A stretch of 64,000 nt of DNA, taken from Nitrospina sp. Lineage in GTDB: Bacteria > Nitrospinota > Nitrospinia > Nitrospinales > VA-1. The notes under the pieces were generated by a model. The model searched no databases. It saw only the letters and a list, made by a program, of their open reading frames with translations, and was not told the DNA's origin. The DNA lies in the NCBI GenBank assembly GCA_018653085.1, contig JABIAY010000059.1, positions 1 through 64,000 on the forward strand. Direction: 5' to 3'. This document shows, in pieces, positions 1-64,000 of the stretch. Positions within the stretch are counted from its first letter, which is position 1. Each line of letters starts with the position of its first letter. A program made the position numbers and the translations under genes.

Positions 1-911
1 CCCTTGCGATTTCCTCCAAGAGGTATGTAAAGGTAGTCACGCGCAAATCTAGATAATGTGATATGCCAACGTCTCCAGAATTCAATTATGTTGCTGGCCT
101 TGTAGGGAGAGAAGAAGTTAACCGGAAGAATTATTCCGAACATTCGACCAAGCCCGATTGCCATATCGGAATAACCCGAAAAGTCGAAGTATAACTGGAA
201 GGTGAAAGCCAATGCCCCGCACCATGCGTCCACGAAGGTCAAGATTACGCCAGCCTCTGCCGCGTCAAATACCGGAGTGGAATAAACCGCGATGCCATCG
301 GCAAGAATTACCTTCTTGAACAAACCGACAGAAAAAATGGTCAGTCCTACGGCCAAATGTTTCGCTTTTAGCCTGCAGAAGGTGTCTTTGGCAAATTGCG
401 GCATCATCTCCCTGTGATGAACGATTGGCCCGGCGATCAACTGCGGGAAAAATGTTACAAAGAGGCAGTAGCGGAGAAAATCGCATTCCTGCGTTTCGCC
501 TCGATATGTGTCGACTAGATAAGTGATCTGCTGGAATGTAAAGAATGAAATTGCAAGGGGAAGGATGATCCTTTCCAAGACAATATCACTTCCCGTCAGT
601 GCATTGATATTGTCAACAAAGAAATTCGCGTACTTGAAGTACCCCAGAAGGCCAAGATTCGCCGCGATACCGACCACAAGCACTGTCTTAGCCGGTCTGC
701 TGCCCAGGGAAACCCCTACTGCATAGTTGAACAGGATGGAAGTCAGGATCAGCCCCAGATATGCGGGATTCCACCATCCATAGAAGAATAGCGAAGCCCC
801 TATGAGCCAGCTAACTGCAACTCTGCAGTGCCCCCGGTTCCCGATCAATTGGAACCCCAGCAACGTAACTGGGAGGAAAAGGAAAATAAATGCGTAGGAA
901 TTGAAGAGCAT
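1..911 (-). CDS. MBOAT family O-acyltransferase (AlgI-like), 3' end outside window
   Basis: The reverse strand is open from an ATG at 911 to the window edge, giving the first ~303 residues of a polytopic membrane protein. The N-terminus is a run of hydrophobic segments. Near the end of the visible part lies the MBOAT signature WRRWHITLSRFARDYLYIPL, followed by GGNRKG, with the invariant active-site-region histidine in WRRWH. In AlgI/PatA/DltB-type proteins this domain moves acyl (usually acetyl) groups across the inner membrane onto an exported polysaccharide. The neighbourhood is a polysaccharide locus, so O-acetylation of surface glycan is the likely job (inference). The C-terminal third is not visible. 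The family assignment is firm and the substrate is unknown. Confidence 0.9.
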   Translation of the reverse strand, partial: MLFNSYAFIFLFLPVTLLGFQLIGNRGHCRVAVSWLIGASLFFYGWWNPAYLGLILTSILFNYAVGVSLGSRPAKTVLVVGIAANLGLLGYFKYANFFVDNINALTGSDIVLERIILPLAISFFTFQQITYLVDTYRGETQECDFLRYCLFVTFFPQLIAGPIVHHREMMPQFAKDTFCRLKAKHLAVGLTIFSVGLFKKVILADGIAVYSTPVFDAAEAGVILTFVDAWCGALAFTFQLYFDFSGYSDMAIGLGRMFGIILPVNFFSPYKASNIIEFWRRWHITLSRFARDYLYIPLGGNRK

Positions 912-1604
912 ATCAGTTTAATTCATAGTCCAGATTTTAATCTGGCACTTATCCATATTTACTCAAGAGATGTTTAGAATATTCCGTAGAATTACTAATT
1001 GGACAGATGCTCATTTTGATGGGCTGAAAATGCTTCTCTAGTATAATTTATTTGACTTGATTGGGAAGAGTTGCCATTGCTATAACTCTTGTTGAGAAAA
1101 TGCCTGTATTTCTCCTATCTTATTTGGAAGCTCTTGCTGTTCATTGCAAAAAGGAACTGGCCTTAGACGAGCATTTTTTCCTGATTATCTTCTGGGTGGT
1201 TGATGCCCTAACTTCACCGGAGTTTCCCCAAGGCATTAAAAGACCCACGGTAGCGAGTCTGGGTTTTTTATAGAGGGGGAGTATACTTTGCAAGGTTCGC
1301 TGAAACATTCAATAAGTCGATCGATTGAACTTGAGGTTAGGTCCTGAAACATACAAAAGCGGGAGGCTTTTTCACCAAACACACATTTTATTATAATCGC
1401 CGACTTAAGTCATTATAAAGTTTTTCGCCTGCCTCCTTTGTAAGGAAGCATGAAAAGTTGAAAGAATTTTATGATAATAAAATCTAAATGATGGAGTTGT
1501 TCAAGTAGAATATAATCGTACTTTATGAAAGACAAAGCTGCTGTATGCTTTTTTAATCTGGATATCAAGTCAGCATCCATTGAAGACCTATTCGAGGAGA
1601 ACCT
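912..1604. other. non-coding interval between divergent genes
   Basis: This ~690-base AT-rich gap separates the minus-strand MBOAT gene from the plus-strand radical SAM gene, so promoters for both should lie here. It contains a nested stem-loop and terminator-like hairpin at 1201-1269 (listed separately) and a TATAAT hexamer at 1511-1516 without a convincing -35 partner. An open frame at 1061-1273 has no recognisable family and runs through the hairpins, so I do not call it a gene. Confidence 0.5.
1238..1269 (+). terminator. rho-independent terminator-like hairpin
   Basis: AAAAGACCCA (1238-1247) can pair base for base, with one G-U, with TGGGTTTTTT (1260-1269) around a 12-nt loop, so the U-run forms the outer stem. 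The reverse complement also ends in a short T-run, so it could act in both directions. Immediately upstream, 1201-1207 pairs with 1232-1238 and encloses AACT/AGTT, so a structured short transcript could end here. No obvious gene on the plus strand ends just upstream. Confidence 0.55.
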
Positions 1605-3674
1605 ATGACGGTAAAAGTCAGTTTTTCTGATTTAACTCATGCGGGAAAAGTGGTTGCGACAGACACGTTCCCTTTGGGGAGTTGTATGATTGCCGCCAAT
1701 GCCCAAAAAATATTGGGCAATGAAATTGATTTCGAAGTTTTCAGGTATCCTGCCGATTTCAGCACCTATCTGAAAAAAAATATTCCTGACCTCGCCTGTT
1801 TTTCGGCCTTTTCGTGGAACATCTGTTTGAGCCACGAGTATGCCCGGAAAATCAAAAAGGCCTTTCCGAAGACTATCACAATTTTTGGAGGGCCTGAATT
1901 TCCTTCAAAATACGAGGAGCAAAAAGCATTCCTCGAAAAATACCCGGCCATCGACTGCTTCTTTGAATTCGAGGGAGAAATGGCTTTCATCGAAATGTTC
2001 AAAGCGATGCAGGCGATAGATTTTGACTGGGAGCGGTTCAAGCGTGAGCGACGAACCGTTCCCAGTATCCGTTACTTAACGGGCGGGGAAATGATTGTCG
2101 CCGAATTGATGCCCCAGGTGACCGACCTCGATAGTTTGCCTTCACCGCATTTGAGCGGAATTTCTGACAAGTTTTATGATGGGGTCCTAACCCCTATGAT
2201 GCAAACGGCCCGAGGGTGCCCTTACTCTTGCACCTTTTGCTGGGAAGGTGGGGACTATTTTCGGAAGATCAAGCGATTTAGTCAGGAAAGGATTGAAACC
2301 GAACTCAACTATATTGTCGACCGAGTTACTGTCCCCGACCTGTATATTGTTGACGCTAATTTCGGCATGTTTAAAGAAGACCTTGAAACCACTCATTTGC
2401 TTGCCGGGCTTAAGGAAAAACATGGTTGGCCCAAATATATGATGACTGCAACGGCCAAGAACCATAAAAAAAGGATGATAGAAATTGTTGGGATTTTGGG
2501 TAGTGACACGATGTCCTCATCTTTTTCTGTTCAGAATACGGACGAAGGAGTCCTCAAGAATATCAAGAGAAAGAATCCGCCTCTGGATCAGATAATCACC
2601 ATGTCTGATACAGCCAACAGCATGGGTGGGCAGAGCAAAGCGGAACTTATTCTCTGCCTGGAAGGCGATAGTAAGACTGCCCACTTTCAATCTGTTTTCG
2701 ACATGCTGGATGCCGGGATGAGCTATATACGGACGTATCAGTTCAGGATGCTTCGTGGTACCGAGTCGGAAAGCAAGGAGAGTCGTGAACAATATGGGTT
2801 GGAGACAAAATACCGGGTTTTGAACCGGTGTTTCGGTACTTATGAGTTTCGAGGGGAGAGCTTCAGCTCCGTAGAAATTGAGGAGATTGTTGTTGCCAGT
2901 AATACCATGAGCTATGCAGATTATCAGGACTGTCGACACCTTGGCTTGACGGTGGAGATTTTTAACAATGATTCTTACTTTGTCGATTTAATCAAGCTTC
3001 TGAACTTCCATGGAATTAAACGTTCGAAGTTTATTAAGGCAGTTGATGAGGCAATAAAACTGGATATGGGACCTCTCGCCAGCCTCTACTGCCAATTTAC
3101 TGAAGAAGAGGAAAAGAATTCCTGGAATTCTTGTGAGGAAGTGGAGGAATTTAGCCAGAAACCAGGTGTGATCCAGCGTTATATAGATGGTGAATATGGG
3201 GCAAACGAACTCTACAAGTATCGCGCTCTGGCAATTGTTACCCAAGCCCAAGAACTTCACCGGTTTGCATTCCAGGTGGCCCGGTTTCTCCTTGATAAAC
3301 AAATTTCTCAAAACCCGGTTTTAAATACATATATAACTGAATTGCAGGAGTTCAGCCTTTTGCGCAAAACGGATCTGATCAATATTGACCAGTTTGCAAG
3401 CCGCAAATTCCATTTTAATTTTGCGATGTTGTTGAAAAACTTATTTGTTCCTGATCCCATGAAGGCATACCAACCCGAAGGCATTGAAGTGGAAGTCTTT
3501 CATTCAGATTCTCAGCGTGAGTTGATTAGTGGTTATATCAGGCAATACGGAGAGGATTTGATAGGAGACCCGCGCCTCCTGATTCGCAACGATATTAATT
3601 TATGGTATCGGACTGCCCGGAATAATAAAGGGGATGGTGCTAAGGAAATGGTTTCTCCTGAGCTCAACTTATAA
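1605..3674 (+). CDS. B12-binding-domain radical SAM protein (paralog 1 of 3, 689 aa)
   Basis: The N-terminal ~170 residues form a Rossmann-like cobalamin-binding-type domain (PLG near residues 26-28, the GGP turn near 90-92, and FEFEGE further on). The radical SAM core has the cluster motif RGCPYSCTFC with Cys205, Cys209 and Cys212 (CX3CX2C). A C-terminal ~250-residue, mainly helical region is shared only with its paralogs here. Near the N-terminus DLTHAG (residues 9-14) carries a histidine conserved in all three paralogs. Members of this superfamily do cobalamin- and SAM-dependent chemistry, often methylation at unactivated carbon or phosphorus. A glycan-modifying role is inferred from context. 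The start is supported by GAGGAG six bases upstream of the ATG. It is strikingly similar to the protein at 18792-20852 and less so to that at 4579-6660. Confidence 0.92.
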   Translation: MTVKVSFSDLTHAGKVVATDTFPLGSCMIAANAQKILGNEIDFEVFRYPADFSTYLKKNIPDLACFSAFSWNICLSHEYARKIKKAFPKTITIFGGPEFPSKYEEQKAFLEKYPAIDCFFEFEGEMAFIEMFKAMQAIDFDWERFKRERRTVPSIRYLTGGEMIVAELMPQVTDLDSLPSPHLSGISDKFYDGVLTPMMQTARGCPYSCTFCWEGGDYFRKIKRFSQERIETELNYIVDRVTVPDLYIVDANFGMFKEDLETTHLLAGLKEKHGWPKYMMTATAKNHKKRMIEIVGILGSDTMSSSFSVQNTDEGVLKNIKRKNPPLDQIITMSDTANSMGGQSKAELILCLEGDSKTAHFQSVFDMLDAGMSYIRTYQFRMLRGTESESKESREQYGLETKYRVLNRCFGTYEFRGESFSSVEIEEIVVASNTMSYADYQDCRHLGLTVEIFNNDSYFVDLIKLLNFHGIKRSKFIKAVDEAIKLDMGPLASLYCQFTEEEEKNSWNSCEEVEEFSQKPGVIQRYIDGEYGANELYKYRALAIVTQAQELHRFAFQVARFLLDKQISQNPVLNTYITELQEFSLLRKTDLINIDQFASRKFHFNFAMLLKNLFVPDPMKAYQPEGIEVEVFHSDSQRELISGYIRQYGEDLIGDPRLLIRNDINLWYRTARNNKGDGAKEMVSPELNL

Positions 3675-3803
3675 GTGCAACTCTGCTTGTTTAATCCTTA
3701 AACGATAAAAAACCCGTTTAATTAACATTTAGGTTATTTTTCTCAACCTGAAAAATAAAAACAGCCTAACATTTCTTTTAGTAATTGCTACCTCAGGCTG
3801 ATT

Positions 3804-4460
3804 CTAATCGGCAATGAACCACCAGTAATCTCCTGTATATCCAATTTCAGGGAAAAGTTTTTTCCATTCTTCAACATGCATGTATGTCTCAGCTGTAAGA
3901 ACCCATTTTAGCAGATTCTGATGCTCCTCCTCATTCCGCCAGGCATCTACCGTTATATAGCTGTTTCCTCTGGAGACACGCTCGATTTCCTGGAGAGACT
4001 TTTTGCAGCGATCAAGAGGAAGGTTGTGGATTGAGTTTATAGAAATAACTAAATCAAAACTATTATCAGGGAAATCCAGCTTGTCGGCGCTTCCCACTTT
4101 CAGGAAGGGCTTAACGGAAGGCATAGCCTGACCGATAGCATATTCGCTTATATCAATTCCCGATACGGTGCAATTGGGCATATCCTCTTTAAAATCATGC
4201 AGCATAAATCCCTTCCCGCACCCAATATCCAGAATGGCAGCATCTTCCGGTAAATGGTAATAACTTTTCATCCGTTCGACAACGGCTTTCCATCTACCAT
4301 CATATTTGTAACCGCCATATCCGCATTTCCGGTCTCCATCAAAAAAATCTTTTCCAAATTGCTTGGCTAGACGAACAATTTCAGGTGTCTTTTCTTCAGC
4401 TCGTTTTTCATAATTGCGTTTGGTGTGGGGGTGTGTGTTTAAAAGATTAATTTCAGGCAC
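3804..4460 (-). CDS. class I SAM-dependent methyltransferase (218 aa)
   Basis: A 218-residue soluble protein with a Methyltransf_11/UbiE-type core. Motif I is ILDIGCGKGFMLHDF, the acidic end of the following strand appears in VSGIDISEYAI, and the post-motif segment reads DLVISINSIHNLPL. A basic stretch precedes the fold (residues ~14-60). It lies tail-to-tail with the radical SAM gene at 1605 and 118 bp downstream of the radical SAM gene at 4579 on the same strand, so it is probably co-transcribed with the latter. Small-molecule or sugar methylation is likely, but the substrate cannot be read from sequence. Confidence 0.85.
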   Translation of the reverse strand: MPEINLLNTHPHTKRNYEKRAEEKTPEIVRLAKQFGKDFFDGDRKCGYGGYKYDGRWKAVVERMKSYYHLPEDAAILDIGCGKGFMLHDFKEDMPNCTVSGIDISEYAIGQAMPSVKPFLKVGSADKLDFPDNSFDLVISINSIHNLPLDRCKKSLQEIERVSRGNSYITVDAWRNEEEHQNLLKWVLTAETYMHVEEWKKLFPEIGYTGDYWWFIAD

Positions 4461-4578
4461 GTGAATCTCTCTCTTTGTAATAGGTTGATAGGGTCATCTG
4501 AAGTGATAAATTTGTTTATGGCTGGTTATGATTAAAAGGGGAAGTAAAGTCAAGTGTCTATATGCGATTTCAAAACGC

Positions 4579-6660
4579 TCATACGGACGAAATATGACTT
4601 TTGTCAGGATTTGCCCCAAGGTCTGAATTGTTGGTAGAAAAATAAACCTCTGTTTCACGAATTAAATGTGCATATTGAGCTCGCATCAAGATTCTTCCAA
4701 GGCCATCAAATGAATCCCCATACTGTTTTAAATAAGAATTGATGGAATTTATTTTAGCTTGATCATGTTTGAAAAAATATGTTGCAGGTTGATCCAGTTT
4801 GTATAGTCCAGGTTCTACTATGAAATTCTTTTGCATAATGGCTTTAAAATCAAAATTAAAGGAGATTTCATAGCTGGCCACTGTATCCATCAGGTTTGTT
4901 TTTCTGGCTTTGCTGAAAGCTTTCGTTTCTTTTAGGTAAAGAGCCATTACTTCATCCAGAAGCCCATGTTTTTGTAGTTCTTTTTCCATGGCATCGAACA
5001 GCAGGTCATGCACATCCTCAAAAATTTTAAAGATTGCAGTTGCTTTTCCGTTGGCCATTTCATTGGTGCCTTCGTCCTTTGAAAGGTATTCGTCTATTTG
5101 CTTTTTTACCGAAGTTTCTAATTCATCTCTGGTTTCCCAGATCCCAGTAACCGAATCGGATCTGAAATCATCATAAAGTTTCGTAAGGCCTGTTGATGTC
5201 GTCCTCCGGCGATTATGAAACCTAAGAATAATGTTGAACCAGGATAAGTTGAGTTTCTTGCATAGGCCGCTCAGCTCATGGAACAATCTTCCATTGTTTA
5301 ATATCTCTACGGTTAGGTCCATTTCCCGACAATCAAGATATTCTTCAAAACTCATCGTGTTATTGCCCACGCAAATTTCCTCAAACTCCACAGCGGTAAA
5401 TTTTTCGTCTAGAAATTCATATTTTCCAAAAGAGCGTGGCATAAGACGAAATTTAGTTTTCAAACCATATTTATCCCGAGACTCTTTCGTGTTCATCTCA
5501 GTTTGACGGAGCATGATTAACTGGTACATTCTTACCCGGTTAACGCCAATTTCAACCATATCTCTCAAGCTTTTTGAATGGGCTTGTGCGCTATCACCGG
5601 GTAATGCCAGAATTAACTCGGTATAGCTATCAACATCATCAGTGCTCTGGTCTTCATCTTTTGCAGAACCTAACTCCTCAAGAGAAATATTGGAACGTTT
5701 AATATTCTTCAGAATATTGGGGTCTGTGCTTTGCATGGCCCCGCCGGCGAACATGGCACCATTCAGTAAAGAAGCAACTTTCATGACACGTTCTTTTTGA
5801 TTTTTCCCACTACTAACGACTAGCTTCTTCGGCCAACCATAGTTACTCTGGATTTCAGCAAGAGCAGTCGCCTTATCTATATCCTCTTTAAACATTCCCC
5901 AGTTTGCATCGGTCAGGCATAGGTCGGTCATAGAGCCAACCCGATCAGCGATATATGCCAACTCATCCGACAAATTATGTCTCTTAGAAACCTTGCTATA
6001 GTAACTATGCCCCTCTGAGCAAAAGGTGCATTTGAATGGGCATCCCCTTGTCGTAGAGATCATTGGAATCAGAATGCCATCAAAAAACTTATCCATCAAA
6101 CCCCCAATATATGGGGAAGGGAGGTTGTTTAAGTCCCCAATGCGCGGAAGAGGTTCTTCCTGAACGATAGTATTTTCAAACTTGTAATGGCAATTGGGTA
6201 ATTGGGTAGTACCCCTTTTGAGTTCGTCCACATTGTAGTTGACTGACTGAAGACCTCTTACAAGTTCAACCATTGCGATCTCGCCTTCAAAGACGATATA
6301 AAAATCTATCAGGGGATACTTGCTCCAAAAACCTTCAATTTCATCCTGGGTAAGGCCGTAGTTTGGCCCACCCATCACGATGACTGTTTCGGGAAATCGG
6401 CGCTTAATTTGCTTAACGTATTCATAAGACAGGTTGATATTCCATGAATAGTTAGAAAATCCCATAACACGAGGAACCTGTCGGGACAATGCCGAGCTGA
6501 GATCGTTAGGATACTTAAACAGCTCTATCTCGAATTGTCCGGGAATTTCTGCATTTAAATTCGCGGCAACATAGCCAATAGCCAAAGGGAAAAAATTAGC
6601 AGAAACAATGGTTCCAGTATGGGAAAGGTCGGCGAAATAAATATTTGTTTTGGTGGGCAT
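4579..6660 (-). CDS. B12-binding-domain radical SAM protein (paralog 2 of 3, 693 aa)
   Basis: It has the same architecture as the genes at 1605 and 18792: an N-terminal cobalamin-binding-type domain with DLSHTG at residues 11-16, a radical SAM core with RGCPFKCTFC (Cys207, Cys211, Cys214), and a long C-terminal region. It is the most divergent of the three. The ATG at 6660 aligns with the paralogs' starts, so it is full length. About 290 bp upstream of it contain no gene. It probably heads a two-gene unit with the methyltransferase at 3804. Its role as a B12-dependent radical enzyme is inferred from family. No direct evidence shows whether it methylates or catalyses another radical reaction. 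Confidence 0.92.
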   Translation of the reverse strand: MPTKTNIYFADLSHTGTIVSANFFPLAIGYVAANLNAEIPGQFEIELFKYPNDLSSALSRQVPRVMGFSNYSWNINLSYEYVKQIKRRFPETVIVMGGPNYGLTQDEIEGFWSKYPLIDFYIVFEGEIAMVELVRGLQSVNYNVDELKRGTTQLPNCHYKFENTIVQEEPLPRIGDLNNLPSPYIGGLMDKFFDGILIPMISTTRGCPFKCTFCSEGHSYYSKVSKRHNLSDELAYIADRVGSMTDLCLTDANWGMFKEDIDKATALAEIQSNYGWPKKLVVSSGKNQKERVMKVASLLNGAMFAGGAMQSTDPNILKNIKRSNISLEELGSAKDEDQSTDDVDSYTELILALPGDSAQAHSKSLRDMVEIGVNRVRMYQLIMLRQTEMNTKESRDKYGLKTKFRLMPRSFGKYEFLDEKFTAVEFEEICVGNNTMSFEEYLDCREMDLTVEILNNGRLFHELSGLCKKLNLSWFNIILRFHNRRRTTSTGLTKLYDDFRSDSVTGIWETRDELETSVKKQIDEYLSKDEGTNEMANGKATAIFKIFEDVHDLLFDAMEKELQKHGLLDEVMALYLKETKAFSKARKTNLMDTVASYEISFNFDFKAIMQKNFIVEPGLYKLDQPATYFFKHDQAKINSINSYLKQYGDSFDGLGRILMRAQYAHLIRETEVYFSTNNSDLGANPDKSHISSV

Positions 6661-6947
6661 TCAAGATCTCAATAGAAGAAACAGGCTCTTGGCCAGCCTA
6701 TATAAAAGTATCATTTTAAATGGGTTATGAGCTGAGATCAATCAGAATCCGAAGTCAAGGTTGCAAGCCCATTGCGAATAAAAACACATACAATAAAACT
6801 ATAAGAGAATTTAAATGCCAGGCCGAGAATTACCAGTGCTTATAAGCTACTTTTCGGTGGGAGAAACCAATTACTTAAGATGTCAGCGCCCCGCATTATA
6901 AACCTTGTCAGCATGCCTATTTTAAGCGGATTGCTGAGCGCATTTTT

Positions 6948-7664
6948 CTAGAATACCCCGGAATTGCGCAAAACCAGATTCGATACTTTACAGTTTTTTG
7001 GAGAGTTGATGGCCAACCATATCCAGTGGGCGATATCATCAGGGGAGATCATGCTTTCTGCATCCACCCGCCCTATTGTTCCCGGGACAAGGTCTGTCAG
7101 CGTTGGACCGGGAATAATATTGATTATTTTGATATCTTTATTGGTAAGGTATTTTTCTTCGAGAGAGCGAATCAATCCAGCGACTCCCAACTTGGTAGCC
7201 GCATAGAGCGGAACTGCCTGAGAGGCCTTTAATATGGTTGTGGAGGATATATTTATCAATGCCCCCGTATTTCTTTTTTCAAACAACCTCATGGCATGAT
7301 AGATAGACCAAATAGAGCCAGAAAAATTGGTTTCGATCAAGTCCTGCACTTGCTTGCCATCTAAATGCGTAAAAGGTTTTGAGTAAGCAATGCCAGCGTT
7401 GTTAACAAAAATATCTAGCGGGCCAAACTCAAGCTCGCATGTATTGAAAAATCTTTCAACAGAATCTTTGTCCCTGACATCCCCCTGAAAGGGGAAAACT
7501 TTGACGTGGGGATTTAATGCTTTTATTTCTTCGGCTAAATTTTCGAGTTTATCTATTCTGCGAGCGAAAATGGCAACAGAAACATTTTCTCGGGCCATTT
7601 TCAGTGCAACAGAACGTCCGATTCCACTGCTGGCACCAGAGATAGCGGCAAATTTATAGGTCAT
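6948..7664 (-). CDS. short-chain dehydrogenase/reductase (238 aa)
   Basis: Classical SDR: the glycine-rich cofactor motif SGASSGIG lies at the N-terminus, NNAGIA in the middle, and the catalytic triad appears as ISST followed by YAATK. ARRIDK after the second strand suggests NADP preference (basic residues), which is an inference. Its length matches a classical SDR. It lies 38 bp downstream of another SDR gene (7703-8521) on the same strand and is probably in its operon. In this locus it probably reduces or oxidises a sugar or a small acyl precursor. Confidence 0.88.
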   Translation of the reverse strand: MTYKFAAISGASSGIGRSVALKMARENVSVAIFARRIDKLENLAEEIKALNPHVKVFPFQGDVRDKDSVERFFNTCELEFGPLDIFVNNAGIAYSKPFTHLDGKQVQDLIETNFSGSIWSIYHAMRLFEKRNTGALINISSTTILKASQAVPLYAATKLGVAGLIRSLEEKYLTNKDIKIINIIPGPTLTDLVPGTIGRVDAESMISPDDIAHWIWLAINSPKNCKVSNLVLRNSGVF

Positions 7665-7702
7665 ATTTTTTGACCGGGAAAAAACTTAGAGTACATTATT
7701 TA

Positions 7703-8521
7703 TCAAATTGAAAAGTCTTTTTTAAACCTACTAACAAGGCTTCCTGGCTCGTTCAAAGTTATTCCCCCATCTATGACGATATCCTGCCCGGTAATTAATC
7801 TTGCCATTTTGGAGGCTAGAAAAAGAATAGCGTTGCTTAAGTCCTCTGACTGGCCAGGTTGTCCTAGAGGGATACACCAGTTCCATTGCGAACTCCAATC
7901 GGAGTCTGCTTCATATTTGGAAATATCGTGATCTCTTACCAGATATGCCGGGGAAATGCTGTTGACACGTACTCCCTTTGGGCCTCCCCAGACAGCCAGA
8001 TATCTGGTGAGTTGTGTGACCCCGCTTTTGGCTACATGATATCCTATGGGTTGATCAAAGCAGACATGGTTGGAAAGAACAGAGGAGATATTTATAATGT
8101 TTCCGCCCCCGGATTTTTCCATTATAGGAATTATTTCTCGAGCACAATAAAAGTATCCTGATAGGCCAACGTCTAAAGCAAGATCCCAGTCCTCTATAGA
8201 AAGTTCCTTATTGTCAGAATTGAACCTTGGTCTGGCATGATTGATGAGGATATGCGGAGTGATATTCTTTGCGATTATTTCCATGAACATATCATGAACA
8301 GAATCCGGTGAGCGAAGGTCCACAAAGAAAAAATCTGCTTTCCCTCCGCCACTCCTAATAGCTTCAACAGCTTCGTTGCCTTTTTCCTTGTCAATGTCGG
8401 CAAGGACAATATGTAATCCTTCCTGGCCTAAGTTTATTGCAACTTGGAGCCCATGTCCCTGTGCTCCTCCAGAAACCAAAGCTGTTTTTCCGGCCAATCC
8501 AAATTTATTGTGATCAGGCAT
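7703..8521 (-). CDS. short-chain dehydrogenase/reductase, FabG-like (272 aa)
   Basis: Classical SDR with cofactor motif SGGAQGHG, an acidic residue after the second strand (LADIDKEKG, suggesting NAD), and catalytic Ser/Tyr/Lys in NISSVLSNH and YHVAKSG. The usual NNAG tetrad is replaced by INHARP, an uncommon variant in the structural loop. The C-terminus LITGQDIVIDGG is typical of FabG/gluconate-5-dehydrogenase-like SDRs. It sits directly upstream of the SDR at 6948 and downstream of the GT2 at 8604. The fold is certain and the substrate unknown. Confidence 0.88.
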   Translation of the reverse strand: MPDHNKFGLAGKTALVSGGAQGHGLQVAINLGQEGLHIVLADIDKEKGNEAVEAIRSGGGKADFFFVDLRSPDSVHDMFMEIIAKNITPHILINHARPRFNSDNKELSIEDWDLALDVGLSGYFYCAREIIPIMEKSGGGNIINISSVLSNHVCFDQPIGYHVAKSGVTQLTRYLAVWGGPKGVRVNSISPAYLVRDHDISKYEADSDWSSQWNWCIPLGQPGQSEDLSNAILFLASKMARLITGQDIVIDGGITLNEPGSLVSRFKKDFSI

Positions 8522-8603
8522 CTTATATCCGTGTTTTGTTTGTCAATCGGGATTAAGGCCCTCACTCGTTATCAAGAATGGGCCCTGAAACAAAAAAATA
8601 AAA

Positions 8604-9633
8604 TTAATTTGAAGAAAATATATTATTCCATCGCCTCTTATACCAGGAAAATTTCCCCTTTCGGATGAGCCAGAAAATGCGGCAGATAATTTTTTGAAAC
8701 TTGATGGGGAATTGTGCGGCCTTGAAAAAAATCTTGTCCAGAAAAATTTGACTGGGCAAAGTTTTTTCTATTTGCTGCAAACATTCAACCTGTGATTGTT
8801 CAAGCTTGGTCAAGATTCCCACTCCGTATAAATAACGATTCTTCCTCTTGAAGAACTCAACGAAGGCCGGAGGGAACCAGTTTGAGTAGGTTGTCTCCAT
8901 TAGTACCTCAGCTTTTTTAAGGAGATGTTCGAGCGCTTGTGGGTCTTCCCTGTATTTGGAAGAGAAGCTAGTGGCTTTTATATTATAGATAGCCAGGGGT
9001 TCGGGGATGAAGCAGACCCCATAATTCAAACTAATCATTAAAAGAGTAAATTCATCGAGGATATTTTCTAGTTCCATTGGAAACCCCCGTGTTTCTATTG
9101 CGGGTTCCCTTCTCCAAATAGCAGTATTCCCCACAATCTCCTCATTCGTTTTTATGTAAGCGTCAAGGACTTTTTCCGGAGAGAGATAAGAAGGTGTGTC
9201 TGCAATGTAGGGACGCAAAGGGTTCTCGTGTTGTTTTTCTCCGTTATCCAAGATGCTGATTCCTGAGCATAGTCCAGCTTTTGGATATTGTTCAAGTAAG
9301 GCCATACTCTTTTCAAAAAAACCTGGTAAAATCTTGTCATCAGCGCTGGCCAAATAAAAATAATCCCCTTCAATGTTTTCCCATCCTCTCCGAAATGAGT
9401 AAATGGGGCCCTTATTTACTTCGTTTCTAATAAGTTTTATTGCCGAGTATTTTTTCGCAAAGTCTTCAATTACTTCGATACTGTTATCTGTGGAAGCATC
9501 ATCCACAATAATCACTTCCATAGGCGGATACGATTGTCCTAATATGGCCTCAAGAGCAATGGGAAGAACGTGAGCATCGTTGTAATTTGGTATTACTACA
9601 GAGATTGTTTTAGAGATGATTTTTCCCCCACAT
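8604..9633 (-). CDS. glycosyltransferase family 2; start separated by one base at a G5A5 tract
   Basis: GT-A fold family 2 transferase: VVIPNYND, VIIVDDASTDNS and the acceptor-side ASADDKI are all present. The frame encoding the essential first strand (ISVVIPNYND) runs up to a stop without any ATG, GTG or TTG. An ATG at 9633, preceded by AAGG, would read into it if one base were removed from the GGGGGAAAAA run around 9620-9629. The only in-frame ATG (9521) would delete the first strand. So the gene is either frameshifted, has an unusual start codon, or contains a sequence error. It resembles the GT2s at 22388 and 43636, sharing VDDASTDNS and a C-terminal FPPAFVEF-type segment. Confidence 0.8.
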
Positions 9634-9731
9634 TGACCTTATGGTAGAAGGGTGTAAATTTTAGCAGGCAATTAATTATGCAAAACTCAAGAAGCTACAT
9701 AAACATTTTTTAGCTAGCAAATTGAGGAAGT

Positions 9732-11519
9732 TCAATTTTCTTTGCGGGAGATATCGACCGGTTCGATTATCATGTTGTCAAAAAAATCATCTCTGGACAA
9801 GAGGGGTTCAGCATCTTCAAGAGGTCTCCCAAATTTTACCTGGGGTACGACCCTGCAGTCAGGTTTCAATTCAACATTGCAAAATGCGGGGCTTTCGTCG
9901 CTCAATACGTCCCTGATTTTTTCAGTAATTCCGGTGTTTTGATCCAAAGTGCTGGTGCTAAATCCGTATGCGTTGGCCACTTTGACAAAATCAGGGAAAG
10001 CCAGCCCCTTTTCAACATTTGCGGCTTCATATTTAGAGTCTAACCATTGGTCCTGAGTTTGCATGATCATGCTGTACCCATGGTTATTTATGAGAAATAT
10101 CTTGATAGGTAGCTGGTGCCTTATGACCGTAGCAAGTTCCTGTATGTTCATTTGCAACCCGCCATCACCGGTAATGCAAATGACTCTTTTTTTGCCAGCG
10201 GCAAAGCAGGCGCCGATGCTTGCTGGCAGAGCGTAGCCCATTGGGGTTGTGTTGAAAGCATGGAAAAATCTCTGCCCTTTTTTGAATTCGAATGCTTGGG
10301 TCATCCAAACCAGACCACAACCAGTGTCTGAGACGATGATATCACCTTCCCGCAGTTCTTCGGATAGTTTTTTCACAAAAACGTATGGATTGAGGTCTTC
10401 TTCTTCGAAAAAATCCGGATCGCAGATGGGGAACTTTTTTTTCCAATCTTCAATTTTTTTCTGCCACGCCGAAGTATCCAAGGGAGTGATTTCTCCAGAC
10501 CGTTTGTTTATTGCCGTCAAAAAGTCTCGGCAGTCGGCTTGCACAGTTACATCCGGATTAATCCCCAAATTTTTAAATTTACCCAGCTCGTAACCATCGA
10601 TATCGACGATTATTTTTTTTGCTGCCCTGGCAAAATGCTCTGGTGGTGAGCCAGATTTTCTTACATCCAGCCTTGAGCCCAGGGCAATAACCAAGTCGGA
10701 GTTTTGTACTGTGAAATTCCCATAACGCGTGCCATGAGAACCAAATGGTCCCACTATCTGGGGATGGACGGCGGGAAAGAAATCTCGCATTGCAAATGAT
10801 ACCAGAACCGGAAACCCGCAGGCCTCTACAAATCTCAAGGTTTCCTCTTCCGCCTTTGCCAGACGAATTCCCCAGCCCAATACAATGACAGGTCTTTTGG
10901 CAAGGTTGATAAGGTCTATGCACTGTTTGATTTTCCCATCCAAGGAGGAGGGGGCGTCGACTTTTGTTTCGGGGATAAATGGCCTGAGTTCGTCTGGATT
11001 AATATCTTCACGTTGCAAGTTATCTGGAATATCAACTACCACAGGTCCAGGGCGGTCTGACTTGGCAATATGCACAGCTTTCTCCAATTCATAGCGAATA
11101 TCGCTGACATCTTTGACCAAGACAGCATACTTTGTGACAGGTTTGAATATATCCACCGTGTCAGTCTCTTGGAACCCAAGTTGCCTGATTCCTAACGTCT
11201 CCTTCATACGAAAAGTCGAGACTTGTCCTGTGATATAGATTGCGGGTACTGAATCATAGAAGGAACAACATACCCCGGTAATCATGTTTGTGGCTCCTGG
11301 TCCGCTAGTAGAGATTGCTGCGCCAAGATTTCCAGTTACTCTAGAGTATGCATCTGCCATCATCGCGCCGGCCTGTTCATGTTGAGGGCAAATGTAATCA
11401 ATTCCCGGGGTTTTGGATGCTGAATCAATCAAATGTACTGAAGCACCTCCCGTTATCGCAAATACATGCTTGATGCCCTGTTTGGCCAAGAACTGGATTA
11501 CATAGTCTGAAAGTTTCAT
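9732..11519 (-). CDS. thiamine-diphosphate enzyme, acetolactate-synthase-like (595 aa)
   Basis: Three-domain TPP enzyme of the IlvB/POX family: the N-terminal pyrimidine-binding domain has the catalytic glutamate in CPQHEQAGAMM (Glu48), then a central Rossmann-like domain, and the C-terminal PP domain has ITGDGGLQMNIQEL (GDG at 451-453) with the closing INNHGYSMI. Full length for the family (~560-600 aa). No regulatory small subunit (IlvN) is nearby, which argues against branched-chain amino-acid biosynthesis. Known relatives in sugar clusters (YerE-type) add a two-carbon unit to a keto-sugar, giving a branched sugar. That role fits this location but is inference. It is separated by 98 bp from the GT2 start. 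Confidence 0.88.
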   Translation of the reverse strand: MKLSDYVIQFLAKQGIKHVFAITGGASVHLIDSASKTPGIDYICPQHEQAGAMMADAYSRVTGNLGAAISTSGPGATNMITGVCCSFYDSVPAIYITGQVSTFRMKETLGIRQLGFQETDTVDIFKPVTKYAVLVKDVSDIRYELEKAVHIAKSDRPGPVVVDIPDNLQREDINPDELRPFIPETKVDAPSSLDGKIKQCIDLINLAKRPVIVLGWGIRLAKAEEETLRFVEACGFPVLVSFAMRDFFPAVHPQIVGPFGSHGTRYGNFTVQNSDLVIALGSRLDVRKSGSPPEHFARAAKKIIVDIDGYELGKFKNLGINPDVTVQADCRDFLTAINKRSGEITPLDTSAWQKKIEDWKKKFPICDPDFFEEEDLNPYVFVKKLSEELREGDIIVSDTGCGLVWMTQAFEFKKGQRFFHAFNTTPMGYALPASIGACFAAGKKRVICITGDGGLQMNIQELATVIRHQLPIKIFLINNHGYSMIMQTQDQWLDSKYEAANVEKGLAFPDFVKVANAYGFSTSTLDQNTGITEKIRDVLSDESPAFCNVELKPDCRVVPQVKFGRPLEDAEPLLSRDDFFDNMIIEPVDISRKEN

Positions 11520-12263
11520 CTTAATTTATTATGAAGGGCGTGGAAGGTTGGGCGATCGCCAAGTAAAAAAAACCTGAATTCACGCGAGGATGCTCGATTT
11601 AGCACAAGTTAAGTTCTATCAGGTGGGGTGGACTGCCAAGCTGAAGGACTTTCCTGATCTTGGCCGAATTTAATTAATATTTTTTTCTGTTCTTTACAGG
11701 TAATTTGCTTGATGGCGGTTGGTGCCAATACGTAACGCAAAACATCTTCCATGGGAGACAGAAATTCGATTTCCAAAGTAAAACAATTCTTCAATTATTT
11801 CAAGTATATTAATCAGGAATAAATGGTGTGTTTTTTATATCTAGCAAATGTGTGGGTGGAGCCTCAGAGGGCTCATGAGCTGGAATAATGCAAAAAACTT
11901 CTCATCGTTACCTAGAATACGACCGATTACTTAAGTAAGAGTTGAATTCGTTTGGGTGGCGACTAATTCGTATGTCACTGCCCCCAGCAACGGAATAACA
12001 CTTGGATTAATATCAGCACCTGTCATAAAGTGCTTGGGTGTCCAGAAGTGGAGCAAATGTTGTTTTTTCAAAAAGCAGGCAAAGGTCAAGCCATAGTTTC
12101 GAACGCTGCTTTTGGCCCTGACCTTGCAACTTGCTATTTTATTTGATTTTATGTGCATAAAATAGTAGCTTTGAGTTCTAATCTGGGGAGTTAAAAATCT
12201 CCCCTTAGGCTGTCAGGATTCATAATGCGGTCCCACTTTTTTTGTCCAACTTAAAAAAATAAA
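11520..12263. other. non-coding interval between divergent genes
   Basis: This ~740-base gap lies between the minus-strand TPP enzyme and the plus-strand dioxygenase. I see no convincing gene; open frames at 11609-11794 and 11931-12158 match nothing I recognise. A perfect 9-bp inverted repeat, CTATTTTAT (12134-12142) and ATAAAATAG (12157-12165), lies ~100 bp before the dioxygenase start and could be an operator or transcript hairpin. A small GAGCC/GGCTC hairpin lies near 11859-11874. Confidence 0.5.
12134..12165. repeat. AT-rich 9-bp perfect inverted repeat
   Basis: CTATTTTAT at 12134-12142 is the exact reverse complement of ATAAAATAG at 12157-12165, with a 14-base spacer. It lies ~100 bp upstream of the dioxygenase gene at 12264. 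It could bind a dimeric regulator or form a hairpin. No T-run follows on the plus strand, so it is not a standard terminator. Confidence 0.4.
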
Positions 12264-12989
12264 ATGAGAGAACAAGTTTTTGGACCCTCAGGATACTTTG
12301 CGGATTTGTCCCTTCCCGCAGAAAATATCAGCCGCTTAAGAAGCATGATAAGTGACCATTGGCGATCCCATCTTAAGTCTGTTGCTCCAAAGCACGCATG
12401 CCATTTCGAGCAGCTTGAGATGGACCGGTACCACGAAAAGTCTGATTTGTTGGATCACCATGCCATCTGGCCAAAGGAAGCTCGGATTCTCTCGCTGGAA
12501 AATGTTAAAGAGATTCGTCAAATGAGTTTCTTTGAAGAACTGGAATCAGATTTTGGAACTTTTGAGATTTCCGATGAAAACGATGTGGGGCGAGAAGAGA
12601 TTTATTGGAGAATAGTCCGCCCCAATGAGGGTCAGGATATGGGCCCCTTGCACGCTGATGCGTGGTTTTGGGAATTGGGGCATGGCTACACACCTGATAA
12701 TGTCAAACGCGTTAAAATTTGGATCGGGATTTATGTTGAACCCGGAGCCAGTGGGTTTAGGTACTCTCCGGGAACTCATTTGAAGGAGTGGCCTTATCAC
12801 GGCATTAAAAAAGATGGTATTATGAAGCCAGTTATTGAGACTCCTGATGAAGAGTTGAACCCGATTACTTTCATGGGGGAATCTGGAGATGCCATTCTGT
12901 TTCATGATCGGCTGATCCATGGGGGGGCGCCGAGCGTAGGGGGAAAAACCAGGGTGAGTATGGAATTCACAATGTTTGTTAAGCCCTAA
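12264..12989 (+). CDS. phytanoyl-CoA dioxygenase (PhyH)-like Fe(II)/2-oxoglutarate oxygenase (241 aa)
   Basis: Double-stranded beta-helix oxygenase: the metal-binding HxD is in LHADAW, the distal histidine in HDRLIHGGAP, and the 2-oxoglutarate-binding arginine in TRVSMEF. YSPGTH is the usual PhyH-family turn. Relatives hydroxylate or oxidise small molecules, including sugar- or lipid-linked substrates. No Shine-Dalgarno is obvious before the ATG. It is followed after 164 bp by a second, divergent oxygenase, suggesting successive oxidations (inference). Confidence 0.82.
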   Translation: MREQVFGPSGYFADLSLPAENISRLRSMISDHWRSHLKSVAPKHACHFEQLEMDRYHEKSDLLDHHAIWPKEARILSLENVKEIRQMSFFEELESDFGTFEISDENDVGREEIYWRIVRPNEGQDMGPLHADAWFWELGHGYTPDNVKRVKIWIGIYVEPGASGFRYSPGTHLKEWPYHGIKKDGIMKPVIETPDEELNPITFMGESGDAILFHDRLIHGGAPSVGGKTRVSMEFTMFVKP

Positions 12990-13153
12990 TATGTTTCCGG
13001 CGGGTGTTTTTGGCCTCTCAAGATATGCGACAAGTTGGTGATGCCTACCAAAAAGATTTATCTGAGTTTCGGCACGAATAATCAGTAGGAAGTGCCTGGC
13101 CACTTTATTTATCAATTGAACTCTGCCTTGTAACTACACTCTCAGGACAAGCT

Positions 13154-13984
13154 ATGAATTATAATCGAGATGTTGAAAAGTTTGAGATAGAAGGTTATTT
13201 GCTCCATTCCCTGGAGGACAAGGAAGATGTCTTTGCGGTGAGAGATATTTTTAAGGGCGAACTTAAAAAGATTCTGGGAAAAGAGATTGAACTGGAGGAT
13301 TATCATAACCACGTGAAAGATGATGACCAGCATCAGAAGATACACTACAAGTTGTATAAATATCTTTTGACGAATCAAAACCATATAGCATTTTTCACGA
13401 AGAATCAGAAATTTTTTGAATCAATAATGGGTTTGGATGTGGATATTCAAATCGAACCCAAATTTAGAATATCAAGGCCGGGAAAACCCCAGGATAATAT
13501 AGGCTATCATTATGATCTGGACTATGGGAATTCCCCCTATGAAGTATCCTGCATGATTAACCTGACAGACGTAGATGAGGGAGGAGCAGTCAGGTTTTTA
13601 TCCAGGTCTCATGCTCAGCCAAAACTCAAAACTCATCCTGTCGAAAGTGTAGGGGTGGAAAAGGGTTCCATTAAACATCAGTTGGGGGTTCCTTATTTGC
13701 TCCAGCGTGTGGTGGATGAAAGCTACAAATCCGAAATGTTTCCTATTCCCTTCAATGTTGGAGAAGTGCTTTGTTTCGACTTGGGCATTCTGCACGGGCT
13801 GGAAGTCAGTAATTCCGAGACCACTCGGTTTTCCATTGACTGCCGCCTAAAAAGCCCGCTCGCAAATTCAGGTGTCCGCCAAGGTTACTACAAGAGTCTT
13901 TTTCGAAGCCCTTTAGCTAAAGCGGCGGCAAGATTTTATGAGGCCAACCCGGATGCTCTGGAGGAGGATAGGTCTGTAGGATAA
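13154..13984 (+). CDS. phytanoyl-CoA dioxygenase-like Fe(II)/2-oxoglutarate oxygenase (276 aa)
   Basis: Second oxygenase of the pair, only distantly like its neighbour. The HxD motif is in GYHYDLDYG, the distal histidine in GILHGLEVS, and the 2-oxoglutarate arginine in TTRFSIDCR. A central INLTDVDEGGAVRFL strand-turn is typical of the fold. The start is supported by AGGA seven bases before the ATG. It probably oxidises a sugar or nucleotide-sugar intermediate of this locus, but nothing in the sequence names the substrate. Confidence 0.8.
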   Translation: MNYNRDVEKFEIEGYLLHSLEDKEDVFAVRDIFKGELKKILGKEIELEDYHNHVKDDDQHQKIHYKLYKYLLTNQNHIAFFTKNQKFFESIMGLDVDIQIEPKFRISRPGKPQDNIGYHYDLDYGNSPYEVSCMINLTDVDEGGAVRFLSRSHAQPKLKTHPVESVGVEKGSIKHQLGVPYLLQRVVDESYKSEMFPIPFNVGEVLCFDLGILHGLEVSNSETTRFSIDCRLKSPLANSGVRQGYYKSLFRSPLAKAAARFYEANPDALEEDRSVG

Positions 13985-14197
13985 CCGAGAGCATCCTTTG
14001 CACCCAGGTTCAGGTTTGACTATTATAATGGCCGACTCCATTCCGCTCTTTGCTGATCTCCCTGTATTTTAAAAGGCTCTTTTGCCAATTTTGGTTTAAT
14101 TTTTTGGTTGGTTTGATTTTTGTTGCAGAAATTCTGGATTTTGCGCGAAAATAAAAGCAGTTATGATTTTCCTTTTTCCTTAAGCTGAACTTTCTAT

Positions 14198-15178
14198 ATG
14201 ACTTTATCGACCAGGTTGCAGGGTTTGGATGCCGAAAAGTTTCTCGAGGAAGATTTGGGAAGCCCCATGGAGGATTTATTGGCTTTCCCAAAATATATTG
14301 ATATAGAGACTGTAAACACTTGTAACGCACGTTGCGTGATGTGCGAGATCGATTTTTCGAAGCCGAAAGCATTCATGTCCGATGCTCTTTTTGATAAAAT
14401 TTTGGCAGAGTTGGCAGAAGACAAAGATCGCGTTGAGAAAGTGCATCTTTATAAAGACAACGAACCTCTTATCGACAATAGACTTTCCGGGCACATCCGA
14501 AGATTAAAAGAAATCGGGATCAAATGTGTGAACATTTCCACCAACGGGTCCCTGTTAGATAAAAAAGGGCAGGAGTTGTTGGAATCGGGTCTGGATGAGA
14601 TTTATATCAATGTTGATTCTTTGAAAAAAGAGGTCTATGAAAATATTAGGGTAGGGTTGAACTTTGAGCAGGTCTATAACAGTACCGTTGACTTTATCCG
14701 TTTGCGAGATCAGATAAACCCTGGTTTGCTTATTCGCTTACAGATGATAGTTCAAGAGGAAAACCACACGGAAGTCACCGATTGGATCAAGCACTGGGAG
14801 GAGAAACTCAGCCCAAACGATCAGGTTGTAGCGGCCAAGGCGCATAATTGGGGGTCGCAGATTGATGTGATGGATTTCAACGATGATTATGACCCTAACG
14901 ATTTTCCTTGCATGTCGCTTTGGGGCACGTTAACCATCCATCAAAGCGGCAGGGTGAGTCTTTGTGGAGTGGATACGCACTTGAAAATACCTATCGGCGA
15001 TATTCAAACACATTCCATGGTGGATATCTGGCAGAACAGCAAAGCCCTTAACAGAGTCCGGGAAATGCACCTCAAGGGCCAGAGAGAAAAGATCAATATT
15101 TGCAACGGTTGTTCAGTTTGGAGAAAAACTGAAAACGAGAGTGTTAAGCATGTGGCAAAAAAAACAATTGGGAGCTAA
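14198..15178 (+). CDS. radical SAM/SPASM domain protein (326 aa)
   Basis: The N-terminal radical SAM motif is TCNARCVMC (Cys42, Cys46, Cys49), followed by the core strand ISTNGS. The C-terminal SPASM-type region has FPCMSLWG, VSLCGVD and ICNGCSVW cysteines, which in the family bind one or two auxiliary [4Fe-4S] clusters. There is no B12-binding domain, unlike the other radical SAM proteins here. SPASM proteins include peptide and sugar modifiers, for example dehydrogenases and epimerases. The locus suggests a sugar substrate (inference). It ends 53 bp from the convergent fkbM gene. Confidence 0.9.
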   Translation: MTLSTRLQGLDAEKFLEEDLGSPMEDLLAFPKYIDIETVNTCNARCVMCEIDFSKPKAFMSDALFDKILAELAEDKDRVEKVHLYKDNEPLIDNRLSGHIRRLKEIGIKCVNISTNGSLLDKKGQELLESGLDEIYINVDSLKKEVYENIRVGLNFEQVYNSTVDFIRLRDQINPGLLIRLQMIVQEENHTEVTDWIKHWEEKLSPNDQVVAAKAHNWGSQIDVMDFNDDYDPNDFPCMSLWGTLTIHQSGRVSLCGVDTHLKIPIGDIQTHSMVDIWQNSKALNRVREMHLKGQREKINICNGCSVWRKTENESVKHVAKKTIGS

Positions 15179-15231
15179 GAAGAAGCGGACTCTATCTGAA
15201 AAGAGGCGAGGCTAAGCTTGCTCCGCTTTGC

Positions 15232-16215
15232 TCAGTCCGGGTTTAACTCAATTGACTGATTGTAATCATTTAGTTCCATCATAGGTTCATCAAAGATAGC
15301 TTGGAATGCTTCTTGATGTTTTCTAAGTGATTGGCCGGGTTGCCATTTAAGTGTGTAGAAGTGTTTGTGTAGAGCTACGAATAGAAAGCTATAAAGCTTG
15401 GTGTTTTTTAGTGGTTCATAACTAATCGTGAGCTCCTGCCGGGCCTCTAGAAGAATATGGACTGCTAAATCGGGTGCATTGTTGTTCATGCAAAAGGCGG
15501 CATATTTTAATATGGGAACTTGCTGCATTCCATCTTCCGAGTCGTTTGAATCAAACACATCTTTCAGGCGCCTAACCCATACTGCGTCACAATCCTGTAT
15601 TATCCCATACCTGCCATTAGCATCAGCAAATTCGTTGCATAAAAAACCTCTCCCATTGTAATCCAGGTTTAATAGAAAGAAATTTTTGTTCAACATGAAG
15701 TCATGTATTTCGGCAAACGTTGGCATGCCTTCAAATATTCGGTCGAAATTGACCTCGCAACGAACTCCCAATAAATTATTCAGTTGGAAGGATGAACCTT
15801 GCAGAATTTTATATTCATTTCCTTCTACATCGAGTTTTAAAAAATCTGCTTTCAGTTGATTGTCATGGCAATAAGAATCTATGGTGATGGTGTCAACTTC
15901 CAGCTTCTCTACAACCTCAACCTGTTCTTTTCGCTCCCCAGAAAAAAACTCCAACTTTGGGTCGCGTGCATAGGATGTGCTCATGGCACGATTTTTCAAT
16001 ATGTTTATTGTTATTCCAGCATCTGAGTCAGAAAGAGCACGCTGGTCAACAATAATCTCATCAGAGCGGTCGGCATATTTCGTCTTTAATCTTTCTGCTT
16101 CCTGAAGGTCAGGTTCAAACAAAAAGTATTTTAATTCCCCTGAAAAGGGTTTCCAGCTAGGGTGTAGACCATATCGGCCGCCAGCGTCAATTACAATCGT
16201 ATGGATGTTGGTCAT
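15232..16215 (-). CDS. FkbM family methyltransferase with C-terminal extension (327 aa)
   Basis: FkbM-type SAM methyltransferase: the SAM-binding strand reads VIDAGGRYGLHP (in place of the common DVGANxG), followed by FLFEPD. The family hallmark DFLKLDVEGNEYKILQG is intact. Residues ~230-327 form an extension beyond the usual domain. FkbM proteins methylate hydroxyls on sugars or polyketides. A degraded copy of the last ~90 codons lies in opposite orientation at 18273-18537. It is probably in one operon with the SDR at 16244 (28-bp gap) and the C-methyltransferase at 17023. Confidence 0.88.
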   Translation of the reverse strand: MTNIHTIVIDAGGRYGLHPSWKPFSGELKYFLFEPDLQEAERLKTKYADRSDEIIVDQRALSDSDAGITINILKNRAMSTSYARDPKLEFFSGERKEQVEVVEKLEVDTITIDSYCHDNQLKADFLKLDVEGNEYKILQGSSFQLNNLLGVRCEVNFDRIFEGMPTFAEIHDFMLNKNFFLLNLDYNGRGFLCNEFADANGRYGIIQDCDAVWVRRLKDVFDSNDSEDGMQQVPILKYAAFCMNNNAPDLAVHILLEARQELTISYEPLKNTKLYSFLFVALHKHFYTLKWQPGQSLRKHQEAFQAIFDEPMMELNDYNQSIELNPD

Positions 16216-16243
16216 AAGTATGGCAATTGCTTTATTGGAAAGG

Positions 16244-16951
16244 TTACCAGGAAATTAACTCGCCCTCATAGGTGCGGAATAAGCCGTTATCCTTAGGTGT
16301 GGATTCTGAGATGAGCTTCCTCATTCCTGCAATGCTAATTGAGGCATCCAGCTCGGCATCATCTTCAGACATGCCGGTTCGGACAAAGCCAGGATGAAGC
16401 ACTATAACACAAATCTTTTGAGGCTCTAAATCAAAGGCTAGGCTCTGGGTTGCGGCATTGAGGGCGGCCTTGCTCGAGCGGTAAATATAGCTTCCCCCAT
16501 GTTGGTGATGAGGCAGTTTCCCTCGTTCCGAAATACTGCCGGCGCGTGATGAAATAAATGCGATCTTTTTCTGTGCGCTTCTCTTTACATTTTCAAGAAA
16601 AGCCTCTGCGACCTTTAGCGGTGATATAGAATTGCTTAGAAAAACTTTTAGCCATTCATTCGCGTCAATATCTCCAAACGAAGCGCTGTTGTCATAGGGC
16701 CCGTGTTCGGCTGCATTATTGATTAAAACATCGATAGCGTGGTTACGATATTCAAGAGAAACCTTCTTGATTTGCTTTTGGTCTGTTATATCCATCTGAC
16801 AAACCTTGACGTTCCCTTGGAGAGATTTCAATTCCTGGGCTGCCTCTGGGTTTCGGCAGGAGGCTATTACTTCCCAACCGTCGTTTGCATATTGGCGACT
16901 GAACTCCAGTCCCAATCCTCTATTAGCGCCTGTAATAAAAACGGTTGGCAT
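16244..16951 (-). CDS. short-chain dehydrogenase/reductase (235 aa)
   Basis: SDR of the CsgA/sniffer-like type: the cofactor motif TGANRGLG starts the protein, NNAAEHG replaces the usual NNAG, and the active site appears as ISSRAGSIS and YRSSKAALN. The C-terminus carries VLHPGFVRTGM, the usual PG loop. It sits between the fkbM gene and the C-methyltransferase on the same strand with short gaps. It probably reduces a keto-sugar after C-methylation (inference from order). Confidence 0.85.
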   Translation of the reverse strand: MPTVFITGANRGLGLEFSRQYANDGWEVIASCRNPEAAQELKSLQGNVKVCQMDITDQKQIKKVSLEYRNHAIDVLINNAAEHGPYDNSASFGDIDANEWLKVFLSNSISPLKVAEAFLENVKRSAQKKIAFISSRAGSISERGKLPHHQHGGSYIYRSSKAALNAATQSLAFDLEPQKICVIVLHPGFVRTGMSEDDAELDASISIAGMRKLISESTPKDNGLFRTYEGELISW

Positions 16952-17022
16952 TATTTTCCTGTCCTTTCAGCGTGCCTTCCCATAAATGCTTAGCAAAGAT
17001 ATTGGTCTGCAGGGACAAATAG

Positions 17023-18270
17023 TTACTTCTTTACGATTTTTGTGTCGGGAAGCGGAACAATGAACGCTCCACCCCGATCCAGATATTCCCGGTTCCTCTC
17101 GATAATAGCATCCTGGTATTGCCATGCGAGGATAACGACATATTCTGGCATGTCCTCATATAGTTTTCCGGAAGCATAAACCGGGAGATGATATCCTGGA
17201 GAATAGAGACCCTGCTTGATGGGATTGTCATCAACAATATATTCAAGATGACCTCCTATTTCGAATTGATGCGCCAGGGTTGTGGTGCTGATCGACGCCC
17301 CATATCCGACAATTCTCTTGTTCTCGGACTTCAAGGGATTCAGCAATTCTAACAGGGCAATTTTACGGTCGTTTATATCTTCTGCAAAACGGAAGTAGGT
17401 TTCACACTTGTGCATTCCGGCGGCCTCTTCATTCTGGATGAAAGCGTCTACGCTTTGGTCGATTTTGCGCTGTCCACCGGCATGCTGGGCAATAGCTCTG
17501 ACAGACCCTCCCTTCATGGGGTTGGTTTCCACATGAAGTAGCTCGAAACCACAGTCCTGTAGTAATCGACTTAAAACTTTTACGGTAAAATAAGCGATAT
17601 GTTCGTGGTAAATATAATCGAACATAAATATCTTCATTTGCTCGGGGTGGTAACCGGTTTGAATTACAAATATTCCATCTTCATCCAATAGCTCTTTAGC
17701 GTCCCTTGTAAATTGTTTGACGTCATCGATATTGGCATACATGTAGTTTGCGGTTACTATTGCGGCCTTGCCCTGGTTCTTTACAATGTTTTTTGCGAGC
17801 TCTTCATTAAAATAGTCCCGAATCGTTGGTACGATATCATTGGCTTTTAAAGCAATCACGCTGGGTTCTATTCCCAGCACCGTCATGCCTAGATTTTGAA
17901 ACACCTCAAGCAATGAACCATCGTTACTGCCTAAATCAACTACCATGCTTCCTTTGGCGGTCTTGGAAATTGAGAGTACCTTTTCTGCGTATTCTTTAAA
18001 ATGTTGTCTAAGGCCAAGAGTGACCTTCGATTCGTAAAGATAGTCAGAATAAATTAATTTAGGGTCCAGAACATGGGGCAGGTGAAGGTAACCGCATGCT
18101 TCGCATAGAGCCAAAATAAGAGGGTGTTTTTCTTTAGAACTATCAAGTTGTGACTCTGGTACAAAACGGTCACCGGGAGGTGTTGGTTTTAGTTCCCAGA
18201 CATCCTTAGTTTTTTGAGATCCGCAAATTCTGCAACTCTTGTCCAATCGGATAGGTTCATCAGAGCTCAT
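17023..18270 (-). CDS. sugar C-methyltransferase (zinc-binding N-terminus, Methyltransf_13/14 type)
   Basis: The N-terminus CRICGS with a later LCEAC is the CxxC...CxxC zinc-binding domain of TylC3/NovU-type nucleotide-sugar C-methyltransferases. The middle domain carries the SAM motif VVDLGSNDGSLLEVF and IEPS. The C-terminal domain contains RIVGYGASISTTTLAHQF and the closing YVVILAWQYQDAII strand. These enzymes methylate carbon 3 (or 5) of dTDP-4-keto-6-deoxysugars, yielding branched sugars. I chose the ATG at 18270, preceded by AAAGGA, over a TTG at 18294, because the upstream codons overlap a pseudogene of fkbM. It may use a 4-keto intermediate from the rfbB product. Confidence 0.88.
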   Translation of the reverse strand: MSSDEPIRLDKSCRICGSQKTKDVWELKPTPPGDRFVPESQLDSSKEKHPLILALCEACGYLHLPHVLDPKLIYSDYLYESKVTLGLRQHFKEYAEKVLSISKTAKGSMVVDLGSNDGSLLEVFQNLGMTVLGIEPSVIALKANDIVPTIRDYFNEELAKNIVKNQGKAAIVTANYMYANIDDVKQFTRDAKELLDEDGIFVIQTGYHPEQMKIFMFDYIYHEHIAYFTVKVLSRLLQDCGFELLHVETNPMKGGSVRAIAQHAGGQRKIDQSVDAFIQNEEAAGMHKCETYFRFAEDINDRKIALLELLNPLKSENKRIVGYGASISTTTLAHQFEIGGHLEYIVDDNPIKQGLYSPGYHLPVYASGKLYEDMPEYVVILAWQYQDAIIERNREYLDRGGAFIVPLPDTKIVKK

Positions 18271-18272
18271 AT

Positions 18273-18537
18273 AATTTTTCCTTTTGCATGACAAATGCGC
18301 TAGATTTAGTAGCCCATATTCTTCTAAAAGCTCGGCAAAAAATCATGGTCAGTTGTGAGCTGTTAAAAGATATCAGGTTTTATAATTTTTTATTTATAGT
18401 TCTACACAAACACTTTTCACACTTATAATGGAAATCCGGTCAATCACTTAAAAGATATCAAGAGGTATTTCAAGCTATCTTTGATGAGCCTATGCTGGAG
18501 CCGAATGATTACAGCCAGCCGATTGAGTTAAACCCGT
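18273..18537 (+). pseudogene. degraded 3' fragment of an fkbM gene (inverted copy)
   Basis: The plus strand encodes, with one in-frame stop, a homologue of the last ~90 residues of the FkbM protein at 15232. Matching pieces are HILLKARQ (intact HILLEARQ), FLFIVLHKHF (FLFVALHKHF), FQAIFDEPM (identical) and IELNP (identical). At DNA level the two share exact runs such as CTACACAAACACTT and CAAGCTATCTTTGATGA. The remnant begins directly upstream of the methyltransferase start and has lost the N-terminal two thirds. The 254 bases from 18538 to 18791 hold nothing I can identify. The relic is inverted relative to the intact gene, so the pair forms long imperfect inverted repeats around 15.2-18.5 kb. 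Confidence 0.85.
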
Positions 18538-18791
18538 GCTCCCCGAAAACTGATCCAAACTGTATATTAGGAATTGGGTCAAAAACCTGATGATTAAAGA
18601 ATGTAATAAGTTTGGACCACATTGTTCACTGCGATAGACCGCCAGCACAAGAGGCTATACAGCCCGTGAAGGTGGGAATTCTAATTTAGAAAGTGGTAGC
18701 TACCAGGGACAGGATATTCCCATCGGGGTTTTGACTGAGATTTCCCCCTTAAGAACCCGTCATCGAATGAATGCTTGTGGTCGCCCCTAAG

Positions 18792-20852
18792 CTAACAAGC
18801 CAGGGTTGTTTCTCCAGAACCATCAAATTTATAGGCTCGGGCACTCCGCTGCCATAATTTTATATCGTTACGGATAAGGATGCGCGCATCTCCTATCAAG
18901 TCCTTCCCATACTGCTTGATATACCCGTTGATCAACTCACGCTGTGAATCCGAATGAAAAACTTCCAGCTCAACACCTTCGGGTCGGTGGGTCTTCATTG
19001 GATCAGGAAGAAAGTTTTCTTTTAACAACATCGCAAAATCAAAATGAAATTCACGCCTTACTAACTGGCTGGTGTTGATCAGATCCATTTTGCGTAAAAG
19101 GCTGAATTCCTGCAATTCGGTTAAATACGTATCTAAAACCGGGTTTTCGGAAATCTGTTTATTAAGAAGCAACCGGGCCACCTTGAACGCAAAATGGTGA
19201 AGCTCCTGGGTCTGGGTAAAAATTGCCAGAGCACGATACTTATAGAGTTCGTTCGTCCCATATTCACCATCGATAAAACGCTCGATCACACCTGATTTCT
19301 GGGTAAATTCCTCGACTTCTTCACAAGAGTCCCAAGTAGTCTTTTTTACTACTTCCATAAATTCCCGGTAAAGATCGGCGAGAGACCCCGAATCCAACTT
19401 TATTTTCTCGTCAACTTCCTTGATAAATTCAGAGCGTTTAATTCCATAGGTGTTTAGACACCGAATCAACTCAATAAAAAAGGAATCGTTATTAAAAATC
19501 TCCACCGTCAAGCCAAGATGCCGGCAATCCTGGTAATCCGTATAGCTCATGGTATTGTTCCCAACAACGATCTCTTCAATTTCCGCAGAACGAAAGGGTT
19601 CACCTCGAAATTCATAAATACCGAAGCACCGGGGCAAAACCCGGTATCGTGTCTGGAAGCCGAATTTTTCGCGGGTCTCCTTGCTTGCCGACTCGGTACC
19701 AGGAAGCATCCTGAACTGATGAATCAGTATATAGCTTATCCCGGCATCCAGCGTATCGAAGACGGATTTGAAATGGACGGATTTGTTGTCCCCCTCCAGG
19801 CAGAGAATTATCTCAGCTTTACTCTGGAGACCCATTTCATTGGCGGCAATACCCAGTTTGATCATTTGGTCCAGGGGTGGGTTTTTGCGCTTGATGTGTT
19901 TGAGAACTTCTTCGTCTGTGGTTTGGATGGAGAAGGATGGGGCCATGGTGTTGCTGCCTAAAACGTTAACAATCTCTATTATCCTTTTCTTATTGTTCTT
20001 AGCCGTAGCGGCAATTACGCATTTTGGCCAATTATATTTTTCCTTCAACTCAGCGAGCATATGAGTGGTCTCAAGGTCTTCCTTAAACATACCGAAGTTA
20101 GCGTCAACAATCATCAGGTCGTTAACTTTAACTCGCTCGACGATGTACTTCAGTTCTGCTTCAATCCGCTCCCGGCTAAATCTTTTAACCTTTTGGAAAT
20201 AAGACCCACCTTCCGTGCAAAATGTGCAAGCATAAGGGCAACCTCTGGCCGTTTGCATCATGGGAACGAGGACCCCATCATAAAACTTATCAGAAATTCC
20301 GCTCAAATGTGGCGAAGGTAAACTGTCAAGGTCCGTCACTTGTGGCATCAGTTCAGCGACAACTAAATCCCCGTCAGTCAGGTAACGGATGCTCGGCACG
20401 GTCTGTCGCTCTATCTTGAACCGGTTCCAATCAAAATCGATCTTCTGCAATGCTTTGAACATCTCAATAAATGCCATTTCGCCTTCAAATTCGAAGAAAC
20501 AGTCGATAGATGGATATTTTTCGAGAAATGTTTTTTGCTCTTCGTATCCTGCAGGGAAATTGGGCCCTCCAAAAATAGTAATTGTCTTTGGGAAAGCCTT
20601 TTTGATTTGCCGGGCGTACTCATGGCCCAATCCGATGTTCCAGGAAAAAGCGGAAAAACAGGCAAGGGTGGGAATATTTGTTTCCAGGTAACTGCTAAAA
20701 TCCTCAGGATACCTGAAAACTTCAAAATCGATCTCATCGCCTAATATTTTTTGAGCATTGGCGGCAACCATACTAATGCCCAGAGGAAACGTGTCGGTCG
20801 CGATTGTATTCCCGGTATGGGTTAACTCTGCGAAGCTAACTTTTACAGTCAT
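18792..20852 (-). CDS. B12-binding-domain radical SAM protein (paralog 3 of 3, 686 aa)
   Basis: It is close to the protein at 1605 over its entire length, including the N-terminal MTVKVSF start, ELTHTG (residues 9-14), the radical SAM motif RGCPYACTFC (Cys205, Cys209, Cys212), and the C-terminal region (FHSDSQREL, LIRNDI). Differences are scattered substitutions, so the two look like a duplication that then diverged with both copies kept open. The immediate context differs: this copy is followed by the fkbM relic and methyltransferase genes. A cobalamin- and SAM-dependent modification of a glycan precursor is likely (inference). Confidence 0.92.
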   Translation of the reverse strand: MTVKVSFAELTHTGNTIATDTFPLGISMVAANAQKILGDEIDFEVFRYPEDFSSYLETNIPTLACFSAFSWNIGLGHEYARQIKKAFPKTITIFGGPNFPAGYEEQKTFLEKYPSIDCFFEFEGEMAFIEMFKALQKIDFDWNRFKIERQTVPSIRYLTDGDLVVAELMPQVTDLDSLPSPHLSGISDKFYDGVLVPMMQTARGCPYACTFCTEGGSYFQKVKRFSRERIEAELKYIVERVKVNDLMIVDANFGMFKEDLETTHMLAELKEKYNWPKCVIAATAKNNKKRIIEIVNVLGSNTMAPSFSIQTTDEEVLKHIKRKNPPLDQMIKLGIAANEMGLQSKAEIILCLEGDNKSVHFKSVFDTLDAGISYILIHQFRMLPGTESASKETREKFGFQTRYRVLPRCFGIYEFRGEPFRSAEIEEIVVGNNTMSYTDYQDCRHLGLTVEIFNNDSFFIELIRCLNTYGIKRSEFIKEVDEKIKLDSGSLADLYREFMEVVKKTTWDSCEEVEEFTQKSGVIERFIDGEYGTNELYKYRALAIFTQTQELHHFAFKVARLLLNKQISENPVLDTYLTELQEFSLLRKMDLINTSQLVRREFHFDFAMLLKENFLPDPMKTHRPEGVELEVFHSDSQRELINGYIKQYGKDLIGDARILIRNDIKLWQRSARAYKFDGSGETTLAC

Positions 20853-21097
20853 AGCCTATCCTTTAACAGGTATCTACTTTTTTTAGTCAGACTTGATAAC
20901 GTATTCTGAAAAAACGACTTCACGACACAGTTTACCCGAAACTTCCCATATGGGCACCAAAATTCATAGGAAATCATGGAACTACCCCGTTTGGCTGGGG
21001 CCTTTCTCCTACTGTATACTGTCGGCACAGTTTCATCTTAAATGAGAAATATGAGTTTATATTAGTATTTGTTTCATTTCGGATGGCACATCATGAG

Positions 21098-22261
21098 TCA
21101 TTTCATTTCCCCCTTCGTATGTGCGGCAGAGCTGATATCCAACGACATGTTCCTGAAAAACCTGGTTTTTTTTAAGCCTTCCCGGAAAGGAACTTCAATC
21201 TTTTTATATGAAATGCTTGCCGCCATAATAACGATCAACAAATAAATAAAAACTTGCGCGGGAGGTGTTAGTAGCAAATTATTTGAAAGATATGTATTAA
21301 GATTAGAGCCAAAGAAGACTTTTGTGGATTTTTGAGCTAGCATAATTATCGGATAATGTAACATGTAAACAGAATACGATATATTCCCCAAATGATTAAG
21401 AGGTTCGGTGTTAAGGATGTTTGACGACACCCTATCGTTAGCGGCTCCTGCAATGACTAGCAAGGCAAAACAGGGAATTACCAGTGAATAATTAAAGTTT
21501 AAATGTATGCATGCTACGGAAAGCGACAAGCAAAGTAAAAAGAACCCGTCTTTGTGAAATAGATTTTTCCAAACGTTTTCTGCGTACAGCCTGTAAGCCA
21601 GAATTCCGATAAAAAATTCCGCAATATTTTTTACGCTCCTCAGATGATAATACCCTGAGCTTCCTGGAGGTGCTATTACTGTTTGCGCCCATATCACTAA
21701 AATCAAGAAAAATGCTTTGCAGGCCAAGCTTAACAAGTTCCCTTTATATAACCTCATGAGGGCAAAAGGAAAAATAATATAAAGAAAGAATTCCATGCTA
21801 ATGGACCATGACACGGGGTTCCATGCGGCCAGGTCCTGAAAAAACCAGTTTTGCAGCAAAAAAATACTTGAGAACAAGGGCCAAATACCGCGCTCTCCGG
21901 AAAATGGCTCCTCCGTAATATTAATCCCTCCATAGCTTACAATGCCCATCTTTATAAATTCCAGAATCACCAAACCAAATATAATGAAAATGTGTAGGGG
22001 ATATATTCTGGCGATTCGTGAAAAAATAAAAATTTTATAGTTTTTCCAGTTTGTCCCAGAAATGAAATTTTGCAAATACACATGGGCAATGACAAACCCG
22101 CTAAGAATAAAGAAGAAATCGATCCAAAGGAAGCCATTATAAAAAAACCATGTTTTTTGGGTTAATTCGAAGTCGGATATTCGAAACTGGAAGTGATGAA
22201 TTGCAACTATGATTGCCGCTATACCTCTAAGAGGGGTGATAGAGGGAATTTGAGTTTTCAT
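21098..22261 (-). CDS. acyltransferase 3 family membrane protein (OafA-like, 387 aa)
   Basis: Polytopic membrane protein of the Acyl_transf_3 family: the N-terminal PLRGIAAIIVAIHHF contains the R and paired-H region of the first segment, followed by FFILSGFVIAHVY, WSISMEFFLYIIFPFAL and a late SYSVYMLHYPIIML. About ten hydrophobic segments are visible and there is no SGNH fusion. In O-antigen loci these proteins acetylate sugars in the inner membrane. It lies upstream of nothing else on its strand for 245 bp, and is the last gene of the minus-strand operon that begins near 30956. Confidence 0.9.
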   Translation of the reverse strand: MKTQIPSITPLRGIAAIIVAIHHFQFRISDFELTQKTWFFYNGFLWIDFFFILSGFVIAHVYLQNFISGTNWKNYKIFIFSRIARIYPLHIFIIFGLVILEFIKMGIVSYGGINITEEPFSGERGIWPLFSSIFLLQNWFFQDLAAWNPVSWSISMEFFLYIIFPFALMRLYKGNLLSLACKAFFLILVIWAQTVIAPPGSSGYYHLRSVKNIAEFFIGILAYRLYAENVWKNLFHKDGFFLLCLSLSVACIHLNFNYSLVIPCFALLVIAGAANDRVSSNILNTEPLNHLGNISYSVYMLHYPIIMLAQKSTKVFFGSNLNTYLSNNLLLTPPAQVFIYLLIVIMAASISYKKIEVPFREGLKKTRFFRNMSLDISSAAHTKGEMK

Positions 22262-22387
22262 GGTGTAGGTAAAAACCCCGGTTTTATTGGGAAAGAATGA
22301 AAATGCTAAGGGGTTGAAATTGAATTAATGCAGGGCCACTTGTTTGAGTTTTTGAATTCAGATCTCATCGAAGCTCGTTTTTTTTGG

Positions 22388-23491
22388 TCACTTTTCCTGA
22401 TTTATCAAATTTTGAAAATACTGGGCTGCTTTGATAAATTTCTCTATGTCTCCAACTGGCATTTCCTTCGTTTTAAACTTTTTTCTTGAAGGATGAAAAT
22501 ACTGTGTCACTCTGGTCCAGGTCAAGCGGCCCAGCCGGAGGAACAGGTACAATTTGAAAAATGATTTTTGGATATTTGACAGAATTGGATAAAGCCGGTG
22601 AAATATACGGTTGATAAAATTATATTTGGGTAATGCATTTTCCAGATATTTCGAACAGTTTTTCTGCGTCTCAGACCAGTTATCCAAATGCATCAATCCT
22701 TCCCGGTAACGAGTTATTTTCTTGTGATATTCGACAAAAGCAGGAGGGAACTTGTCCGCATAGCTGGTTTCCATGAACTCTTCTTGTTTTCTTCGGAATT
22801 TAAAATATTGATCGAGGTTATGGTTGGATGAAAAGGTGTTTGCTCTTACACTGTAGACGGCAAGAGGCTCCGGGATGAAACAGATTCCATAATTAAGCGC
22901 AAGCATCAAAAATGTAAATTCATCCAAGTAAGGGTTTAGCTCCATGGGTAGCCCTCTCACCTCTTTGACTGCCTCTCGTCTCCATACAGAAGTGTGTGCC
23001 ATGATAAACCAATCCTTATTTGTCATCGCTTGCAGTACTTTTTCTGGTGGTATATAGCTGGGTTCATTGGCCAGGAAAGGGGGGAGGGCGTCCAGTCTCA
23101 TAGTACCCGCTTCCTCAATAAGGCAAAAGCCAATAGACATTCCTGCTTGCGGATGTTTTTTCAGGATCTCCATATGCTTTTTAAAAAAATCCGGCAAATA
23201 AATATCGTCCACTCCCAACCCAATAATGAAGTCCCCGGTGGCCATTTCTAAACCAATCTTGTAATAACAAATAACGGGCTTCTGGTTGGTCTTGTTACGG
23301 ACAAATTTGACAATGGAGTGTTTCCGGGCAAATTCTTCTAAGATTTCGACACTATTATCCGTGGAAGCATCATCTATGATAATTATCTCTTTGGGTTGAA
23401 CCGATTGGTCCACTACAGACTGCAGAAATTGAGGTAGAAGCTCTGCATCATTATAATTGGATATAATTACAGATAAAGATGGGGGGCGCAT
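22388..23491 (-). CDS. glycosyltransferase family 2 (367 aa)
   Basis: Classical GT2 start LSVIISNYND, followed by EIIIIDDASTDNS and the DxD-like GLGVDDIY. Middle region TSVWRREAVKEV and C-terminal FPPAFVEYHKKITRY match the GT2s at 8604 and 43636, and the relic at 43265. The C-terminal ~60 residues carry hydrophobic and basic patches (LYLFLRLGRLTW) typical of membrane-peripheral GT2s of O-antigen loci. The order acyltransferase-GT2-SGNH suggests that its product is later acylated (inference). Confidence 0.9.
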   Translation of the reverse strand: MRPPSLSVIISNYNDAELLPQFLQSVVDQSVQPKEIIIIDDASTDNSVEILEEFARKHSIVKFVRNKTNQKPVICYYKIGLEMATGDFIIGLGVDDIYLPDFFKKHMEILKKHPQAGMSIGFCLIEEAGTMRLDALPPFLANEPSYIPPEKVLQAMTNKDWFIMAHTSVWRREAVKEVRGLPMELNPYLDEFTFLMLALNYGICFIPEPLAVYSVRANTFSSNHNLDQYFKFRRKQEEFMETSYADKFPPAFVEYHKKITRYREGLMHLDNWSETQKNCSKYLENALPKYNFINRIFHRLYPILSNIQKSFFKLYLFLRLGRLTWTRVTQYFHPSRKKFKTKEMPVGDIEKFIKAAQYFQNLINQEK

Positions 23492-23517
23492 TGTGAAAAA
23501 TTCCTCTTTGGAAACGC

Positions 23518-24780
23518 CTATGATTGCGTTTTCACGGTGTAATATTCTTTAGGTATGAAGTTTTTTAGTTGCTCAAAAATACTTTCAGCAATTATTCTGT
23601 TGGCATCTTCCGAGACATGGCAAAAATCTATAAAGTGGGCCTTCTCGTCTAGTTTGTTTAAAGATTCGCTAAGGTCAAAAAAATTATATTCATGAAATTC
23701 TTTGCTTTTCTTTATAGCAGTATAAATCTCTTCAAGTAGTTTTCTGAGATTTAAGATGGGATTTTCGCTGTGTTTAATGATGAGAGCTTCTCCCTGGGTC
23801 ATTTGTTTTTTTGTTGTCGTGAAAATCAGAGGTTGCAGAATAAAAACCGGAACAATCCCCTTGGAAAGAGCCAGAGCAGTGATATCCTTGATATTGGATA
23901 AATAAATATTTTTGGCACTTTCTGCCGCCAGTTTATATTCGTTGTCAGACTTCAAATAGGCTTCTGTGCTTTGAATTTCTGAGAATTTTGAGTTAACAAT
24001 CTTGAGAAACTTGCGAGCTAACTGATAAGAATAGGGGATATAACCTTCATTCTTTCTTTTTAGCGCGACATCAGTTCCTGATATGGAAGAAAACATATAA
24101 TCGGTGTTGCCTATCCCCAAACGTGTGATGCGAAGAAAGGGGAAGCCCATCACCTCATATAAAGGGTTGTTAAGATTATTCTCTCTGGTCTCTAGAATTT
24201 TGTTTGTCAAAAGGACGCCTTCATTTGCGCCGGAATAAAACACTGCATATTTTATCTTTTTTTCATGCCGGCTCACTTCCATGAACGTCATCAATTCTGC
24301 TGTAGACTCGTAAGCTCCCACGCCGAAGTTCAAAGTTTCCACTATATCATTGTTCGTCATCCGGTTGATAAAAGCTGGAATTGTGCCCTCTTGTCGGGTA
24401 GAGGTTGACCACATCGTTGAACCGCCGAAAAAAGCAATTTTTTCAGTATCTTTTTTAATTTTCGTTCTATCATTTCTGAAACCGTATTGGTCTGTTATCG
24501 CATAGTGTCCCTTATAGTTGGCCTTTGCCATATACCATCGATAGGGATGATAGGTCGGTCCACTTCCTGAATGCACGGCATTTACATCTTCCAAGAGAAG
24601 TTTTGAGTCTACCGAATACCTTGAACTGATAATTTTCTTCAGCTCTGTATTGGGTTGGGGGCCGACATAAGGAAAAAAAACATGCTTGATCCACAGGGTG
24701 GAATAAGAAAATATTTCCAATACAAGAAATGCTACCAATAGATAGGCAAGAGGTCTGTCTCTAGGTGTTAATTTGATCAT
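23518..24780 (-). CDS. membrane-anchored SGNH-like hydrolase/acyltransferase (420 aa)
   Basis: A single N-terminal hydrophobic segment (residues ~13-35) is followed by a large extracytoplasmic domain. The SGNH block I signature reads FFGGSTMWST (GxS form), a central NFGVGAYES gives the block II glycine, YSGANEG gives block III, and DFCHVSEDANRII near the C-terminus supplies the Asp-x-x-His pair. SGNH proteins beside Acyl_transf_3/MBOAT genes transfer or remove O-acyl groups of exported polysaccharide, so this probably partners the acyltransferase at 21098 (inference). It ends 27 bp before the GT2 start. Confidence 0.8.
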   Translation of the reverse strand: MIKLTPRDRPLAYLLVAFLVLEIFSYSTLWIKHVFFPYVGPQPNTELKKIISSRYSVDSKLLLEDVNAVHSGSGPTYHPYRWYMAKANYKGHYAITDQYGFRNDRTKIKKDTEKIAFFGGSTMWSTSTRQEGTIPAFINRMTNNDIVETLNFGVGAYESTAELMTFMEVSRHEKKIKYAVFYSGANEGVLLTNKILETRENNLNNPLYEVMGFPFLRITRLGIGNTDYMFSSISGTDVALKRKNEGYIPYSYQLARKFLKIVNSKFSEIQSTEAYLKSDNEYKLAAESAKNIYLSNIKDITALALSKGIVPVFILQPLIFTTTKKQMTQGEALIIKHSENPILNLRKLLEEIYTAIKKSKEFHEYNFFDLSESLNKLDEKAHFIDFCHVSEDANRIIAESIFEQLKNFIPKEYYTVKTQS

Positions 24781-24808
24781 GATTTCAATTATTCAACTAA
24801 ACCAAAAT

Positions 24809-25669
24809 CTACCAGGGCATTTTATCTTTACAGCTTATGAATAATGTGCCTTCCCGATAACTTGTTGGCATGTCATCAAGAGTGCGTGCCTGCGTCCAGT
24901 TGATTTTCTGCGGAAAAAGATTGACCTTCATTTTGTTGAAATGTTCATAAACAGCCTTGGCATTGTTTTCGTCCTGAATCTCAACCATGGCATCCGTGTT
25001 TTCCCAGTCTGCCTCCTCTGTAGCGAGAAGAATATCTTTTTCGTGTCCTTCTACATCCATCTTGATCAATTGGGCTTCAGCCATAAGGGGCCTGATATTG
25101 ACGACCTGCACCTTGAATCGTTCGAGTTCTCCGTAGGGATTAGCCTTGGCCCCGGAAAGATGGCTTCCTGTTGTATTTCCCAGGACACGGGTAAACTCCA
25201 TTTCTCCAGACTTGATGGATGCCGCACAATTAAAAGGCTTCACAGCCGTGCAGTTGTTTCTTGCAAGGTTTTCAGTCAATATTTTGAAATGGGTTGGGTC
25301 AGGCTCATAGCACTGAACCTCAAATCCGCATTTTGCCATCATGATTGAATGCAGCCCTAAATTGGCACCTACATCCAGGGTACGTTTGTAACTATTCCTG
25401 TTTTTCCAATAAAAACTGAAGATAATCAATTCATCGAGATCAAACAGGTTGAGAGAATCAATCGCTCCCATTTTATGGTAAGGGAAAATGAGTTCGCCGA
25501 AGGGCTTGAAATCGACTGCCTGTTGATCATCGCTCGTGGGGAAAAGTGAAATGATTTCCTTGCGGGCCTCCTGTTTCATCGATATATGCAGCTCGGATTC
25601 AGGAGAGTGCTGATCTGCCTTGGCTGGCAGGGTCAGAAGCAGGTTTTCAAGAATGGGTGATTGTTTCAT
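24809..25669 (-). CDS. FkbM family methyltransferase (286 aa)
   Basis: SAM-binding DVGANLGLHSIMMAKCG is followed by CYEPDPTHFKIL, and the family signature LIKMDVEGHEKDILLAT is intact. It differs from the FkbM protein at 15232 in sequence and lacks its C-terminal extension. Flanked by the SGNH gene (28-bp gap) and an SDR (23-bp gap), it is clearly within an operon. It probably O-methylates a sugar of the glycan. The acceptor is not readable from the sequence. Confidence 0.88.
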   Translation of the reverse strand: MKQSPILENLLLTLPAKADQHSPESELHISMKQEARKEIISLFPTSDDQQAVDFKPFGELIFPYHKMGAIDSLNLFDLDELIIFSFYWKNRNSYKRTLDVGANLGLHSIMMAKCGFEVQCYEPDPTHFKILTENLARNNCTAVKPFNCAASIKSGEMEFTRVLGNTTGSHLSGAKANPYGELERFKVQVVNIRPLMAEAQLIKMDVEGHEKDILLATEEADWENTDAMVEIQDENNAKAVYEHFNKMKVNLFPQKINWTQARTLDDMPTSYREGTLFISCKDKMPW

Positions 25670-25692
25670 GTTAATGTTTTTTCCTCTTTCGG

Positions 25693-26517
25693 TTACGGGA
25701 GGTTTCCCGATCGTCTTAATTTGAATTTATTGTTGTCCTGGAGCAGTTGCTCGGCAAGCTTTTGGTCTGTGTCCCTCCAGAGGTCATGCACAACGGAAAA
25801 ATTGCGGCCTCCAACAACTTTTCTACCTCCGGCAATGCACCAATTCAGGCAATCGTAAATATCCTTGTGGGAGGTACCTGGTTCATCCGAATTCAAAAAT
25901 GACTGAACCTTGAAGTAGCTTTCTCCTGCTCCCTCAGGGTTGTTTAAAACTTCCTGATGCATTTTAGTCCTTACCCAGCCCGGTCCCAGAATAAAGACAT
26001 TCAAATCTTCATTCTCATCGTCCAAAAGCTCACACATCTTAATCAGCATGATCTTGGAAACACAATATGCGGAGAAATTGGTGAACGGGTTATTTGTTCC
26101 TCCTCCCGCAAAAAATGCTACATGAGAAACCTTGTCTTTTCTTCGATAAGGATAAAGAGCATGTAAAACCTCTAGCTGAGCAGTAGAGTTAACGCGAACC
26201 GAGTCTTCCCATGATTCGAAATCAGTAGAAAAAAAGCTTCCCGCTGGTTCCATTGTCCCAACTGCTGAGATAAAGATATCCCAGGAAAATGAGAAGGATG
26301 AGAATGTGTCGAGCAGTTTTGGGATGCTGCTACGGTCTCCAACATCAAAGGGTATGACGGGTATTTTAGTTTCAGCCTCTAATTTTTTACCAGCATCAAC
26401 GTTTCTGCCGGTTCCCACAACACGGCAACCCTCATTTTTATACAGCCTCGCCAAGGCTTCACCGATATCGCTGGTAATGCCCAGAATGAATACATTTGTT
26501 GTTTCTTTGTGGGCCAA
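25693..26517 (-). CDS. short-chain dehydrogenase/reductase with GGG active-site loop (274 aa)
   Basis: Rossmann start FILGITSDIGEALARLY gives the glycine motif (GITSDIG), and the catalytic tyrosine/lysine are in NFSAYCVSKIML. The segment normally carrying the catalytic serine reads FFAGGGTNN, as in a subset of SDRs with a GGG loop, so catalysis may differ from classical enzymes. The C-terminus is extended relative to a minimal SDR. Its place between fkbM and the E1-like genes suggests a role in making the acyl or sugar precursor handled by those genes (inference). Confidence 0.8.
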   Translation of the reverse strand: MAHKETTNVFILGITSDIGEALARLYKNEGCRVVGTGRNVDAGKKLEAETKIPVIPFDVGDRSSIPKLLDTFSSFSFSWDIFISAVGTMEPAGSFFSTDFESWEDSVRVNSTAQLEVLHALYPYRRKDKVSHVAFFAGGGTNNPFTNFSAYCVSKIMLIKMCELLDDENEDLNVFILGPGWVRTKMHQEVLNNPEGAGESYFKVQSFLNSDEPGTSHKDIYDCLNWCIAGGRKVVGGRNFSVVHDLWRDTDQKLAEQLLQDNNKFKLRRSGNLP

Positions 26518-26578
26518 TGCAACCTCTACAAAAGATATGAATCTTTACTGCGCATGAAGTACGTTTCACAGGTTATTC

Positions 26579-27661
26579 TCAGAAGGGGCCTGTAAATGAC
26601 TTGTCGGGAACATCCATAGGATCATTCCGATTAATCCCTAAATCCTCATCATTAAATCTGGTAAGCCCAAACATTTCTCCTGCAGTATTTATAATGTCCA
26701 GTGAAAGAGGATAATAATGATTTGATAAGGCCCAACTGGTTGGAGTCGGGAAATCCGGGTAACCAATACGTGCAGGCGGTGCCTTTAATTCTTTAAATGC
26801 CTTTTCAGAGACTACGGAAACAATTTCTGCAGAAAAGTTCATGAACTTATTTGCCCCCTCAGCCACAATTAACCGACCTGTTTTCTGAACAGACTTTAGT
26901 ATTGTTTCTTCGTCCAAAGGTCTTATGGTCCGGAGATCAATCACCTCGGCTTCAACCCCCTTTTTGCTTAGAAATTCCGCTGCTTTTAATGATTCAAGAA
27001 CCATATGGGAAGAAGCGACTATTGTTACATCTTTACCCTCACGGCTGACTCGGGCCTTTCCTATGGGCACGGTATAAGTTTCTTCAGGAACTTCTCCGAA
27101 TAAATTATGGAGCCAACGATGTTCGATAAATATCACGGGATTGTTGTCTTCAATTGAAGATATCAACAGGCCCTTTGCATCGTGAGGGGTGAATGGCATG
27201 ACCACTTTCAGGCCCGGGATGTGGGCAAACAAGGCTTGAAGGCTCTGCGAGTGTTGCGGCCCCTGGCCCCAACCACGCCCTATGATCAAGCGAATCACCA
27301 GAGGGACCGATGCCTGACCTCCAAACATATAATGCCATTTCGCTGCATTATTGATAATCTGATCCATCGATAAAAGCATAAAATCGATGCGCTGATGGGT
27401 CAAGATTGGCCTGAGACCTTGGATGGCGGATCCGATGGCCACCCCTGTCATGGCATTTTCAGAAACGGGCATATCAAGAACACGTTTTGGCCCGTATTTG
27501 TCTCCCAGCCCTAAGGTGGTTCCAAAAATTCCTTTAGGGTCAGGCACACCCAAGCCCATGATATAGACGGAGTCATCCTTCTCCATACATTGGTCAGTAG
27601 CTTCCAATATTGCTTTTGCAAAGGTGAGCTCACGTGTCATAGGTTGATTTTTCTCAGGCAT
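26579..27661 (-). CDS. pyruvate-dehydrogenase-E1-beta-like subunit (transketolase-type)
   Basis: E1-beta family: ELTFAKAILEA at the N-terminus, the pyrimidine-domain segment VSENAMTGVAIGSAI, FMLLSMDQIINNAAKW, and the C-terminal transketolase domain with DLRTIRPLDEETIL. The start chosen, ATG at 27661, overlaps the stop of the E1-alpha-like gene as ATGCCTGA, implying translational coupling; a TTG further upstream is possible but poorer. Together the two subunits form a 2-oxoacid decarboxylase-dehydrogenase E1. No E2 or E3 gene is in the window. Confidence 0.88.
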   Translation of the reverse strand: MPEKNQPMTRELTFAKAILEATDQCMEKDDSVYIMGLGVPDPKGIFGTTLGLGDKYGPKRVLDMPVSENAMTGVAIGSAIQGLRPILTHQRIDFMLLSMDQIINNAAKWHYMFGGQASVPLVIRLIIGRGWGQGPQHSQSLQALFAHIPGLKVVMPFTPHDAKGLLISSIEDNNPVIFIEHRWLHNLFGEVPEETYTVPIGKARVSREGKDVTIVASSHMVLESLKAAEFLSKKGVEAEVIDLRTIRPLDEETILKSVQKTGRLIVAEGANKFMNFSAEIVSVVSEKAFKELKAPPARIGYPDFPTPTSWALSNHYYPLSLDIINTAGEMFGLTRFNDEDLGINRNDPMDVPDKSFTGPF

Positions 27662-28622
27662 AGATGTTTGAGAAAGCTTGGCTTGCGTTGGGGAAGGGGC
27701 TTGATTTGGCAAACTCAAAAGCACTTTCAACTTCTTCTTGTATATCGCAACGCATCTGGTTTATCTGCGTTTTTTCTATAAGGCTGGCATCCAACATTTT
27801 TTTCTCAAAGTTTTCAACCGGGCAACGTTGATGCCACTCTTCAAACTCGTCAGGGTTTCTGTAGCCCAGGTCATTGTCATAGCCGGGGCCACAATGTTCT
27901 CTCCATCTGTATGTCTCAAACTCAAGAAAATAAGGTCCATCCCCGCGTTTGATATGTTCAACCCCTTTACGGGTGAGATCATATACAGTTTCTATGTTAT
28001 TTCCGTCTCCTCTGGTACCTGCTATGCCAAAGGACTTTGCCAAAGATAAATTGTCTCTTTCTTTAGGCTGGCGATCTGCCAGGGGTGAGTACACAGAAAA
28101 AAGATTATCTTCGGATACAAATAATATTGGAAGCTTCTTCAAGGCGGCGAAGTTTAAACTTTCAAAGAATACTCCTTCTTCCGTAGCGGCGCGTCCAAGA
28201 AAAATGACAGTCACTTTTTTTTCATTTTTCATCCAGGCGGAAAAAGCCGCACCAACCGCGATAGGAATTATGCTTCCAACAATAGGAGTGGTTCCCAAAA
28301 CATTTACCGAAAGATCAATCAAGTGCATGGAACCCCCCATGCCTTTGCAACAACCAGTTGCTTTGCCGTAAATTTCAGCCAGCATGGCTTGGAGGTTTCC
28401 CCCTTTGGCAAGATAATGACCGTGGGAGCGATGGTTGCCCAGGACGCTATCTTCTTTTTGTAAATTAGCGGACACTCCAACGGGAATGGCTTCCTGTCCG
28501 ATACATAAATGTACAGGGCATCGCATCTCCTGCTCGGAGTACAAATCGGCAATCTTTTCTTCGACCAAACGAATGCGCAACATGCCATACAATAAAGATT
28601 GCGCCAGTTTTTTGTCTGTCAT
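27654..28622 (-). CDS. pyruvate-dehydrogenase-E1-alpha-like subunit with altered GDG motif (322 aa)
   Basis: E1-alpha family: NHRSHGHYLAKGG, GMGGSMHLID and the TPP-binding segment reading FLGRAATEEGVFFES, then LPILFVSEDN. The canonical motif is GDG or GDA. Here the metal-binding aspartate position is Arg144 (codon CGC), and the second ligand region is EDN rather than ENN. So TPP-magnesium binding may be changed. The rest of the family sequence is intact, and the gene is open to its stop. It overlaps the E1-beta-like gene by 8 bp and follows the GmhA-like gene by 15 bp. Confidence 0.88.
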   Translation of the reverse strand: MTDKKLAQSLLYGMLRIRLVEEKIADLYSEQEMRCPVHLCIGQEAIPVGVSANLQKEDSVLGNHRSHGHYLAKGGNLQAMLAEIYGKATGCCKGMGGSMHLIDLSVNVLGTTPIVGSIIPIAVGAAFSAWMKNEKKVTVIFLGRAATEEGVFFESLNFAALKKLPILFVSEDNLFSVYSPLADRQPKERDNLSLAKSFGIAGTRGDGNNIETVYDLTRKGVEHIKRGDGPYFLEFETYRWREHCGPGYDNDLGYRNPDEFEEWHQRCPVENFEKKMLDASLIEKTQINQMRCDIQEEVESAFEFAKSSPFPNASQAFSNIYA

Positions 28623-28637
28623 AGATCTAACTCGGGT

Positions 28638-29228
28638 TTACTTGATTTGACTTTTTTCTTGAATGATAAGATCGCAAATACAGTGGCAGATCGAGAGATG
28701 GATTATTTCAACCGGTCCATAATCTGGAGAAGAAACATGGAAATTATAATCGCCTGATTTCACCAGTGGATTGTCAGGACTAAAACCGGAAAAAGTGATA
28801 ACACCGCATTTTTTGGACCGCGCGGCTTTGACGCCATTGATAATGTTTTCGGACTTCCCGGAACTACTAATGGCCATCAAAATGTCCCCTGGATCGGCAA
28901 ACATTTCGATGGGTTTTTCAAAAACGTAAGGATAACCATAATCATTGCTGATACAAGTCAGTAATGAGCTGTCATTAAAAGCTATTGCCCTCATGCCGCC
29001 ATTTTTCCAGTAATCTGTTGACATATGGCTGGAAATTGCGGCACTGGCTCCATTGCCAATAAACATCAATTTGTTGCCGCCATCAGTGCGGCGAATGATT
29101 TCTTTGGAGACCACTTCGATCCCTTCAAAAAAATCAATGGTTCGCCTTTCTGAATCGGTAACCTTAATATCCTTGGCCTTCGAAGCCAGATCATCGAAAT
29201 ATTTCTTAGCGTTATTACGCACAGGCAC
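28638..29228 (-). CDS. SIS-domain protein, GmhA (phosphoheptose isomerase)-like (196 aa)
   Basis: SIS fold: GNGASAAISSHMSTDY, AISSSGKSENIINGV (the phosphosugar-binding SSS loop) and HLSICHCICDLI match GmhA/DiaA-type proteins of ~190-200 residues. GmhA converts sedoheptulose-7-phosphate to heptose-7-phosphate. The other heptose pathway genes (HldE/HddA, GmhB, HddC) are not in the window, so the substrate may be another ketose phosphate. The start is a GTG at 29228. Gene order (isomerase, E1-alpha, E1-beta) suggests a shared pathway with the TPP enzymes. Confidence 0.85.
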   Translation of the reverse strand: MPVRNNAKKYFDDLASKAKDIKVTDSERRTIDFFEGIEVVSKEIIRRTDGGNKLMFIGNGASAAISSHMSTDYWKNGGMRAIAFNDSSLLTCISNDYGYPYVFEKPIEMFADPGDILMAISSSGKSENIINGVKAARSKKCGVITFSGFSPDNPLVKSGDYNFHVSSPDYGPVEIIHLSICHCICDLIIQEKSQIK

Positions 29229-29308
29229 TCATATCATTTAAGGGGTTATTGCAAACTCAAAGGAATCCAATACAAGGAGGTTGTGCAAGAACATCGGTTT
29301 TTGAAATT

Positions 29309-29346
29309 TTCTGACTAAATTCAGAGAATCTCTGCAAGAGTCAGAA
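29309..29346. repeat. nested inverted repeat in intergenic spacer
   Basis: TTCTGACT (29309-29316) pairs exactly with AGTCAGAA (29339-29346), and inside it CAGAG pairs with CTCTG across a 3-base loop. It lies in the ~200-bp gap between the sugar oxidoreductase gene and the GmhA-like gene, both on the minus strand. It has no T-run in that direction, so attenuation, mRNA processing or protein binding are possible, but none is shown. Confidence 0.4.
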
Positions 29347-29426
29347 ATATAAAACATTATACTTATATCCGGGGCCAATTATACCTTCATGCCCGGGCAA
29401 AGTCAAAGTTCAGATGATGTCAGCAA

Positions 29427-30956
29427 TCATTGAGCGGGCAACTGTTTTTCACACGCTTTGCATTTTTTATCTTCGCCCAGTTTGTGTCCGCATTCACACA
29501 TCCAGCCTTGAAGGGTGGCAGGGTTTCCATATGCCAACCCATGGTCGGGAATATCCCCTGTCACCACTGATCCCGCTCCAATAAAAGCGTGTTTACCAAT
29601 TGTGATCCCGCAAAGAATGGTGGAATTAGCCCCTATGGTAGCCCCCTTACATATCAATGTGGGCTTGATTTCAGTTTTACGGGGGATATTGGAACGTGGA
29701 TTAATGACATTTGTAAATACGCAGGATGGGCCACAAAATACATCGTCCTCCAGAGTAACGCCCTCATAGACAGACACGTTATTCTGAATTTTTACATTAT
29801 TTCCAACAATCCCATTAGGGCCTATCATTACATTTTGGCCTATATTTACACACTCTCCAATCTTTGATCCCTTTAAAATGTGGGAATAGTGCCAGATCCT
29901 GGTTTCTTTGCCAATTGAACAGCCCTCGTCCACTATACTTGTTTCGTGGGTAAAATAATTTTTTGTATTGGGTAGCTCAGCCTGTTTATCCATACACTCT
30001 TGCGCCCCTTGCAATACACGCAATACCTTTAACCCTTCCTCTCCGTCGGTAATACAGGGGGATCCAGACAAGGCGTTTATAAAAGCCTGGCATTCACCAA
30101 AAAGCGGTTCTTCCCAATCCTGAGAAAGGTCTATATGGACGCCATCTTTTTTTTCAGGTACTGGCAGGCCATTTTTCCAGATAATGCTATGCGGGTACAA
30201 GGTCAGCTTTGATTCAGGAGGGGCAGAGTCATCGAACACCACCATTTTCCCGTCCCCGATGACTACCAGTTTCTGCTCTTTGAACGGATGAAGCCATGAA
30301 ACGTATATATGAGCGGATATGCCGCTGGGAAAACGTAGATGAGTCATTGTGGTATCGGCAATGCTGGGGTGAAGAATATTAGTGCCGAAGGCTTTAATCT
30401 CTACGGGTTCTTCTCCCACCAAGGATAAAATCACAGAAATATCGTGTGGCGCAAAAGACCAGAGAATATTTTCTTCCCGTCTGATTTTCCCAAGGTTTAG
30501 ACGGTTTGAGTAAATGTACTGCAACCTGCCAAGATCGCCCTCACCTAGCATTTTTTTTATTTGTGCAATTGCCGGATGATAGTGAAGAATGTGGCCGATG
30601 AATATAATTTTTTTATTTTTTTTTGCTAGCGATATCAGTTCCTCTGCTTCGTGAAGATTGGTGGTCATGGGTTTTTCTATAAAAACATGTTTGTTTGCCA
30701 ACAAGGCTTCTTTGGCCAGCAAGAAATGCTTTTCCACAGGTGTGGCAATGACCACAGCATCTATGTCCGGTGATTTGATAGCCTGCGAAAATGAAAGCGC
30801 TGTAATAACTTCGGGGTACTTCTTTTTCATTTCTAGCAGAACATCTTCAGATGGGTCGCAAACAAGTTTTAAGGCATTCAACTTGTGAAAGTTCCTTGCC
30901 AGGTTTTTCCCCCAATAGCCAGCGCCAACAAGGGCAAGATTTAAACAGTTGCTCAA
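29427..30956 (-). CDS. fused Gfo/Idh/MocA oxidoreductase and left-handed beta-helix acetyltransferase (509 aa)
   Basis: Residues ~1-330 are a Gfo/Idh/MocA NAD-dependent dehydrogenase: [11 protein letters not shown] nucleotide motif and FIEKPMTTN (EKP catalytic lysine). Residues ~345-490 are a hexapeptide-repeat left-handed beta-helix of the WlbB/WbpD type: [47 protein letters not shown]. The C-terminus (CECGH...CKAC) is a small zinc-ribbon-like tail. WbpB/WlbA plus WbpD/WlbB act in making 2,3-diacetamido-uronic acids, so this protein may do both the oxidation and the N-acetylation. The intermediate aminotransferase (WbpE) is not in the window. It is the first gene of the operon. Confidence 0.88.
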
Positions 30957-31177
30957 ACCGAACCTCTAAGAAAATATTTCCAAGTGCAAAAATAATAAGG
31001 GTTTCAAACAATAAACACTTTAAATGAAACTTTATATAAATAATCGACCATTCACAATAAAAAAGAAGTATTTTGGCTCTGCGCGAAACTCAAATTTAAA
31101 AGTTATGTGGCTTTGAGGCCAGTTGGTTGATCATGGTTATGCAATTGTTACTTCAAAGTATCTGCTTTATTCTTAAG

Positions 31178-31186
31178 TGATATAAT
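31178..31186 (+). promoter_or_regulatory. extended -10 promoter candidate
   Basis: TGATATAAT gives a TGn extended -10 followed by a perfect TATAAT hexamer, ~64 bp before the ATG of the ligase gene at 31250, in a gap between divergent genes. No good -35 box is visible, which is normal for extended -10 promoters. Confidence 0.5.
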
Positions 31187-31249
31187 GTGTTCAGGGGGAA
31201 TGGCAATGCTCTCTTTAAAGACATATCTGAGGATGATTTCATCTTTTAA

Positions 31250-33004
31250 ATGGGAAAAAGCAGCTTTATTTTTTTTGCATTAATCGTAGGGGTTGGCAGT
31301 CACAGTCCCTATATCCCGTTAAATCGCTATGAATTTATAATACTTTTAAGTTTTTCATCCCTCATTTTTTTGTTCCTGAATCAGGTCTGCTGGAGAAACC
31401 TCGACAGGAATTTAATACGTTTTACTCCGCTAACGACCAGCCTCCTGCTTTTTTATTCCTGGTGTGCTCTGGGATACTTTTTTACGGTCCGCCTTGAACT
31501 GAGTTTTGATTTTGTGGTTAAGTATATCGGTGTCATTCTTCTGGTTTTTGGGATGGTGCGATATCTAAAGGAAGAGAAGCAGGTTTATGAAACACTTTGG
31601 GTGCTTCTGGTCTTCTCGGGTGTTATTTCATTGTTTGGTGTTGCCCGACAATTCTACCCATCACTCTTGTTTGCCACAGAAAGCCCTCAACCCTCGGTTT
31701 CAAGTTCAATATTTCCGTATCTTCATTCTTACTCGTGTTACATTTTGACTCACCTTCCTTTGAGCTGTTTTTTTTATCTCAATACCCCCAATAAAAATCG
31801 CAAAATTATTTCGGCAATTATTTTTGTTTTGCTCTTTGTCAGTTTGGGATTTACTGGGTCCCGGGGAGGGCAACTAGTAACCGGAATTATGCTGATGATT
31901 ATGTTTAGCTACTTGTTGTTTAAAAAGGATTATTCAGGCATGAAGGCGATGTTGGCCGGTCTGTTGATCTCTCTAACAGTCTATTTGATGTTGGTGTCCG
32001 TTTTGAGATCAGTTGATCCACTGGAAGCCCAGAAACCATTCGAACAATCTATTATCAAGCGCGAATGGAAGACGGACACCGTTGGCCAGCGTTACGATTT
32101 CTGGCGAGGGGCAGGTAAGATTCTTAAAGATAATTGGCTGACGGGGACAGGCCCTTGGACATTTCTAGCGGTGTACCCACATTACAGTTCCGGTATGACC
32201 CCTCCCCATGCACACAGCTTGTATTTTCAGACTGCTTCAGATTCCGGGCTGGTTGGGATAGGGTTATTATGCGCCTGTATTTTTTTCTTTTATCGGCAAG
32301 TATTGCGCATCTGGTTTAAAGAGAAATCGATTACGCAGGACCTTGTGTTTTACCTGGGCGTTGTTGTGGCAGGATTTCTTATCCATAGTGTGATTGAATA
32401 CCATTGGACCACATCTTTATTTCTCTATTTGTTCTCAATATGGGCTTTATTGATTGATGTTGTCTATAGAAAGCGGTTTCCCAAAAAAAACGTTTTGCAG
32501 GGAGTTTCATTGCGGAGGTTTTCTATTTTATCTGTTGGCTCCATTTTGATTGGGATTTTTGTGATCATTAACTTTTATTTATATGAGCGGACAATTTATC
32601 GCCAGATATTTCCAGGCCAGGCGATGGAAGATATTCAAAAATTTTCAGACAGCGCAAAAGTTTTTTGTGAGAGGTGCGATATGCCTTATTTGGTGAGGGC
32701 TGGGTCTCTTGTCAGGGAATACGAGCGAACCGGCAACACATATTTATTAAAAGAGGCTGAAAATGAACTTCAAAGGGGCGGGCATATAAGCGATTATATT
32801 ACTGAGTCCGCTAGCTTACTTGCCAGGATTCAGGCTTTTCAGGGCAACCCGGAGGCGGCACGTGAAACCTATTTGGAGGGCCTTAAATATAAATCGTTTA
32901 AGGTTACAGCGGCAATCGGACTGAATGTTGTTGACGACTTTTTGGAGAAGATGTTTCCTGGGTTTAGAAAAAGCCCGGTCCTTTTAAACAGAGAGCCAGG
33001 GTAG
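31250..33004 (+). CDS. O-antigen ligase/polymerase family membrane protein (584 aa)
   Basis: Polytopic protein with about ten to twelve membrane segments in residues ~1-450. The Wzy_C/RfaL-type region has GSRGGQLVTGI and, in the large periplasmic loop, GTGPWTFLAVYP and PPHAHSLYFQTASDSG (the loop histidine motif), followed by a hydrophilic C-terminal ~130 residues with repeat-like helices resembling a TPR. Members ligate O-antigen to lipid A-core or polymerise it. The start is the ATG at 31250, because an in-frame TAA directly precedes it. Whether this is WaaL- or Wzy-like cannot be decided from sequence. Confidence 0.88.
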   Translation: MGKSSFIFFALIVGVGSHSPYIPLNRYEFIILLSFSSLIFLFLNQVCWRNLDRNLIRFTPLTTSLLLFYSWCALGYFFTVRLELSFDFVVKYIGVILLVFGMVRYLKEEKQVYETLWVLLVFSGVISLFGVARQFYPSLLFATESPQPSVSSSIFPYLHSYSCYILTHLPLSCFFYLNTPNKNRKIISAIIFVLLFVSLGFTGSRGGQLVTGIMLMIMFSYLLFKKDYSGMKAMLAGLLISLTVYLMLVSVLRSVDPLEAQKPFEQSIIKREWKTDTVGQRYDFWRGAGKILKDNWLTGTGPWTFLAVYPHYSSGMTPPHAHSLYFQTASDSGLVGIGLLCACIFFFYRQVLRIWFKEKSITQDLVFYLGVVVAGFLIHSVIEYHWTTSLFLYLFSIWALLIDVVYRKRFPKKNVLQGVSLRRFSILSVGSILIGIFVIINFYLYERTIYRQIFPGQAMEDIQKFSDSAKVFCERCDMPYLVRAGSLVREYERTGNTYLLKEAENELQRGGHISDYITESASLLARIQAFQGNPEAARETYLEGLKYKSFKVTAAIGLNVVDDFLEKMFPGFRKSPVLLNREPG

Positions 33005-33177
33005 CTTGATCCTGATCAGGGTATAAGAGGAATGATAAGCCAAAGTTAAATTTATGCTTTTATACGATAATTCCGATAAAATGTCTTATAGGGCTATTAC
33101 TCTTTGAGTTGCCGGAAAATATTATTGTCTATAGTTTTGAGTTGCTAGGATTTATTTACTTACTAGGGTGAGAATTG

Positions 33178-34200
33178 ATGGCCGAATTTGCAGGTAAAAC
33201 TATTCTTGTTACGGGGGGCACCGGTTCTTTTGGAGGGTATTTTGTCAATTACCTTCTCGATAAGAACTTTGAGGAAATTCGGGTTTTCAGCCGAGATGAG
33301 TTGAAGCAAGAGGAAATGCGCCTGAGGTTCCAGAACCCCAAAATCAAGTTTTATATTGGCGATGTTAGAGACCGGGACAGCGTCGATGACGCCATGGCTG
33401 GGGTGGATTATGTGTTCCATGCCGCTGCGTTAAAACAGGTTCCTACCTGTGAGTTTTTCCCCATGCAGGCAACGCAGACCAATGTGATAGGAAGCCAGAA
33501 TGTCATCAATTCGGCCATCAGCCATGGGGTTTCCAGGGTGGTCAGCCTCAGTACGGATAAAGCGGTTTACCCTGTCAATGCTCTCGGAATAACCAAAGCG
33601 CTTATGGAAAAGGTGGTTCAGTCTGCTTCCCGGAAACTTTTAGAAGGGCAGACCATTCTGACTCTGGTTCGTTATGGAAATGTTTTGTTTTCCCGCGGCT
33701 CGGTTATTCCTCTCTTTATAAAACTTATTAGAGAGAAGAAGCCTCTTACTGTGACGGAGCCGGGAATGACCCGGTTTCTCCTGCCTCTGAAAGAGGCGAT
33801 CAGTCTGGTCGGGTTTGCTCTTGAGAACGGAAAGCAGGGCGATATCTTTGTTCGTAATGCACCCTCTTGCTCTGTTGGTGATCTCGCCCAGGGATTGATT
33901 AATATCTTAGGCTCCGATTCTGTAGTCAAAACCATCGGTATGCGGCACGGTGAAAAAATGCACGAAACCCTGGCTTCCAAAGACGAGTTGTTGAGATCAG
34001 AAGATATGGGAGACTACCTGAGGTTGAGCATGGATGACCGCGATTTGAACTACAATAAATATCTGAGCGAAGGTGACAAAAAGGTAGTTCAAACTGAAGA
34101 TTATACTTCGCAGAATACGACCCGCCTGACGCTCAAGCAGATAGAGAAGATGTTGTTAGAGCAACCGGAAATAATCGCCGAATTAAATAATGGTGCGTAA
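33178..34200 (+). CDS. nucleotide-sugar 4,6-dehydratase, PseB/CapE/WbjB-like (341 aa)
   Basis: Extended SDR (polysaccharide biosynthesis protein domain): TGGTGSFGGYFVNYLL, VFSRDELKQEEM, YVFHAAALKQVP, and the active site STDKAVYPVNALGITK. The start ATG at 33178 is preceded by GGTGAG; the upstream TTG is less likely. Its size and FSRDE signature match UDP-GlcNAc-4,6-dehydratase/5-epimerase (CapE, WbjB, PseB) that begin pathways to UDP-L-FucNAc, UDP-L-Rha2NAc-like or pseudaminic-type sugars. A partner CapF/CapG or PseC is not in the window. It ends at a hairpin shared with the convergent LhgO-like gene. Confidence 0.88.
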   Translation: MAEFAGKTILVTGGTGSFGGYFVNYLLDKNFEEIRVFSRDELKQEEMRLRFQNPKIKFYIGDVRDRDSVDDAMAGVDYVFHAAALKQVPTCEFFPMQATQTNVIGSQNVINSAISHGVSRVVSLSTDKAVYPVNALGITKALMEKVVQSASRKLLEGQTILTLVRYGNVLFSRGSVIPLFIKLIREKKPLTVTEPGMTRFLLPLKEAISLVGFALENGKQGDIFVRNAPSCSVGDLAQGLINILGSDSVVKTIGMRHGEKMHETLASKDELLRSEDMGDYLRLSMDDRDLNYNKYLSEGDKKVVQTEDYTSQNTTRLTLKQIEKMLLEQPEIIAELNNGA

Positions 34201-34207
34201 TTCCCAA

Positions 34208-34228
34208 AAGTCAGCCTGACTTATTTTT
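34208..34228. terminator. bidirectional rho-independent terminator candidate
   Basis: AAGTCA (34208-34213) pairs with TGACTT (34217-34222) around a 3-nt loop, and is followed by ATTTTTG on the plus strand and preceded by AAAA (TTTT on the minus strand). It sits between the convergent dehydratase and LhgO-like genes and overlaps the stop codon of the latter. Confidence 0.6.
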
Positions 34229-35413
34229 GATTTGATCGCAGACATATTCCGCAAAAGGCAGGGCGCAGGTGAACCCTGGAGAGACCGCGTTTAGAATATG
34301 CATGGACGAATCATCCCCTTCCAGTACAAAATCCATTTCCAGTTTTTTCTCCCGGATGTTCAGTAATTGAGCGCGAATACCTGGTTTTCCCCATTGACGA
34401 TAGTTTTTAATATCTACTCCCTTTGCCAGGGAAGAGGCCAGTGAAACCATTTTTGTGCGGGAATATTTTTTTAGCTCCCTGAAAGCCAGGGCCTTGAAAT
34501 CAAAATTTGAAGATAGAAACAACCCCGCCTGTCTCAGTAGAATTTCTGTCAGCTCATTGAAGCTGAAATTGCCCCAGCCCTCATACTGTTCGCGCCAGAA
34601 TGCAGGGATGGCCGTGGGGCCGAGCTTGGTTTTGCCATCCGTTGTGACTGTGAAATGGACTCCAAGAAAGGGATTGGCAAGATCCGGGACGGGATAGATA
34701 TGGGTTCGCAGGGATCCTGCCGGTTCATTGGAATATAAATAAAGGCCTTTGAAGGGAAGAATCCGGTAGTCCTCTGAAAACCCGAAATCCCGACCAATTT
34801 TATCAGCGTAAAGTCCCGCCACATTGATCAAATACCCTGCTTCAAAGAGGCCATTGGAGGCCTGTATCACCTTTTTATCTTTTCGATGCAGGTACCGGGC
34901 ATTTGTGCAAATTTGCACTCCCTCCTGGATCGCATCAAACTGTATGGCTTGCAACAAATCTTTGGGGTTTACAGAAGAGGTGGACGGTGAAAACAGGGCT
35001 CGTTGGAAAGTCTTGACGCGGGGTTCAATGGACTTGCTTTCCTCTTCTGTGATCGACTCAAGCGGAACCCCATTTTTACCGGCTCGAACCATCAATTCAT
35101 CCAGCCATTTCAGTTCCGACTCATTCTGCGCGACGACCAGCTTCCCACATTTATTGAGCTTGATATTTTTGGAGTCACAATACTCAGTCAGTCTTTGATT
35201 TCCGTCTCGGGTAAACCGGGCTTTAAAACTATCGGCAGTGTAATAGAAGCCAGCATGGAGAACCCCGCTGTTGCGACCGCTGGCATGAAGTCCACATTCT
35301 GGTTCCTTTTCCAGGATGCAGACACTGGAGTCGGGGTAACGTTTTTTCAATTCACGGGCGATACTTATTCCAATAATCCCACCACCTATCAATAAGAAGT
35401 CTGCTTTTTTCAT
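34211..35413 (-). CDS. lhgO: L-2-hydroxyglutarate oxidase-like FAD protein (400 aa)
   Basis: FAD-dependent DAO family: LLIGGGIIGISIARELKKR (dinucleotide-binding), CGLHASGRNSGVLHAGFYY (LhgO/YgaF hallmark), and LPFKGLYLYS in the substrate domain; the C-terminus AVSPGFTCALPFAEYV closes the FAD site. LhgO oxidises L-2-hydroxyglutarate to 2-oxoglutarate using the quinone pool. Length matches the family (~400-420). It is convergent with the dehydratase and divergent from nothing, and lies 84 bp from the epimerase gene on the same strand. Its presence inside a glycan locus may be a passenger or reflect 2-oxoglutarate supply for the dioxygenases (speculative). Confidence 0.88.
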   Translation of the reverse strand: MKKADFLLIGGGIIGISIARELKKRYPDSSVCILEKEPECGLHASGRNSGVLHAGFYYTADSFKARFTRDGNQRLTEYCDSKNIKLNKCGKLVVAQNESELKWLDELMVRAGKNGVPLESITEEESKSIEPRVKTFQRALFSPSTSSVNPKDLLQAIQFDAIQEGVQICTNARYLHRKDKKVIQASNGLFEAGYLINVAGLYADKIGRDFGFSEDYRILPFKGLYLYSNEPAGSLRTHIYPVPDLANPFLGVHFTVTTDGKTKLGPTAIPAFWREQYEGWGNFSFNELTEILLRQAGLFLSSNFDFKALAFRELKKYSRTKMVSLASSLAKGVDIKNYRQWGKPGIRAQLLNIREKKLEMDFVLEGDDSSMHILNAVSPGFTCALPFAEYVCDQIKNKSG

Positions 35414-35497
35414 AGGTGCTTGTCTAGCCTGATGAGGAGAAGTGTTAGTGAGTGCCCGGTCACGGGAACTGGAAATGATTGCTGGACTGATTTCTGC

Positions 35498-36520
35498 TCA
35501 GTGAGTGGGTAGGTTCACTTTATAGTAATCGGTGTACCACTGGATGAAGTTTTTTATGCCATCTTTAATATTCCATTTTGGGGCGTAATCAAAATCTCGG
35601 ATCAGGTCCTCGACATCCGCGTGGGATTTGCGCACATCCCCATCCTGCATAGGCATCAGGTTCAACTTAGCCTCCATCCCGAGATTTTTTTCGATTTCAC
35701 GAATGTAGTCCATCAGCGGCACAGGTGCATTTGAACCTATGTTGTAGAGCCTGTAGGGTGCAGATGAAGAAGCCGGGCTCGGGGCATCTCCAGACCAGTC
35801 AGGGTCCGGTGCAGGGGCCTTCTCTATAATTCGACTCAACCCTTCGACAATATCATCGATATAAGTGAAATCCCTTACCATGTCACCCCGGTTATAGACA
35901 TCTATGGGCTCCGAAGCAAGAATGGCCTTGGTGAATAGAAATAAAGCCATATCGGGTCGGCCCCATGGCCCGTATACGGTGAAAAACCGAAGACCCGTGG
36001 TTGGCAGTCCGTAGAGATGCGAATAAGAATGGGCCATCGATTCGGTGGCAATTTTCGTGGCACCATAAAAGGAGACAGGGTGACTGACGTTGTCATGGAC
36101 GGAAAATGGGTATTTAGTGTTAAGTCCATAAGCAGAACTGGTCGATGCATATACCAGGTGCTCTACCTGGTTATGCCTGCAACCTTCCAGTATATGAAAG
36201 GTGCCTACGATATTGCTCTGTATATAAACTTCCGGATGTTGTATGGAATACCGAACTCCGGCTTGTGCGGCTAAATGGATGACACGCTGAGGAGTTTCTT
36301 TTTTGAATAAATTCTCTACGGCTTCCTTGTCCTCAAGGTTGTTCTCGTAAAAAGCGAACTGGGCGTGACCGCGAAGGATTTTCAAACGGTCTTTTTTTAA
36401 ATTTATATCGTAGTAGTCGTTGACGTTATCCAGGCCAATGACTTCATGCCCATCTTCCAATAATCGCTTTGAGGTATGAAAACCTATAAAACCGGCGGCT
36501 CCGGTAACTAAAACTTTCAC
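35498..36520 (-). CDS. UDP-glucuronate 4-epimerase-like NAD-dependent epimerase (340 aa)
   Basis: Extended SDR: VTGAAGFIGFHTSKRL, YDINLKKDRL and YASTSSAYGL with the catalytic YGATK. The VNDYYDINLK segment and the inserted loop near PDPDWSGDAP before PYRLYNIGSN are typical of bacterial UDP-glucuronate 4-epimerases (CapI/LspL/GAE). These make UDP-galacturonate. The likely promoter lies in the 240-bp gap shared with the divergent flippase gene. Confidence 0.88.
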   Translation of the reverse strand: MKVLVTGAAGFIGFHTSKRLLEDGHEVIGLDNVNDYYDINLKKDRLKILRGHAQFAFYENNLEDKEAVENLFKKETPQRVIHLAAQAGVRYSIQHPEVYIQSNIVGTFHILEGCRHNQVEHLVYASTSSAYGLNTKYPFSVHDNVSHPVSFYGATKIATESMAHSYSHLYGLPTTGLRFFTVYGPWGRPDMALFLFTKAILASEPIDVYNRGDMVRDFTYIDDIVEGLSRIIEKAPAPDPDWSGDAPSPASSSAPYRLYNIGSNAPVPLMDYIREIEKNLGMEAKLNLMPMQDGDVRKSHADVEDLIRDFDYAPKWNIKDGIKNFIQWYTDYYKVNLPTH

Positions 36521-36764
36521 AGTATTTTGGGGTTGAGATTTTTGAAGAACATTAATGATCCTAAAAGGACTAAAACCTGAGACGCAGAAAATAGAGCAAA
36601 AATTATGACAGGATTTTTCTGTTCCCTGAGGTGATCATATTTTTAAAAGCACGAAGAATCAAGCAACAATTGAGATCAGGTTGTTTTAAACCACTGGCAT
36701 GCCTGATTTAAGCTGTCAATCACCTTGATTTTGTTAATTGGGTATAGTATTCAGAAGAGACAGA

Positions 36765-38078
36765 ATGTCGGATGGTGTGGTTATTCTGGGCACTATCCCG
36801 TTTAAGTCGGTGTCTCTTCCCGAAAACTTCTTACCTTCACAACCGGCCAAATTCTACGTGATTAAAAACACCGTTTATATTTTTGCTGGAAGAGCTTCCA
36901 ACGCAGTCTTCCTTTTTTTGTTGACCCTGGTCGTTTCTCGCCAACTCGGTCCAGCACTTTTTGGAGTGTATTCGCTTCTCATTACCATTGTGATCGCGGC
37001 CAATTGTTTTTCCAATTTCGGATTTGATATCTGGATGGTTCGGGAAGTTACCAAAGAACCCTCGCAAGCCAAAAATTACCTTTCGAACATACTGGGATTA
37101 AAAATTGTAACCTCTCTGGTGACTATTTTACTCGTTTTCCTGATTTTTCGAGCCACCGACTTGCCGCCGACCACTTTGCACTTATTGTGGATTTTATCTA
37201 TTTCCCTGTTGTTCAATACTCTTTCCCAATCACTTTGGCATTATGGTAATTGTTTCAAACAGTTTATATTTCATTCCGTTCTCTGGGCATCCTCCAACCT
37301 GATCAAGTCTGTGCTGGGTATCTCATTGGTTTTGTTATACCAGGAGCTGGAGCCTTTGATCTGGGGTATAGTTATAGCGGAAGCCATAACGCTGATTTTA
37401 TCCTTTTATGTTGTTCGTCGCCGGTTTGGAGCGTTTGCGCCGGAGTTCAAATTTTCCATCTGGAAAGATTATCTGGCCCGGTCCGCCCCGATAGCTTTAG
37501 GTATGATATTCAGTGTACTTTATTTTAGATTGGATATTGTAATGCTTCAACTGATGACCGGTGAAAAAGTGGTCGGATTTTACAGCGCGGCTTATAAACT
37601 ATTTGAGGTGTCCGTTGTTTTGCCTCACAGTATCATGTTGGTTTTATTCCCCACACTTGTCGAAAAATACCATTCAGATTCCCTGCAATTTAAAAAGAGC
37701 GCAAAAAAGGCATTTGGTGTATTTTGCCTGATTGGAGGAGGCGTTGCTTTAGTTCTGTGGGGGTTTTCCAGTGAGATTATTACCATTGTGTTCGGCGATG
37801 AATTTTCCCCGTCAATTGCCGTGCTCAACATTCTTTCCGGGGCGATTTTTTTGTTTTTCCTGAATTTTTTATTGTCCAATCTGCTCATATCCTCTGGCAG
37901 GGAAATCATCAATACCTGGAATCTGGTGGGAGCTACAATATTGAATATAATTCTCAACCTGATATTAATCCCTCAATATGGAGCGATAGGAGCGGCCTGG
38001 TCCACCTTGTTTTGTGAGGGGGCTCTAATTTTGGTGCTCGGAATTGAAGTCCAAAAAAGTGTCAATGCAAATTCTTGA
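36765..38078 (+). CDS. Wzx-type oligosaccharide flippase (MVF/PST family)
   Basis: A 437-residue polytopic membrane protein with about 12-14 segments: IKNTVYIFAGRASNAVFLF and VVSRQLGPALFGVYSLL at the N-terminus, VVGFYSAAYKLFE and LNILSGAIFLFFLNFLLS later. The pattern matches the polysaccharide transporter (RfbX/Wzx) family that flips undecaprenyl-linked repeat units across the inner membrane. I chose the ATG at 36765 instead of the TTG at 36738 because of the weak AGAAGAGA ahead of the ATG. Its repeat unit is probably built by the glycosyltransferases here. Confidence 0.9.
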   Translation: MSDGVVILGTIPFKSVSLPENFLPSQPAKFYVIKNTVYIFAGRASNAVFLFLLTLVVSRQLGPALFGVYSLLITIVIAANCFSNFGFDIWMVREVTKEPSQAKNYLSNILGLKIVTSLVTILLVFLIFRATDLPPTTLHLLWILSISLLFNTLSQSLWHYGNCFKQFIFHSVLWASSNLIKSVLGISLVLLYQELEPLIWGIVIAEAITLILSFYVVRRRFGAFAPEFKFSIWKDYLARSAPIALGMIFSVLYFRLDIVMLQLMTGEKVVGFYSAAYKLFEVSVVLPHSIMLVLFPTLVEKYHSDSLQFKKSAKKAFGVFCLIGGGVALVLWGFSSEIITIVFGDEFSPSIAVLNILSGAIFLFFLNFLLSNLLISSGREIINTWNLVGATILNIILNLILIPQYGAIGAAWSTLFCEGALILVLGIEVQKSVNANS

Positions 38079-38160
38079 CAGTTTTTATGCCGAAAGCTGG
38101 TATCCTTGCTGGGATGTAGACCATTTTTCTGCTTTTACATTTGTTCATTAGGGAGTTGCT

Positions 38161-39027
38161 GTGCGAGAAAAAATTCTGGAATTAGTTCAAACCAATTCGA
38201 GCCTTCCCCCGTTGCCGGAAATTTTGTTTGGGTTGCAAAAAATAATGGAGGATCCCGATTGTGAAGTTGAGGATGTCTACCGTTTAATAAAAACGGATGC
38301 GATTTTGTCAGGGCGATTGATTACTCTGGCAAATAGTGCTTTGTTCGGCACAGGCCGGGATGAAACCCGGAACCTGCAGGACGCTGTGGTGCGGTTGGGG
38401 ATGAAACAGGTGATGGACCTGGTTTATGCCCTTGAACTGCCAAAGACATTCAAAAAAAGTAAAGCTTTCGATCAAATTGAATTCTGGAAACATTCTATGG
38501 CGGTGGCTTTTATCACACGGTCACTGGCTAAAAAAGTGCTTTCCGATTTTGACGATTTAGAATCAGCCTTTCTGGCCGGCTTGATGCACGATGTGGGTAT
38601 TCTGGTTTTGGATAATGTTATCCCCGAGAAATATTTCAACTTTCTTACTTTGAAGGATTTGAGTTCTTCAGATAAATCCTTACAAGTCCTGGAAGAAGAG
38701 GAATTTGGAATCGCCCACCCTGAGGTGGGAGCAGAGTTCATGACAAAATGGTGGTCCCTTCCTGCCAAAGTGGCCTCTGCGGCCTTGACTCACCATGACA
38801 AGGGTCCGGTTAAAGGTGAACCTTTGACTTTGAACCAGATCGTCAGCACCGCCAACCGCATTGCCGATATGAATGAATTTGCTCATCCTGTTACTACCGC
38901 TTATGAAGATTCTCTCGAAGAGGGATATCTGGAGGTTTTGGAAATCAGTCAGGAGGAGTTGGATGTGGTGGTGGATACCACGGTAATCGGGCTGATGGCG
39001 GCAGAAACCTTGTTGCGTTCCAGTTGA
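38161..39027 (+). CDS. HDOD domain protein (288 aa)
   Basis: HDOD (HD-related output domain): an N-terminal helical region LPPLPEILFGLQKIM, LANSALFGTG, VRLGMKQVMDL and then the partial HD remnant HSMAVAFI, GLMHDVGIL and TKWWSLPAKVASAALTHH. HDOD proteins lack the full metal-binding HD set and act in signalling, often with c-di-GMP or chemotaxis proteins. It starts with GTG at 38161, preceded by GGGAG. It lies outside the glycan genes proper and marks a housekeeping stretch. Confidence 0.88.
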   Translation: MREKILELVQTNSSLPPLPEILFGLQKIMEDPDCEVEDVYRLIKTDAILSGRLITLANSALFGTGRDETRNLQDAVVRLGMKQVMDLVYALELPKTFKKSKAFDQIEFWKHSMAVAFITRSLAKKVLSDFDDLESAFLAGLMHDVGILVLDNVIPEKYFNFLTLKDLSSSDKSLQVLEEEEFGIAHPEVGAEFMTKWWSLPAKVASAALTHHDKGPVKGEPLTLNQIVSTANRIADMNEFAHPVTTAYEDSLEEGYLEVLEISQEELDVVVDTTVIGLMAAETLLRSS

Positions 39028-39049
39028 GAGGGGCTCGGGTTTTTGCCAG

Positions 39050-39235
39050 ATGGATAGAAAAATTTCAGGGTTTCATCAGGATGAGGAAAGCTTTTGGGTG
39101 GCAGAGCTGGAATGCGGACACAACCAGCATGTCCGGCATCGTCCACCAATGGTTAGCCGTCACTGGGTGAATCATGACAAGGATAGGCAGGAAAGGCTGG
39201 GGACCCTCCTTGACTGCAAAGCCTGCGAAAGTTAG
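39050..39235 (+). CDS. DUF3565 family small protein (61 aa)
   Basis: A 61-residue protein beginning MDRKISGFHQDEESFWVAEL and continuing CGHNQHVRHRPPM, with the C-terminal LLDCKACES. This matches the DUF3565 family, known mainly as a small Cys-His protein of unknown role (sometimes described as pressure-regulated). Cysteines and histidines in CGHNQH and CKAC could bind a metal. The last 20 bases of the coding 3' end recur 89 bp downstream (listed separately). It lies 22 bp after the HDOD gene and may be co-transcribed. Confidence 0.85.
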   Translation: MDRKISGFHQDEESFWVAELECGHNQHVRHRPPMVSRHWVNHDKDRQERLGTLLDCKACES

Positions 39236-39317
39236 TACCCCTACGGGGCACGAAAGCTAAGGTAAAATATCACATGCACTGGCCCCACGCCTAGTGGCTT
39301 GACTGCAAAGCCTGCGA
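39209..39317. repeat. 20-bp direct repeat, copies 89 bp apart
   Basis: CTTGACTGCAAAGCCTGCGA occurs at 39209-39228, where it encodes the end of the DUF3565 protein (LDCKACE), and again at 39298-39317 in the same phase outside the gene. Between them is a stretch with a small CCCCTACGGGG hairpin and a dispersed GC-rich repeat (39279-39297). This looks like a tandem duplication or insertion event at the gene's 3' end. Confidence 0.7.
39279..39297. repeat. short dispersed stem-loop repeat, copy A
   Basis: CTGGCCCCACGCCTAGTGG here recurs identically at 62567-62585, with a related version (GCCCCCACGGCTAGTGG) inside the FGE-like gene at 61276-61292. The region CACTGG...CCTAGTG can form a six-pair stem. 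Dispersed, palindromic and small, it resembles a REP- or MITE-like element. Copies flank or lie in genes with no sequence relation. Confidence 0.55.
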
Positions 39318-39335
39318 CTCTGAGCCTTCGGGGTG

Positions 39336-40019
39336 TCAGGAAACCAACCCTCCTTGTTCCCATGTTCCCGGATAGGTATTACCGTTCGCCAGGACGTAGA
39401 TTCCTTGTCCGTGAGGCAAGTCATTTTGGAACTCTCCCTGATAAAAATCCCCGTTCGAGTAGTTATATTTTCCCTGCCCGTGGAGCATGTCTTCCAGGAA
39501 ATGCCCTTCGTAACTATCGCCGTTGTCATAGACCAGTTTCCCCCGGCCATTAGGCTTCCCATTCTTGAATTCACCGGTATAAACATAACCCTGGGAAGAG
39601 GTGAAGATCCCCCTCCCATGCATCTGGTTCTGGAATATTTGGCCTTCATATTTGTCGCCATTGGGCCAAGCCTGAGTGATGAATCCGGGGATGGGCTCGG
39701 ATTGTTGAGAGCCGGAGTTGTTAGAGGTGCCTGTCGATTTTCTGGAAGCTCTGGGAGCCCTTGGAGCCTGTGAGGCGCGCTCACGCCGCATTCCCTCCCG
39801 GCTCGAAGTTTCCCTGTATTTATGTCTTATTTGAGCATTAATTTTTTTGTAGGCAACTGTGATCTTCTGGAACATCTCATGAGCCTTCTTTTGCAGGCGT
39901 GGAGATTCCAGTGGAAACCGGTCCGGATGCCAGATCTTGACCTGGGTTTTGTAGGCCCGCTTCACATCTTCAAGCGATGCGCCGGGTTTGAGCTTTAGTA
40001 TTTTAAAGTGTTGTTCCAT
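39336..40019 (-). CDS. J-domain protein with MORN repeats (227 aa)
   Basis: The N-terminal ~68 residues are a DnaJ J-domain: HFKILKLKPGASLEDVKRAY, then the HPD tripeptide in WHPDRFP, with the long helix KKAHEMFQKITVAYKKI. After a low-complexity linker rich in Ser/Arg/Pro, the C-terminal ~110 residues carry tandem MORN repeats such as YEGQIFQNQMHGRG, YTGEFKNGKPNGRG, YEGHFLEDMLHGQG and YQGEFQNDLPHGQG. J-domains stimulate Hsp70 ATPase and MORN repeats bind lipid or proteins. The pairing suggests a co-chaperone with a localisation domain (inference). It lies next to a hypothetical gene on the same strand. Confidence 0.9.
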   Translation of the reverse strand: MEQHFKILKLKPGASLEDVKRAYKTQVKIWHPDRFPLESPRLQKKAHEMFQKITVAYKKINAQIRHKYRETSSREGMRRERASQAPRAPRASRKSTGTSNNSGSQQSEPIPGFITQAWPNGDKYEGQIFQNQMHGRGIFTSSQGYVYTGEFKNGKPNGRGKLVYDNGDSYEGHFLEDMLHGQGKYNYSNGDFYQGEFQNDLPHGQGIYVLANGNTYPGTWEQGGLVS

Positions 40020-40037
40020 GAGCTAAATATCAAGCGG

Positions 40038-40451
40038 TTAATGAATGAACCATTCCTCGGTTCCCTCATGGCCTTCATGGTGTTTTTTATCGGCCTCCCA
40101 GGCTTCCAATACATGATCTATGCTGAACGTCTCCCGGGTGACGGAATTTCGCAAGTCAAAATAGCGGTACCCACGATAATCGGGATAAAAGTCTTCCATG
40201 CTCAGAGGCTGGCAGGTCATTCCTTTGGCCTCTGCCTCCTGTTTTAAACTTTCATAGCCGGAAGAACCCAAAGCCTCGACCACTATTCCCGACCCGTCTT
40301 TTTGCAAAAACATTAAATGTCTCTGGCTCATAGAAACTCCGATCTTCTGGTGCTTTTTGTCAAAGGAAATGCTTGCCAAAACAGGATGCCATAAAATAAT
40401 CGGGGGCTCAAGCTTTGCGCTATTGAACCAAGTGGAATGAACTTTTAGCAA
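40038..40451 (-). CDS. hypothetical protein (about 137 aa)
   Basis: I do not recognise this family. It is a soluble-looking protein of ~137 residues with alternating charged and hydrophobic residues (IGVSMSQRHLMFLQKDGSG) and a C-terminal basic-acidic stretch (EADKKHHEGHEGTEEW). A start at the TTG at 40451 is used because no ATG precedes the conserved-looking N-terminus; a shorter start at an internal ATG is possible. It lies 18 bp before the J-domain gene on the same strand and may be co-transcribed. Coding potential is supported mainly by length, position and codon pattern. Confidence 0.6.
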   Translation of the reverse strand: MLKVHSTWFNSAKLEPPIILWHPVLASISFDKKHQKIGVSMSQRHLMFLQKDGSGIVVEALGSSGYESLKQEAEAKGMTCQPLSMEDFYPDYRGYRYFDLRNSVTRETFSIDHVLEAWEADKKHHEGHEGTEEWFIH

Positions 40452-40566
40452 ACCTCGAAACTCATTGCTGGCGTATTGAACCCCTCTCTTTTATAGTGTA
40501 CGCTAGCTAGTGTTAGCAAGTAGGTATCTCAATGCTCACCTTACAAAGAATATCAGGGATTTTGCA

Positions 40567-40773
40567 ATGGCTATTACGCGTGTCTGGATTGAGGAAGGTT
40601 GCGTTTCATGTGGTACGTCAGAAAAGTTCTGTCCTGGGGTTTTTAAACTTAAATGGGTAGAACATGATAGTGCGGTAGTGAGAGAAGGGGTGGACTATTC
40701 ACTCTATGAGGAAAAAATTATGGAAGCCGCCAAGAACTGTCCCGTTGGAGTGATCAAATATGAGGAGGTTTGA
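40567..40773 (+). CDS. single-cluster ferredoxin (68 aa)
   Basis: A 68-residue ferredoxin with cysteines arranged as CVSCGTSEKFCPG (C-x2-C-x5-C) and a fourth in NCPVGVIKYEEV. That is the pattern of monocluster [4Fe-4S]/[3Fe-4S] ferredoxins of Fer4_13/Fer4_15 type. The start ATG at 40567 is preceded by AGGGA eight bases upstream; an upstream in-frame ATG at 40510 lacks a site. It could supply electrons to radical SAM or other enzymes, but no partner is fixed by context. Confidence 0.88.
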   Translation: MAITRVWIEEGCVSCGTSEKFCPGVFKLKWVEHDSAVVREGVDYSLYEEKIMEAAKNCPVGVIKYEEV

Positions 40774-41091
40774 TTCACCTTTCCTACACTCCTCAATTCA
40801 TTTCGCTACTTGTGTTGATTTGCAGAAAGCTAAAAATCTCTTCCTCTTCTCATTACTGAGAAACCAATGACTCAAGGTCAATACGTTGTCAGAAGAAAAC
40901 TCAATATTCTAGAGTTGGGTGAAGCACTGGGCAAGATTATAGTCTTTCAGTGCCGAGACGATAAGACTGGAAATGGGAGAGGTCACTTAAAAGTGGTGCA
41001 ACTTATGGGGGATTACGCTTGATGGGTCATGGGATTTTTCCCTTGTTGCAGTCCATTGATGATGCCCTTCCTGTCATGAATGGTTTTCCAA

Positions 41092-41107
41092 GAGGAGAGT
41101 GCTCCTC
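41092..41107 (+). promoter_or_regulatory. hairpin covering the ribosome-binding site
   Basis: GAGGAG (41092-41097) is the only good ribosome-binding site for the ATG at 41108, and it pairs perfectly with CTCCTC (41102-41107), the six bases directly before that ATG, around a 4-nt loop. Translation would therefore be blocked unless the stem melts or is opened. Confidence 0.5.
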
Positions 41108-41287
41108 ATGACTCTTTGCCCCTTGGCCTTGGTTGCTGGCTGTGAAAAATGTTTGCTGTTCAAAACCTGTCCGCTCAAAGCTATTATTGGAAGCCTCAAA
41201 AAAGAAAAGAGACCGATCGCTTACGAGAGAACAGTCTATGGAGGCAAGTATTGGAAGGCCAAAAAAAAGAAAAGGGGCCGGCCCTGA
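41108..41287 (+). CDS. small Cys-rich basic protein (59 aa)
   Basis: A 59-residue protein, MTLCPLALVAGCEKC followed by LLFKTCPLKAIIG and then a strongly basic tail (KAKKKKRGRP). Four cysteines in the first 21 residues (Cys4, Cys12, Cys15, Cys21) suggest a metal or disulphide site. Its opening resembles, from memory, small uncharacterised CPL...AGCxKC proteins, but I cannot name a family. The ATG is fronted by GAGGAG within a hairpin. The length and cysteine pattern are the main evidence. Confidence 0.5.
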   Translation: MTLCPLALVAGCEKCLLFKTCPLKAIIGSLKKEKRPIAYERTVYGGKYWKAKKKKRGRP

Positions 41288-41664
41288 CCAGCCCTCAAAA
41301 ACAGATCCAATTGTTAAATTTTTCGCACACATGAGTTATCTGATAAAGGGGTGCGGGGCAAAATAGAAACCCCTAACTGGGAAGGTGTGCAACGTATAGG
41401 GGCAGATCGCGGGTTGCTGTAAAAACGATAGCGGCAGACCGATGAGCACCCTTATTTTAATTGCTTTTATACTAACCATCTTTAATGTTGATGGACGCTA
41501 ATATAGTAGTGCCAGCTATTTTATTTTTCCCTTGAGATATTTGACAAACTTGAAATTATGCAATATTCTTAAGAGGATTAGGCCAAAATAATGCTGGTTT
41601 TCTCAGTTAGATCAAATTTTAAAAACATTGCCTTTTTGCCTGGCGATAATTAAAGGTTTTTATC

Positions 41665-43239
41665 ATGAATATTGGTTTGATATCACCCTACCCAGATATA
41701 CAGTCCTTTGGACTAAGAACTTTATCCGCGTGCCTTAAACAAGAAGGTCATAACGTAAAAATAGTCTTTCTGTTGAGCCAGTTTTGGGATAAATACGAAG
41801 ATCAGCCATTAAATGAAACCGTTGATTTGTTAAAAGACTGTGATTTGATTGGGTTATCTGTGATGTCAAATTTCTGGGATAATTCTGTGCAAATCACGGA
41901 AAGGCTGAAAAAAGACATTGATGCGCCAATAATATGGGGAGGTACTCACCCAACAATCCGGCCTGAAGAGTGTATAGAGCGTGGGGGGGCAGATATAGTA
42001 TGTATAGGCGAGGGGGAAGAAACTCTTATTGAGCTAGCAAGTAAAATGGAAAACGGGGATGATTATAGTTCGATTGAGGGAATAGGTTTAAAAGACAATG
42101 GAGAAACGGTTATTAATAAAACACGACCGTTAACTGTAGACTTGGATGTTTTCCCGTTTCAGGATTATGATTTTGAGACACACTATGTCCTGGACGGCAA
42201 CAATATGGACAATTACAAATATGGTAAAGCTAACGATCATCTTTCCAAAATGACGCTGGATTTGTTGAAAAAACACAGCATGGGGGATTATGTTACTATG
42301 CCCACTCGCGGCTGTCCTTTTGGGTGTACATTCTGCGTCAACGACACTCTCAATAAAATGTATGCGGGCCAACCCATAATTCGTAAAAGAAGTATGGGTA
42401 ATTTAATGAAAGAATTAAAAGAGATTAAGAAAAATCTGCCCTATGTGAACAATATTTATTTTGATGATGATTCCTTTATTCTACTTAGCACAGAACAAAT
42501 CAAGGAGTTTAGTGAGGAATACAAAGAACATATAGACCTGCCTCTTTCTGTTACGGGAATAACCCCCTCAACTCTTCGTAAGGATAAGTTGACCCACCTT
42601 GTAGACGCGGGTGTGCAATTTATAAGAATGGGTTTGCAATCAGGAAACGAGGCCATAAAAGAAGATTACAAGAGAAATTATTCAAACAAAAAGGTTGAAA
42701 GTTCCGTTGCAATAATAAATGAGTTCAAGGAGGAAATGGGCCCACCGCAATACGATATCATCCTTGATAACCCTTGGGAAACAGATGAAAACCTGGAAGA
42801 AACGCTTATGTTTTTAACAAAATTGCCGGCTCCGTATCGCCTTGGTTTTTATTCTCTGACCTTCTACCCGGAAACGGAGTTATATGATAAGGCAAAAAAA
42901 GACGGAATAATAAAAGATGGTTTTGTACATGATTTAAACGACGTATATCGCAAAACTTATAATGGTATTCAAAAAACATATTTAAACAGGATATTCTTTT
43001 TACTTAGCGCTTCAATGGGCACAATGTCAACGAGAACGATGTCTTTGTTGCTGAACAAAAAAGTAAGAAAACTTAAATTAGGCATGGTGTTGTATGCGAT
43101 TTTATCTATAAAGTATGCGATGCTCTCAAGGTTGATTTTGGAAGCCCTGAAGGATCTTAAAAAGGGAGAATTTTATAGGTTGAAGAGATGGTTTTTTAGG
43201 AAGATACCAATGCTAAGGCCTATGAAAGGAACCCTGTAA
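41665..43239 (+). CDS. B12-binding-domain radical SAM protein (524 aa)
   Basis: N-terminal cobalamin-binding-type domain (IGLISPYPDI, LIGLSVMSNFWDN, IIWGGTHPTIRPEECI, VCIGEGEETLIEL) followed by the radical SAM core with RGCPFGCTFC (Cys217, Cys221, Cys224). FDDDSF and IRMGLQSGNEAI complete the core pattern. The C-terminal ~100 residues are rich in basic and hydrophobic residues (MLYAIL-like), suggesting membrane association. It belongs to the usual BchE/MagCidA-type B12 radical SAM superfamily rather than the ~690-residue group above. AAAGG nine bases before the ATG supports the start. Substrate unknown. Confidence 0.9.
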   Translation: MNIGLISPYPDIQSFGLRTLSACLKQEGHNVKIVFLLSQFWDKYEDQPLNETVDLLKDCDLIGLSVMSNFWDNSVQITERLKKDIDAPIIWGGTHPTIRPEECIERGGADIVCIGEGEETLIELASKMENGDDYSSIEGIGLKDNGETVINKTRPLTVDLDVFPFQDYDFETHYVLDGNNMDNYKYGKANDHLSKMTLDLLKKHSMGDYVTMPTRGCPFGCTFCVNDTLNKMYAGQPIIRKRSMGNLMKELKEIKKNLPYVNNIYFDDDSFILLSTEQIKEFSEEYKEHIDLPLSVTGITPSTLRKDKLTHLVDAGVQFIRMGLQSGNEAIKEDYKRNYSNKKVESSVAIINEFKEEMGPPQYDIILDNPWETDENLEETLMFLTKLPAPYRLGFYSLTFYPETELYDKAKKDGIIKDGFVHDLNDVYRKTYNGIQKTYLNRIFFLLSASMGTMSTRTMSLLLNKKVRKLKLGMVLYAILSIKYAMLSRLILEALKDLKKGEFYRLKRWFFRKIPMLRPMKGTL

Positions 43240-43264
43240 AACAAACCTTCCCTACGTTATAGCG

Positions 43265-43575
43265 TCAAAATCTCCATGCATTTGTGAGGCGCACGGAAAG
43301 ATTGAACAACTCATGAGCACTTCCTATGCCGATAAATTCCCTCCCTTGTATAGACAGGAATTCAAGGAGCGTACGTCTTACGAAATGGGTTTCGGGGTTC
43401 TTGAAGCTTTGTGTCCTTCCATGAAAGTTTGCGCGAGCCATTTGCCCGCTCGGTGCAAAACTCAACTGTGATGGGATTGGCTGTTGATTTGCGCGTTCCA
43501 GTTTTTTGCCAAAATTCATAAAATCATTTTGAAACTCTATTTGTATTTTCGGCCCAGACGCATTGCGGGGTCTAT
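43265..43575 (+). pseudogene. degraded 3' end of a GT2 gene
   Basis: The plus strand encodes LMSTSYADKFPPLYRQEF, close to FMETSYADKFPPAFVEY in the GT2 at 22388, and further on FFAKIHKIILKLYLYFRPRR, like KRFLKLFLYFRLRR in the GT2 at 43636. The two pieces are in different frames and interrupted by stops. The N-terminal two thirds are absent. It sits between the radical SAM gene and the intact GT2, so a GT2 appears to have been duplicated and lost here. Confidence 0.75.
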
Positions 43576-43635
43576 GTTCCAGGGAATTTTTGAAAAGCCT
43601 ATGCCGCCTTTTCCCAACTCATCTTGTTTGACGCA

Positions 43636-44679
43636 ATGAAAGGAGATGTTGTTTTGGAATCACCAGCTATATCTGTAATAATGGGCAACTACAACCACGC
43701 CCATTACTTGGATCAATCCATACCCGCCATACTGAATCAATCCTTGCGCCCTAAGGAATTAATCATTGTTGACGATGGCTCGACAGACAACAGCGTCGAA
43801 ATCATTGAGGGATTTGCCAGGAAGGATCCGGCAATTCGTTTTTATAAAAACGAAAAAAATATGGGGAATGTGCCCACATATATGAGGGCTTTTGCAAAGG
43901 TGACAGGTGACTATTTCCATTGCGCTTCGGCAGATGATTTGATTTTGCCAGGGTTGTTTGAAAAAGGCACTGCGATGCTGGCAAAGTATCCGCAGGCAGG
44001 GATGTTTTCCGGTGTCAGCAAGCGAATCGACGGAAATGGAAATGAGCAGGTGACCAGCCCTGAGCCGCCCTATATATCGGAAATGCCTTGTTATATTTCC
44101 CCGGAAAAAGCATTGGAGCTTGCCCTGGATGGTGTGACCTGGCTGTGCACTCAAAGCGCCATCTGGCGTATGTCTTCTATCAGGGAGGTCGGAGCCTATT
44201 CTCCCGCGTTCGGTAATTACATAGATGAAATTTCAGCCGCATTGATCACCCTGAATTGTGGAACTTGTTTTACGTCTGAAATTTTAGGCGTAAGCAGAGT
44301 TTTGGAAAACAGTTTTTCCGATAAGTATCGTTTTGATCCAAAATCATTTATTGACCTTATGGAAGATTCGGAGGCAGTTATGCGATCCGAATGCTCCGAA
44401 AAACTTCCAGCATCATTTATTGATACTTTTCGCAAGCGATCTCTTTACCAAATGGGGGCCATGGCCCTTAATGACTGGAAATCTTCCGGTGATGAATGTC
44501 ATGACTATCTTGACAGGGCTCTCGAAAACCCTTCCCTCTTAGACAGGATTGTTTTGTCTGCAAGCAGAGCCCTGATTACAACCCACAAGCGGTTCTTAAA
44601 ACTATTTTTGTACTTTCGGCTAAGGAGATTAACCGGGATGATGATCTCCAAGGTCGTTGGTCGGTTTAAAAATAAATAG
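43636..44679 (+). CDS. glycosyltransferase family 2 (~348 aa)
   Basis: GT2 with ISVIMGNYNHAHYLDQS, ELIIVDDGSTDNSVEI and the ASADDLILPG metal-site segment. Middle region WLCTQSAIWRMSSIREV and a C-terminal basic-hydrophobic tail (RFLKLFLYFRLRRLTG) match the family of GT2s at 8604 and 22388. The start could be the ATG at 43636 or a TTG at 43654 that has AGGAG seven bases ahead. An upstream TTG at 43624 is less likely. It follows the degraded GT2 remnant. Its sugar is not readable from the sequence. Confidence 0.88.
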   Translation: MKGDVVLESPAISVIMGNYNHAHYLDQSIPAILNQSLRPKELIIVDDGSTDNSVEIIEGFARKDPAIRFYKNEKNMGNVPTYMRAFAKVTGDYFHCASADDLILPGLFEKGTAMLAKYPQAGMFSGVSKRIDGNGNEQVTSPEPPYISEMPCYISPEKALELALDGVTWLCTQSAIWRMSSIREVGAYSPAFGNYIDEISAALITLNCGTCFTSEILGVSRVLENSFSDKYRFDPKSFIDLMEDSEAVMRSECSEKLPASFIDTFRKRSLYQMGAMALNDWKSSGDECHDYLDRALENPSLLDRIVLSASRALITTHKRFLKLFLYFRLRRLTGMMISKVVGRFKNK

Positions 44680-44940
44680 TTCCATGATCTGCGCGGAAGC
44701 TGGTTTAGATAGGCTGGCAAGCACGAAATGGGTTAAATATACTTGGGTTTTGAAAAAGAGATTGAGAAATAACTGAATTCGAAATCGTCCGACCAGAAAA
44801 ATCCTATCCCAAGAAATAATCCCTCGTTATAGCCCCATCTCTTGAATTCATGCGGTTTGCCTAAACCCCGTTTGGTAATTTGAATTTTGTGTTAAAATGA
44901 GCCGTTGATTTATAATGTTCGTTTTTCCCCCAAGTCACTC

Positions 44941-46473
44941 ATGAAAGTTTGCCTGATTGAACCCCCTAAATTTGTATCCCTGACAAACTTCGTGTCTACG
45001 ATCAGTATGCCGCCTATCGGTTTGGCATATATAGCGGCGGCAATACGTGAAGAAGGTCATGATGTCACTGTTGTGGATGGACCTGGTTCCGCGCCCAGAA
45101 ATTACCACCTATTTAAAGATGAGATTCGGGTAAGAGGTTTGACTCGAGAGCAAATCATTGAGCGTATCCCTTACGATTCTCAGGTCATTGGCTTGGGGTG
45201 CATGTTCACTTCCCACTGGGTCTATGTGCGTGAACTGGTTTCTGAAATTCGCAAGTTATTTCCCACGGCATTTTTGTTGATGGGAGGCGAGCACGTTACT
45301 GGCTTCCCTGAGTTTTCTCTGGAGCAAGCTCCTTTGGATAGCGTAGTACTGGGAGAAGGGGAGGAAACAATTGTCCAATTACTGGAGCATGTTGAGAAGG
45401 GCTTACCGTTGGAGGATGTTCTCGGAATTGCTTATAAAGATGCGGAGGGGGTAGTTCGAGTAAATTCTCGGCGCAACAGAATGAAAGGAATTGATTCCAT
45501 TGCCCAACCCGCATGGGATTTGTTTGACATTCAAAAATATAATGAAGTCAATCAGCCCCACGGCTCTTCACAGGGGAAGTTCATGCCTATGCTGGCGACG
45601 CGTGGTTGCCCGTTCTCTTGCACCTTCTGTACAAGTCCCAATATGTGGACTACAGAATGGATTCCCAGGGATTATAAGCGGGTGGTAGATGAGATGCAGG
45701 AGTATCAAAATAGCTATGGTGCCACAGACTTTCAGTTTGAAGACCTTACCGCAATTGTGCGAAAGGACTGGATAGGTAGCTTTTGTGATGAAATCATCAG
45801 CCGTGGTATGAAAATTACTTTTCAACTGCCATCGGGAACTCGTAGCGAAGGTATTGACTTTGAAATTGCCACAAAATTAAAGGCGGCGGGGTGCCATGAG
45901 TTTTCATTTGCTCCGGAATCTGGTGACCCTCGTATATTGAAGGCGATTAAAAAGAAAGTCGATTTGCCCAAAATGTTCGATTCCGCACGCAGTGCGCTAA
46001 AAGCAGGGATCAATGTGGGGTGCTTTTTTATCATTGGATTTCCTGAGGACGATTACCGCAGTGTGCTCAAGACTTATGGGGCAATTATCCAATGTGCAGT
46101 GATCGGCTTTACTAATGTAAACCTCAATGCTTATTCTCCTCAGCCCAATACCGAATCTTTCCGAGAGCTTCAAAGGGTGGGGGTAATTACTGAATTTGAT
46201 GATAAATACTTGATGAGTTTGTTTACTTTTCAGGACTTTGGTGCCAAAAAAACTTCATACAATTCCCGATTCGGAGATTTAGAGCTCTCTCTGATGGTTA
46301 ATTTTGGTGTGTTTTTATTTTATGTGATTTATTTTCTACGCAAACCAAATAGAATTGTTCAGTTGTTTTTGGATATGGGAAGCGAGTCTGCAAGTAACAA
46401 GTCAACCAAAATGGCCAAGTCATTTTTCAAAGATGCTTTCACGATCATGAAAAACAAGTTGATAAAGAACTGA
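44941..46473 (+). CDS. B12-binding-domain radical SAM protein (510 aa)
   Basis: KVCLIEPPKFVSLTNF is the first strand of a cobalamin-binding-type domain, followed by PPIGLAYIAAAIREEG, GGEHVTGFPEF and LGEGEETIVQLL. The radical SAM core has RGCPFSCTFC (Cys223, Cys227, Cys230) and EFSFAPESGDPRILKAI, IGFPEDDYRSV. The C-terminal segment has a hydrophobic stretch (FGVFLFYVIYFL) suggesting membrane association. I use the ATG at 44941; a TTG at 44905 would add 12 poorly matching residues. It lies between a GT2 and a methyltransferase-GT2 fusion. Confidence 0.9.
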   Translation: MKVCLIEPPKFVSLTNFVSTISMPPIGLAYIAAAIREEGHDVTVVDGPGSAPRNYHLFKDEIRVRGLTREQIIERIPYDSQVIGLGCMFTSHWVYVRELVSEIRKLFPTAFLLMGGEHVTGFPEFSLEQAPLDSVVLGEGEETIVQLLEHVEKGLPLEDVLGIAYKDAEGVVRVNSRRNRMKGIDSIAQPAWDLFDIQKYNEVNQPHGSSQGKFMPMLATRGCPFSCTFCTSPNMWTTEWIPRDYKRVVDEMQEYQNSYGATDFQFEDLTAIVRKDWIGSFCDEIISRGMKITFQLPSGTRSEGIDFEIATKLKAAGCHEFSFAPESGDPRILKAIKKKVDLPKMFDSARSALKAGINVGCFFIIGFPEDDYRSVLKTYGAIIQCAVIGFTNVNLNAYSPQPNTESFRELQRVGVITEFDDKYLMSLFTFQDFGAKKTSYNSRFGDLELSLMVNFGVFLFYVIYFLRKPNRIVQLFLDMGSESASNKSTKMAKSFFKDAFTIMKNKLIKN

Positions 46474-46568
46474 TTTCCTATAAGACCTTCACCCGGCTAA
46501 AATTATTTCTTTAAATTTCCTTAGTGCTCCAACAATCACATTAGATTATCGATGAGAAATGGTTTGCA

Positions 46569-48083
46569 ATGGACCTGATTGAGTTGCTGAAAAAGCAAGA
46601 ACGGTTAAGAGAGGATTATTGGGAAAATGTTGATTATTTTCTCTCGATCCGTTTGAAATGGCGAGCTCAAATGGTGCGCCACTTTTTTCATCTGTTTCCA
46701 GGGGACAGCATTCTCGAGGTGGGGGCAGGTTCTTGCCGGTGGACACGTGAAATTTCCGAGGCTAATGGAAACCGCAATCCCATTTGTGCGGCTGTGCTGG
46801 ATAAAGAGATATACGAAAAAAACAATCATAATTCCTTTCCTGAAAATATTGAGCGAATCCATTTAGATAAATTTCCTGGGAAACTCAGTGAGCGCCGCTT
46901 TGATTTTATTGTTGGGTATCAATTGTTGACAGATGAAAACGCAGGAGTGTTGTTGTCTGAGTTAAAGAATTTGTTGAAACCAGGAGGGCAAATCCTGTTT
47001 TTTGACCCCAACCCATGGAACCCGTATTACAGAATCAGAAGATTCGTTTCCAAAGTGTTTTTCTTTTTCAAGCGGGCTGAAAAAAATGAATCTCTCAACC
47101 GGATGGATTTGTTTGCCCTGCTTTCGGAGGCCGGCTATATAAAAATCAAAATTCTTCCGTATGATTTTTTGTTTCCCCCGCTCCCGAAAATACTGCTTTG
47201 GCCTATGCAGAATCTCAGTTTGATTCTGGAAAATTTTCCTTATGTGAGAAACTTTGCGGGGTCCCTGTTTATCTGGGCGCAGAAACCAGCTGAAGAAAAC
47301 TGGAAACGACCCTTGTCCAGTCTGGTTCGACACGATTGTTTCAAGGGTCGGCTTTCGGTGGTGGTTCCCTGTCACAATGAAGAACTGAATATTCCTCCAT
47401 TGATTGAAAACCTGCAAACCTGTTATGGCGAATATATCAAGGAAATTGTTGTTGTCGATGATAATAGCCGGGATGAAACTGCAAAGGTGGCAGAAGGGTT
47501 GGCGCACGAAGATTCGCGAATTAAATTAATTCGCCGAAGTATGCCCAATGGGGTGGGTCGTGCCTTGCGAGATGGCTTTGCGGCGGCACAGGGGGATTTT
47601 GTTCTCACTATGGATTGCGACTTCCAACATATTCTTCCTGAGCTCACAGGTTTGTTCGATGCTGTTGCCGAAGGCGCGGATGTGGCGGTAGGTAGCCGGT
47701 TTTCCCGGGAAAGCGTGCTTTTAAATTATGCTTTTACAAAAATCCTGGCAAACCGCGGATTCCATATTCTCGCCAACCTTCTTTTGGGAAAACATTTTCG
47801 GGATGCCACCAATAATCTTAAGCTGATGCGAAAAGAGGTGCTGAAAAACCTGGTTCTCGAAGCCGACGATTTTGCGGCGAATGCGGAAACTGGATTGCAA
47901 CCCATTTTGCTTGGGTACAAGGTTAAGGAGGTCCCCATCTCATGGATCAACCGGTCAGTGGATATGGGTTTCTCAAGCTTTAATTTAATGAATACCGGGC
48001 CGAATTATTTTGTCGTATTATTCCGACTGGTGTTTAGAAAATGGTTGGGTAGAGATATTGTTCGACATCCTCCGGGGAAATAA
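46569..48083 (+). CDS. fusion of SAM methyltransferase and GT2 (dolichol-P-mannose-synthase-like), 504 aa
   Basis: Residues ~40-230 carry a class I methyltransferase: ILEVGAGSCRWTREI and IVGYQLLTDENAGVLL, with a predicted Motif VI near ILFFDPNPWNP. From residue ~260 the GT2 domain begins LSVVVPCHNEELNIPPLI, EIVVVDDNSRDETAKV, VLTMDCDFQH (DxD-like) and VAVGSRFSR. Both domains are near full length and in a single frame, with no stop or odd junction, so it is a genuine fusion. Coupling of sugar transfer and methylation of the same acceptor is inferred. It starts 95 bp after the B12 radical SAM gene. Confidence 0.88.
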   Translation: MDLIELLKKQERLREDYWENVDYFLSIRLKWRAQMVRHFFHLFPGDSILEVGAGSCRWTREISEANGNRNPICAAVLDKEIYEKNNHNSFPENIERIHLDKFPGKLSERRFDFIVGYQLLTDENAGVLLSELKNLLKPGGQILFFDPNPWNPYYRIRRFVSKVFFFFKRAEKNESLNRMDLFALLSEAGYIKIKILPYDFLFPPLPKILLWPMQNLSLILENFPYVRNFAGSLFIWAQKPAEENWKRPLSSLVRHDCFKGRLSVVVPCHNEELNIPPLIENLQTCYGEYIKEIVVVDDNSRDETAKVAEGLAHEDSRIKLIRRSMPNGVGRALRDGFAAAQGDFVLTMDCDFQHILPELTGLFDAVAEGADVAVGSRFSRESVLLNYAFTKILANRGFHILANLLLGKHFRDATNNLKLMRKEVLKNLVLEADDFAANAETGLQPILLGYKVKEVPISWINRSVDMGFSSFNLMNTGPNYFVVLFRLVFRKWLGRDIVRHPPGK

Positions 48084-48110
48084 CTTGTTAAAACTTAATT
48101 GAGGGATGAA

Positions 48111-49172
48111 TTGGAAACGGTAATCATTACGGGGTCTTCAGGATTGATCGGCTCAGAGGCGGTTCGGTTTTTTGCTGGGAAAGGCATGCGTGTCATAGGT
48201 GTTGACAATGATATGCGACAAGAATTTTTCGGCGAAGAAGCTTCGACAGAATGGAACCGGAAGCGGTTAGAAGAAGAGTTGAAGGATTTCCGCCACTTCT
48301 CATTGGATATTCGCTCCGAGAAAGAAATGGAAGGCTTGTTCAGCGAGTATGGAAATGAGATTGATCTGGTTATTCACGCCGCCGCCCAACCTTCTCACGA
48401 CTGGGCCGCGAAAGATCCTATTAAAGATTTTTCCGTTAACGCCAATGGGACTTTGGTTCTTCTTGAAATGGCGAGACGGTTTTGTCCCAAGGCGGTTTTT
48501 ATCCATTTATCCACGAATAAGGTTTATGGAGATATCGCAAACTCACTTCCACTGCAAGAACTTGAAACAAGATGGGAGTTGGACCCGAGCCATCGATTCT
48601 ATGAAAAAGGGATTGATGAATCTATGAGCATAGATGATAGCAATCATAGCTTGTTCGGTGTTTCCAAAGCGGCAGGGGACCTGTTAGTGCAGGAGTACGG
48701 CCGGTATTTCGGAATGAAAACAGCGTGTTTTCGAGGCGGTTGCCTGACGGGTTCCGCGCATTCGGGAACCGAGTTGCATGGTTTTCTTTCCTACCTGATG
48801 ATATGTACCATGAAGAAAAAACCTTACACGGTGTTTGGCTATAAGGGAAAACAGGTCCGCGACAATATCCACAGTTCTGACCTTGTGAATGCCTTGTACC
48901 AGTTCTATAAAAAACCGGGAGTAGCAAAAATTTATAATATTGGTGGTGGCCGGCACAGTAACAGCTCTATGCTTGAGGCCATCAAGATGTGTGAAGATAT
49001 TTCGGGAAATACCCTTTCATGGAACTATGAAGATGGGAACCGTTTCGGGGACCACATGTGGTGGGTCAGTGATGTCAGCCGGTTTAAGGCCGACTACCCT
49101 GACTGGGATTACCAATATGATATGGAAGAAATCATGCGGGAAATATATGAAGGGTTGCGTCAGCGGAGTTAA
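48111..49172 (+). CDS. NAD-dependent epimerase, CDP-paratose-2-epimerase-like
   Basis: Extended [33 protein letters not shown] and [15 protein letters not shown] with the active site [10 protein letters not shown]. The length, the [10 protein letters not shown] segment and the SHDWAAKDP sequence match CDP-paratose/tyvelose 2-epimerases (RfbE) and relatives. I chose the TTG at 48111, five bases after GAGGG, over the TTG at 48099. No CDP-sugar pathway genes lie in the window, so the real substrate may be another nucleotide sugar. Confidence 0.82.
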
Positions 49173-49185
49173 TGCGAATTAACGA

Positions 49186-50076
49186 TCAGGGTAAGGCGTT
49201 GCGAGCTTTATGGCCGGAGTTCAGGCATTCGAGCAAGGCATCCTGCCAATGCGGCATCTCATGATGGAAGACCTGCTTTAACTTTCTGTTCGAAAGCAGT
49301 GAGCTTTCAGGCCGAGCAGTAGGAGTAGGGTATTCGATGGTGGGGATGGGAATCAACTCTGTATTCTCGCCGGACAGTTCAAGGATTTTTTTTGCAAAAC
49401 CAAACCAACTGGTTTCCCCGCCACACGACATATTAAAAACCCCTGAATGAGAAAATATTTTGGATTTCCCGGTGCTCCGGCAGTGTTCCAGGATTCGTGC
49501 TGTGCCCTCGGCAATAGCTCTTGACCAGGTGGGGCTTCCGATCTGGTCATCAACGACTTTTATCTGATTTTTACTTTGAGCCAGTTTTTGCATGGTAAGC
49601 AGAAAATTACTGCCTCTCAAACTATACACCCAAGCGGTTCTGAGTATGATATGGGGAATGTTGGCCTGCATCACTGCCTGGTCCCCAGCCAGCTTGGACT
49701 TCCCATAAATATTTAAAGGGCAGGGTGCATCCTCTTCTTTATAGGGGGATGTTGCTTTGCCGTCAAAAACATAATCGGTGGAATAGTGAATCATCCCGGC
49801 ACCAATTTTTTTGGCTTCCTCGGCGATCACTCCCGGCGCGATTCCATTGACGGTCATAGCCAGTTCGGGTTCTGACTCCGCCTTGTCCACTGCGGTGTAA
49901 GCGGCGGCATTAATAATGATATTTGGTTTAATTTCCTGAATAACAGAACCCAGTGTTTCCGGTTTGGCAAGATCGATCTGGTCTCTGCCCAGCGCAAAAA
50001 TGGTTCCCAGGGTAGAGAGTGAGCGGTTCAACTCCCAACCGACTTGACCGTTTTTTCCTGTCAGAAGTATTCGCAT
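49186..50076 (-). CDS. rfbD: dTDP-4-dehydrorhamnose reductase
   Basis: RmlD family: LLTGKNGQVGWELNRSL, IDLAKPETLGSVIQE and the active site YSTDYVFDGKATSPY with YGKSKLAGD. Length 296 residues from the ATG at 50076, correct for RfbD/RmlD. It reduces dTDP-4-dehydro-L-rhamnose to dTDP-L-rhamnose with NADPH. It follows rfbA and rfbB on the same strand. The 3,5-epimerase (rfbC) that should act before it is missing from the window. Confidence 0.9.
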   Translation of the reverse strand: MRILLTGKNGQVGWELNRSLSTLGTIFALGRDQIDLAKPETLGSVIQEIKPNIIINAAAYTAVDKAESEPELAMTVNGIAPGVIAEEAKKIGAGMIHYSTDYVFDGKATSPYKEEDAPCPLNIYGKSKLAGDQAVMQANIPHIILRTAWVYSLRGSNFLLTMQKLAQSKNQIKVVDDQIGSPTWSRAIAEGTARILEHCRSTGKSKIFSHSGVFNMSCGGETSWFGFAKKILELSGENTELIPIPTIEYPTPTARPESSLLSNRKLKQVFHHEMPHWQDALLECLNSGHKARNALP

Positions 50077-50129
50077 GAGTTTTAAGGTAGGAAAAGGGTA
50101 GGCATTACACAGACACGCAAGAAATGCGG

Positions 50130-51005
50130 TTATCCTTTTTGAATCAATCGGAGTAGATATTGCCCATATCCGTTTTTCTTCAATGAGCGAGCTACACTTT
50201 CCAAATTTTCTGTTGTGATCCAACCTTTACTGTAGGCAATCTCTTCAGGGCAGCAGACCATCAGCCCCTGACGACGTTGGATGGTTTCTATAAAATTGGC
50301 GGCATCCAGCAGAGACTCATGCGAGCCCGTATCCAGCCAGGCAAACCCGCGACTCATTTGTTCAACGGATAGCTGTGATTGCTCAAGGTATACCCGGTTG
50401 ACATCGGTGATTTCAAGCTCCCCCCGCGCCGAAGGCTTGATGGAAGAGGCGATATCAACGACCTGGTTGTCATAAAAATAAAGTCCGGTAATGGCGTAAT
50501 TCGATTTAGGTTGCAGGGGTTTTTCTTCAACGCTGGCGACTTTGTTGTCCGGGCCGAACTCGGCCACTCCATAGTTTTGCGGGTCCTTCACCCAATAGCC
50601 GAAAACGGTGGCGCCGGTTTCCCGCTTCTGGGCCTTCTCCATAAGGGCGGGCAGTTCGTGACCATAAAAAACATTATCGCCAAGGATCAAACTACAGCCA
50701 TCGTTGCCGATAAATTCCTTGCCGATGATGAATGCTTGAGCCAGACCATCCGGGTTTGGCTGGACTCCGTAACTGATATTGACACCCCATTGACTGCCAT
50801 CTTTCAGTAACTCTTTGAACAGAGGCTGGTCCTGCGGGGTGGTGATGATAAAGATATCCCGGATACCCGCCAGCAGGAGGGTGCAAAGCGGATAATAGAT
50901 CATCGGTTTGTCATAGAGCGGCATCAATTGCTTGCTGACGACCTGAGTCAATGGGTAGAGCCGGGTTCCCGATCCACCGGCTAAAATGATTCCTTTGCTT
51001 ATCAT
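50130..51005 (-). CDS. rfbA: glucose-1-phosphate thymidylyltransferase
   Basis: RmlA/RfbA family: [18 protein letters not shown] nucleotide-binding signature, then [29 protein letters not shown] and [18 protein letters not shown]. Length 291 residues, typical of the short single-domain RmlA form. It makes dTDP-glucose from glucose-1-phosphate and dTTP. The neighbouring genes rfbB (12 bp away) and rfbD complete most of the dTDP-rhamnose branch. Confidence 0.95.
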
Positions 51006-51017
51006 ATTGAATGTTCC

Positions 51018-52079
51018 TTAATGTTTTTCAAGACCCAGACGTTCCCCCTGATAAGCTCCTGACAATACGCGATCGGTCCAGGTTTTATTGTTCAGATACC
51101 AACTGACCGTTTTTCGAAGGCCGGTTTCAAACGATTCCTGAGGTTTCCATCCCAGTTGATTTTGAATTTTACTCGCATCGATTGCATAGCGGCGGTCATG
51201 TCCGGGGCGGTCTTCGACAAAACTTATCAGGGATTCATGCGGCCTGTGCAGGGAGCCCGGAACCATTTCATCTAAAATATTGCATAGAGCGTGCACAACT
51301 TCCAGATTGCTTTTCTCATTATGCCCGCCAATATTATAAACCTGCCCTACGGTGCCTTTTTCCAGGACTTCGAGAATAGCCCGGCAATGGTCTTCAACAT
51401 ACAGCCAGTCTCTTATCTGCTTCCCGTCTCCGTAAATGGGGAGGGGTTCTCCTTCCAGTGCCTTTTGAATCATCAATGGCAATAGTTTTTCAGGAAATTG
51501 GTAAGGACCGTAATTATTGGAACAGTTTGTCGTCAGTACAGGCAGGCCAAAGGTTTTATGATAGGAACGCACCAAGTGGTCGGACGAAGCTTTGGAGGCC
51601 GCATACGGTGAGTTCGGAGCGTAAGGGGTTTCTTCGGTGAACAGCCCGGTTTCTCCCAAAGAGCCATAAACCTCATCGGTGGAAACATGCAGGAACCTGA
51701 AATTTTCCTGCCGAGTTTTACTCAGTCCTCGCCAGTACCCGCGAGTGGTTTCCAAAAGTTCATAGGTTCCTACCACATTGGTTTGAATGAAATCTCCAGG
51801 GGATTCGATGGACCGGTCAACATGGGATTCTGCGGCAAAATGGACCACTGCATCGATATCATGCGCCAGAAATACACTTCTTAGCTTGTCTCTGTTACAG
51901 ATATCGCCCTGTTCAAAAAAATAATTGGGGTCGTCTTCTACGGATGACAGGGTATCGAGATTTCCCGCATAGGTCAGCTTGTCATAGTTGACAACTTTAG
52001 TCTGGCCCGTTTTCATCAGGTTCAGGATAAAATTTCCGCCTATGAAACCAGCGCCACCCGTAACAAAAAATGTTTTCAT
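51018..52079 (-). CDS. rfbB: dTDP-glucose 4,6-dehydratase
   Basis: RmlB family extended [34 protein letters not shown] (the DRS signature), [11 protein letters not shown], and active site [30 protein letters not shown] is diagnostic. Length 353 residues is correct. It converts dTDP-glucose to dTDP-4-keto-6-deoxyglucose, which is also a plausible substrate for the C-methyltransferase at 17023. First gene of the rfbB-rfbA-rfbD operon. Confidence 0.95.
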
Positions 52080-52210
52080 TTCTGTAAAAACCAGTCGGAA
52101 GGTGATAAAACAAGGTTAGCAGGAAAACCAAGGACGACTCCGTTGAGTATAAGCGGTTGGGCCTGTATTTTCAACCTTATACCCCGCTGAACAAGCACTC
52201 TGGATTGCTA

Positions 52211-53191
52211 ATGAAATCGTCAATTAAAATTGCGGTGGTTATCGTCAACTGGAATTCGGGCGAATACCTTGGTGAGTGCCTGCGCAGTCTAAAAGGCCAG
52301 AGCGCACAGCCGGACCGTGTCCTGATTGTAGACAACGCCAGTACGGATGCCTCTCTCAAGGGTCTGGAGCAAGAATTTGCGGAATGGGATTTTATCAAGC
52401 TCGAAACGAATACCGGGTTTTCCGCTGGGAATAACCTGGCGGTTAAGAGAGCGGAGGACTGTGACTGGATCGCGTTTCTGAATCCGGATGCAATGCCTCA
52501 TCCTGACTGGCTTGCCCGATTAAAAGAAGCACCCGATCAGTTTCCTGATGCGGCCTGGTTTGGCAGTCATATGCAGGGTTATAAGAATGATCGCATGGAT
52601 GGGACTGGCGATGTCTATCATGTCTGCGGCGCGGCGTGGAGACGCGACCATGGGCTACAGCAGTCAGAAGTCAAGCGCCAGGCCGGGGAAATATTTTCAC
52701 CCTGTGCGGCGGCGGCTTTCATCCGAAGGGATGTGTTTTTGCAAGAGAAAGGATTTGATGAAAACTTCTTTTGTTACAATGAAGATGTGGACCTGGGTTT
52801 CCGTCTGCGTTTAAAAGGCTATCAATGTTTTTATATCCCCTCTGCGGTGGTGGAGCATGTGGGCTCGGCCAGCACCGACCGCTATAGCGATTTCGCGGTT
52901 TATCATGGACAGAGAAATCTGGTTTGGTCGTATTTTCGCAATATGCCTGATCCCTGGTTCTGGATTTATTTGCCCCAGCATATTCTGTTTAATTTATCCG
53001 CCTTAATCTGGTTTTCCCTGACGGGGAAAGCCGGTGCTATTTTTAAAGCGAAATGGGATGCCTTGAAAGGGCTTCCCCGGGTTTGGAAGCTTCGGCAGGT
53101 AACGCAGAATACAAAAGCCGGGAGTAAGGTGGTGGATGCCATGAGCAAAGGGCTATGGGTTCCCTACACTAAGAAAAAAAGGTCACGGTGA
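52211..53191 (+). CDS. rhamnosyltransferase-like GT2 (WbbL type)
   Basis: GT2: IAVVIVNWNSGEYLGECLRS, RVLIVDNASTDASL, NPDAMPHPDWL (DxD-like) and FFCYNEDVDLGFRLRLKGY (the EDVDL acceptor motif), matching WbbL-type rhamnosyltransferases. The start ATG at 52211 is favoured over the TTG at 52157. It lies divergent from the rfb genes and its 3' end overlaps the convergent TPR protein gene by 9 bp. dTDP-rhamnose as donor is inferred from the neighbouring rfb genes. Confidence 0.88.
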   Translation: MKSSIKIAVVIVNWNSGEYLGECLRSLKGQSAQPDRVLIVDNASTDASLKGLEQEFAEWDFIKLETNTGFSAGNNLAVKRAEDCDWIAFLNPDAMPHPDWLARLKEAPDQFPDAAWFGSHMQGYKNDRMDGTGDVYHVCGAAWRRDHGLQQSEVKRQAGEIFSPCAAAAFIRRDVFLQEKGFDENFFCYNEDVDLGFRLRLKGYQCFYIPSAVVEHVGSASTDRYSDFAVYHGQRNLVWSYFRNMPDPWFWIYLPQHILFNLSALIWFSLTGKAGAIFKAKWDALKGLPRVWKLRQVTQNTKAGSKVVDAMSKGLWVPYTKKKRSR

Positions 53192-55216
53192 CGGGGTTTG
53201 TTCAAGAAGCCGATTGATTTCTTTTTGCAGGGAAGGGCTTTGGTTATAGCTCAATGCCAGTTCCAAATGTTTGCGTGCCAGAGTGCTATTTCCCTTCAAA
53301 TCCAGAATCAATTTTCCCAGGTTGTAATGGGCATCGGGAATTTGAGGATAATGATTTATCGCGGCGATAAAAGCGTCCCGGGCTTTTTCGTACTGCTTTT
53401 CACCAATAAAAAGGAGGCCAAGGTTGTTATGCGCTTTGGCTGAGGCCAGTCCCCCTTCCTGAATTTCCCGGTATGCTTTTTCGGCCAGCCCTGTTTTCCC
53501 GCCTGCCTGATAAATTTTCCCCAGCAGTAAAAGTCCATTGGAAGAGCCAGGAACCCTTTGCAGATATTGACGGATATGTTTTTCTGCGGAAGAAAAAGAT
53601 TTTAATTGCCAGTTCACACGGGCCAGGTTCAGGTCAAGCTCCGCCGGCATGGGGTAACCCCAGCGATATTTAACATACCTTTCCTGGGCGCGGAGAAATT
53701 CCGTTCGGGCCTGCTGAAACTCGCCACGGGACGCATAATAGGTTCCCAGGTTCAGATACCCAAGAGGAAGGGTGGGTTCCAGTTCAATAGCCTTGTGGAA
53801 CTCTCTTTCAGCCCTTTTGAAGTTCCCATTCTGCGTGTAAATGCTTCCCAGATTGCTGTGGGCGAACGCCCGGTAAAAATCTCCTGCTTCGGAACGAGAA
53901 AGTCTTAACAGCGGTGCAAGGGCCTCCTGATATCGTTTGTCCTCCAAGTAAAAATGGCTGAGATTATGAAGGACCTGTAGATCGGCAGGGGATTTTTTAT
54001 AGGTATCTTCCCAAAGGCGGATGTTGGAACGGTAGTCCGAGTTCCGGGTTATTAATAAAGCACCCAGAATCAAAAATAAAGTCACCAGAATAATCAGGCC
54101 CTGTTTTGACGTTTCCCGCTTCATGAAGAACAAATGATAGAAGGTATAAGCCATAAGAAATGTAGGCCCCAAAGAGGGGAGGTACAGGTTTCTTTCGCTC
54201 AGCAAATCCGCGCGCGGTAAAAAACTGTTTGTGGGAGACAGGGTGATGAGGAACCACAGAATGGAAAAGACCACCACCGGAGAAATTCGGCGAAAGTTCT
54301 TGAGGACCGTAAACACAAGCACCAGCCAAATAGCGACAGATGTAAAACGGGAAAAAGCCAGCCAGTTGCCAGGGAAATCATAATTAAAAGTCAGGTTGAT
54401 CGGAAACAGGCAAAGCTTGAAGGCATAAGCCAGTATCCTGCCTTGCGCCAAAGCATAGTTGCCGTCCATTTTCCCGAACCAATCAAGGGTTGAATTGCGT
54501 ATTGCCGGGGATAGGGCAAAAAAAGCGAAAACCAAAATGCAAAGAGGTAGGTAAATAAAAAGCAGTCGGTTTTTGAAAGGATGCCAGTTTTCATTTTTCA
54601 TGAAACACAGATCGTATAAAAAAACTGCCAGAGGAAAGGTCAGGGCGGTTTCCTTGCTGAGGAGCGCAAGGCTGAATGCCAACAGGGTGAGCAAGTAAAA
54701 CAAAGGCGTTATCCGGTTTCTTTCGCTTCCCAGAATAAAAAACAGCAGGCCCAGTAAATAAAAGAAGGCTCCTATTCCGCTTGCCCGGCCTGAAATATAG
54801 GTGACGGCCTCTGCGTGAAGTGGATTGAGCGCAAACAGGAGGGCGGTGGTGACAGACAGGCCCAGCACTGTTTTACTTCCCCATTGAGTATTTTTGTCGA
54901 GGGTTTTGAAAATAATGAGAAGAACGACTGCTGATGTCAGGAAGTGGAAAAGGAGATTGGTCAGGTGATAGCTGAAGGGGCTCAGGCCGCTCAGTGAATG
55001 GTTAACGTTGAAGCTGAAATATAAAAGGTGTCGGTACCGAAGGGGCCATATCTGGTAGAACCCGTTGGGATCATTCAAGATCACTTGTTGTAAAAGAGCC
55101 TGATCGTCAAAGTTGAAAGGAGAGAACAGGGTGTTTGCGTAGGCAATAAGAATGAGAACTGACAATGCCAGAATAGAAAAAAATAACTGTGTTCTCGTTG
55201 AGAAGGGATCAGTCAT
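53183..55216 (-). CDS. multi-span membrane protein with TPR C-terminus (TMTC-like, 677 aa)
   Basis: The N-terminal ~400 residues hold about ten hydrophobic segments. Conserved pieces are NFDDQALLQQVI, HLTNLLFHFLTS, NPLHAEAVTYISGRA and FLPRADLLSERNLYLP, like the TMTC/DUF1736-type GT-C proteins. The C-terminal ~270 residues contain TPRs: SNLGSIYTQNGNFKRAEREF, YLNLGTYYASRGEFQQARTEF and AHNNLGLLFIGEKQYEKARDAF. Eukaryotic TMTCs are O-mannosyltransferases. A glycosyltransferase role here is inferred. Its ATG overlaps the upstream WecA-like stop (ATGACTGA), implying coupled translation. Confidence 0.85.
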   Translation of the reverse strand: MTDPFSTRTQLFFSILALSVLILIAYANTLFSPFNFDDQALLQQVILNDPNGFYQIWPLRYRHLLYFSFNVNHSLSGLSPFSYHLTNLLFHFLTSAVVLLIIFKTLDKNTQWGSKTVLGLSVTTALLFALNPLHAEAVTYISGRASGIGAFFYLLGLLFFILGSERNRITPLFYLLTLLAFSLALLSKETALTFPLAVFLYDLCFMKNENWHPFKNRLLFIYLPLCILVFAFFALSPAIRNSTLDWFGKMDGNYALAQGRILAYAFKLCLFPINLTFNYDFPGNWLAFSRFTSVAIWLVLVFTVLKNFRRISPVVVFSILWFLITLSPTNSFLPRADLLSERNLYLPSLGPTFLMAYTFYHLFFMKRETSKQGLIILVTLFLILGALLITRNSDYRSNIRLWEDTYKKSPADLQVLHNLSHFYLEDKRYQEALAPLLRLSRSEAGDFYRAFAHSNLGSIYTQNGNFKRAEREFHKAIELEPTLPLGYLNLGTYYASRGEFQQARTEFLRAQERYVKYRWGYPMPAELDLNLARVNWQLKSFSSAEKHIRQYLQRVPGSSNGLLLLGKIYQAGGKTGLAEKAYREIQEGGLASAKAHNNLGLLFIGEKQYEKARDAFIAAINHYPQIPDAHYNLGKLILDLKGNSTLARKHLELALSYNQSPSLQKEINRLLEQTPSP

Positions 55217-56285
55217 GATTTTGTTTTTTCTCTATTCGTTGCAGGATGAAGATCAGAATGGCTACATTGACAACAATGAAAACAAAATAAGTGGGGATAA
55301 AGTTGGGAATCAGGTGGATCCGGTATACGGGAACCATTGCCGTCAGGTCGAAATAAAACCCGATTGCAAATAATATGGAAATGGTCTTGCCGGGTGAGAG
55401 CCCGAGCTTTTCCAGCCGGTGATGAAAATGGTTGGCGTCTCCGGTGAAAGGGTTGATCCCTTTTAAAATTCTCCTGAAGAAAGCGAAGGTGGTATCCATG
55501 ATGGGGATCAGCAGGGTAATGACCGGAATGAGGTAGTAAATTTCATCAGTATGGCCCTGATTGAGAGGCAGAAGGGTGATGAGTGAAACCAGCAGGCCCA
55601 GCGGCAGACTTCCGGTATCTCCCAGAATAATTTTGGCCGGTGGTAAATTGAAAAAGAAGAACCCCAATGTGCTTCCTGCCAGAACCACGGCCAGAAAGGA
55701 AGCCTCAATAATATTGCGTTCCAGATAGACAAAAGCCAGTGTCAGGCAGGAGAAAAAAATGATTCCCGGTGCCAGCCCATCCATGCCGTCTATCAGGTTG
55801 ATGGCGTTGGTAATCCCGACGATCCACAGTATTGTTAAAAGGATCGAGAAAGGACCAAGATCAATCAGGTTGCCAATGCGCTCTATTTGAAATCCGGAAA
55901 AATAAAGAATGCAGGCAATGACGATCTGAACAAATAATTTCACTCTTGGCGGGCAGTGAGTGATGTCATCGTAGATGCCCAGTAAAAACATCAGCCCTAC
56001 CCCCAGGGTCAGCACGGTGAAGAGGTGGACGTTGCGCGCGTCCACCATGCCCAGAAATAAGAGTAGCCAGAGTGTTATCAGAAACGAGAGGATGACCGAA
56101 ACCCCGCCAAAAGGACTGACGCTGTTCCCCGCTGAAATGGGAAGGCGGTTCAATAGAAATGTGAGGAAGTTAAAACCCCTTATGGTTTTTATCAGGATGA
56201 GCGTGAGACCCAAAGACAGGATCAGGGCGACAAAATACCCTGTCAGATAAATTTCTCCTGAAATGGGAAACGTACTAAATTTCAT
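55209..56285 (-). CDS. undecaprenyl-phosphate sugar-1-phosphate transferase, WecA/MraY-like (358 aa)
   Basis: Polytopic enzyme with about eleven segments. Catalytic motifs seen: GIYDDITHCPPRVK (the DDxxD region), NLIDGMDGLAPGI (NxxNxxDGxDGL), ILGDTGSLPLGLL and HFHHRLEKLG (HHH/HIHH motif). This is the GT4-like WecA/TagO family that starts the lipid-linked repeat by moving HexNAc-1-phosphate to undecaprenyl phosphate. The start overlaps the stop of the GT2 gene upstream (ATGA). Confidence 0.92.
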   Translation of the reverse strand: MKFSTFPISGEIYLTGYFVALILSLGLTLILIKTIRGFNFLTFLLNRLPISAGNSVSPFGGVSVILSFLITLWLLLFLGMVDARNVHLFTVLTLGVGLMFLLGIYDDITHCPPRVKLFVQIVIACILYFSGFQIERIGNLIDLGPFSILLTILWIVGITNAINLIDGMDGLAPGIIFFSCLTLAFVYLERNIIEASFLAVVLAGSTLGFFFFNLPPAKIILGDTGSLPLGLLVSLITLLPLNQGHTDEIYYLIPVITLLIPIMDTTFAFFRRILKGINPFTGDANHFHHRLEKLGLSPGKTISILFAIGFYFDLTAMVPVYRIHLIPNFIPTYFVFIVVNVAILIFILQRIEKKQNHD

Positions 56286-57133
56286 TTAAATATATTGAAA
56301 GCAAGTTGGGATAAACATCTCAGCGATATCGCAATATTGACGATCGTTCTTGTTGCGAAATTTTTGCCATGATGTTTTCCATAATAATGGCTCATGCCAA
56401 GATGACGTTTTATAATAATGTCCATCGGCACTTTGCTGTTGCTGGTGCTGATATGGTGCGTTATTTTTGCAGAAGGAAAATACATTACTTTGAATCCGTT
56501 TTGATGGATGGCCCGGCACAGGTCTACATCTTCATTGAACAGAAAGTAATGTTCGTCAAAGCCTCCGGCCTTTTCAAATGCAGTACGGAGAACCATGAGG
56601 CAACATCCCGACAGCCAGTCGACTTCCCGTATCTCATCGTGACCGAAATCTTTCATCAGGTAGCGAACCGTATAGGGGTTGTCTGGAAACCACCGCGAAA
56701 GAAGTGAATAGCGGTTGAAGAATCCGGTCATGAAAGTAGGGAATCGTCTGCAGGAATATTGCAGGCTTCCATCCGTATTCAATACTTTTGGCCCCAGGGC
56801 ACCAATATCCGCATTGGATTTTAAGTGCGCAACCATTTTCTCTATGGCCTGATCGGTTAAAATCGTGTCGGGGTTTAAAAAAAGAAGAATTTCACCCTGA
56901 GCGGATTGAACAGCCTGATTATTAGCTCTGGCAAAACCTACGTTGGTGGAGTTCTGAATGTAGCAAATTTGTGGGTAGGATTCTTTAATGGATGCCATGC
57001 CTGGGTCGTCCTGGCTATTGTCCACAACGATCACTTCAAAGGAGATTTTTTGCAGTGTTCGGGTAACAGACTCCAGGCAATTTTTCAGGGGAGCGCTGTT
57101 ATAATAATTGACGATGATGCAGGAAAGGTTCAC
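56282..57133 (-). CDS. glycosyltransferase family 2, WbbL-like (283 aa)
   Basis: GT2: CIIVNYYNSAPLKNCLES, EVIVVDNSQDDP, LLFLNPDTILTD and FNEDVDLCRAIHQNGFKV (EDVDL motif), KITHHISTS. Length ~283 residues is typical for WbbL-type transferases. First gene of a three-gene operon with the WecA-like and TPR membrane proteins, with overlaps between each pair. Probably adds the sugar after the WecA-linked residue (inference). Confidence 0.9.
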   Translation of the reverse strand: MNLSCIIVNYYNSAPLKNCLESVTRTLQKISFEVIVVDNSQDDPGMASIKESYPQICYIQNSTNVGFARANNQAVQSAQGEILLFLNPDTILTDQAIEKMVAHLKSNADIGALGPKVLNTDGSLQYSCRRFPTFMTGFFNRYSLLSRWFPDNPYTVRYLMKDFGHDEIREVDWLSGCCLMVLRTAFEKAGGFDEHYFLFNEDVDLCRAIHQNGFKVMYFPSAKITHHISTSNSKVPMDIIIKRHLGMSHYYGKHHGKNFATRTIVNIAISLRCLSQLAFNIFK

Positions 57134-57376
57134 GGTGTTTGTCGATTTTCATAGGGCAGGAGGATAAAGCTACTTAACTTGAATTATTGCCTAATTTGGG
57201 TTGGATTTCAATATAGGAAAACGTACTTGAAAAACCCTGAATAGGCGGGAAGTGCAGGGAAAGGCCATAATGCTCAAGTCCTTTCACAAAATTGCCGATT
57301 GGGATATGATAACAGATGATAATTTGAGACTGGCTGGAGAGAGCTGGACTCACTATTAACAACCGGAGAGAAAATA

Positions 57377-58522
57377 ATGGGTAAAAGGGTTTTGGTAACC
57401 GGCGGAGCCGGGTTCATAGGGTCGCACACAGTGGACCAGTTGATCCAGCGAGGAGATACCGTCCGGGTTTATGACAACCTCAATGCGCAGGTGCATGGGG
57501 AAAATGCCGAAAAACCCGAACATCTGCACCCGGAGGCGGAATTCATCAGGGGAGATGTTCGCGACCGGGACCATTTAAAAAAAGCCATCGAAGATGTGGA
57601 GCTTGTCGTTCACGATGCCGCGGAGGTTGGTGTCGGTCAGTCGATGTATTCCATCGACCAGTACATTTCCACAAATGTTCAGGGTACGGGAGTGTTGTGG
57701 GACATTCTGGTAAACGAAAAGCACAAGGTCGAAAAAGTCCTCGTTGCCAGTTCCATGAGCCTTTATGGAGAAGGTTACTACCGTTGTCCGGAGCACGGGA
57801 AAATTTCACCCAAACCCAGACCGGAAAGCCAGCTTATTGAAGGGCAATGGGAAATGCAATGTCCTGAGTGTGCTGTGCCTGTAGCGCCTGTCCCCACTGA
57901 TGAGGACAAGGAGCTCGATTGCACATCCGTCTATGCGCAAAGTAAAAAAGATCAGGAAGTGTATTCGCTGATGATCGGAAAGGCCCACAAAATACCTACC
58001 GTGGCCTGCCGTTATTTCAATTGTTACGGTCCGCGTCAGTCGCTGAACAACCCCTATACCGGAGCCGCCGCAATTTTCTGCTCGGCGATCAAAAATGATT
58101 CCCCCCCCCTGATCTATGAAGACGGCCACCAGCGCCGTGACTTTATCCATGTCAGGGATTTGGTGCGCGGAAAACTTCTTTTGCTGGATCACCCTGATGC
58201 GAGTGATGATATTTTCAATATTGGTACCGGAAAGCCTTCCTCGATTCTGGACTTGGCGGGTACCCTCATTGAACTCTACGATAAAAAATTCCGTCCGGAT
58301 GTGATTTACAAGTTTCGCAATGGCGACATTCGCGACTGTTATGCCGACATTTCAAAAATTGAGGCCCTGGGTTTTGCACCCGAATTGTCGCTCAGGCAGG
58401 GGCTCGAAGATCTGATAGCCTGGAGCGGTACCCAACAGGCGGTTTCCCGTGTCGGGGATGCGCATAAAAAACTGGTTGAAAAAGGCCTTGTGCTGGAGTC
58501 GCAACCGGTTGCCAGTAAGTAG
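57377..58522 (+). CDS. dTDP-L-rhamnose 4-epimerase-like (WbiB type), with Cys/His insertion
   Basis: Extended [57 protein letters not shown] and active-site YAQSKKDQEVY, with FNCYGPRQSLNNPYTG. This pattern matches dTDP-L-rhamnose 4-epimerases (WbiB), which give dTDP-6-deoxy-L-talose. Between YGEGYY and VPTDEDKELD there is an extra segment with CPEH (about residue 138) and CPEC (about residue 162), a possible zinc knuckle. GGAGAG precedes the ATG. It should use rhamnose from the rfb genes. Confidence 0.82.
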   Translation: MGKRVLVTGGAGFIGSHTVDQLIQRGDTVRVYDNLNAQVHGENAEKPEHLHPEAEFIRGDVRDRDHLKKAIEDVELVVHDAAEVGVGQSMYSIDQYISTNVQGTGVLWDILVNEKHKVEKVLVASSMSLYGEGYYRCPEHGKISPKPRPESQLIEGQWEMQCPECAVPVAPVPTDEDKELDCTSVYAQSKKDQEVYSLMIGKAHKIPTVACRYFNCYGPRQSLNNPYTGAAAIFCSAIKNDSPPLIYEDGHQRRDFIHVRDLVRGKLLLLDHPDASDDIFNIGTGKPSSILDLAGTLIELYDKKFRPDVIYKFRNGDIRDCYADISKIEALGFAPELSLRQGLEDLIAWSGTQQAVSRVGDAHKKLVEKGLVLESQPVASK

Positions 58523-58587
58523 TCCTCATTTCCTTCTCACCCTCCACGGACAAATGAAGCATGACCGGCCGTGGTCAGGAATGCTCA

Positions 58588-60888
58588 ATGACCCAACGTA
58601 ACTACCTCATTCTGGGCGGGACTTTGTTTCTTGCCTTTCTCCTGCTCACACCTCTGGGAACTTTCAATAACTGGGTTTCCCCTGATATCCATAAAGGATA
58701 CTACTCCGTAGCAACCATTGACGGGGGGGATGATACCGGCTATTACGCCTTCCTCCGCTCCATATTTTTTGATGGCGACCTGGATTTTTTTAACGAACTT
58801 CGTTATGCCCATTCCGAGAAACTCATGCCAACCGGCTATGTTTTCAACAACTGGCAAATGGGACAGGCACTTTTGTTTCTGCCGTTTTTTATCGTCGGGC
58901 ATTTGTTGGCACTTCTTTATCAGGGCCTGGGCTACCCCATTTCGGTGGACGGTTATTCTGCCCCTTATTACCTTGCTACCGCTGTGGCTTCGGTCACTTT
59001 TTTGTTTGCCGGTTTGATTCTGGTTTTCAAAACTCTGCATTCTTTCATTGATAAGCGTTTCGCTCTGCTGGTCACACTTTCTATCTGGCTGGCCTCGCCA
59101 CTGCTTTATTTTTCGTTCATTCGCCAGCGTATGGCCCATACCAGCGAGTTTTTCCTGGCCGCTGTTCTGATATTTGCCTGGACCCATTTTCGTCCGCTAG
59201 CCGTGGAGGCAATGAAGAAGAGCTTGTTGAGCGAAGGATTGCCAGCCGATAAAAGCCAGGGTCTGTGTCCCATGGTGACTTGCTATGCCTTGTTAGGGGC
59301 TTTGCTTGGGTTCCTTTGCATGACGAGGGTGATCAATATCGCATTTTTTGCTTTGTTTGCGGTAGACCTGTTATGGAGTTTCCGTTTGAGCTGGAAATCC
59401 AAACCGGCAGTGGTTGCTAGAAAAGCATTTGTGCTGGGTGCGGCAGGATTGGGCGGATTTTTTCTGGTCATGCTTCCGCAAATAATTTGTTGGAACCAGT
59501 TGAACGGCATGCCTTTTCCACCACGGCATATGAAATTTGCCGGAGAGGGTTTATCCGGCATCTCTTTATTGCCTCTGCTTGAAAATGCGTGGACCCTGTT
59601 TTTTTCCGGTAAATGGGGGTTGGTGTTTTCCATGCCTCTGGCCGTGATGGGACTGATCGGATTATTTCTCAAAAATGAATGGCTGAAGGAAATTCGCCCC
59701 GGTTTGCTGGCCTATCTGGCAGGGATTTTTGCCATTGTGATTTTGTACCCGGAAGATTCCGCTTCCTACGGGCACAGGCACCTGATCTCGGCACTGCCTG
59801 TTTTTGCATTGGGACTGGGTAATCTTATGTGGCGTATTTCAGAGAGCGCAAAAAAAAGCCAAGGCCAGTTACCTGCGGCGGTTCGCCGCTGGGGCTCGTG
59901 GATTGCCATCGCTGGGTGCTTGTCGGCGGTGTTGGCGCAATATTTCATGCTCATTCAATATAAGGTTACTTTGCCTTATAACCATCCGGAATTTACGTTA
60001 GAAGCTCTGGGGTCCACAGTGGAACTGATATCCAACCGTCCCGACCTGCTCCTTCGTTCGAGCAACTTTTTTAATATGCTTTCCCATTCGCAATCCTGGG
60101 ACTACCTCGATGGTTTGTTCCTTTTAGTGTTTCCGTTGTTTCAATTGGCGGCGCTGGTGGGTGTAGTGCTTCTCCTGAAAAGGATAGGCAGTGATTCTCG
60201 GTTTTGGAAGATAATTTTTACTCCAAAATTCATGCTGGGAAAGAGTGCGGTTGTCAGTATTTTATTACTGGTCACAGTTGTGATTTCTGCGCCTACGAAA
60301 ACGCCATCCGAAATCAGTGCCCGGATAAAATATCAGCAGGCCATTAAAAATGGCGAGACGCTTTTAAGGAGCGGTAAAATAGAGGAAGCCAGAGCCGAGT
60401 ACACCCAAGCCGCAGAAATGGTTCCTGAGGCCTGGAAACCTTATTTTATGTTAGGACAGACCTGGCAGGCCCGGGGCAGGATCGATGAAGCCAATGGTTT
60501 TTTTCGCAAGGTTTTGCTTTATAATCCGCATCACAGTTCAACTCTGGCCTTGTTGGGAAATAATTTGAAAAGGCAGGGCGAAACCGAAGATGCGGAAAAA
60601 ATGTTGCGTTCCGCCATTCGTGCCTGGCCGTCGAACTTTCAGGCTTACGATTCCCTTGCTCAGGTTCTGGCGACTCAGGATAAACGTGAAGAGGCGATAC
60701 GACTGCTCAATTATGCGGTGCAGATAAATCCCAATTATGGGCCGGGTCATCTTAATCTGGCGATGACGTATCATTCCCTTAACCGGGAGCAAAAAAGCAA
60801 GTATCATTTGGACCGGGCTCTGGCATTAGGGTTGGCGGGGCCTGTGGTCGAACAGGTTAAATCCATGATCTTTAAAACGCCCAAATAA
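58588..60888 (+). CDS. polytopic GT-C-like membrane protein with TPR C-terminus (~766 aa)
   Basis: About twelve hydrophobic segments span residues ~10-580, with an early aspartate-rich loop DDTGYYAFLRSIFFDGD (a GT-C-like position for catalytic acids). The C-terminal ~190 residues carry TPRs: GRIDEANGFFRKVLLYNP, AEKMLRSAIRAWPSN and LLNYAVQINPNYGPGHL. The GT-C fold is inferred from topology, as no classical family motif is certain. I use the ATG at 58588 with AGGAA ahead; an ATG at 58561 has no ribosome-binding site. The next small gene starts two bases after its stop. Confidence 0.72.
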   Translation: MTQRNYLILGGTLFLAFLLLTPLGTFNNWVSPDIHKGYYSVATIDGGDDTGYYAFLRSIFFDGDLDFFNELRYAHSEKLMPTGYVFNNWQMGQALLFLPFFIVGHLLALLYQGLGYPISVDGYSAPYYLATAVASVTFLFAGLILVFKTLHSFIDKRFALLVTLSIWLASPLLYFSFIRQRMAHTSEFFLAAVLIFAWTHFRPLAVEAMKKSLLSEGLPADKSQGLCPMVTCYALLGALLGFLCMTRVINIAFFALFAVDLLWSFRLSWKSKPAVVARKAFVLGAAGLGGFFLVMLPQIICWNQLNGMPFPPRHMKFAGEGLSGISLLPLLENAWTLFFSGKWGLVFSMPLAVMGLIGLFLKNEWLKEIRPGLLAYLAGIFAIVILYPEDSASYGHRHLISALPVFALGLGNLMWRISESAKKSQGQLPAAVRRWGSWIAIAGCLSAVLAQYFMLIQYKVTLPYNHPEFTLEALGSTVELISNRPDLLLRSSNFFNMLSHSQSWDYLDGLFLLVFPLFQLAALVGVVLLLKRIGSDSRFWKIIFTPKFMLGKSAVVSILLLVTVVISAPTKTPSEISARIKYQQAIKNGETLLRSGKIEEARAEYTQAAEMVPEAWKPYFMLGQTWQARGRIDEANGFFRKVLLYNPHHSSTLALLGNNLKRQGETEDAEKMLRSAIRAWPSNFQAYDSLAQVLATQDKREEAIRLLNYAVQINPNYGPGHLNLAMTYHSLNREQKSKYHLDRALALGLAGPVVEQVKSMIFKTPK

Positions 60889-60890
60889 CT

Positions 60891-61070
60891 ATGATTGACG
60901 AGATTGATTATTTTCCCAGAAGAGACCAGCATAATAAAAAGAAAAAGACGGATTCAGGCTGGGGCGACCTTAAAAAGCAAAAATCGGAACAGGACGCCAA
61001 AATCCAGGACGAAAAGCAGAAAAGCGGCAAAAAACCTCCCCAAAAGCAGGAAAAATCCCCCGAAAAATAA
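60891..61070 (+). CDS. small highly charged protein (59 aa)
   Basis: A 59-residue hydrophilic protein, MIDEIDYFPRRDQHNKKKK and then SGWGDLKKQKSEQDAK with a Lys/Pro/Gln-rich tail ending EKSPEK. It is too short and low in complexity to assign. It starts two bases after the stop of the polytopic protein (TAACTATG), consistent with coupled translation, and its frame is preferable to an overlapping one read from a TTG at 60895. No family is recognised. Confidence 0.5.
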   Translation: MIDEIDYFPRRDQHNKKKKTDSGWGDLKKQKSEQDAKIQDEKQKSGKKPPQKQEKSPEK

Positions 61071-61083
61071 TAGTTTTACCGGT

Positions 61084-61112
61084 TTGGAGAGAAATCCCTC
61101 TCCTGCTATAAT
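61084..61112 (+). promoter_or_regulatory. sigma-70-like promoter for the FGE-like gene
   Basis: TTGGAG (61084-61089) and TATAAT (61107-61112) are separated by exactly 17 bases. The pair lies about 40 bases before the ATG at 61153, which has AGGAG at 61144-61148. This supports an independent promoter for the FGE-like gene. Confidence 0.6.
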
Positions 61113-61152
61113 ACCTCCTTTCCAATTTTAATTTCTACATGATAGGAGCGGG

Positions 61153-62547
61153 ATGACGATGGGTATTCCTTTTAAATTTCCTAAAAACACATGCGGAGAA
61201 TCTCCGCTCGCAATTCGCAATAACTTTAACTGGCTATCAACCGTTTTTCTCGGCTTAAGAAGTGCTTGCTCATTGCCCCCACGGCTAGTGGTTTGTTTTT
61301 TTGTGCTGGGATTCTTTTTATTCCCGGTCTTGGGGTTTGCGAGCGTGGTCGATGAAACGCTTGAGGGAGATGCAAAACGGGCTCTGGGAGAAATCCAGGC
61401 GGCCGAGCAGCATTACGACACGGCTCTCAAAATGGATCCGGGAAACTGGCGGGTCATGCGTGCTCTGGCTGAAGTCAGGTTCCAGTTAAAAAAATACGAA
61501 GAAACCAAACAATTGGTGGACGGTATTCTGGCCATGGAAGTGATCAAGCGCAATACAGTTCTGGTCACAGTTGAGGGTGACCCCGAACCGTTCGAGGCGG
61601 AAATTGTCGATGAAAGAGTCATCACCCCTGATAACGGTAAAAACAATATGAGAAACTATGTGGACGGGGAAGCCAAAAAACCCATCCCGCATTACCGGCT
61701 GTTCAACGTGAAGACAGGCAAAATGCTCCTCATCCCGCACAAGAACGCCAAGGTTAAATATCAAGGGGTTCCTACCAGAATCTATGCTTATGTGCAGGAA
61801 CTGCATGCCAAAGTTGAAAATAAATTAATCAGCATGGCCGGGACCAAGGGTCCGGTAGAGATGATGGCACTCAAAGGCGGTTGCTTTAAAATGGGTAGCG
61901 ACAAGGGTGCTCTATCCGAACAGCCGGTACATCAGGTCTGCTTGAAACCATTTAAAATGGATAAATACGAAGTGAGCCAAAGTGATTTTCAGGCCACGAT
62001 GGGGCACAATCCTGCCCAGTTTAAAGGTGCGGACCGGCCCGTTGAAATGGTCACCTGGCATGAAGCGGAAGAGTATTGCAGGAAATCCAATAAACGCCTG
62101 CCAACTGAATCCGAATGGGAGTATGCCGTACGTGGCGGAACAAATACGGCCTATTACTGGGGCAACGAATTTGATGCTACCAAATCCAATTTTTGTGACC
62201 GTTCCTGTTCCCGCAACCTTCGCGCTAAAAATAGTTCGGATGGGTTCGAATACACGGCTCCGGTCGGTTCGTTTCCGGCTAATCCGTTTGGACTCCATGA
62301 TATGGTCGGCAATGTCAACGAATGGGTGTCTGACTGGTTCGAGGAAAGGGCTTATGTGAATAGCCCGAAAGACAATCCTCAGGGTCCCGTGCGCGATAGC
62401 CGTGATGGTCGGCGTGGTGGTGGCACTCAAAAAGTCTATAGAGGCGGAGCCTGGCAAACCGATGCGGACAGCCAACGCTCTGCATGGCGAAAAGGATTCG
62501 AAACCGACTATCGTCTGGACGGCACTGGCTTTCGCTGCGCTCTCTAG
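61153..62547 (+). CDS. secreted or membrane-anchored FGE/SUMF1-domain protein with TPR-like region (464 aa)
   Basis: An N-terminal hydrophobic segment (residues ~48-65) acts as signal or anchor. Residues ~70-130 hold a TPR-like unit (AAEQHYDTALKMDPGNWRVM). From residue ~236 a formylglycine-generating-enzyme-like fold: FKMGSDKGALSEQP, YEVSQSDFQATMGHNPAQF, RLPTESEWEYAVRGG, GLHDMVGNVNEWVSDWF and GFRCAL at the end. The pair of active-site cysteines found in true FGEs is not visible in the C-terminal segment, so it is probably not a sulfatase activator. A short dispersed repeat (61276-61292) lies within the signal region. It has a promoter of its own. Confidence 0.85.
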   Translation: MTMGIPFKFPKNTCGESPLAIRNNFNWLSTVFLGLRSACSLPPRLVVCFFVLGFFLFPVLGFASVVDETLEGDAKRALGEIQAAEQHYDTALKMDPGNWRVMRALAEVRFQLKKYEETKQLVDGILAMEVIKRNTVLVTVEGDPEPFEAEIVDERVITPDNGKNNMRNYVDGEAKKPIPHYRLFNVKTGKMLLIPHKNAKVKYQGVPTRIYAYVQELHAKVENKLISMAGTKGPVEMMALKGGCFKMGSDKGALSEQPVHQVCLKPFKMDKYEVSQSDFQATMGHNPAQFKGADRPVEMVTWHEAEEYCRKSNKRLPTESEWEYAVRGGTNTAYYWGNEFDATKSNFCDRSCSRNLRAKNSSDGFEYTAPVGSFPANPFGLHDMVGNVNEWVSDWFEERAYVNSPKDNPQGPVRDSRDGRRGGGTQKVYRGGAWQTDADSQRSAWRKGFETDYRLDGTGFRCAL

Positions 62548-62566
62548 CGAGAGGGGCAATGCAGTG

Positions 62567-62585
62567 CTGGCCCCACGCCTAGTGG
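62567..62585. repeat. short dispersed stem-loop repeat, copy B
   Basis: Identical over 19 bases to 39279-39297. It sits in the 40-bp gap between the convergent FGE-like and acyl-CoA ligase genes, close to the stop of the latter. A CTCTC/GAGAG hairpin at 62539-62552 overlaps the stop of the FGE-like gene. Confidence 0.55.
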
Positions 62586-62588
62586 TGC

Positions 62589-64000
62589 CTAGCGGAGCTC
62601 TGATTTCAAGATTTTCCCAGTGGCGGTTTTTGGCAGGGACTCCATAAACTGAAACATATCGGGGGTCATGAAGGCGGGAAGCTTCTGTCGGCAAAAACTC
62701 TTGAGTTCCTGCTCAGTTGCATCGGTGTCTTGCCGTAAAACAACGCAGACTTTCACTTTTTCTCCTATCCGTTCATCGGCAATACCCACCGCTGCCACTT
62801 CCGCAATTGCGGGATGGCCCATCAGCGCGTTTTCAATCGCCAGCGGAGATACGTTTTCCCCGGCACGAATGATGAGGTCTTTCTTCCTGCCGGCGGAAAT
62901 AAACAGTCGGCCCTTTTCATCCAAATGACCCAAGTCTCCTGTTCTCAGCCAGCCATCGGCAGACAGGGTTTCGGCAGTTTCCTCAGGCTTGTTCCAGTAG
63001 CCTTTCATTATCGTTACGCCACGCACTCGAATTTCTCCGACTTCTCCCTGTGCGACCTGCTTTCCGGAATCGTCCACAATATCCAATTCGACATTTGGCA
63101 GGACGGGGCCGACGGAGCCCGGCACACTGCCGTCTTTCATCGTATTCACAGCGATCACCGGCGAAGTTTCGGTCAGGCCGTAACCTTCGATGACGGTGAC
63201 GCCCAATCCTTCTTCAACTTTTTTCAGCAGGGCTTCCGGCAGAGACGCGCCGCCTGAAATGCAATAGCGCAGGGAAGAAACGTCATACCCGCCACGGGCG
63301 TAAAGCTCCACCAAAAATGAATAAATAGTCGGCACCAATGGCAGGATTGTGGCCTTATGTTGGGCGATGGACGCCAGGATGGATTTGGGTTGAAACTGTT
63401 TGAGCAAAATGAGCGTGGCTCCAGTACGCAATAGCACCAGGGCAATGATGTTGCCAAACGAATGAAACAGGGGCAGGGCGAGGATCACCTTGTCTTCAGG
63501 AGTGAAATGTAGATGCTCTAAAAACCCGGTGCCGTTGGCATCAAACTGGCTTTCATCAAGCATGACGCCTTTGGGTTTCGCAGTCGTGCCGGAAGTGTAG
63601 AGGATCACATCGGGGAGGCTTTCGCCTCTTTCATGTTTCGTAACAGAACCGCCGGGTGTGCCTGCCGCCAGAAACTCATCCCAGCGCAGGGTTCCTTCGC
63701 CTACTTGATCCGGATCAGCCGGGCCAATAAGAATTTTGTTGGTAAAGAATTGGAAGAAGGGAGCGACCTCCGGTTTGACAAAAACGGAATCGACTATCAG
63801 AGTATCGATTCCGGCATCCTGAGTGATGTAGACCAGGTCTTCCGGTTTTAAAAGAAAGTTGAAGGGGATAACAGGAACGCCCTTGAGCAAGGCGGCGAAA
63901 AAAGCAATGAGATATTCCTTCTGGTTCAGGCACAGTAGGCCGATTTTGCTCTGGCTGTTGAGTTTGAGTCTGGACATTGCGCTGGCGAAACTTTCGATAG
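62589..64000 (-). CDS. acyl-CoA/fatty-acid ligase (AMP-dependent synthetase), 5' end outside window
   Basis: ANL superfamily: the P-loop ILYTSGTTAKPKGVMLDE, FHSFGNI, the GYGLTETSPVIAV motif, WLRTGDLGHLDEKGRLFI and, near the C-terminus, LPKTATGKILKSELR with the catalytic lysine. The frame is open through the window edge, and codons before the ATG at 63977 (SIESFASA) look coding, so the gene begins upstream. It activates a fatty acid as its CoA or ACP thioester. It is convergent with the FGE-like gene and probably unrelated to the glycan genes. Confidence 0.9.
   Translation of the reverse strand, partial: IESFASAMSRLKLNSQSKIGLLCLNQKEYLIAFFAALLKGVPVIPFNFLLKPEDLVYITQDAGIDTLIVDSVFVKPEVAPFFQFFTNKILIGPADPDQVGEGTLRWDEFLAAGTPGGSVTKHERGESLPDVILYTSGTTAKPKGVMLDESQFDANGTGFLEHLHFTPEDKVILALPLFHSFGNIIALVLLRTGATLILLKQFQPKSILASIAQHKATILPLVPTIYSFLVELYARGGYDVSSLRYCISGGASLPEALLKKVEEGLGVTVIEGYGLTETSPVIAVNTMKDGSVPGSVGPVLPNVELDIVDDSGKQVAQGEVGEIRVRGVTIMKGYWNKPEETAETLSADGWLRTGDLGHLDEKGRLFISAGRKKDLIIRAGENVSPLAIENALMGHPAIAEVAAVGIADERIGEKVKVCVVLRQDTDATEQELKSFCRQKLPAFMTPDMFQFMESLPKTATGKILKSELR

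Follow-up and report, generated by a model that had tools for sequence, protein, structure and literature searches.

TokK-type radical SAM genes are linked to putative ThDP sugar-branching enzymes in a variable surface-polysaccharide locus of Nitrospina

Introduction

The B12-binding radical SAM (rSAM) enzymes TokK and CysS are methylcobalamin C-methylases that, like the NF033712 (KedN5) family, are known from antibiotic contexts. According to their structure entry titles, their substrates are pantetheine-bound and not sugar nucleotides. A tryptophan (Trp76 in TokK, Trp75 in CysS) occupies the lower axial position of the cobalamin (PMC13331322, PMC12846815). GenK, likewise of an antibiotic pathway, is described as a radical SAM enzyme that C-methylates a sugar, at C-6' in gentamicin X2 (PMC4039129).

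Two-carbon branches are put on keto sugars by the ThDP enzyme YerE and by pairs of the AviB1/AviB2 or Pau11/Pau12 type (PMC4753412, PMC12247030). YerE-like enzymes (yersiniose; JanthE) are of the acetolactate-synthase (ALS) type and are encoded in LPS-type loci with short-chain dehydrogenases (SDRs). AviB1/AviB2, Pau11/Pau12 and KbDH belong to the alpha-KADH2 type, in which PDH-E1 alpha/beta genes lie beside sugar genes and reductases; the review of these pairs covers antibiotics and leaves rSAM unmentioned (PMC12247030). Our search of the openly accessible literature returned nothing relevant on rSAM with O-antigen, branched-chain sugars or Omnitrophota, or on KedN5, and the literature searched held no account of B12-rSAM methylation combined with sugar branching.

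Here we analyse a 64,000-nucleotide stretch of Nitrospina sp. DNA (the window). The new element is the linkage of TokK-type rSAM genes to ThDP enzymes of sugar-branching types, a connection that the original prediction for this DNA did not make.

Results

A polysaccharide locus rich in radical SAM genes

Genes for Wzy, Wzx, a WecA-type GlcNAc-P transferase, RmlBAD, FlaA1/PseB and GT2 enzymes identify a surface-polysaccharide locus, as had been proposed (Table 1); an AMP-binding protein is also encoded in the window. The six rSAM genes reported earlier, five of them with a B12-binding domain, are all present as open reading frames with intact CX3CX2C motifs. Pfam assigns PF02310 and PF04055 to five and PF04055 with SPASM to the sixth; the rSAM score of rSAM_B alone (21.6) falls under the gathering cut-off (29.5), and PDB and fold matches settle its assignment. 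The whole genome has 60 PF04055 and 16 PF02310 matches above cut-off. In the 45 kb that hold the six genes, 6 PF04055 matches were found against 0.85 expected (Poisson P 3e-4) and 5 PF02310 matches against 0.23 (P 4e-6), which rules out chance clustering, with the caveat that one recent duplication (rSAM_A/rSAM_C) raises the count. Initial scans for Rfam families and tRNA genes gave no matches.

In a same-genus genome (G017) the frame from wzx to wecA is present at 64–93% identity and rSAM_A to rSAM_D are absent. The six rSAM genes have three origins: rSAM_A to rSAM_C; rSAM_E; and, separately, rSAM_D and the SPASM gene.

Table 1. Coordinates of the features of the window
Feature	Position	Strand	Remarks
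rSAM_A, TokK/CysS-like B12-binding radical SAM protein, 689 aa	1605..3674	+	PF02310+PF04055; aligned with PDB 7kdx/9n1b; CX3CX2C from Cys205; lower-axial Trp W71
MT25, small SAM methyltransferase found with the A/B clade	3804..4460	-	
rSAM_B, TokK/CysS-like B12-binding radical SAM protein, 693 aa	4579..6660	-	AlphaFold + Foldseek; CX3CX2C from Cys207; W73
SDR1, short-chain dehydrogenase	6948..7664	-	
SDR2, short-chain dehydrogenase	7703..8521	-	candidate branch ketoreductase
GT2 glycosyltransferase	8604..9521	-	
ALS-type ThDP enzyme	9732..11519	-	YerE-like by context; best PDB match JanthE 8rph; GDG motif intact
PhyH-type Fe(II)/2OG oxygenase	12264..12989	+	
2OG oxygenase, relative of TIGR04324 'sporadic carbohydrate cluster'	13154..13984	+	73 bits, cut-off 150
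Radical SAM/SPASM protein without B12 domain	14198..15178	+	PF04055 + SPASM; CX3CX2C from Cys42; PDB relatives BtrN, cytosylglucuronate decarboxylase
FkbM-type methyltransferase	15232..16215	-	
SDR3	16244..16951	-	
NDP-hexose C-methyltransferase type	17023..18294	-	Methyltransf_13/23/14
rSAM_C, duplicate of rSAM_A	18792..20852	-	PF02310+PF04055; CX3CX2C from Cys205
Acyltransferase-3	21098..22261	-	
GT2 glycosyltransferase	22388..23491	-	
FkbM-type methyltransferase	24809..25669	-	
SDR4	25693..26517	-	
PDH-E1-beta-like ThDP subunit, alpha-KADH2 type	26579..27730	-	genome's only close copy
PDH-E1-alpha-like ThDP subunit	27654..28622	-	GDx motif reads GRA
GmhA-like SIS isomerase	28638..29228	-	
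rSAM_D, HpnJ-like B12-rSAM	41665..43239	+	PF02310+PF04055; NCBIfam; CX3CX2C from Cys217
rSAM_E, BchE-like B12-rSAM	44941..46473	+	PF02310+PF04055; NCBIfam; kept across family
Methyltransferase-GT2 fusion (MT-GT2)	46569..48083	+	conserved rSAM_E partner
Epimerase/dehydratase	48099..49172	+	conserved rSAM_E partner

rSAM_A, rSAM_B and rSAM_C resemble TokK and CysS

By sequence and modelled fold, rSAM_A, rSAM_B and rSAM_C are full-length relatives of TokK and CysS. The window's TokK-type proteins match TokK with E 2e-86 and CysS with E 3e-72 (hmmsearch). The AlphaFold model of rSAM_B (pLDDT 89.9) has the TokK-type architecture of N-terminal cobalamin Rossmann domain, rSAM barrel and C-terminal domain, and superposes (Foldseek) on TokK with TM 0.76/0.79 over 713 columns and on CysS with TM 0.72/0.79 over about 710 columns; identity in these fold alignments is 22% and 18%, respectively. 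Domain order, full fold, CX3CX2C motif and lower-axial tryptophan are common to these three proteins, TokK, CysS and the KedN5 family; the tryptophan below the cobalt of rSAM_B is invariant in 31 homologs. C-methylation is the predicted reaction, and in that reaction they would resemble GenK. Membership in the KedN5 family itself is rejected (203, 151 and 214 bits against a cut-off of 700). rSAM_A and rSAM_C share 76% protein identity, and their genes make up an inverted repeat of 2,063 nt (78%).

KedN5-like matches are sporadic, occurring in 7 of the 77 genomes sampled from the phylum, all of one class. Unlike TokK, CysS and the KedN5 family, rSAM_A to rSAM_C and their relatives point to a glycan context. 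Those relatives come from about ten phyla and often lie among epimerases, glycosyltransferases, NeuB and methyltransferases, so that the earlier statement that O-antigen loci do not usually hold clusters of B12-rSAM genes goes too far. The closest relatives of A and B lie in sugar-gene clusters; a proposed check, conservation in non-glycan contexts, did not go against these two genes.

TokK-type genes are linked to ThDP enzymes

Two minus-strand runs of the window, 11519 to 3804 and 30956 to 15232, each combine a TokK-type gene with a ThDP enzyme: the YerE-like protein in the first, the PDH-E1-like pair in the second. Neither the ALS gene nor the E1 genes are housekeeping copies, because a separate, conserved ilvB-type gene (35% identical to the window ALS) lies elsewhere in the genome and there is no other close PDH E1-beta; the E1 pairs of relatives are found in sugar operons. 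The window ALS scores 336 bits against JanthE (8rph) and 327 bits against AHAS (5ahk); true AHAS structures score almost equally. Sequence does not separate it from AHAS, and it differs from known YerE-like enzymes in being paired with a B12-rSAM. Adjacent E1_dh and Transket_pyr/C subunits, as in alpha-KADH2 enzymes, make up the E1 pair, and the scan of window genes turned up no domain of the E2 type (2-oxoacid dehydrogenase acyltransferase) in the genes that it covered. In contrast to the antibiotic pairs reviewed, this pair lies in a surface-glycan locus with B12-rSAM genes. Unlike the alpha-KADH2 branching pairs, its alpha subunit lacks the Asp of the ThDP/Mg motif GDx...N: the window reads GRA where the 8 homologs compared have GD or GE. 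Without this metal ligand the pair may be inactive, or a base call may be wrong.

The pairing recurs in Omnitrophota, in Reyranella and in IMG/VR contigs, one of which also encodes phage structural proteins; among relatives it forms part of an operon of eight genes. The rSAM_B clade has SH-aLRT support of 97 with 5 bacterial rows and 100 with 9 rows including IMG/VR. Of 8 rSAM_B-clade loci outside the window, 6 have a ThDP enzyme at a distance of at most 12.5 kb; for the remaining KedN5-like genes the figure is 7 of 135 (Fisher P 4e-6). Because some of the loci counted are related to each other, the P values exaggerate independence, and contigs vary in length. One B-clade locus (L037), which spans 13 kb, shows no ThDP gene. 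Relatives of the window ALS (38–48%, two open reading frames) adjoin rSAM_B relatives in three IMG/VR contigs, and in another locus (L035) a 39% relative of SDR2 sits directly upstream of the rSAM_B homolog.

From the E1 side, E1-beta matches in relatives gave 10 readable loci; a B12-rSAM gene adjoins in 7 of them, and an eighth locus has one about 9.5 kb away. Five of these loci represent one operon: B12-rSAM, E1-alpha, E1-beta, epimerase, HddA-like kinase, HddC-like NTP transferase, RfbH-like 3-dehydrase, in which the active-site Lys is replaced by His, and reductase. The same eight genes occur in Omnitrophota (L063). Two E1 loci (L155, L156) are without rSAM, and their pairs may be ordinary dehydrogenases.

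A proposed pathway and its alternatives

The reading that we favour, at about an even chance together with its setting, is that a 4-keto sugar is branched with a two-carbon unit, reduced and then C-methylated by B12-rSAM, in a species-variable surface-polysaccharide locus with recruited sugar cassettes. The ThDP enzyme would take the two-carbon unit from pyruvate and attach it to a keto sugar nucleotide, and an SDR would reduce the branch. The TokK/CysS-type enzyme, with methylcobalamin as donor, would then add at least one methyl group to an unactivated carbon of the branched sugar. rSAM_B would serve the first run and rSAM_C, with rSAM_A as its duplicate, the second; glycosyltransferases, Wzx and Wzy would assemble and export the product. 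Branching by the ThDP enzymes, action of A to C on the branched sugar, C-methylation as their reaction and entry into the polysaccharide are all inferred steps. The unusual carbon skeletons that had been predicted for the glycan would be the most likely product.

Alternatively, a variable locus may have gathered unrelated rSAM genes, each for another residue, making the ThDP link in the window incidental. Cassettes do accumulate in glycan loci, rSAM_D, rSAM_E and the SPASM gene are clearly of separate history, and the nearest relatives of A and C (L034, L038) have MT25 with no ThDP gene adjoining. The recurrence of the link in several phyla and IMG/VR contigs, seen from both the rSAM and the E1 side, makes this explanation unlikely.

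An O-methyl extension as in CysS has a similarly small chance: MT25 or an FkbM protein would O-methylate a sugar, and the resulting methoxy group would then be built up to ethoxy or isopropoxy by the rSAM enzyme. CysS, a fold neighbour, methylates methoxy groups iteratively, and MT25 relatives (45–57%) are the most faithful partners of the A/B clade, adjoining 5 of 6 of its genes versus 0 of 56 others. However, the B-clade loci from IMG/VR yielded no MT25, whose role is putative, and this reading would leave the ThDP partners and SDRs unrelated. Least probable is that A to C methylate a pantetheine-held acyl chain, which the acyltransferase-3 would then attach to the glycan. Pantetheine-bound substrates are present in the structures of TokK and CysS, and the window has this acyltransferase and the AMP-binding protein, but neither acyl carrier nor ketosynthase was seen in the window genes that were scanned or, for 133 neighbours of relatives, in the 25 most frequent families.

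The broader form of the branch-then-methylate reading, a horizontally spread pathway in bacterial and phage surface-glycan loci that makes branched-alkyl sugars so far unknown in glycans, is more tentative and, on balance, somewhat doubtful. If true, radical B12 methylation would be a route to cell-surface sugar diversity that exists in uncultured bacteria and on one or more contigs with phage structural genes, and a TokK-type or BchE-type rSAM beside YerE or E1 alpha/beta would be a genome signature of branched, methylated sugars. With many ThDP branching and B12-rSAM enzymes that likely share a substrate, both would be testable in vitro.

rSAM_D, rSAM_E and the SPASM gene

These three genes would act on other residues. 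The suggestion that all six rSAM genes form one system is ruled out: rSAM_E, MT-GT2 and the epimerase are a family-conserved unit, rSAM_A to rSAM_C are sporadic and rSAM_D has distant relatives only. Among 46 genomes, 15 others have an rSAM_E ortholog, at 72–91% identity, and in most cases the MT-GT2 gene and the epimerase accompany it. HpnJ, BchE and TIGR04295 (B12_rSAM_oligo) are among the nearest NCBIfam models of rSAM_D and rSAM_E, with scores far under the cut-offs; identity as HpnJ (109 of 578 bits) or BchE (143 of 481) is rejected at the equivalog cut-offs. The first cysteine of the rSAM_E CX3CX2C motif is Cys235 counted from a TTG at 44905 and Cys223 counted from the ATG at 44941.

TokK/CysS-like radical SAM proteins

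Three of the radical SAM (rSAM) proteins in the window, A, B and C, resemble TokK and CysS. A nine-relative profile matched TokK (E 2e-86), CysS (3e-72) and few other entries in the PDB, and B as modelled by AlphaFold, with a pLDDT of 89.9, aligns with both along its full length, including the C-terminal domain. The lower face of the cobalamin is filled by Trp76 in TokK and Trp75 in CysS (PMC13331322, PMC12846815); at the aligned position, Trp is invariant in 31 homologs. Because of the profile matches, the fold and this tryptophan, A, B and C would most likely be methylcobalamin-dependent C-methylases. Their scores place them outside the curated KedN5 family.

Relatives of A–C span about ten phyla, in a tree that is not congruent with taxonomy. 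The nearest group to B (support 100/100) consists of two Omnitrophota, Reyranella and a member of the Myxococcales, and four IMG/VR contigs join next; A and C cluster with Magnetovibrio. The neighbors of 16 relatives' genes are mostly SDRs, methyltransferases, epimerases, NeuB, glycosyltransferases and other rSAMs, and at least 19 of the 32 top KedN5-like genes (resembling NF033712) have recognizable sugar-nucleotide or glycosyltransferase neighbors.

Features of the window
Feature	Position	Strand
rSAM_A	1605	+
rSAM_B	4579	-
rSAM_C	18792	-
rSAM_D (HpnJ-like)	41665	+
rSAM_E (BchE-like)	44941 (ATG, most likely start)	+
SPASM rSAM	14198	+
MT25	3804-4460	-
SDR2	7703-8521	-
ALS	9732-11519	-
E1-alpha/E1-beta	27654/26579	-
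E1-alpha ThDP/Mg motif	28187-28195	-
Wzy	31250	
FlaA1/PseB	33175	
Wzx	36738	
MT-GT2	46569-48083	+
RmlD/A/B	49186-52079	
WecA-type	55209	
Inverted DNA repeat, A/C	1586-3648 / 18809-20871	
FkbM gene end, inverted partial copy	15238-15480 / 18294-18536	
FAD enzyme	34211-35413	
HDOD-domain and DnaJ-MORN genes	38161-40019	

Linkage to ThDP enzymes

On the minus strand of the window, B runs with an acetolactate-synthase-type (ALS) ThDP enzyme, a GT2, two SDRs and the small methyltransferase MT25; C runs with a PDH-E1-like ThDP pair (E1-alpha and E1-beta), SDRs, a GT2, an acyltransferase, a C-methyltransferase and FkbM genes. A ThDP enzyme of either type lies within 12.5 kb in 6 of 8 B-clade loci outside the window, compared with 7 of 135 other KedN5-like genes, counts affected by relatedness of loci and by contig ends. 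An operon-like run in L035 comprises E1-alpha (57%), E1-beta (63%), an ADH, SDR2 and a B homolog (54%), with MT25 (57%) farther along. Three IMG/VR contigs, L160/L240 (IMGVR_UViG_3300038552_000125), L161 and L162, hold TokK-type relatives of B (44–46%) with epimerases, SDRs and a two-ORF ALS (38–48% to the window ALS). Since L240 also encodes head closure (phrog_578) and DNA ejection (phrog_598), it is a phage or prophage carrying a sugar cassette; for the other contigs, a scan of a small number of proteins gave no phage hallmark.

We also examined relatives' E1-beta matches in their gene context. L150–L154 share one operon, in which a BchE-like B12-rSAM comes first and adjoins E1-alpha and E1-beta; the other genes encode an HddA-like GHMP kinase, an HddC-like NTP transferase, an RfbH-like member of the DegT family whose active-site Lys is replaced by His (a hallmark of 3-dehydrases), an epimerase and a reductase resembling GDP-fucose synthase. 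The operon would join a yersiniose-type scheme (3-deoxygenation, addition of C2 at C-4, reduction) to a B12-rSAM. At 30–63%, all eight genes are found again in Omnitrophota L063 and, in a different order, in genome G030; the set is found in L150–L154, L158, L159 and L063, whole or partial at contig ends, scattered across families. Of the 77 genomes, 8 carry its rSAM, and in seven of these E1 genes lie with it. Elsewhere, E1 loci hold a KedN5-like gene (L148), a B12-rSAM 5 kb away (L146), or an adjacent SPASM rSAM and a B12-type rSAM at about 9.5 kb (L147).

Two-carbon branches are added to keto sugars by the single-chain YerE of LPS synthesis and by the two-chain alpha-KADH2 pairs, reported to date for antibiotics, and may afterwards be reduced or methylated (PMC12247030, PMC4753412). 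The sugar-branching review PMC12247030 does not mention radical enzymes, and our literature search, limited in scope, found no paper that connects B12-rSAMs to either sugar branching or O-antigen loci. The putative sugar-branching and methylation steps are deduced from enzyme families and gene neighborhoods. The ThDP/Mg motif of the window E1-alpha reads GRA for GDx (codon CGC), differing from the eight homologs compared, and this subunit may be inactive; the GDG motif of the window ALS is intact.

Conserved frame and accessory cassette

The original prediction of a surface-polysaccharide locus is borne out by Wzy, Wzx, FlaA1/PseB, Rml, WecA-type and several GT2 genes. Genome G017, from the same genus, retains at 64–93% identity the frame that extends from MocA-hexapep via wzx to wecA and past it, including E, its methyltransferase-GT2 fusion partner (MT-GT2) and the epimerase, but A–C are absent from the whole genome; the portions of this locus that were read contained neither D, ALS nor the E1 genes. 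Given this absence and the lower GC of the left part (0.42 at 1605–29228 versus 0.48 at 46.6–64 kb), A–C form an accessory cassette. Within the phylum, 7 of 77 genomes have KedN5-like matches. E has orthologs (72–91%) in 15 further members of its family, mostly alongside both partners.

The HDOD-domain and DnaJ-MORN genes within the locus are kept there in the congeners G017 and G020 (71–85%). The FAD enzyme scores 311 bits against an L-2-hydroxyglutarate oxidase cut-off of 299; relatives (67–89%) are also found in G017, L150 and L157, the L157 copy adjoining a B12-rSAM.

Density of radical SAM genes

The six rSAM genes agree with their earlier description in ORF starts, motif positions and domains, PF02310 (B12-binding) being present in five. 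As the whole genome (3.16 Mb, 78 contigs) has 60 PF04055 matches and 16 PF02310 matches above cut-off, six PF04055 and five PF02310 proteins in 45 kb exceed chance, with the caveat that A and C, 76% identical as proteins, represent a duplication. The inverted partial copy of an FkbM gene end (75–84%), between the C-methyltransferase and C, is a remnant of rearrangement beside this duplication. A fourth TokK-type gene, 39% identical to C, lies in a different sugar locus of the genome (L025, contig C13, 9634–11655). D and the SPASM gene are likely to serve sugar or lipid-linked modification. SPASM-type relatives of the latter lie near TokK-type or E1 genes in L045, L056 and L147, the closest (35–42%) being from Pelagibacteraceae.
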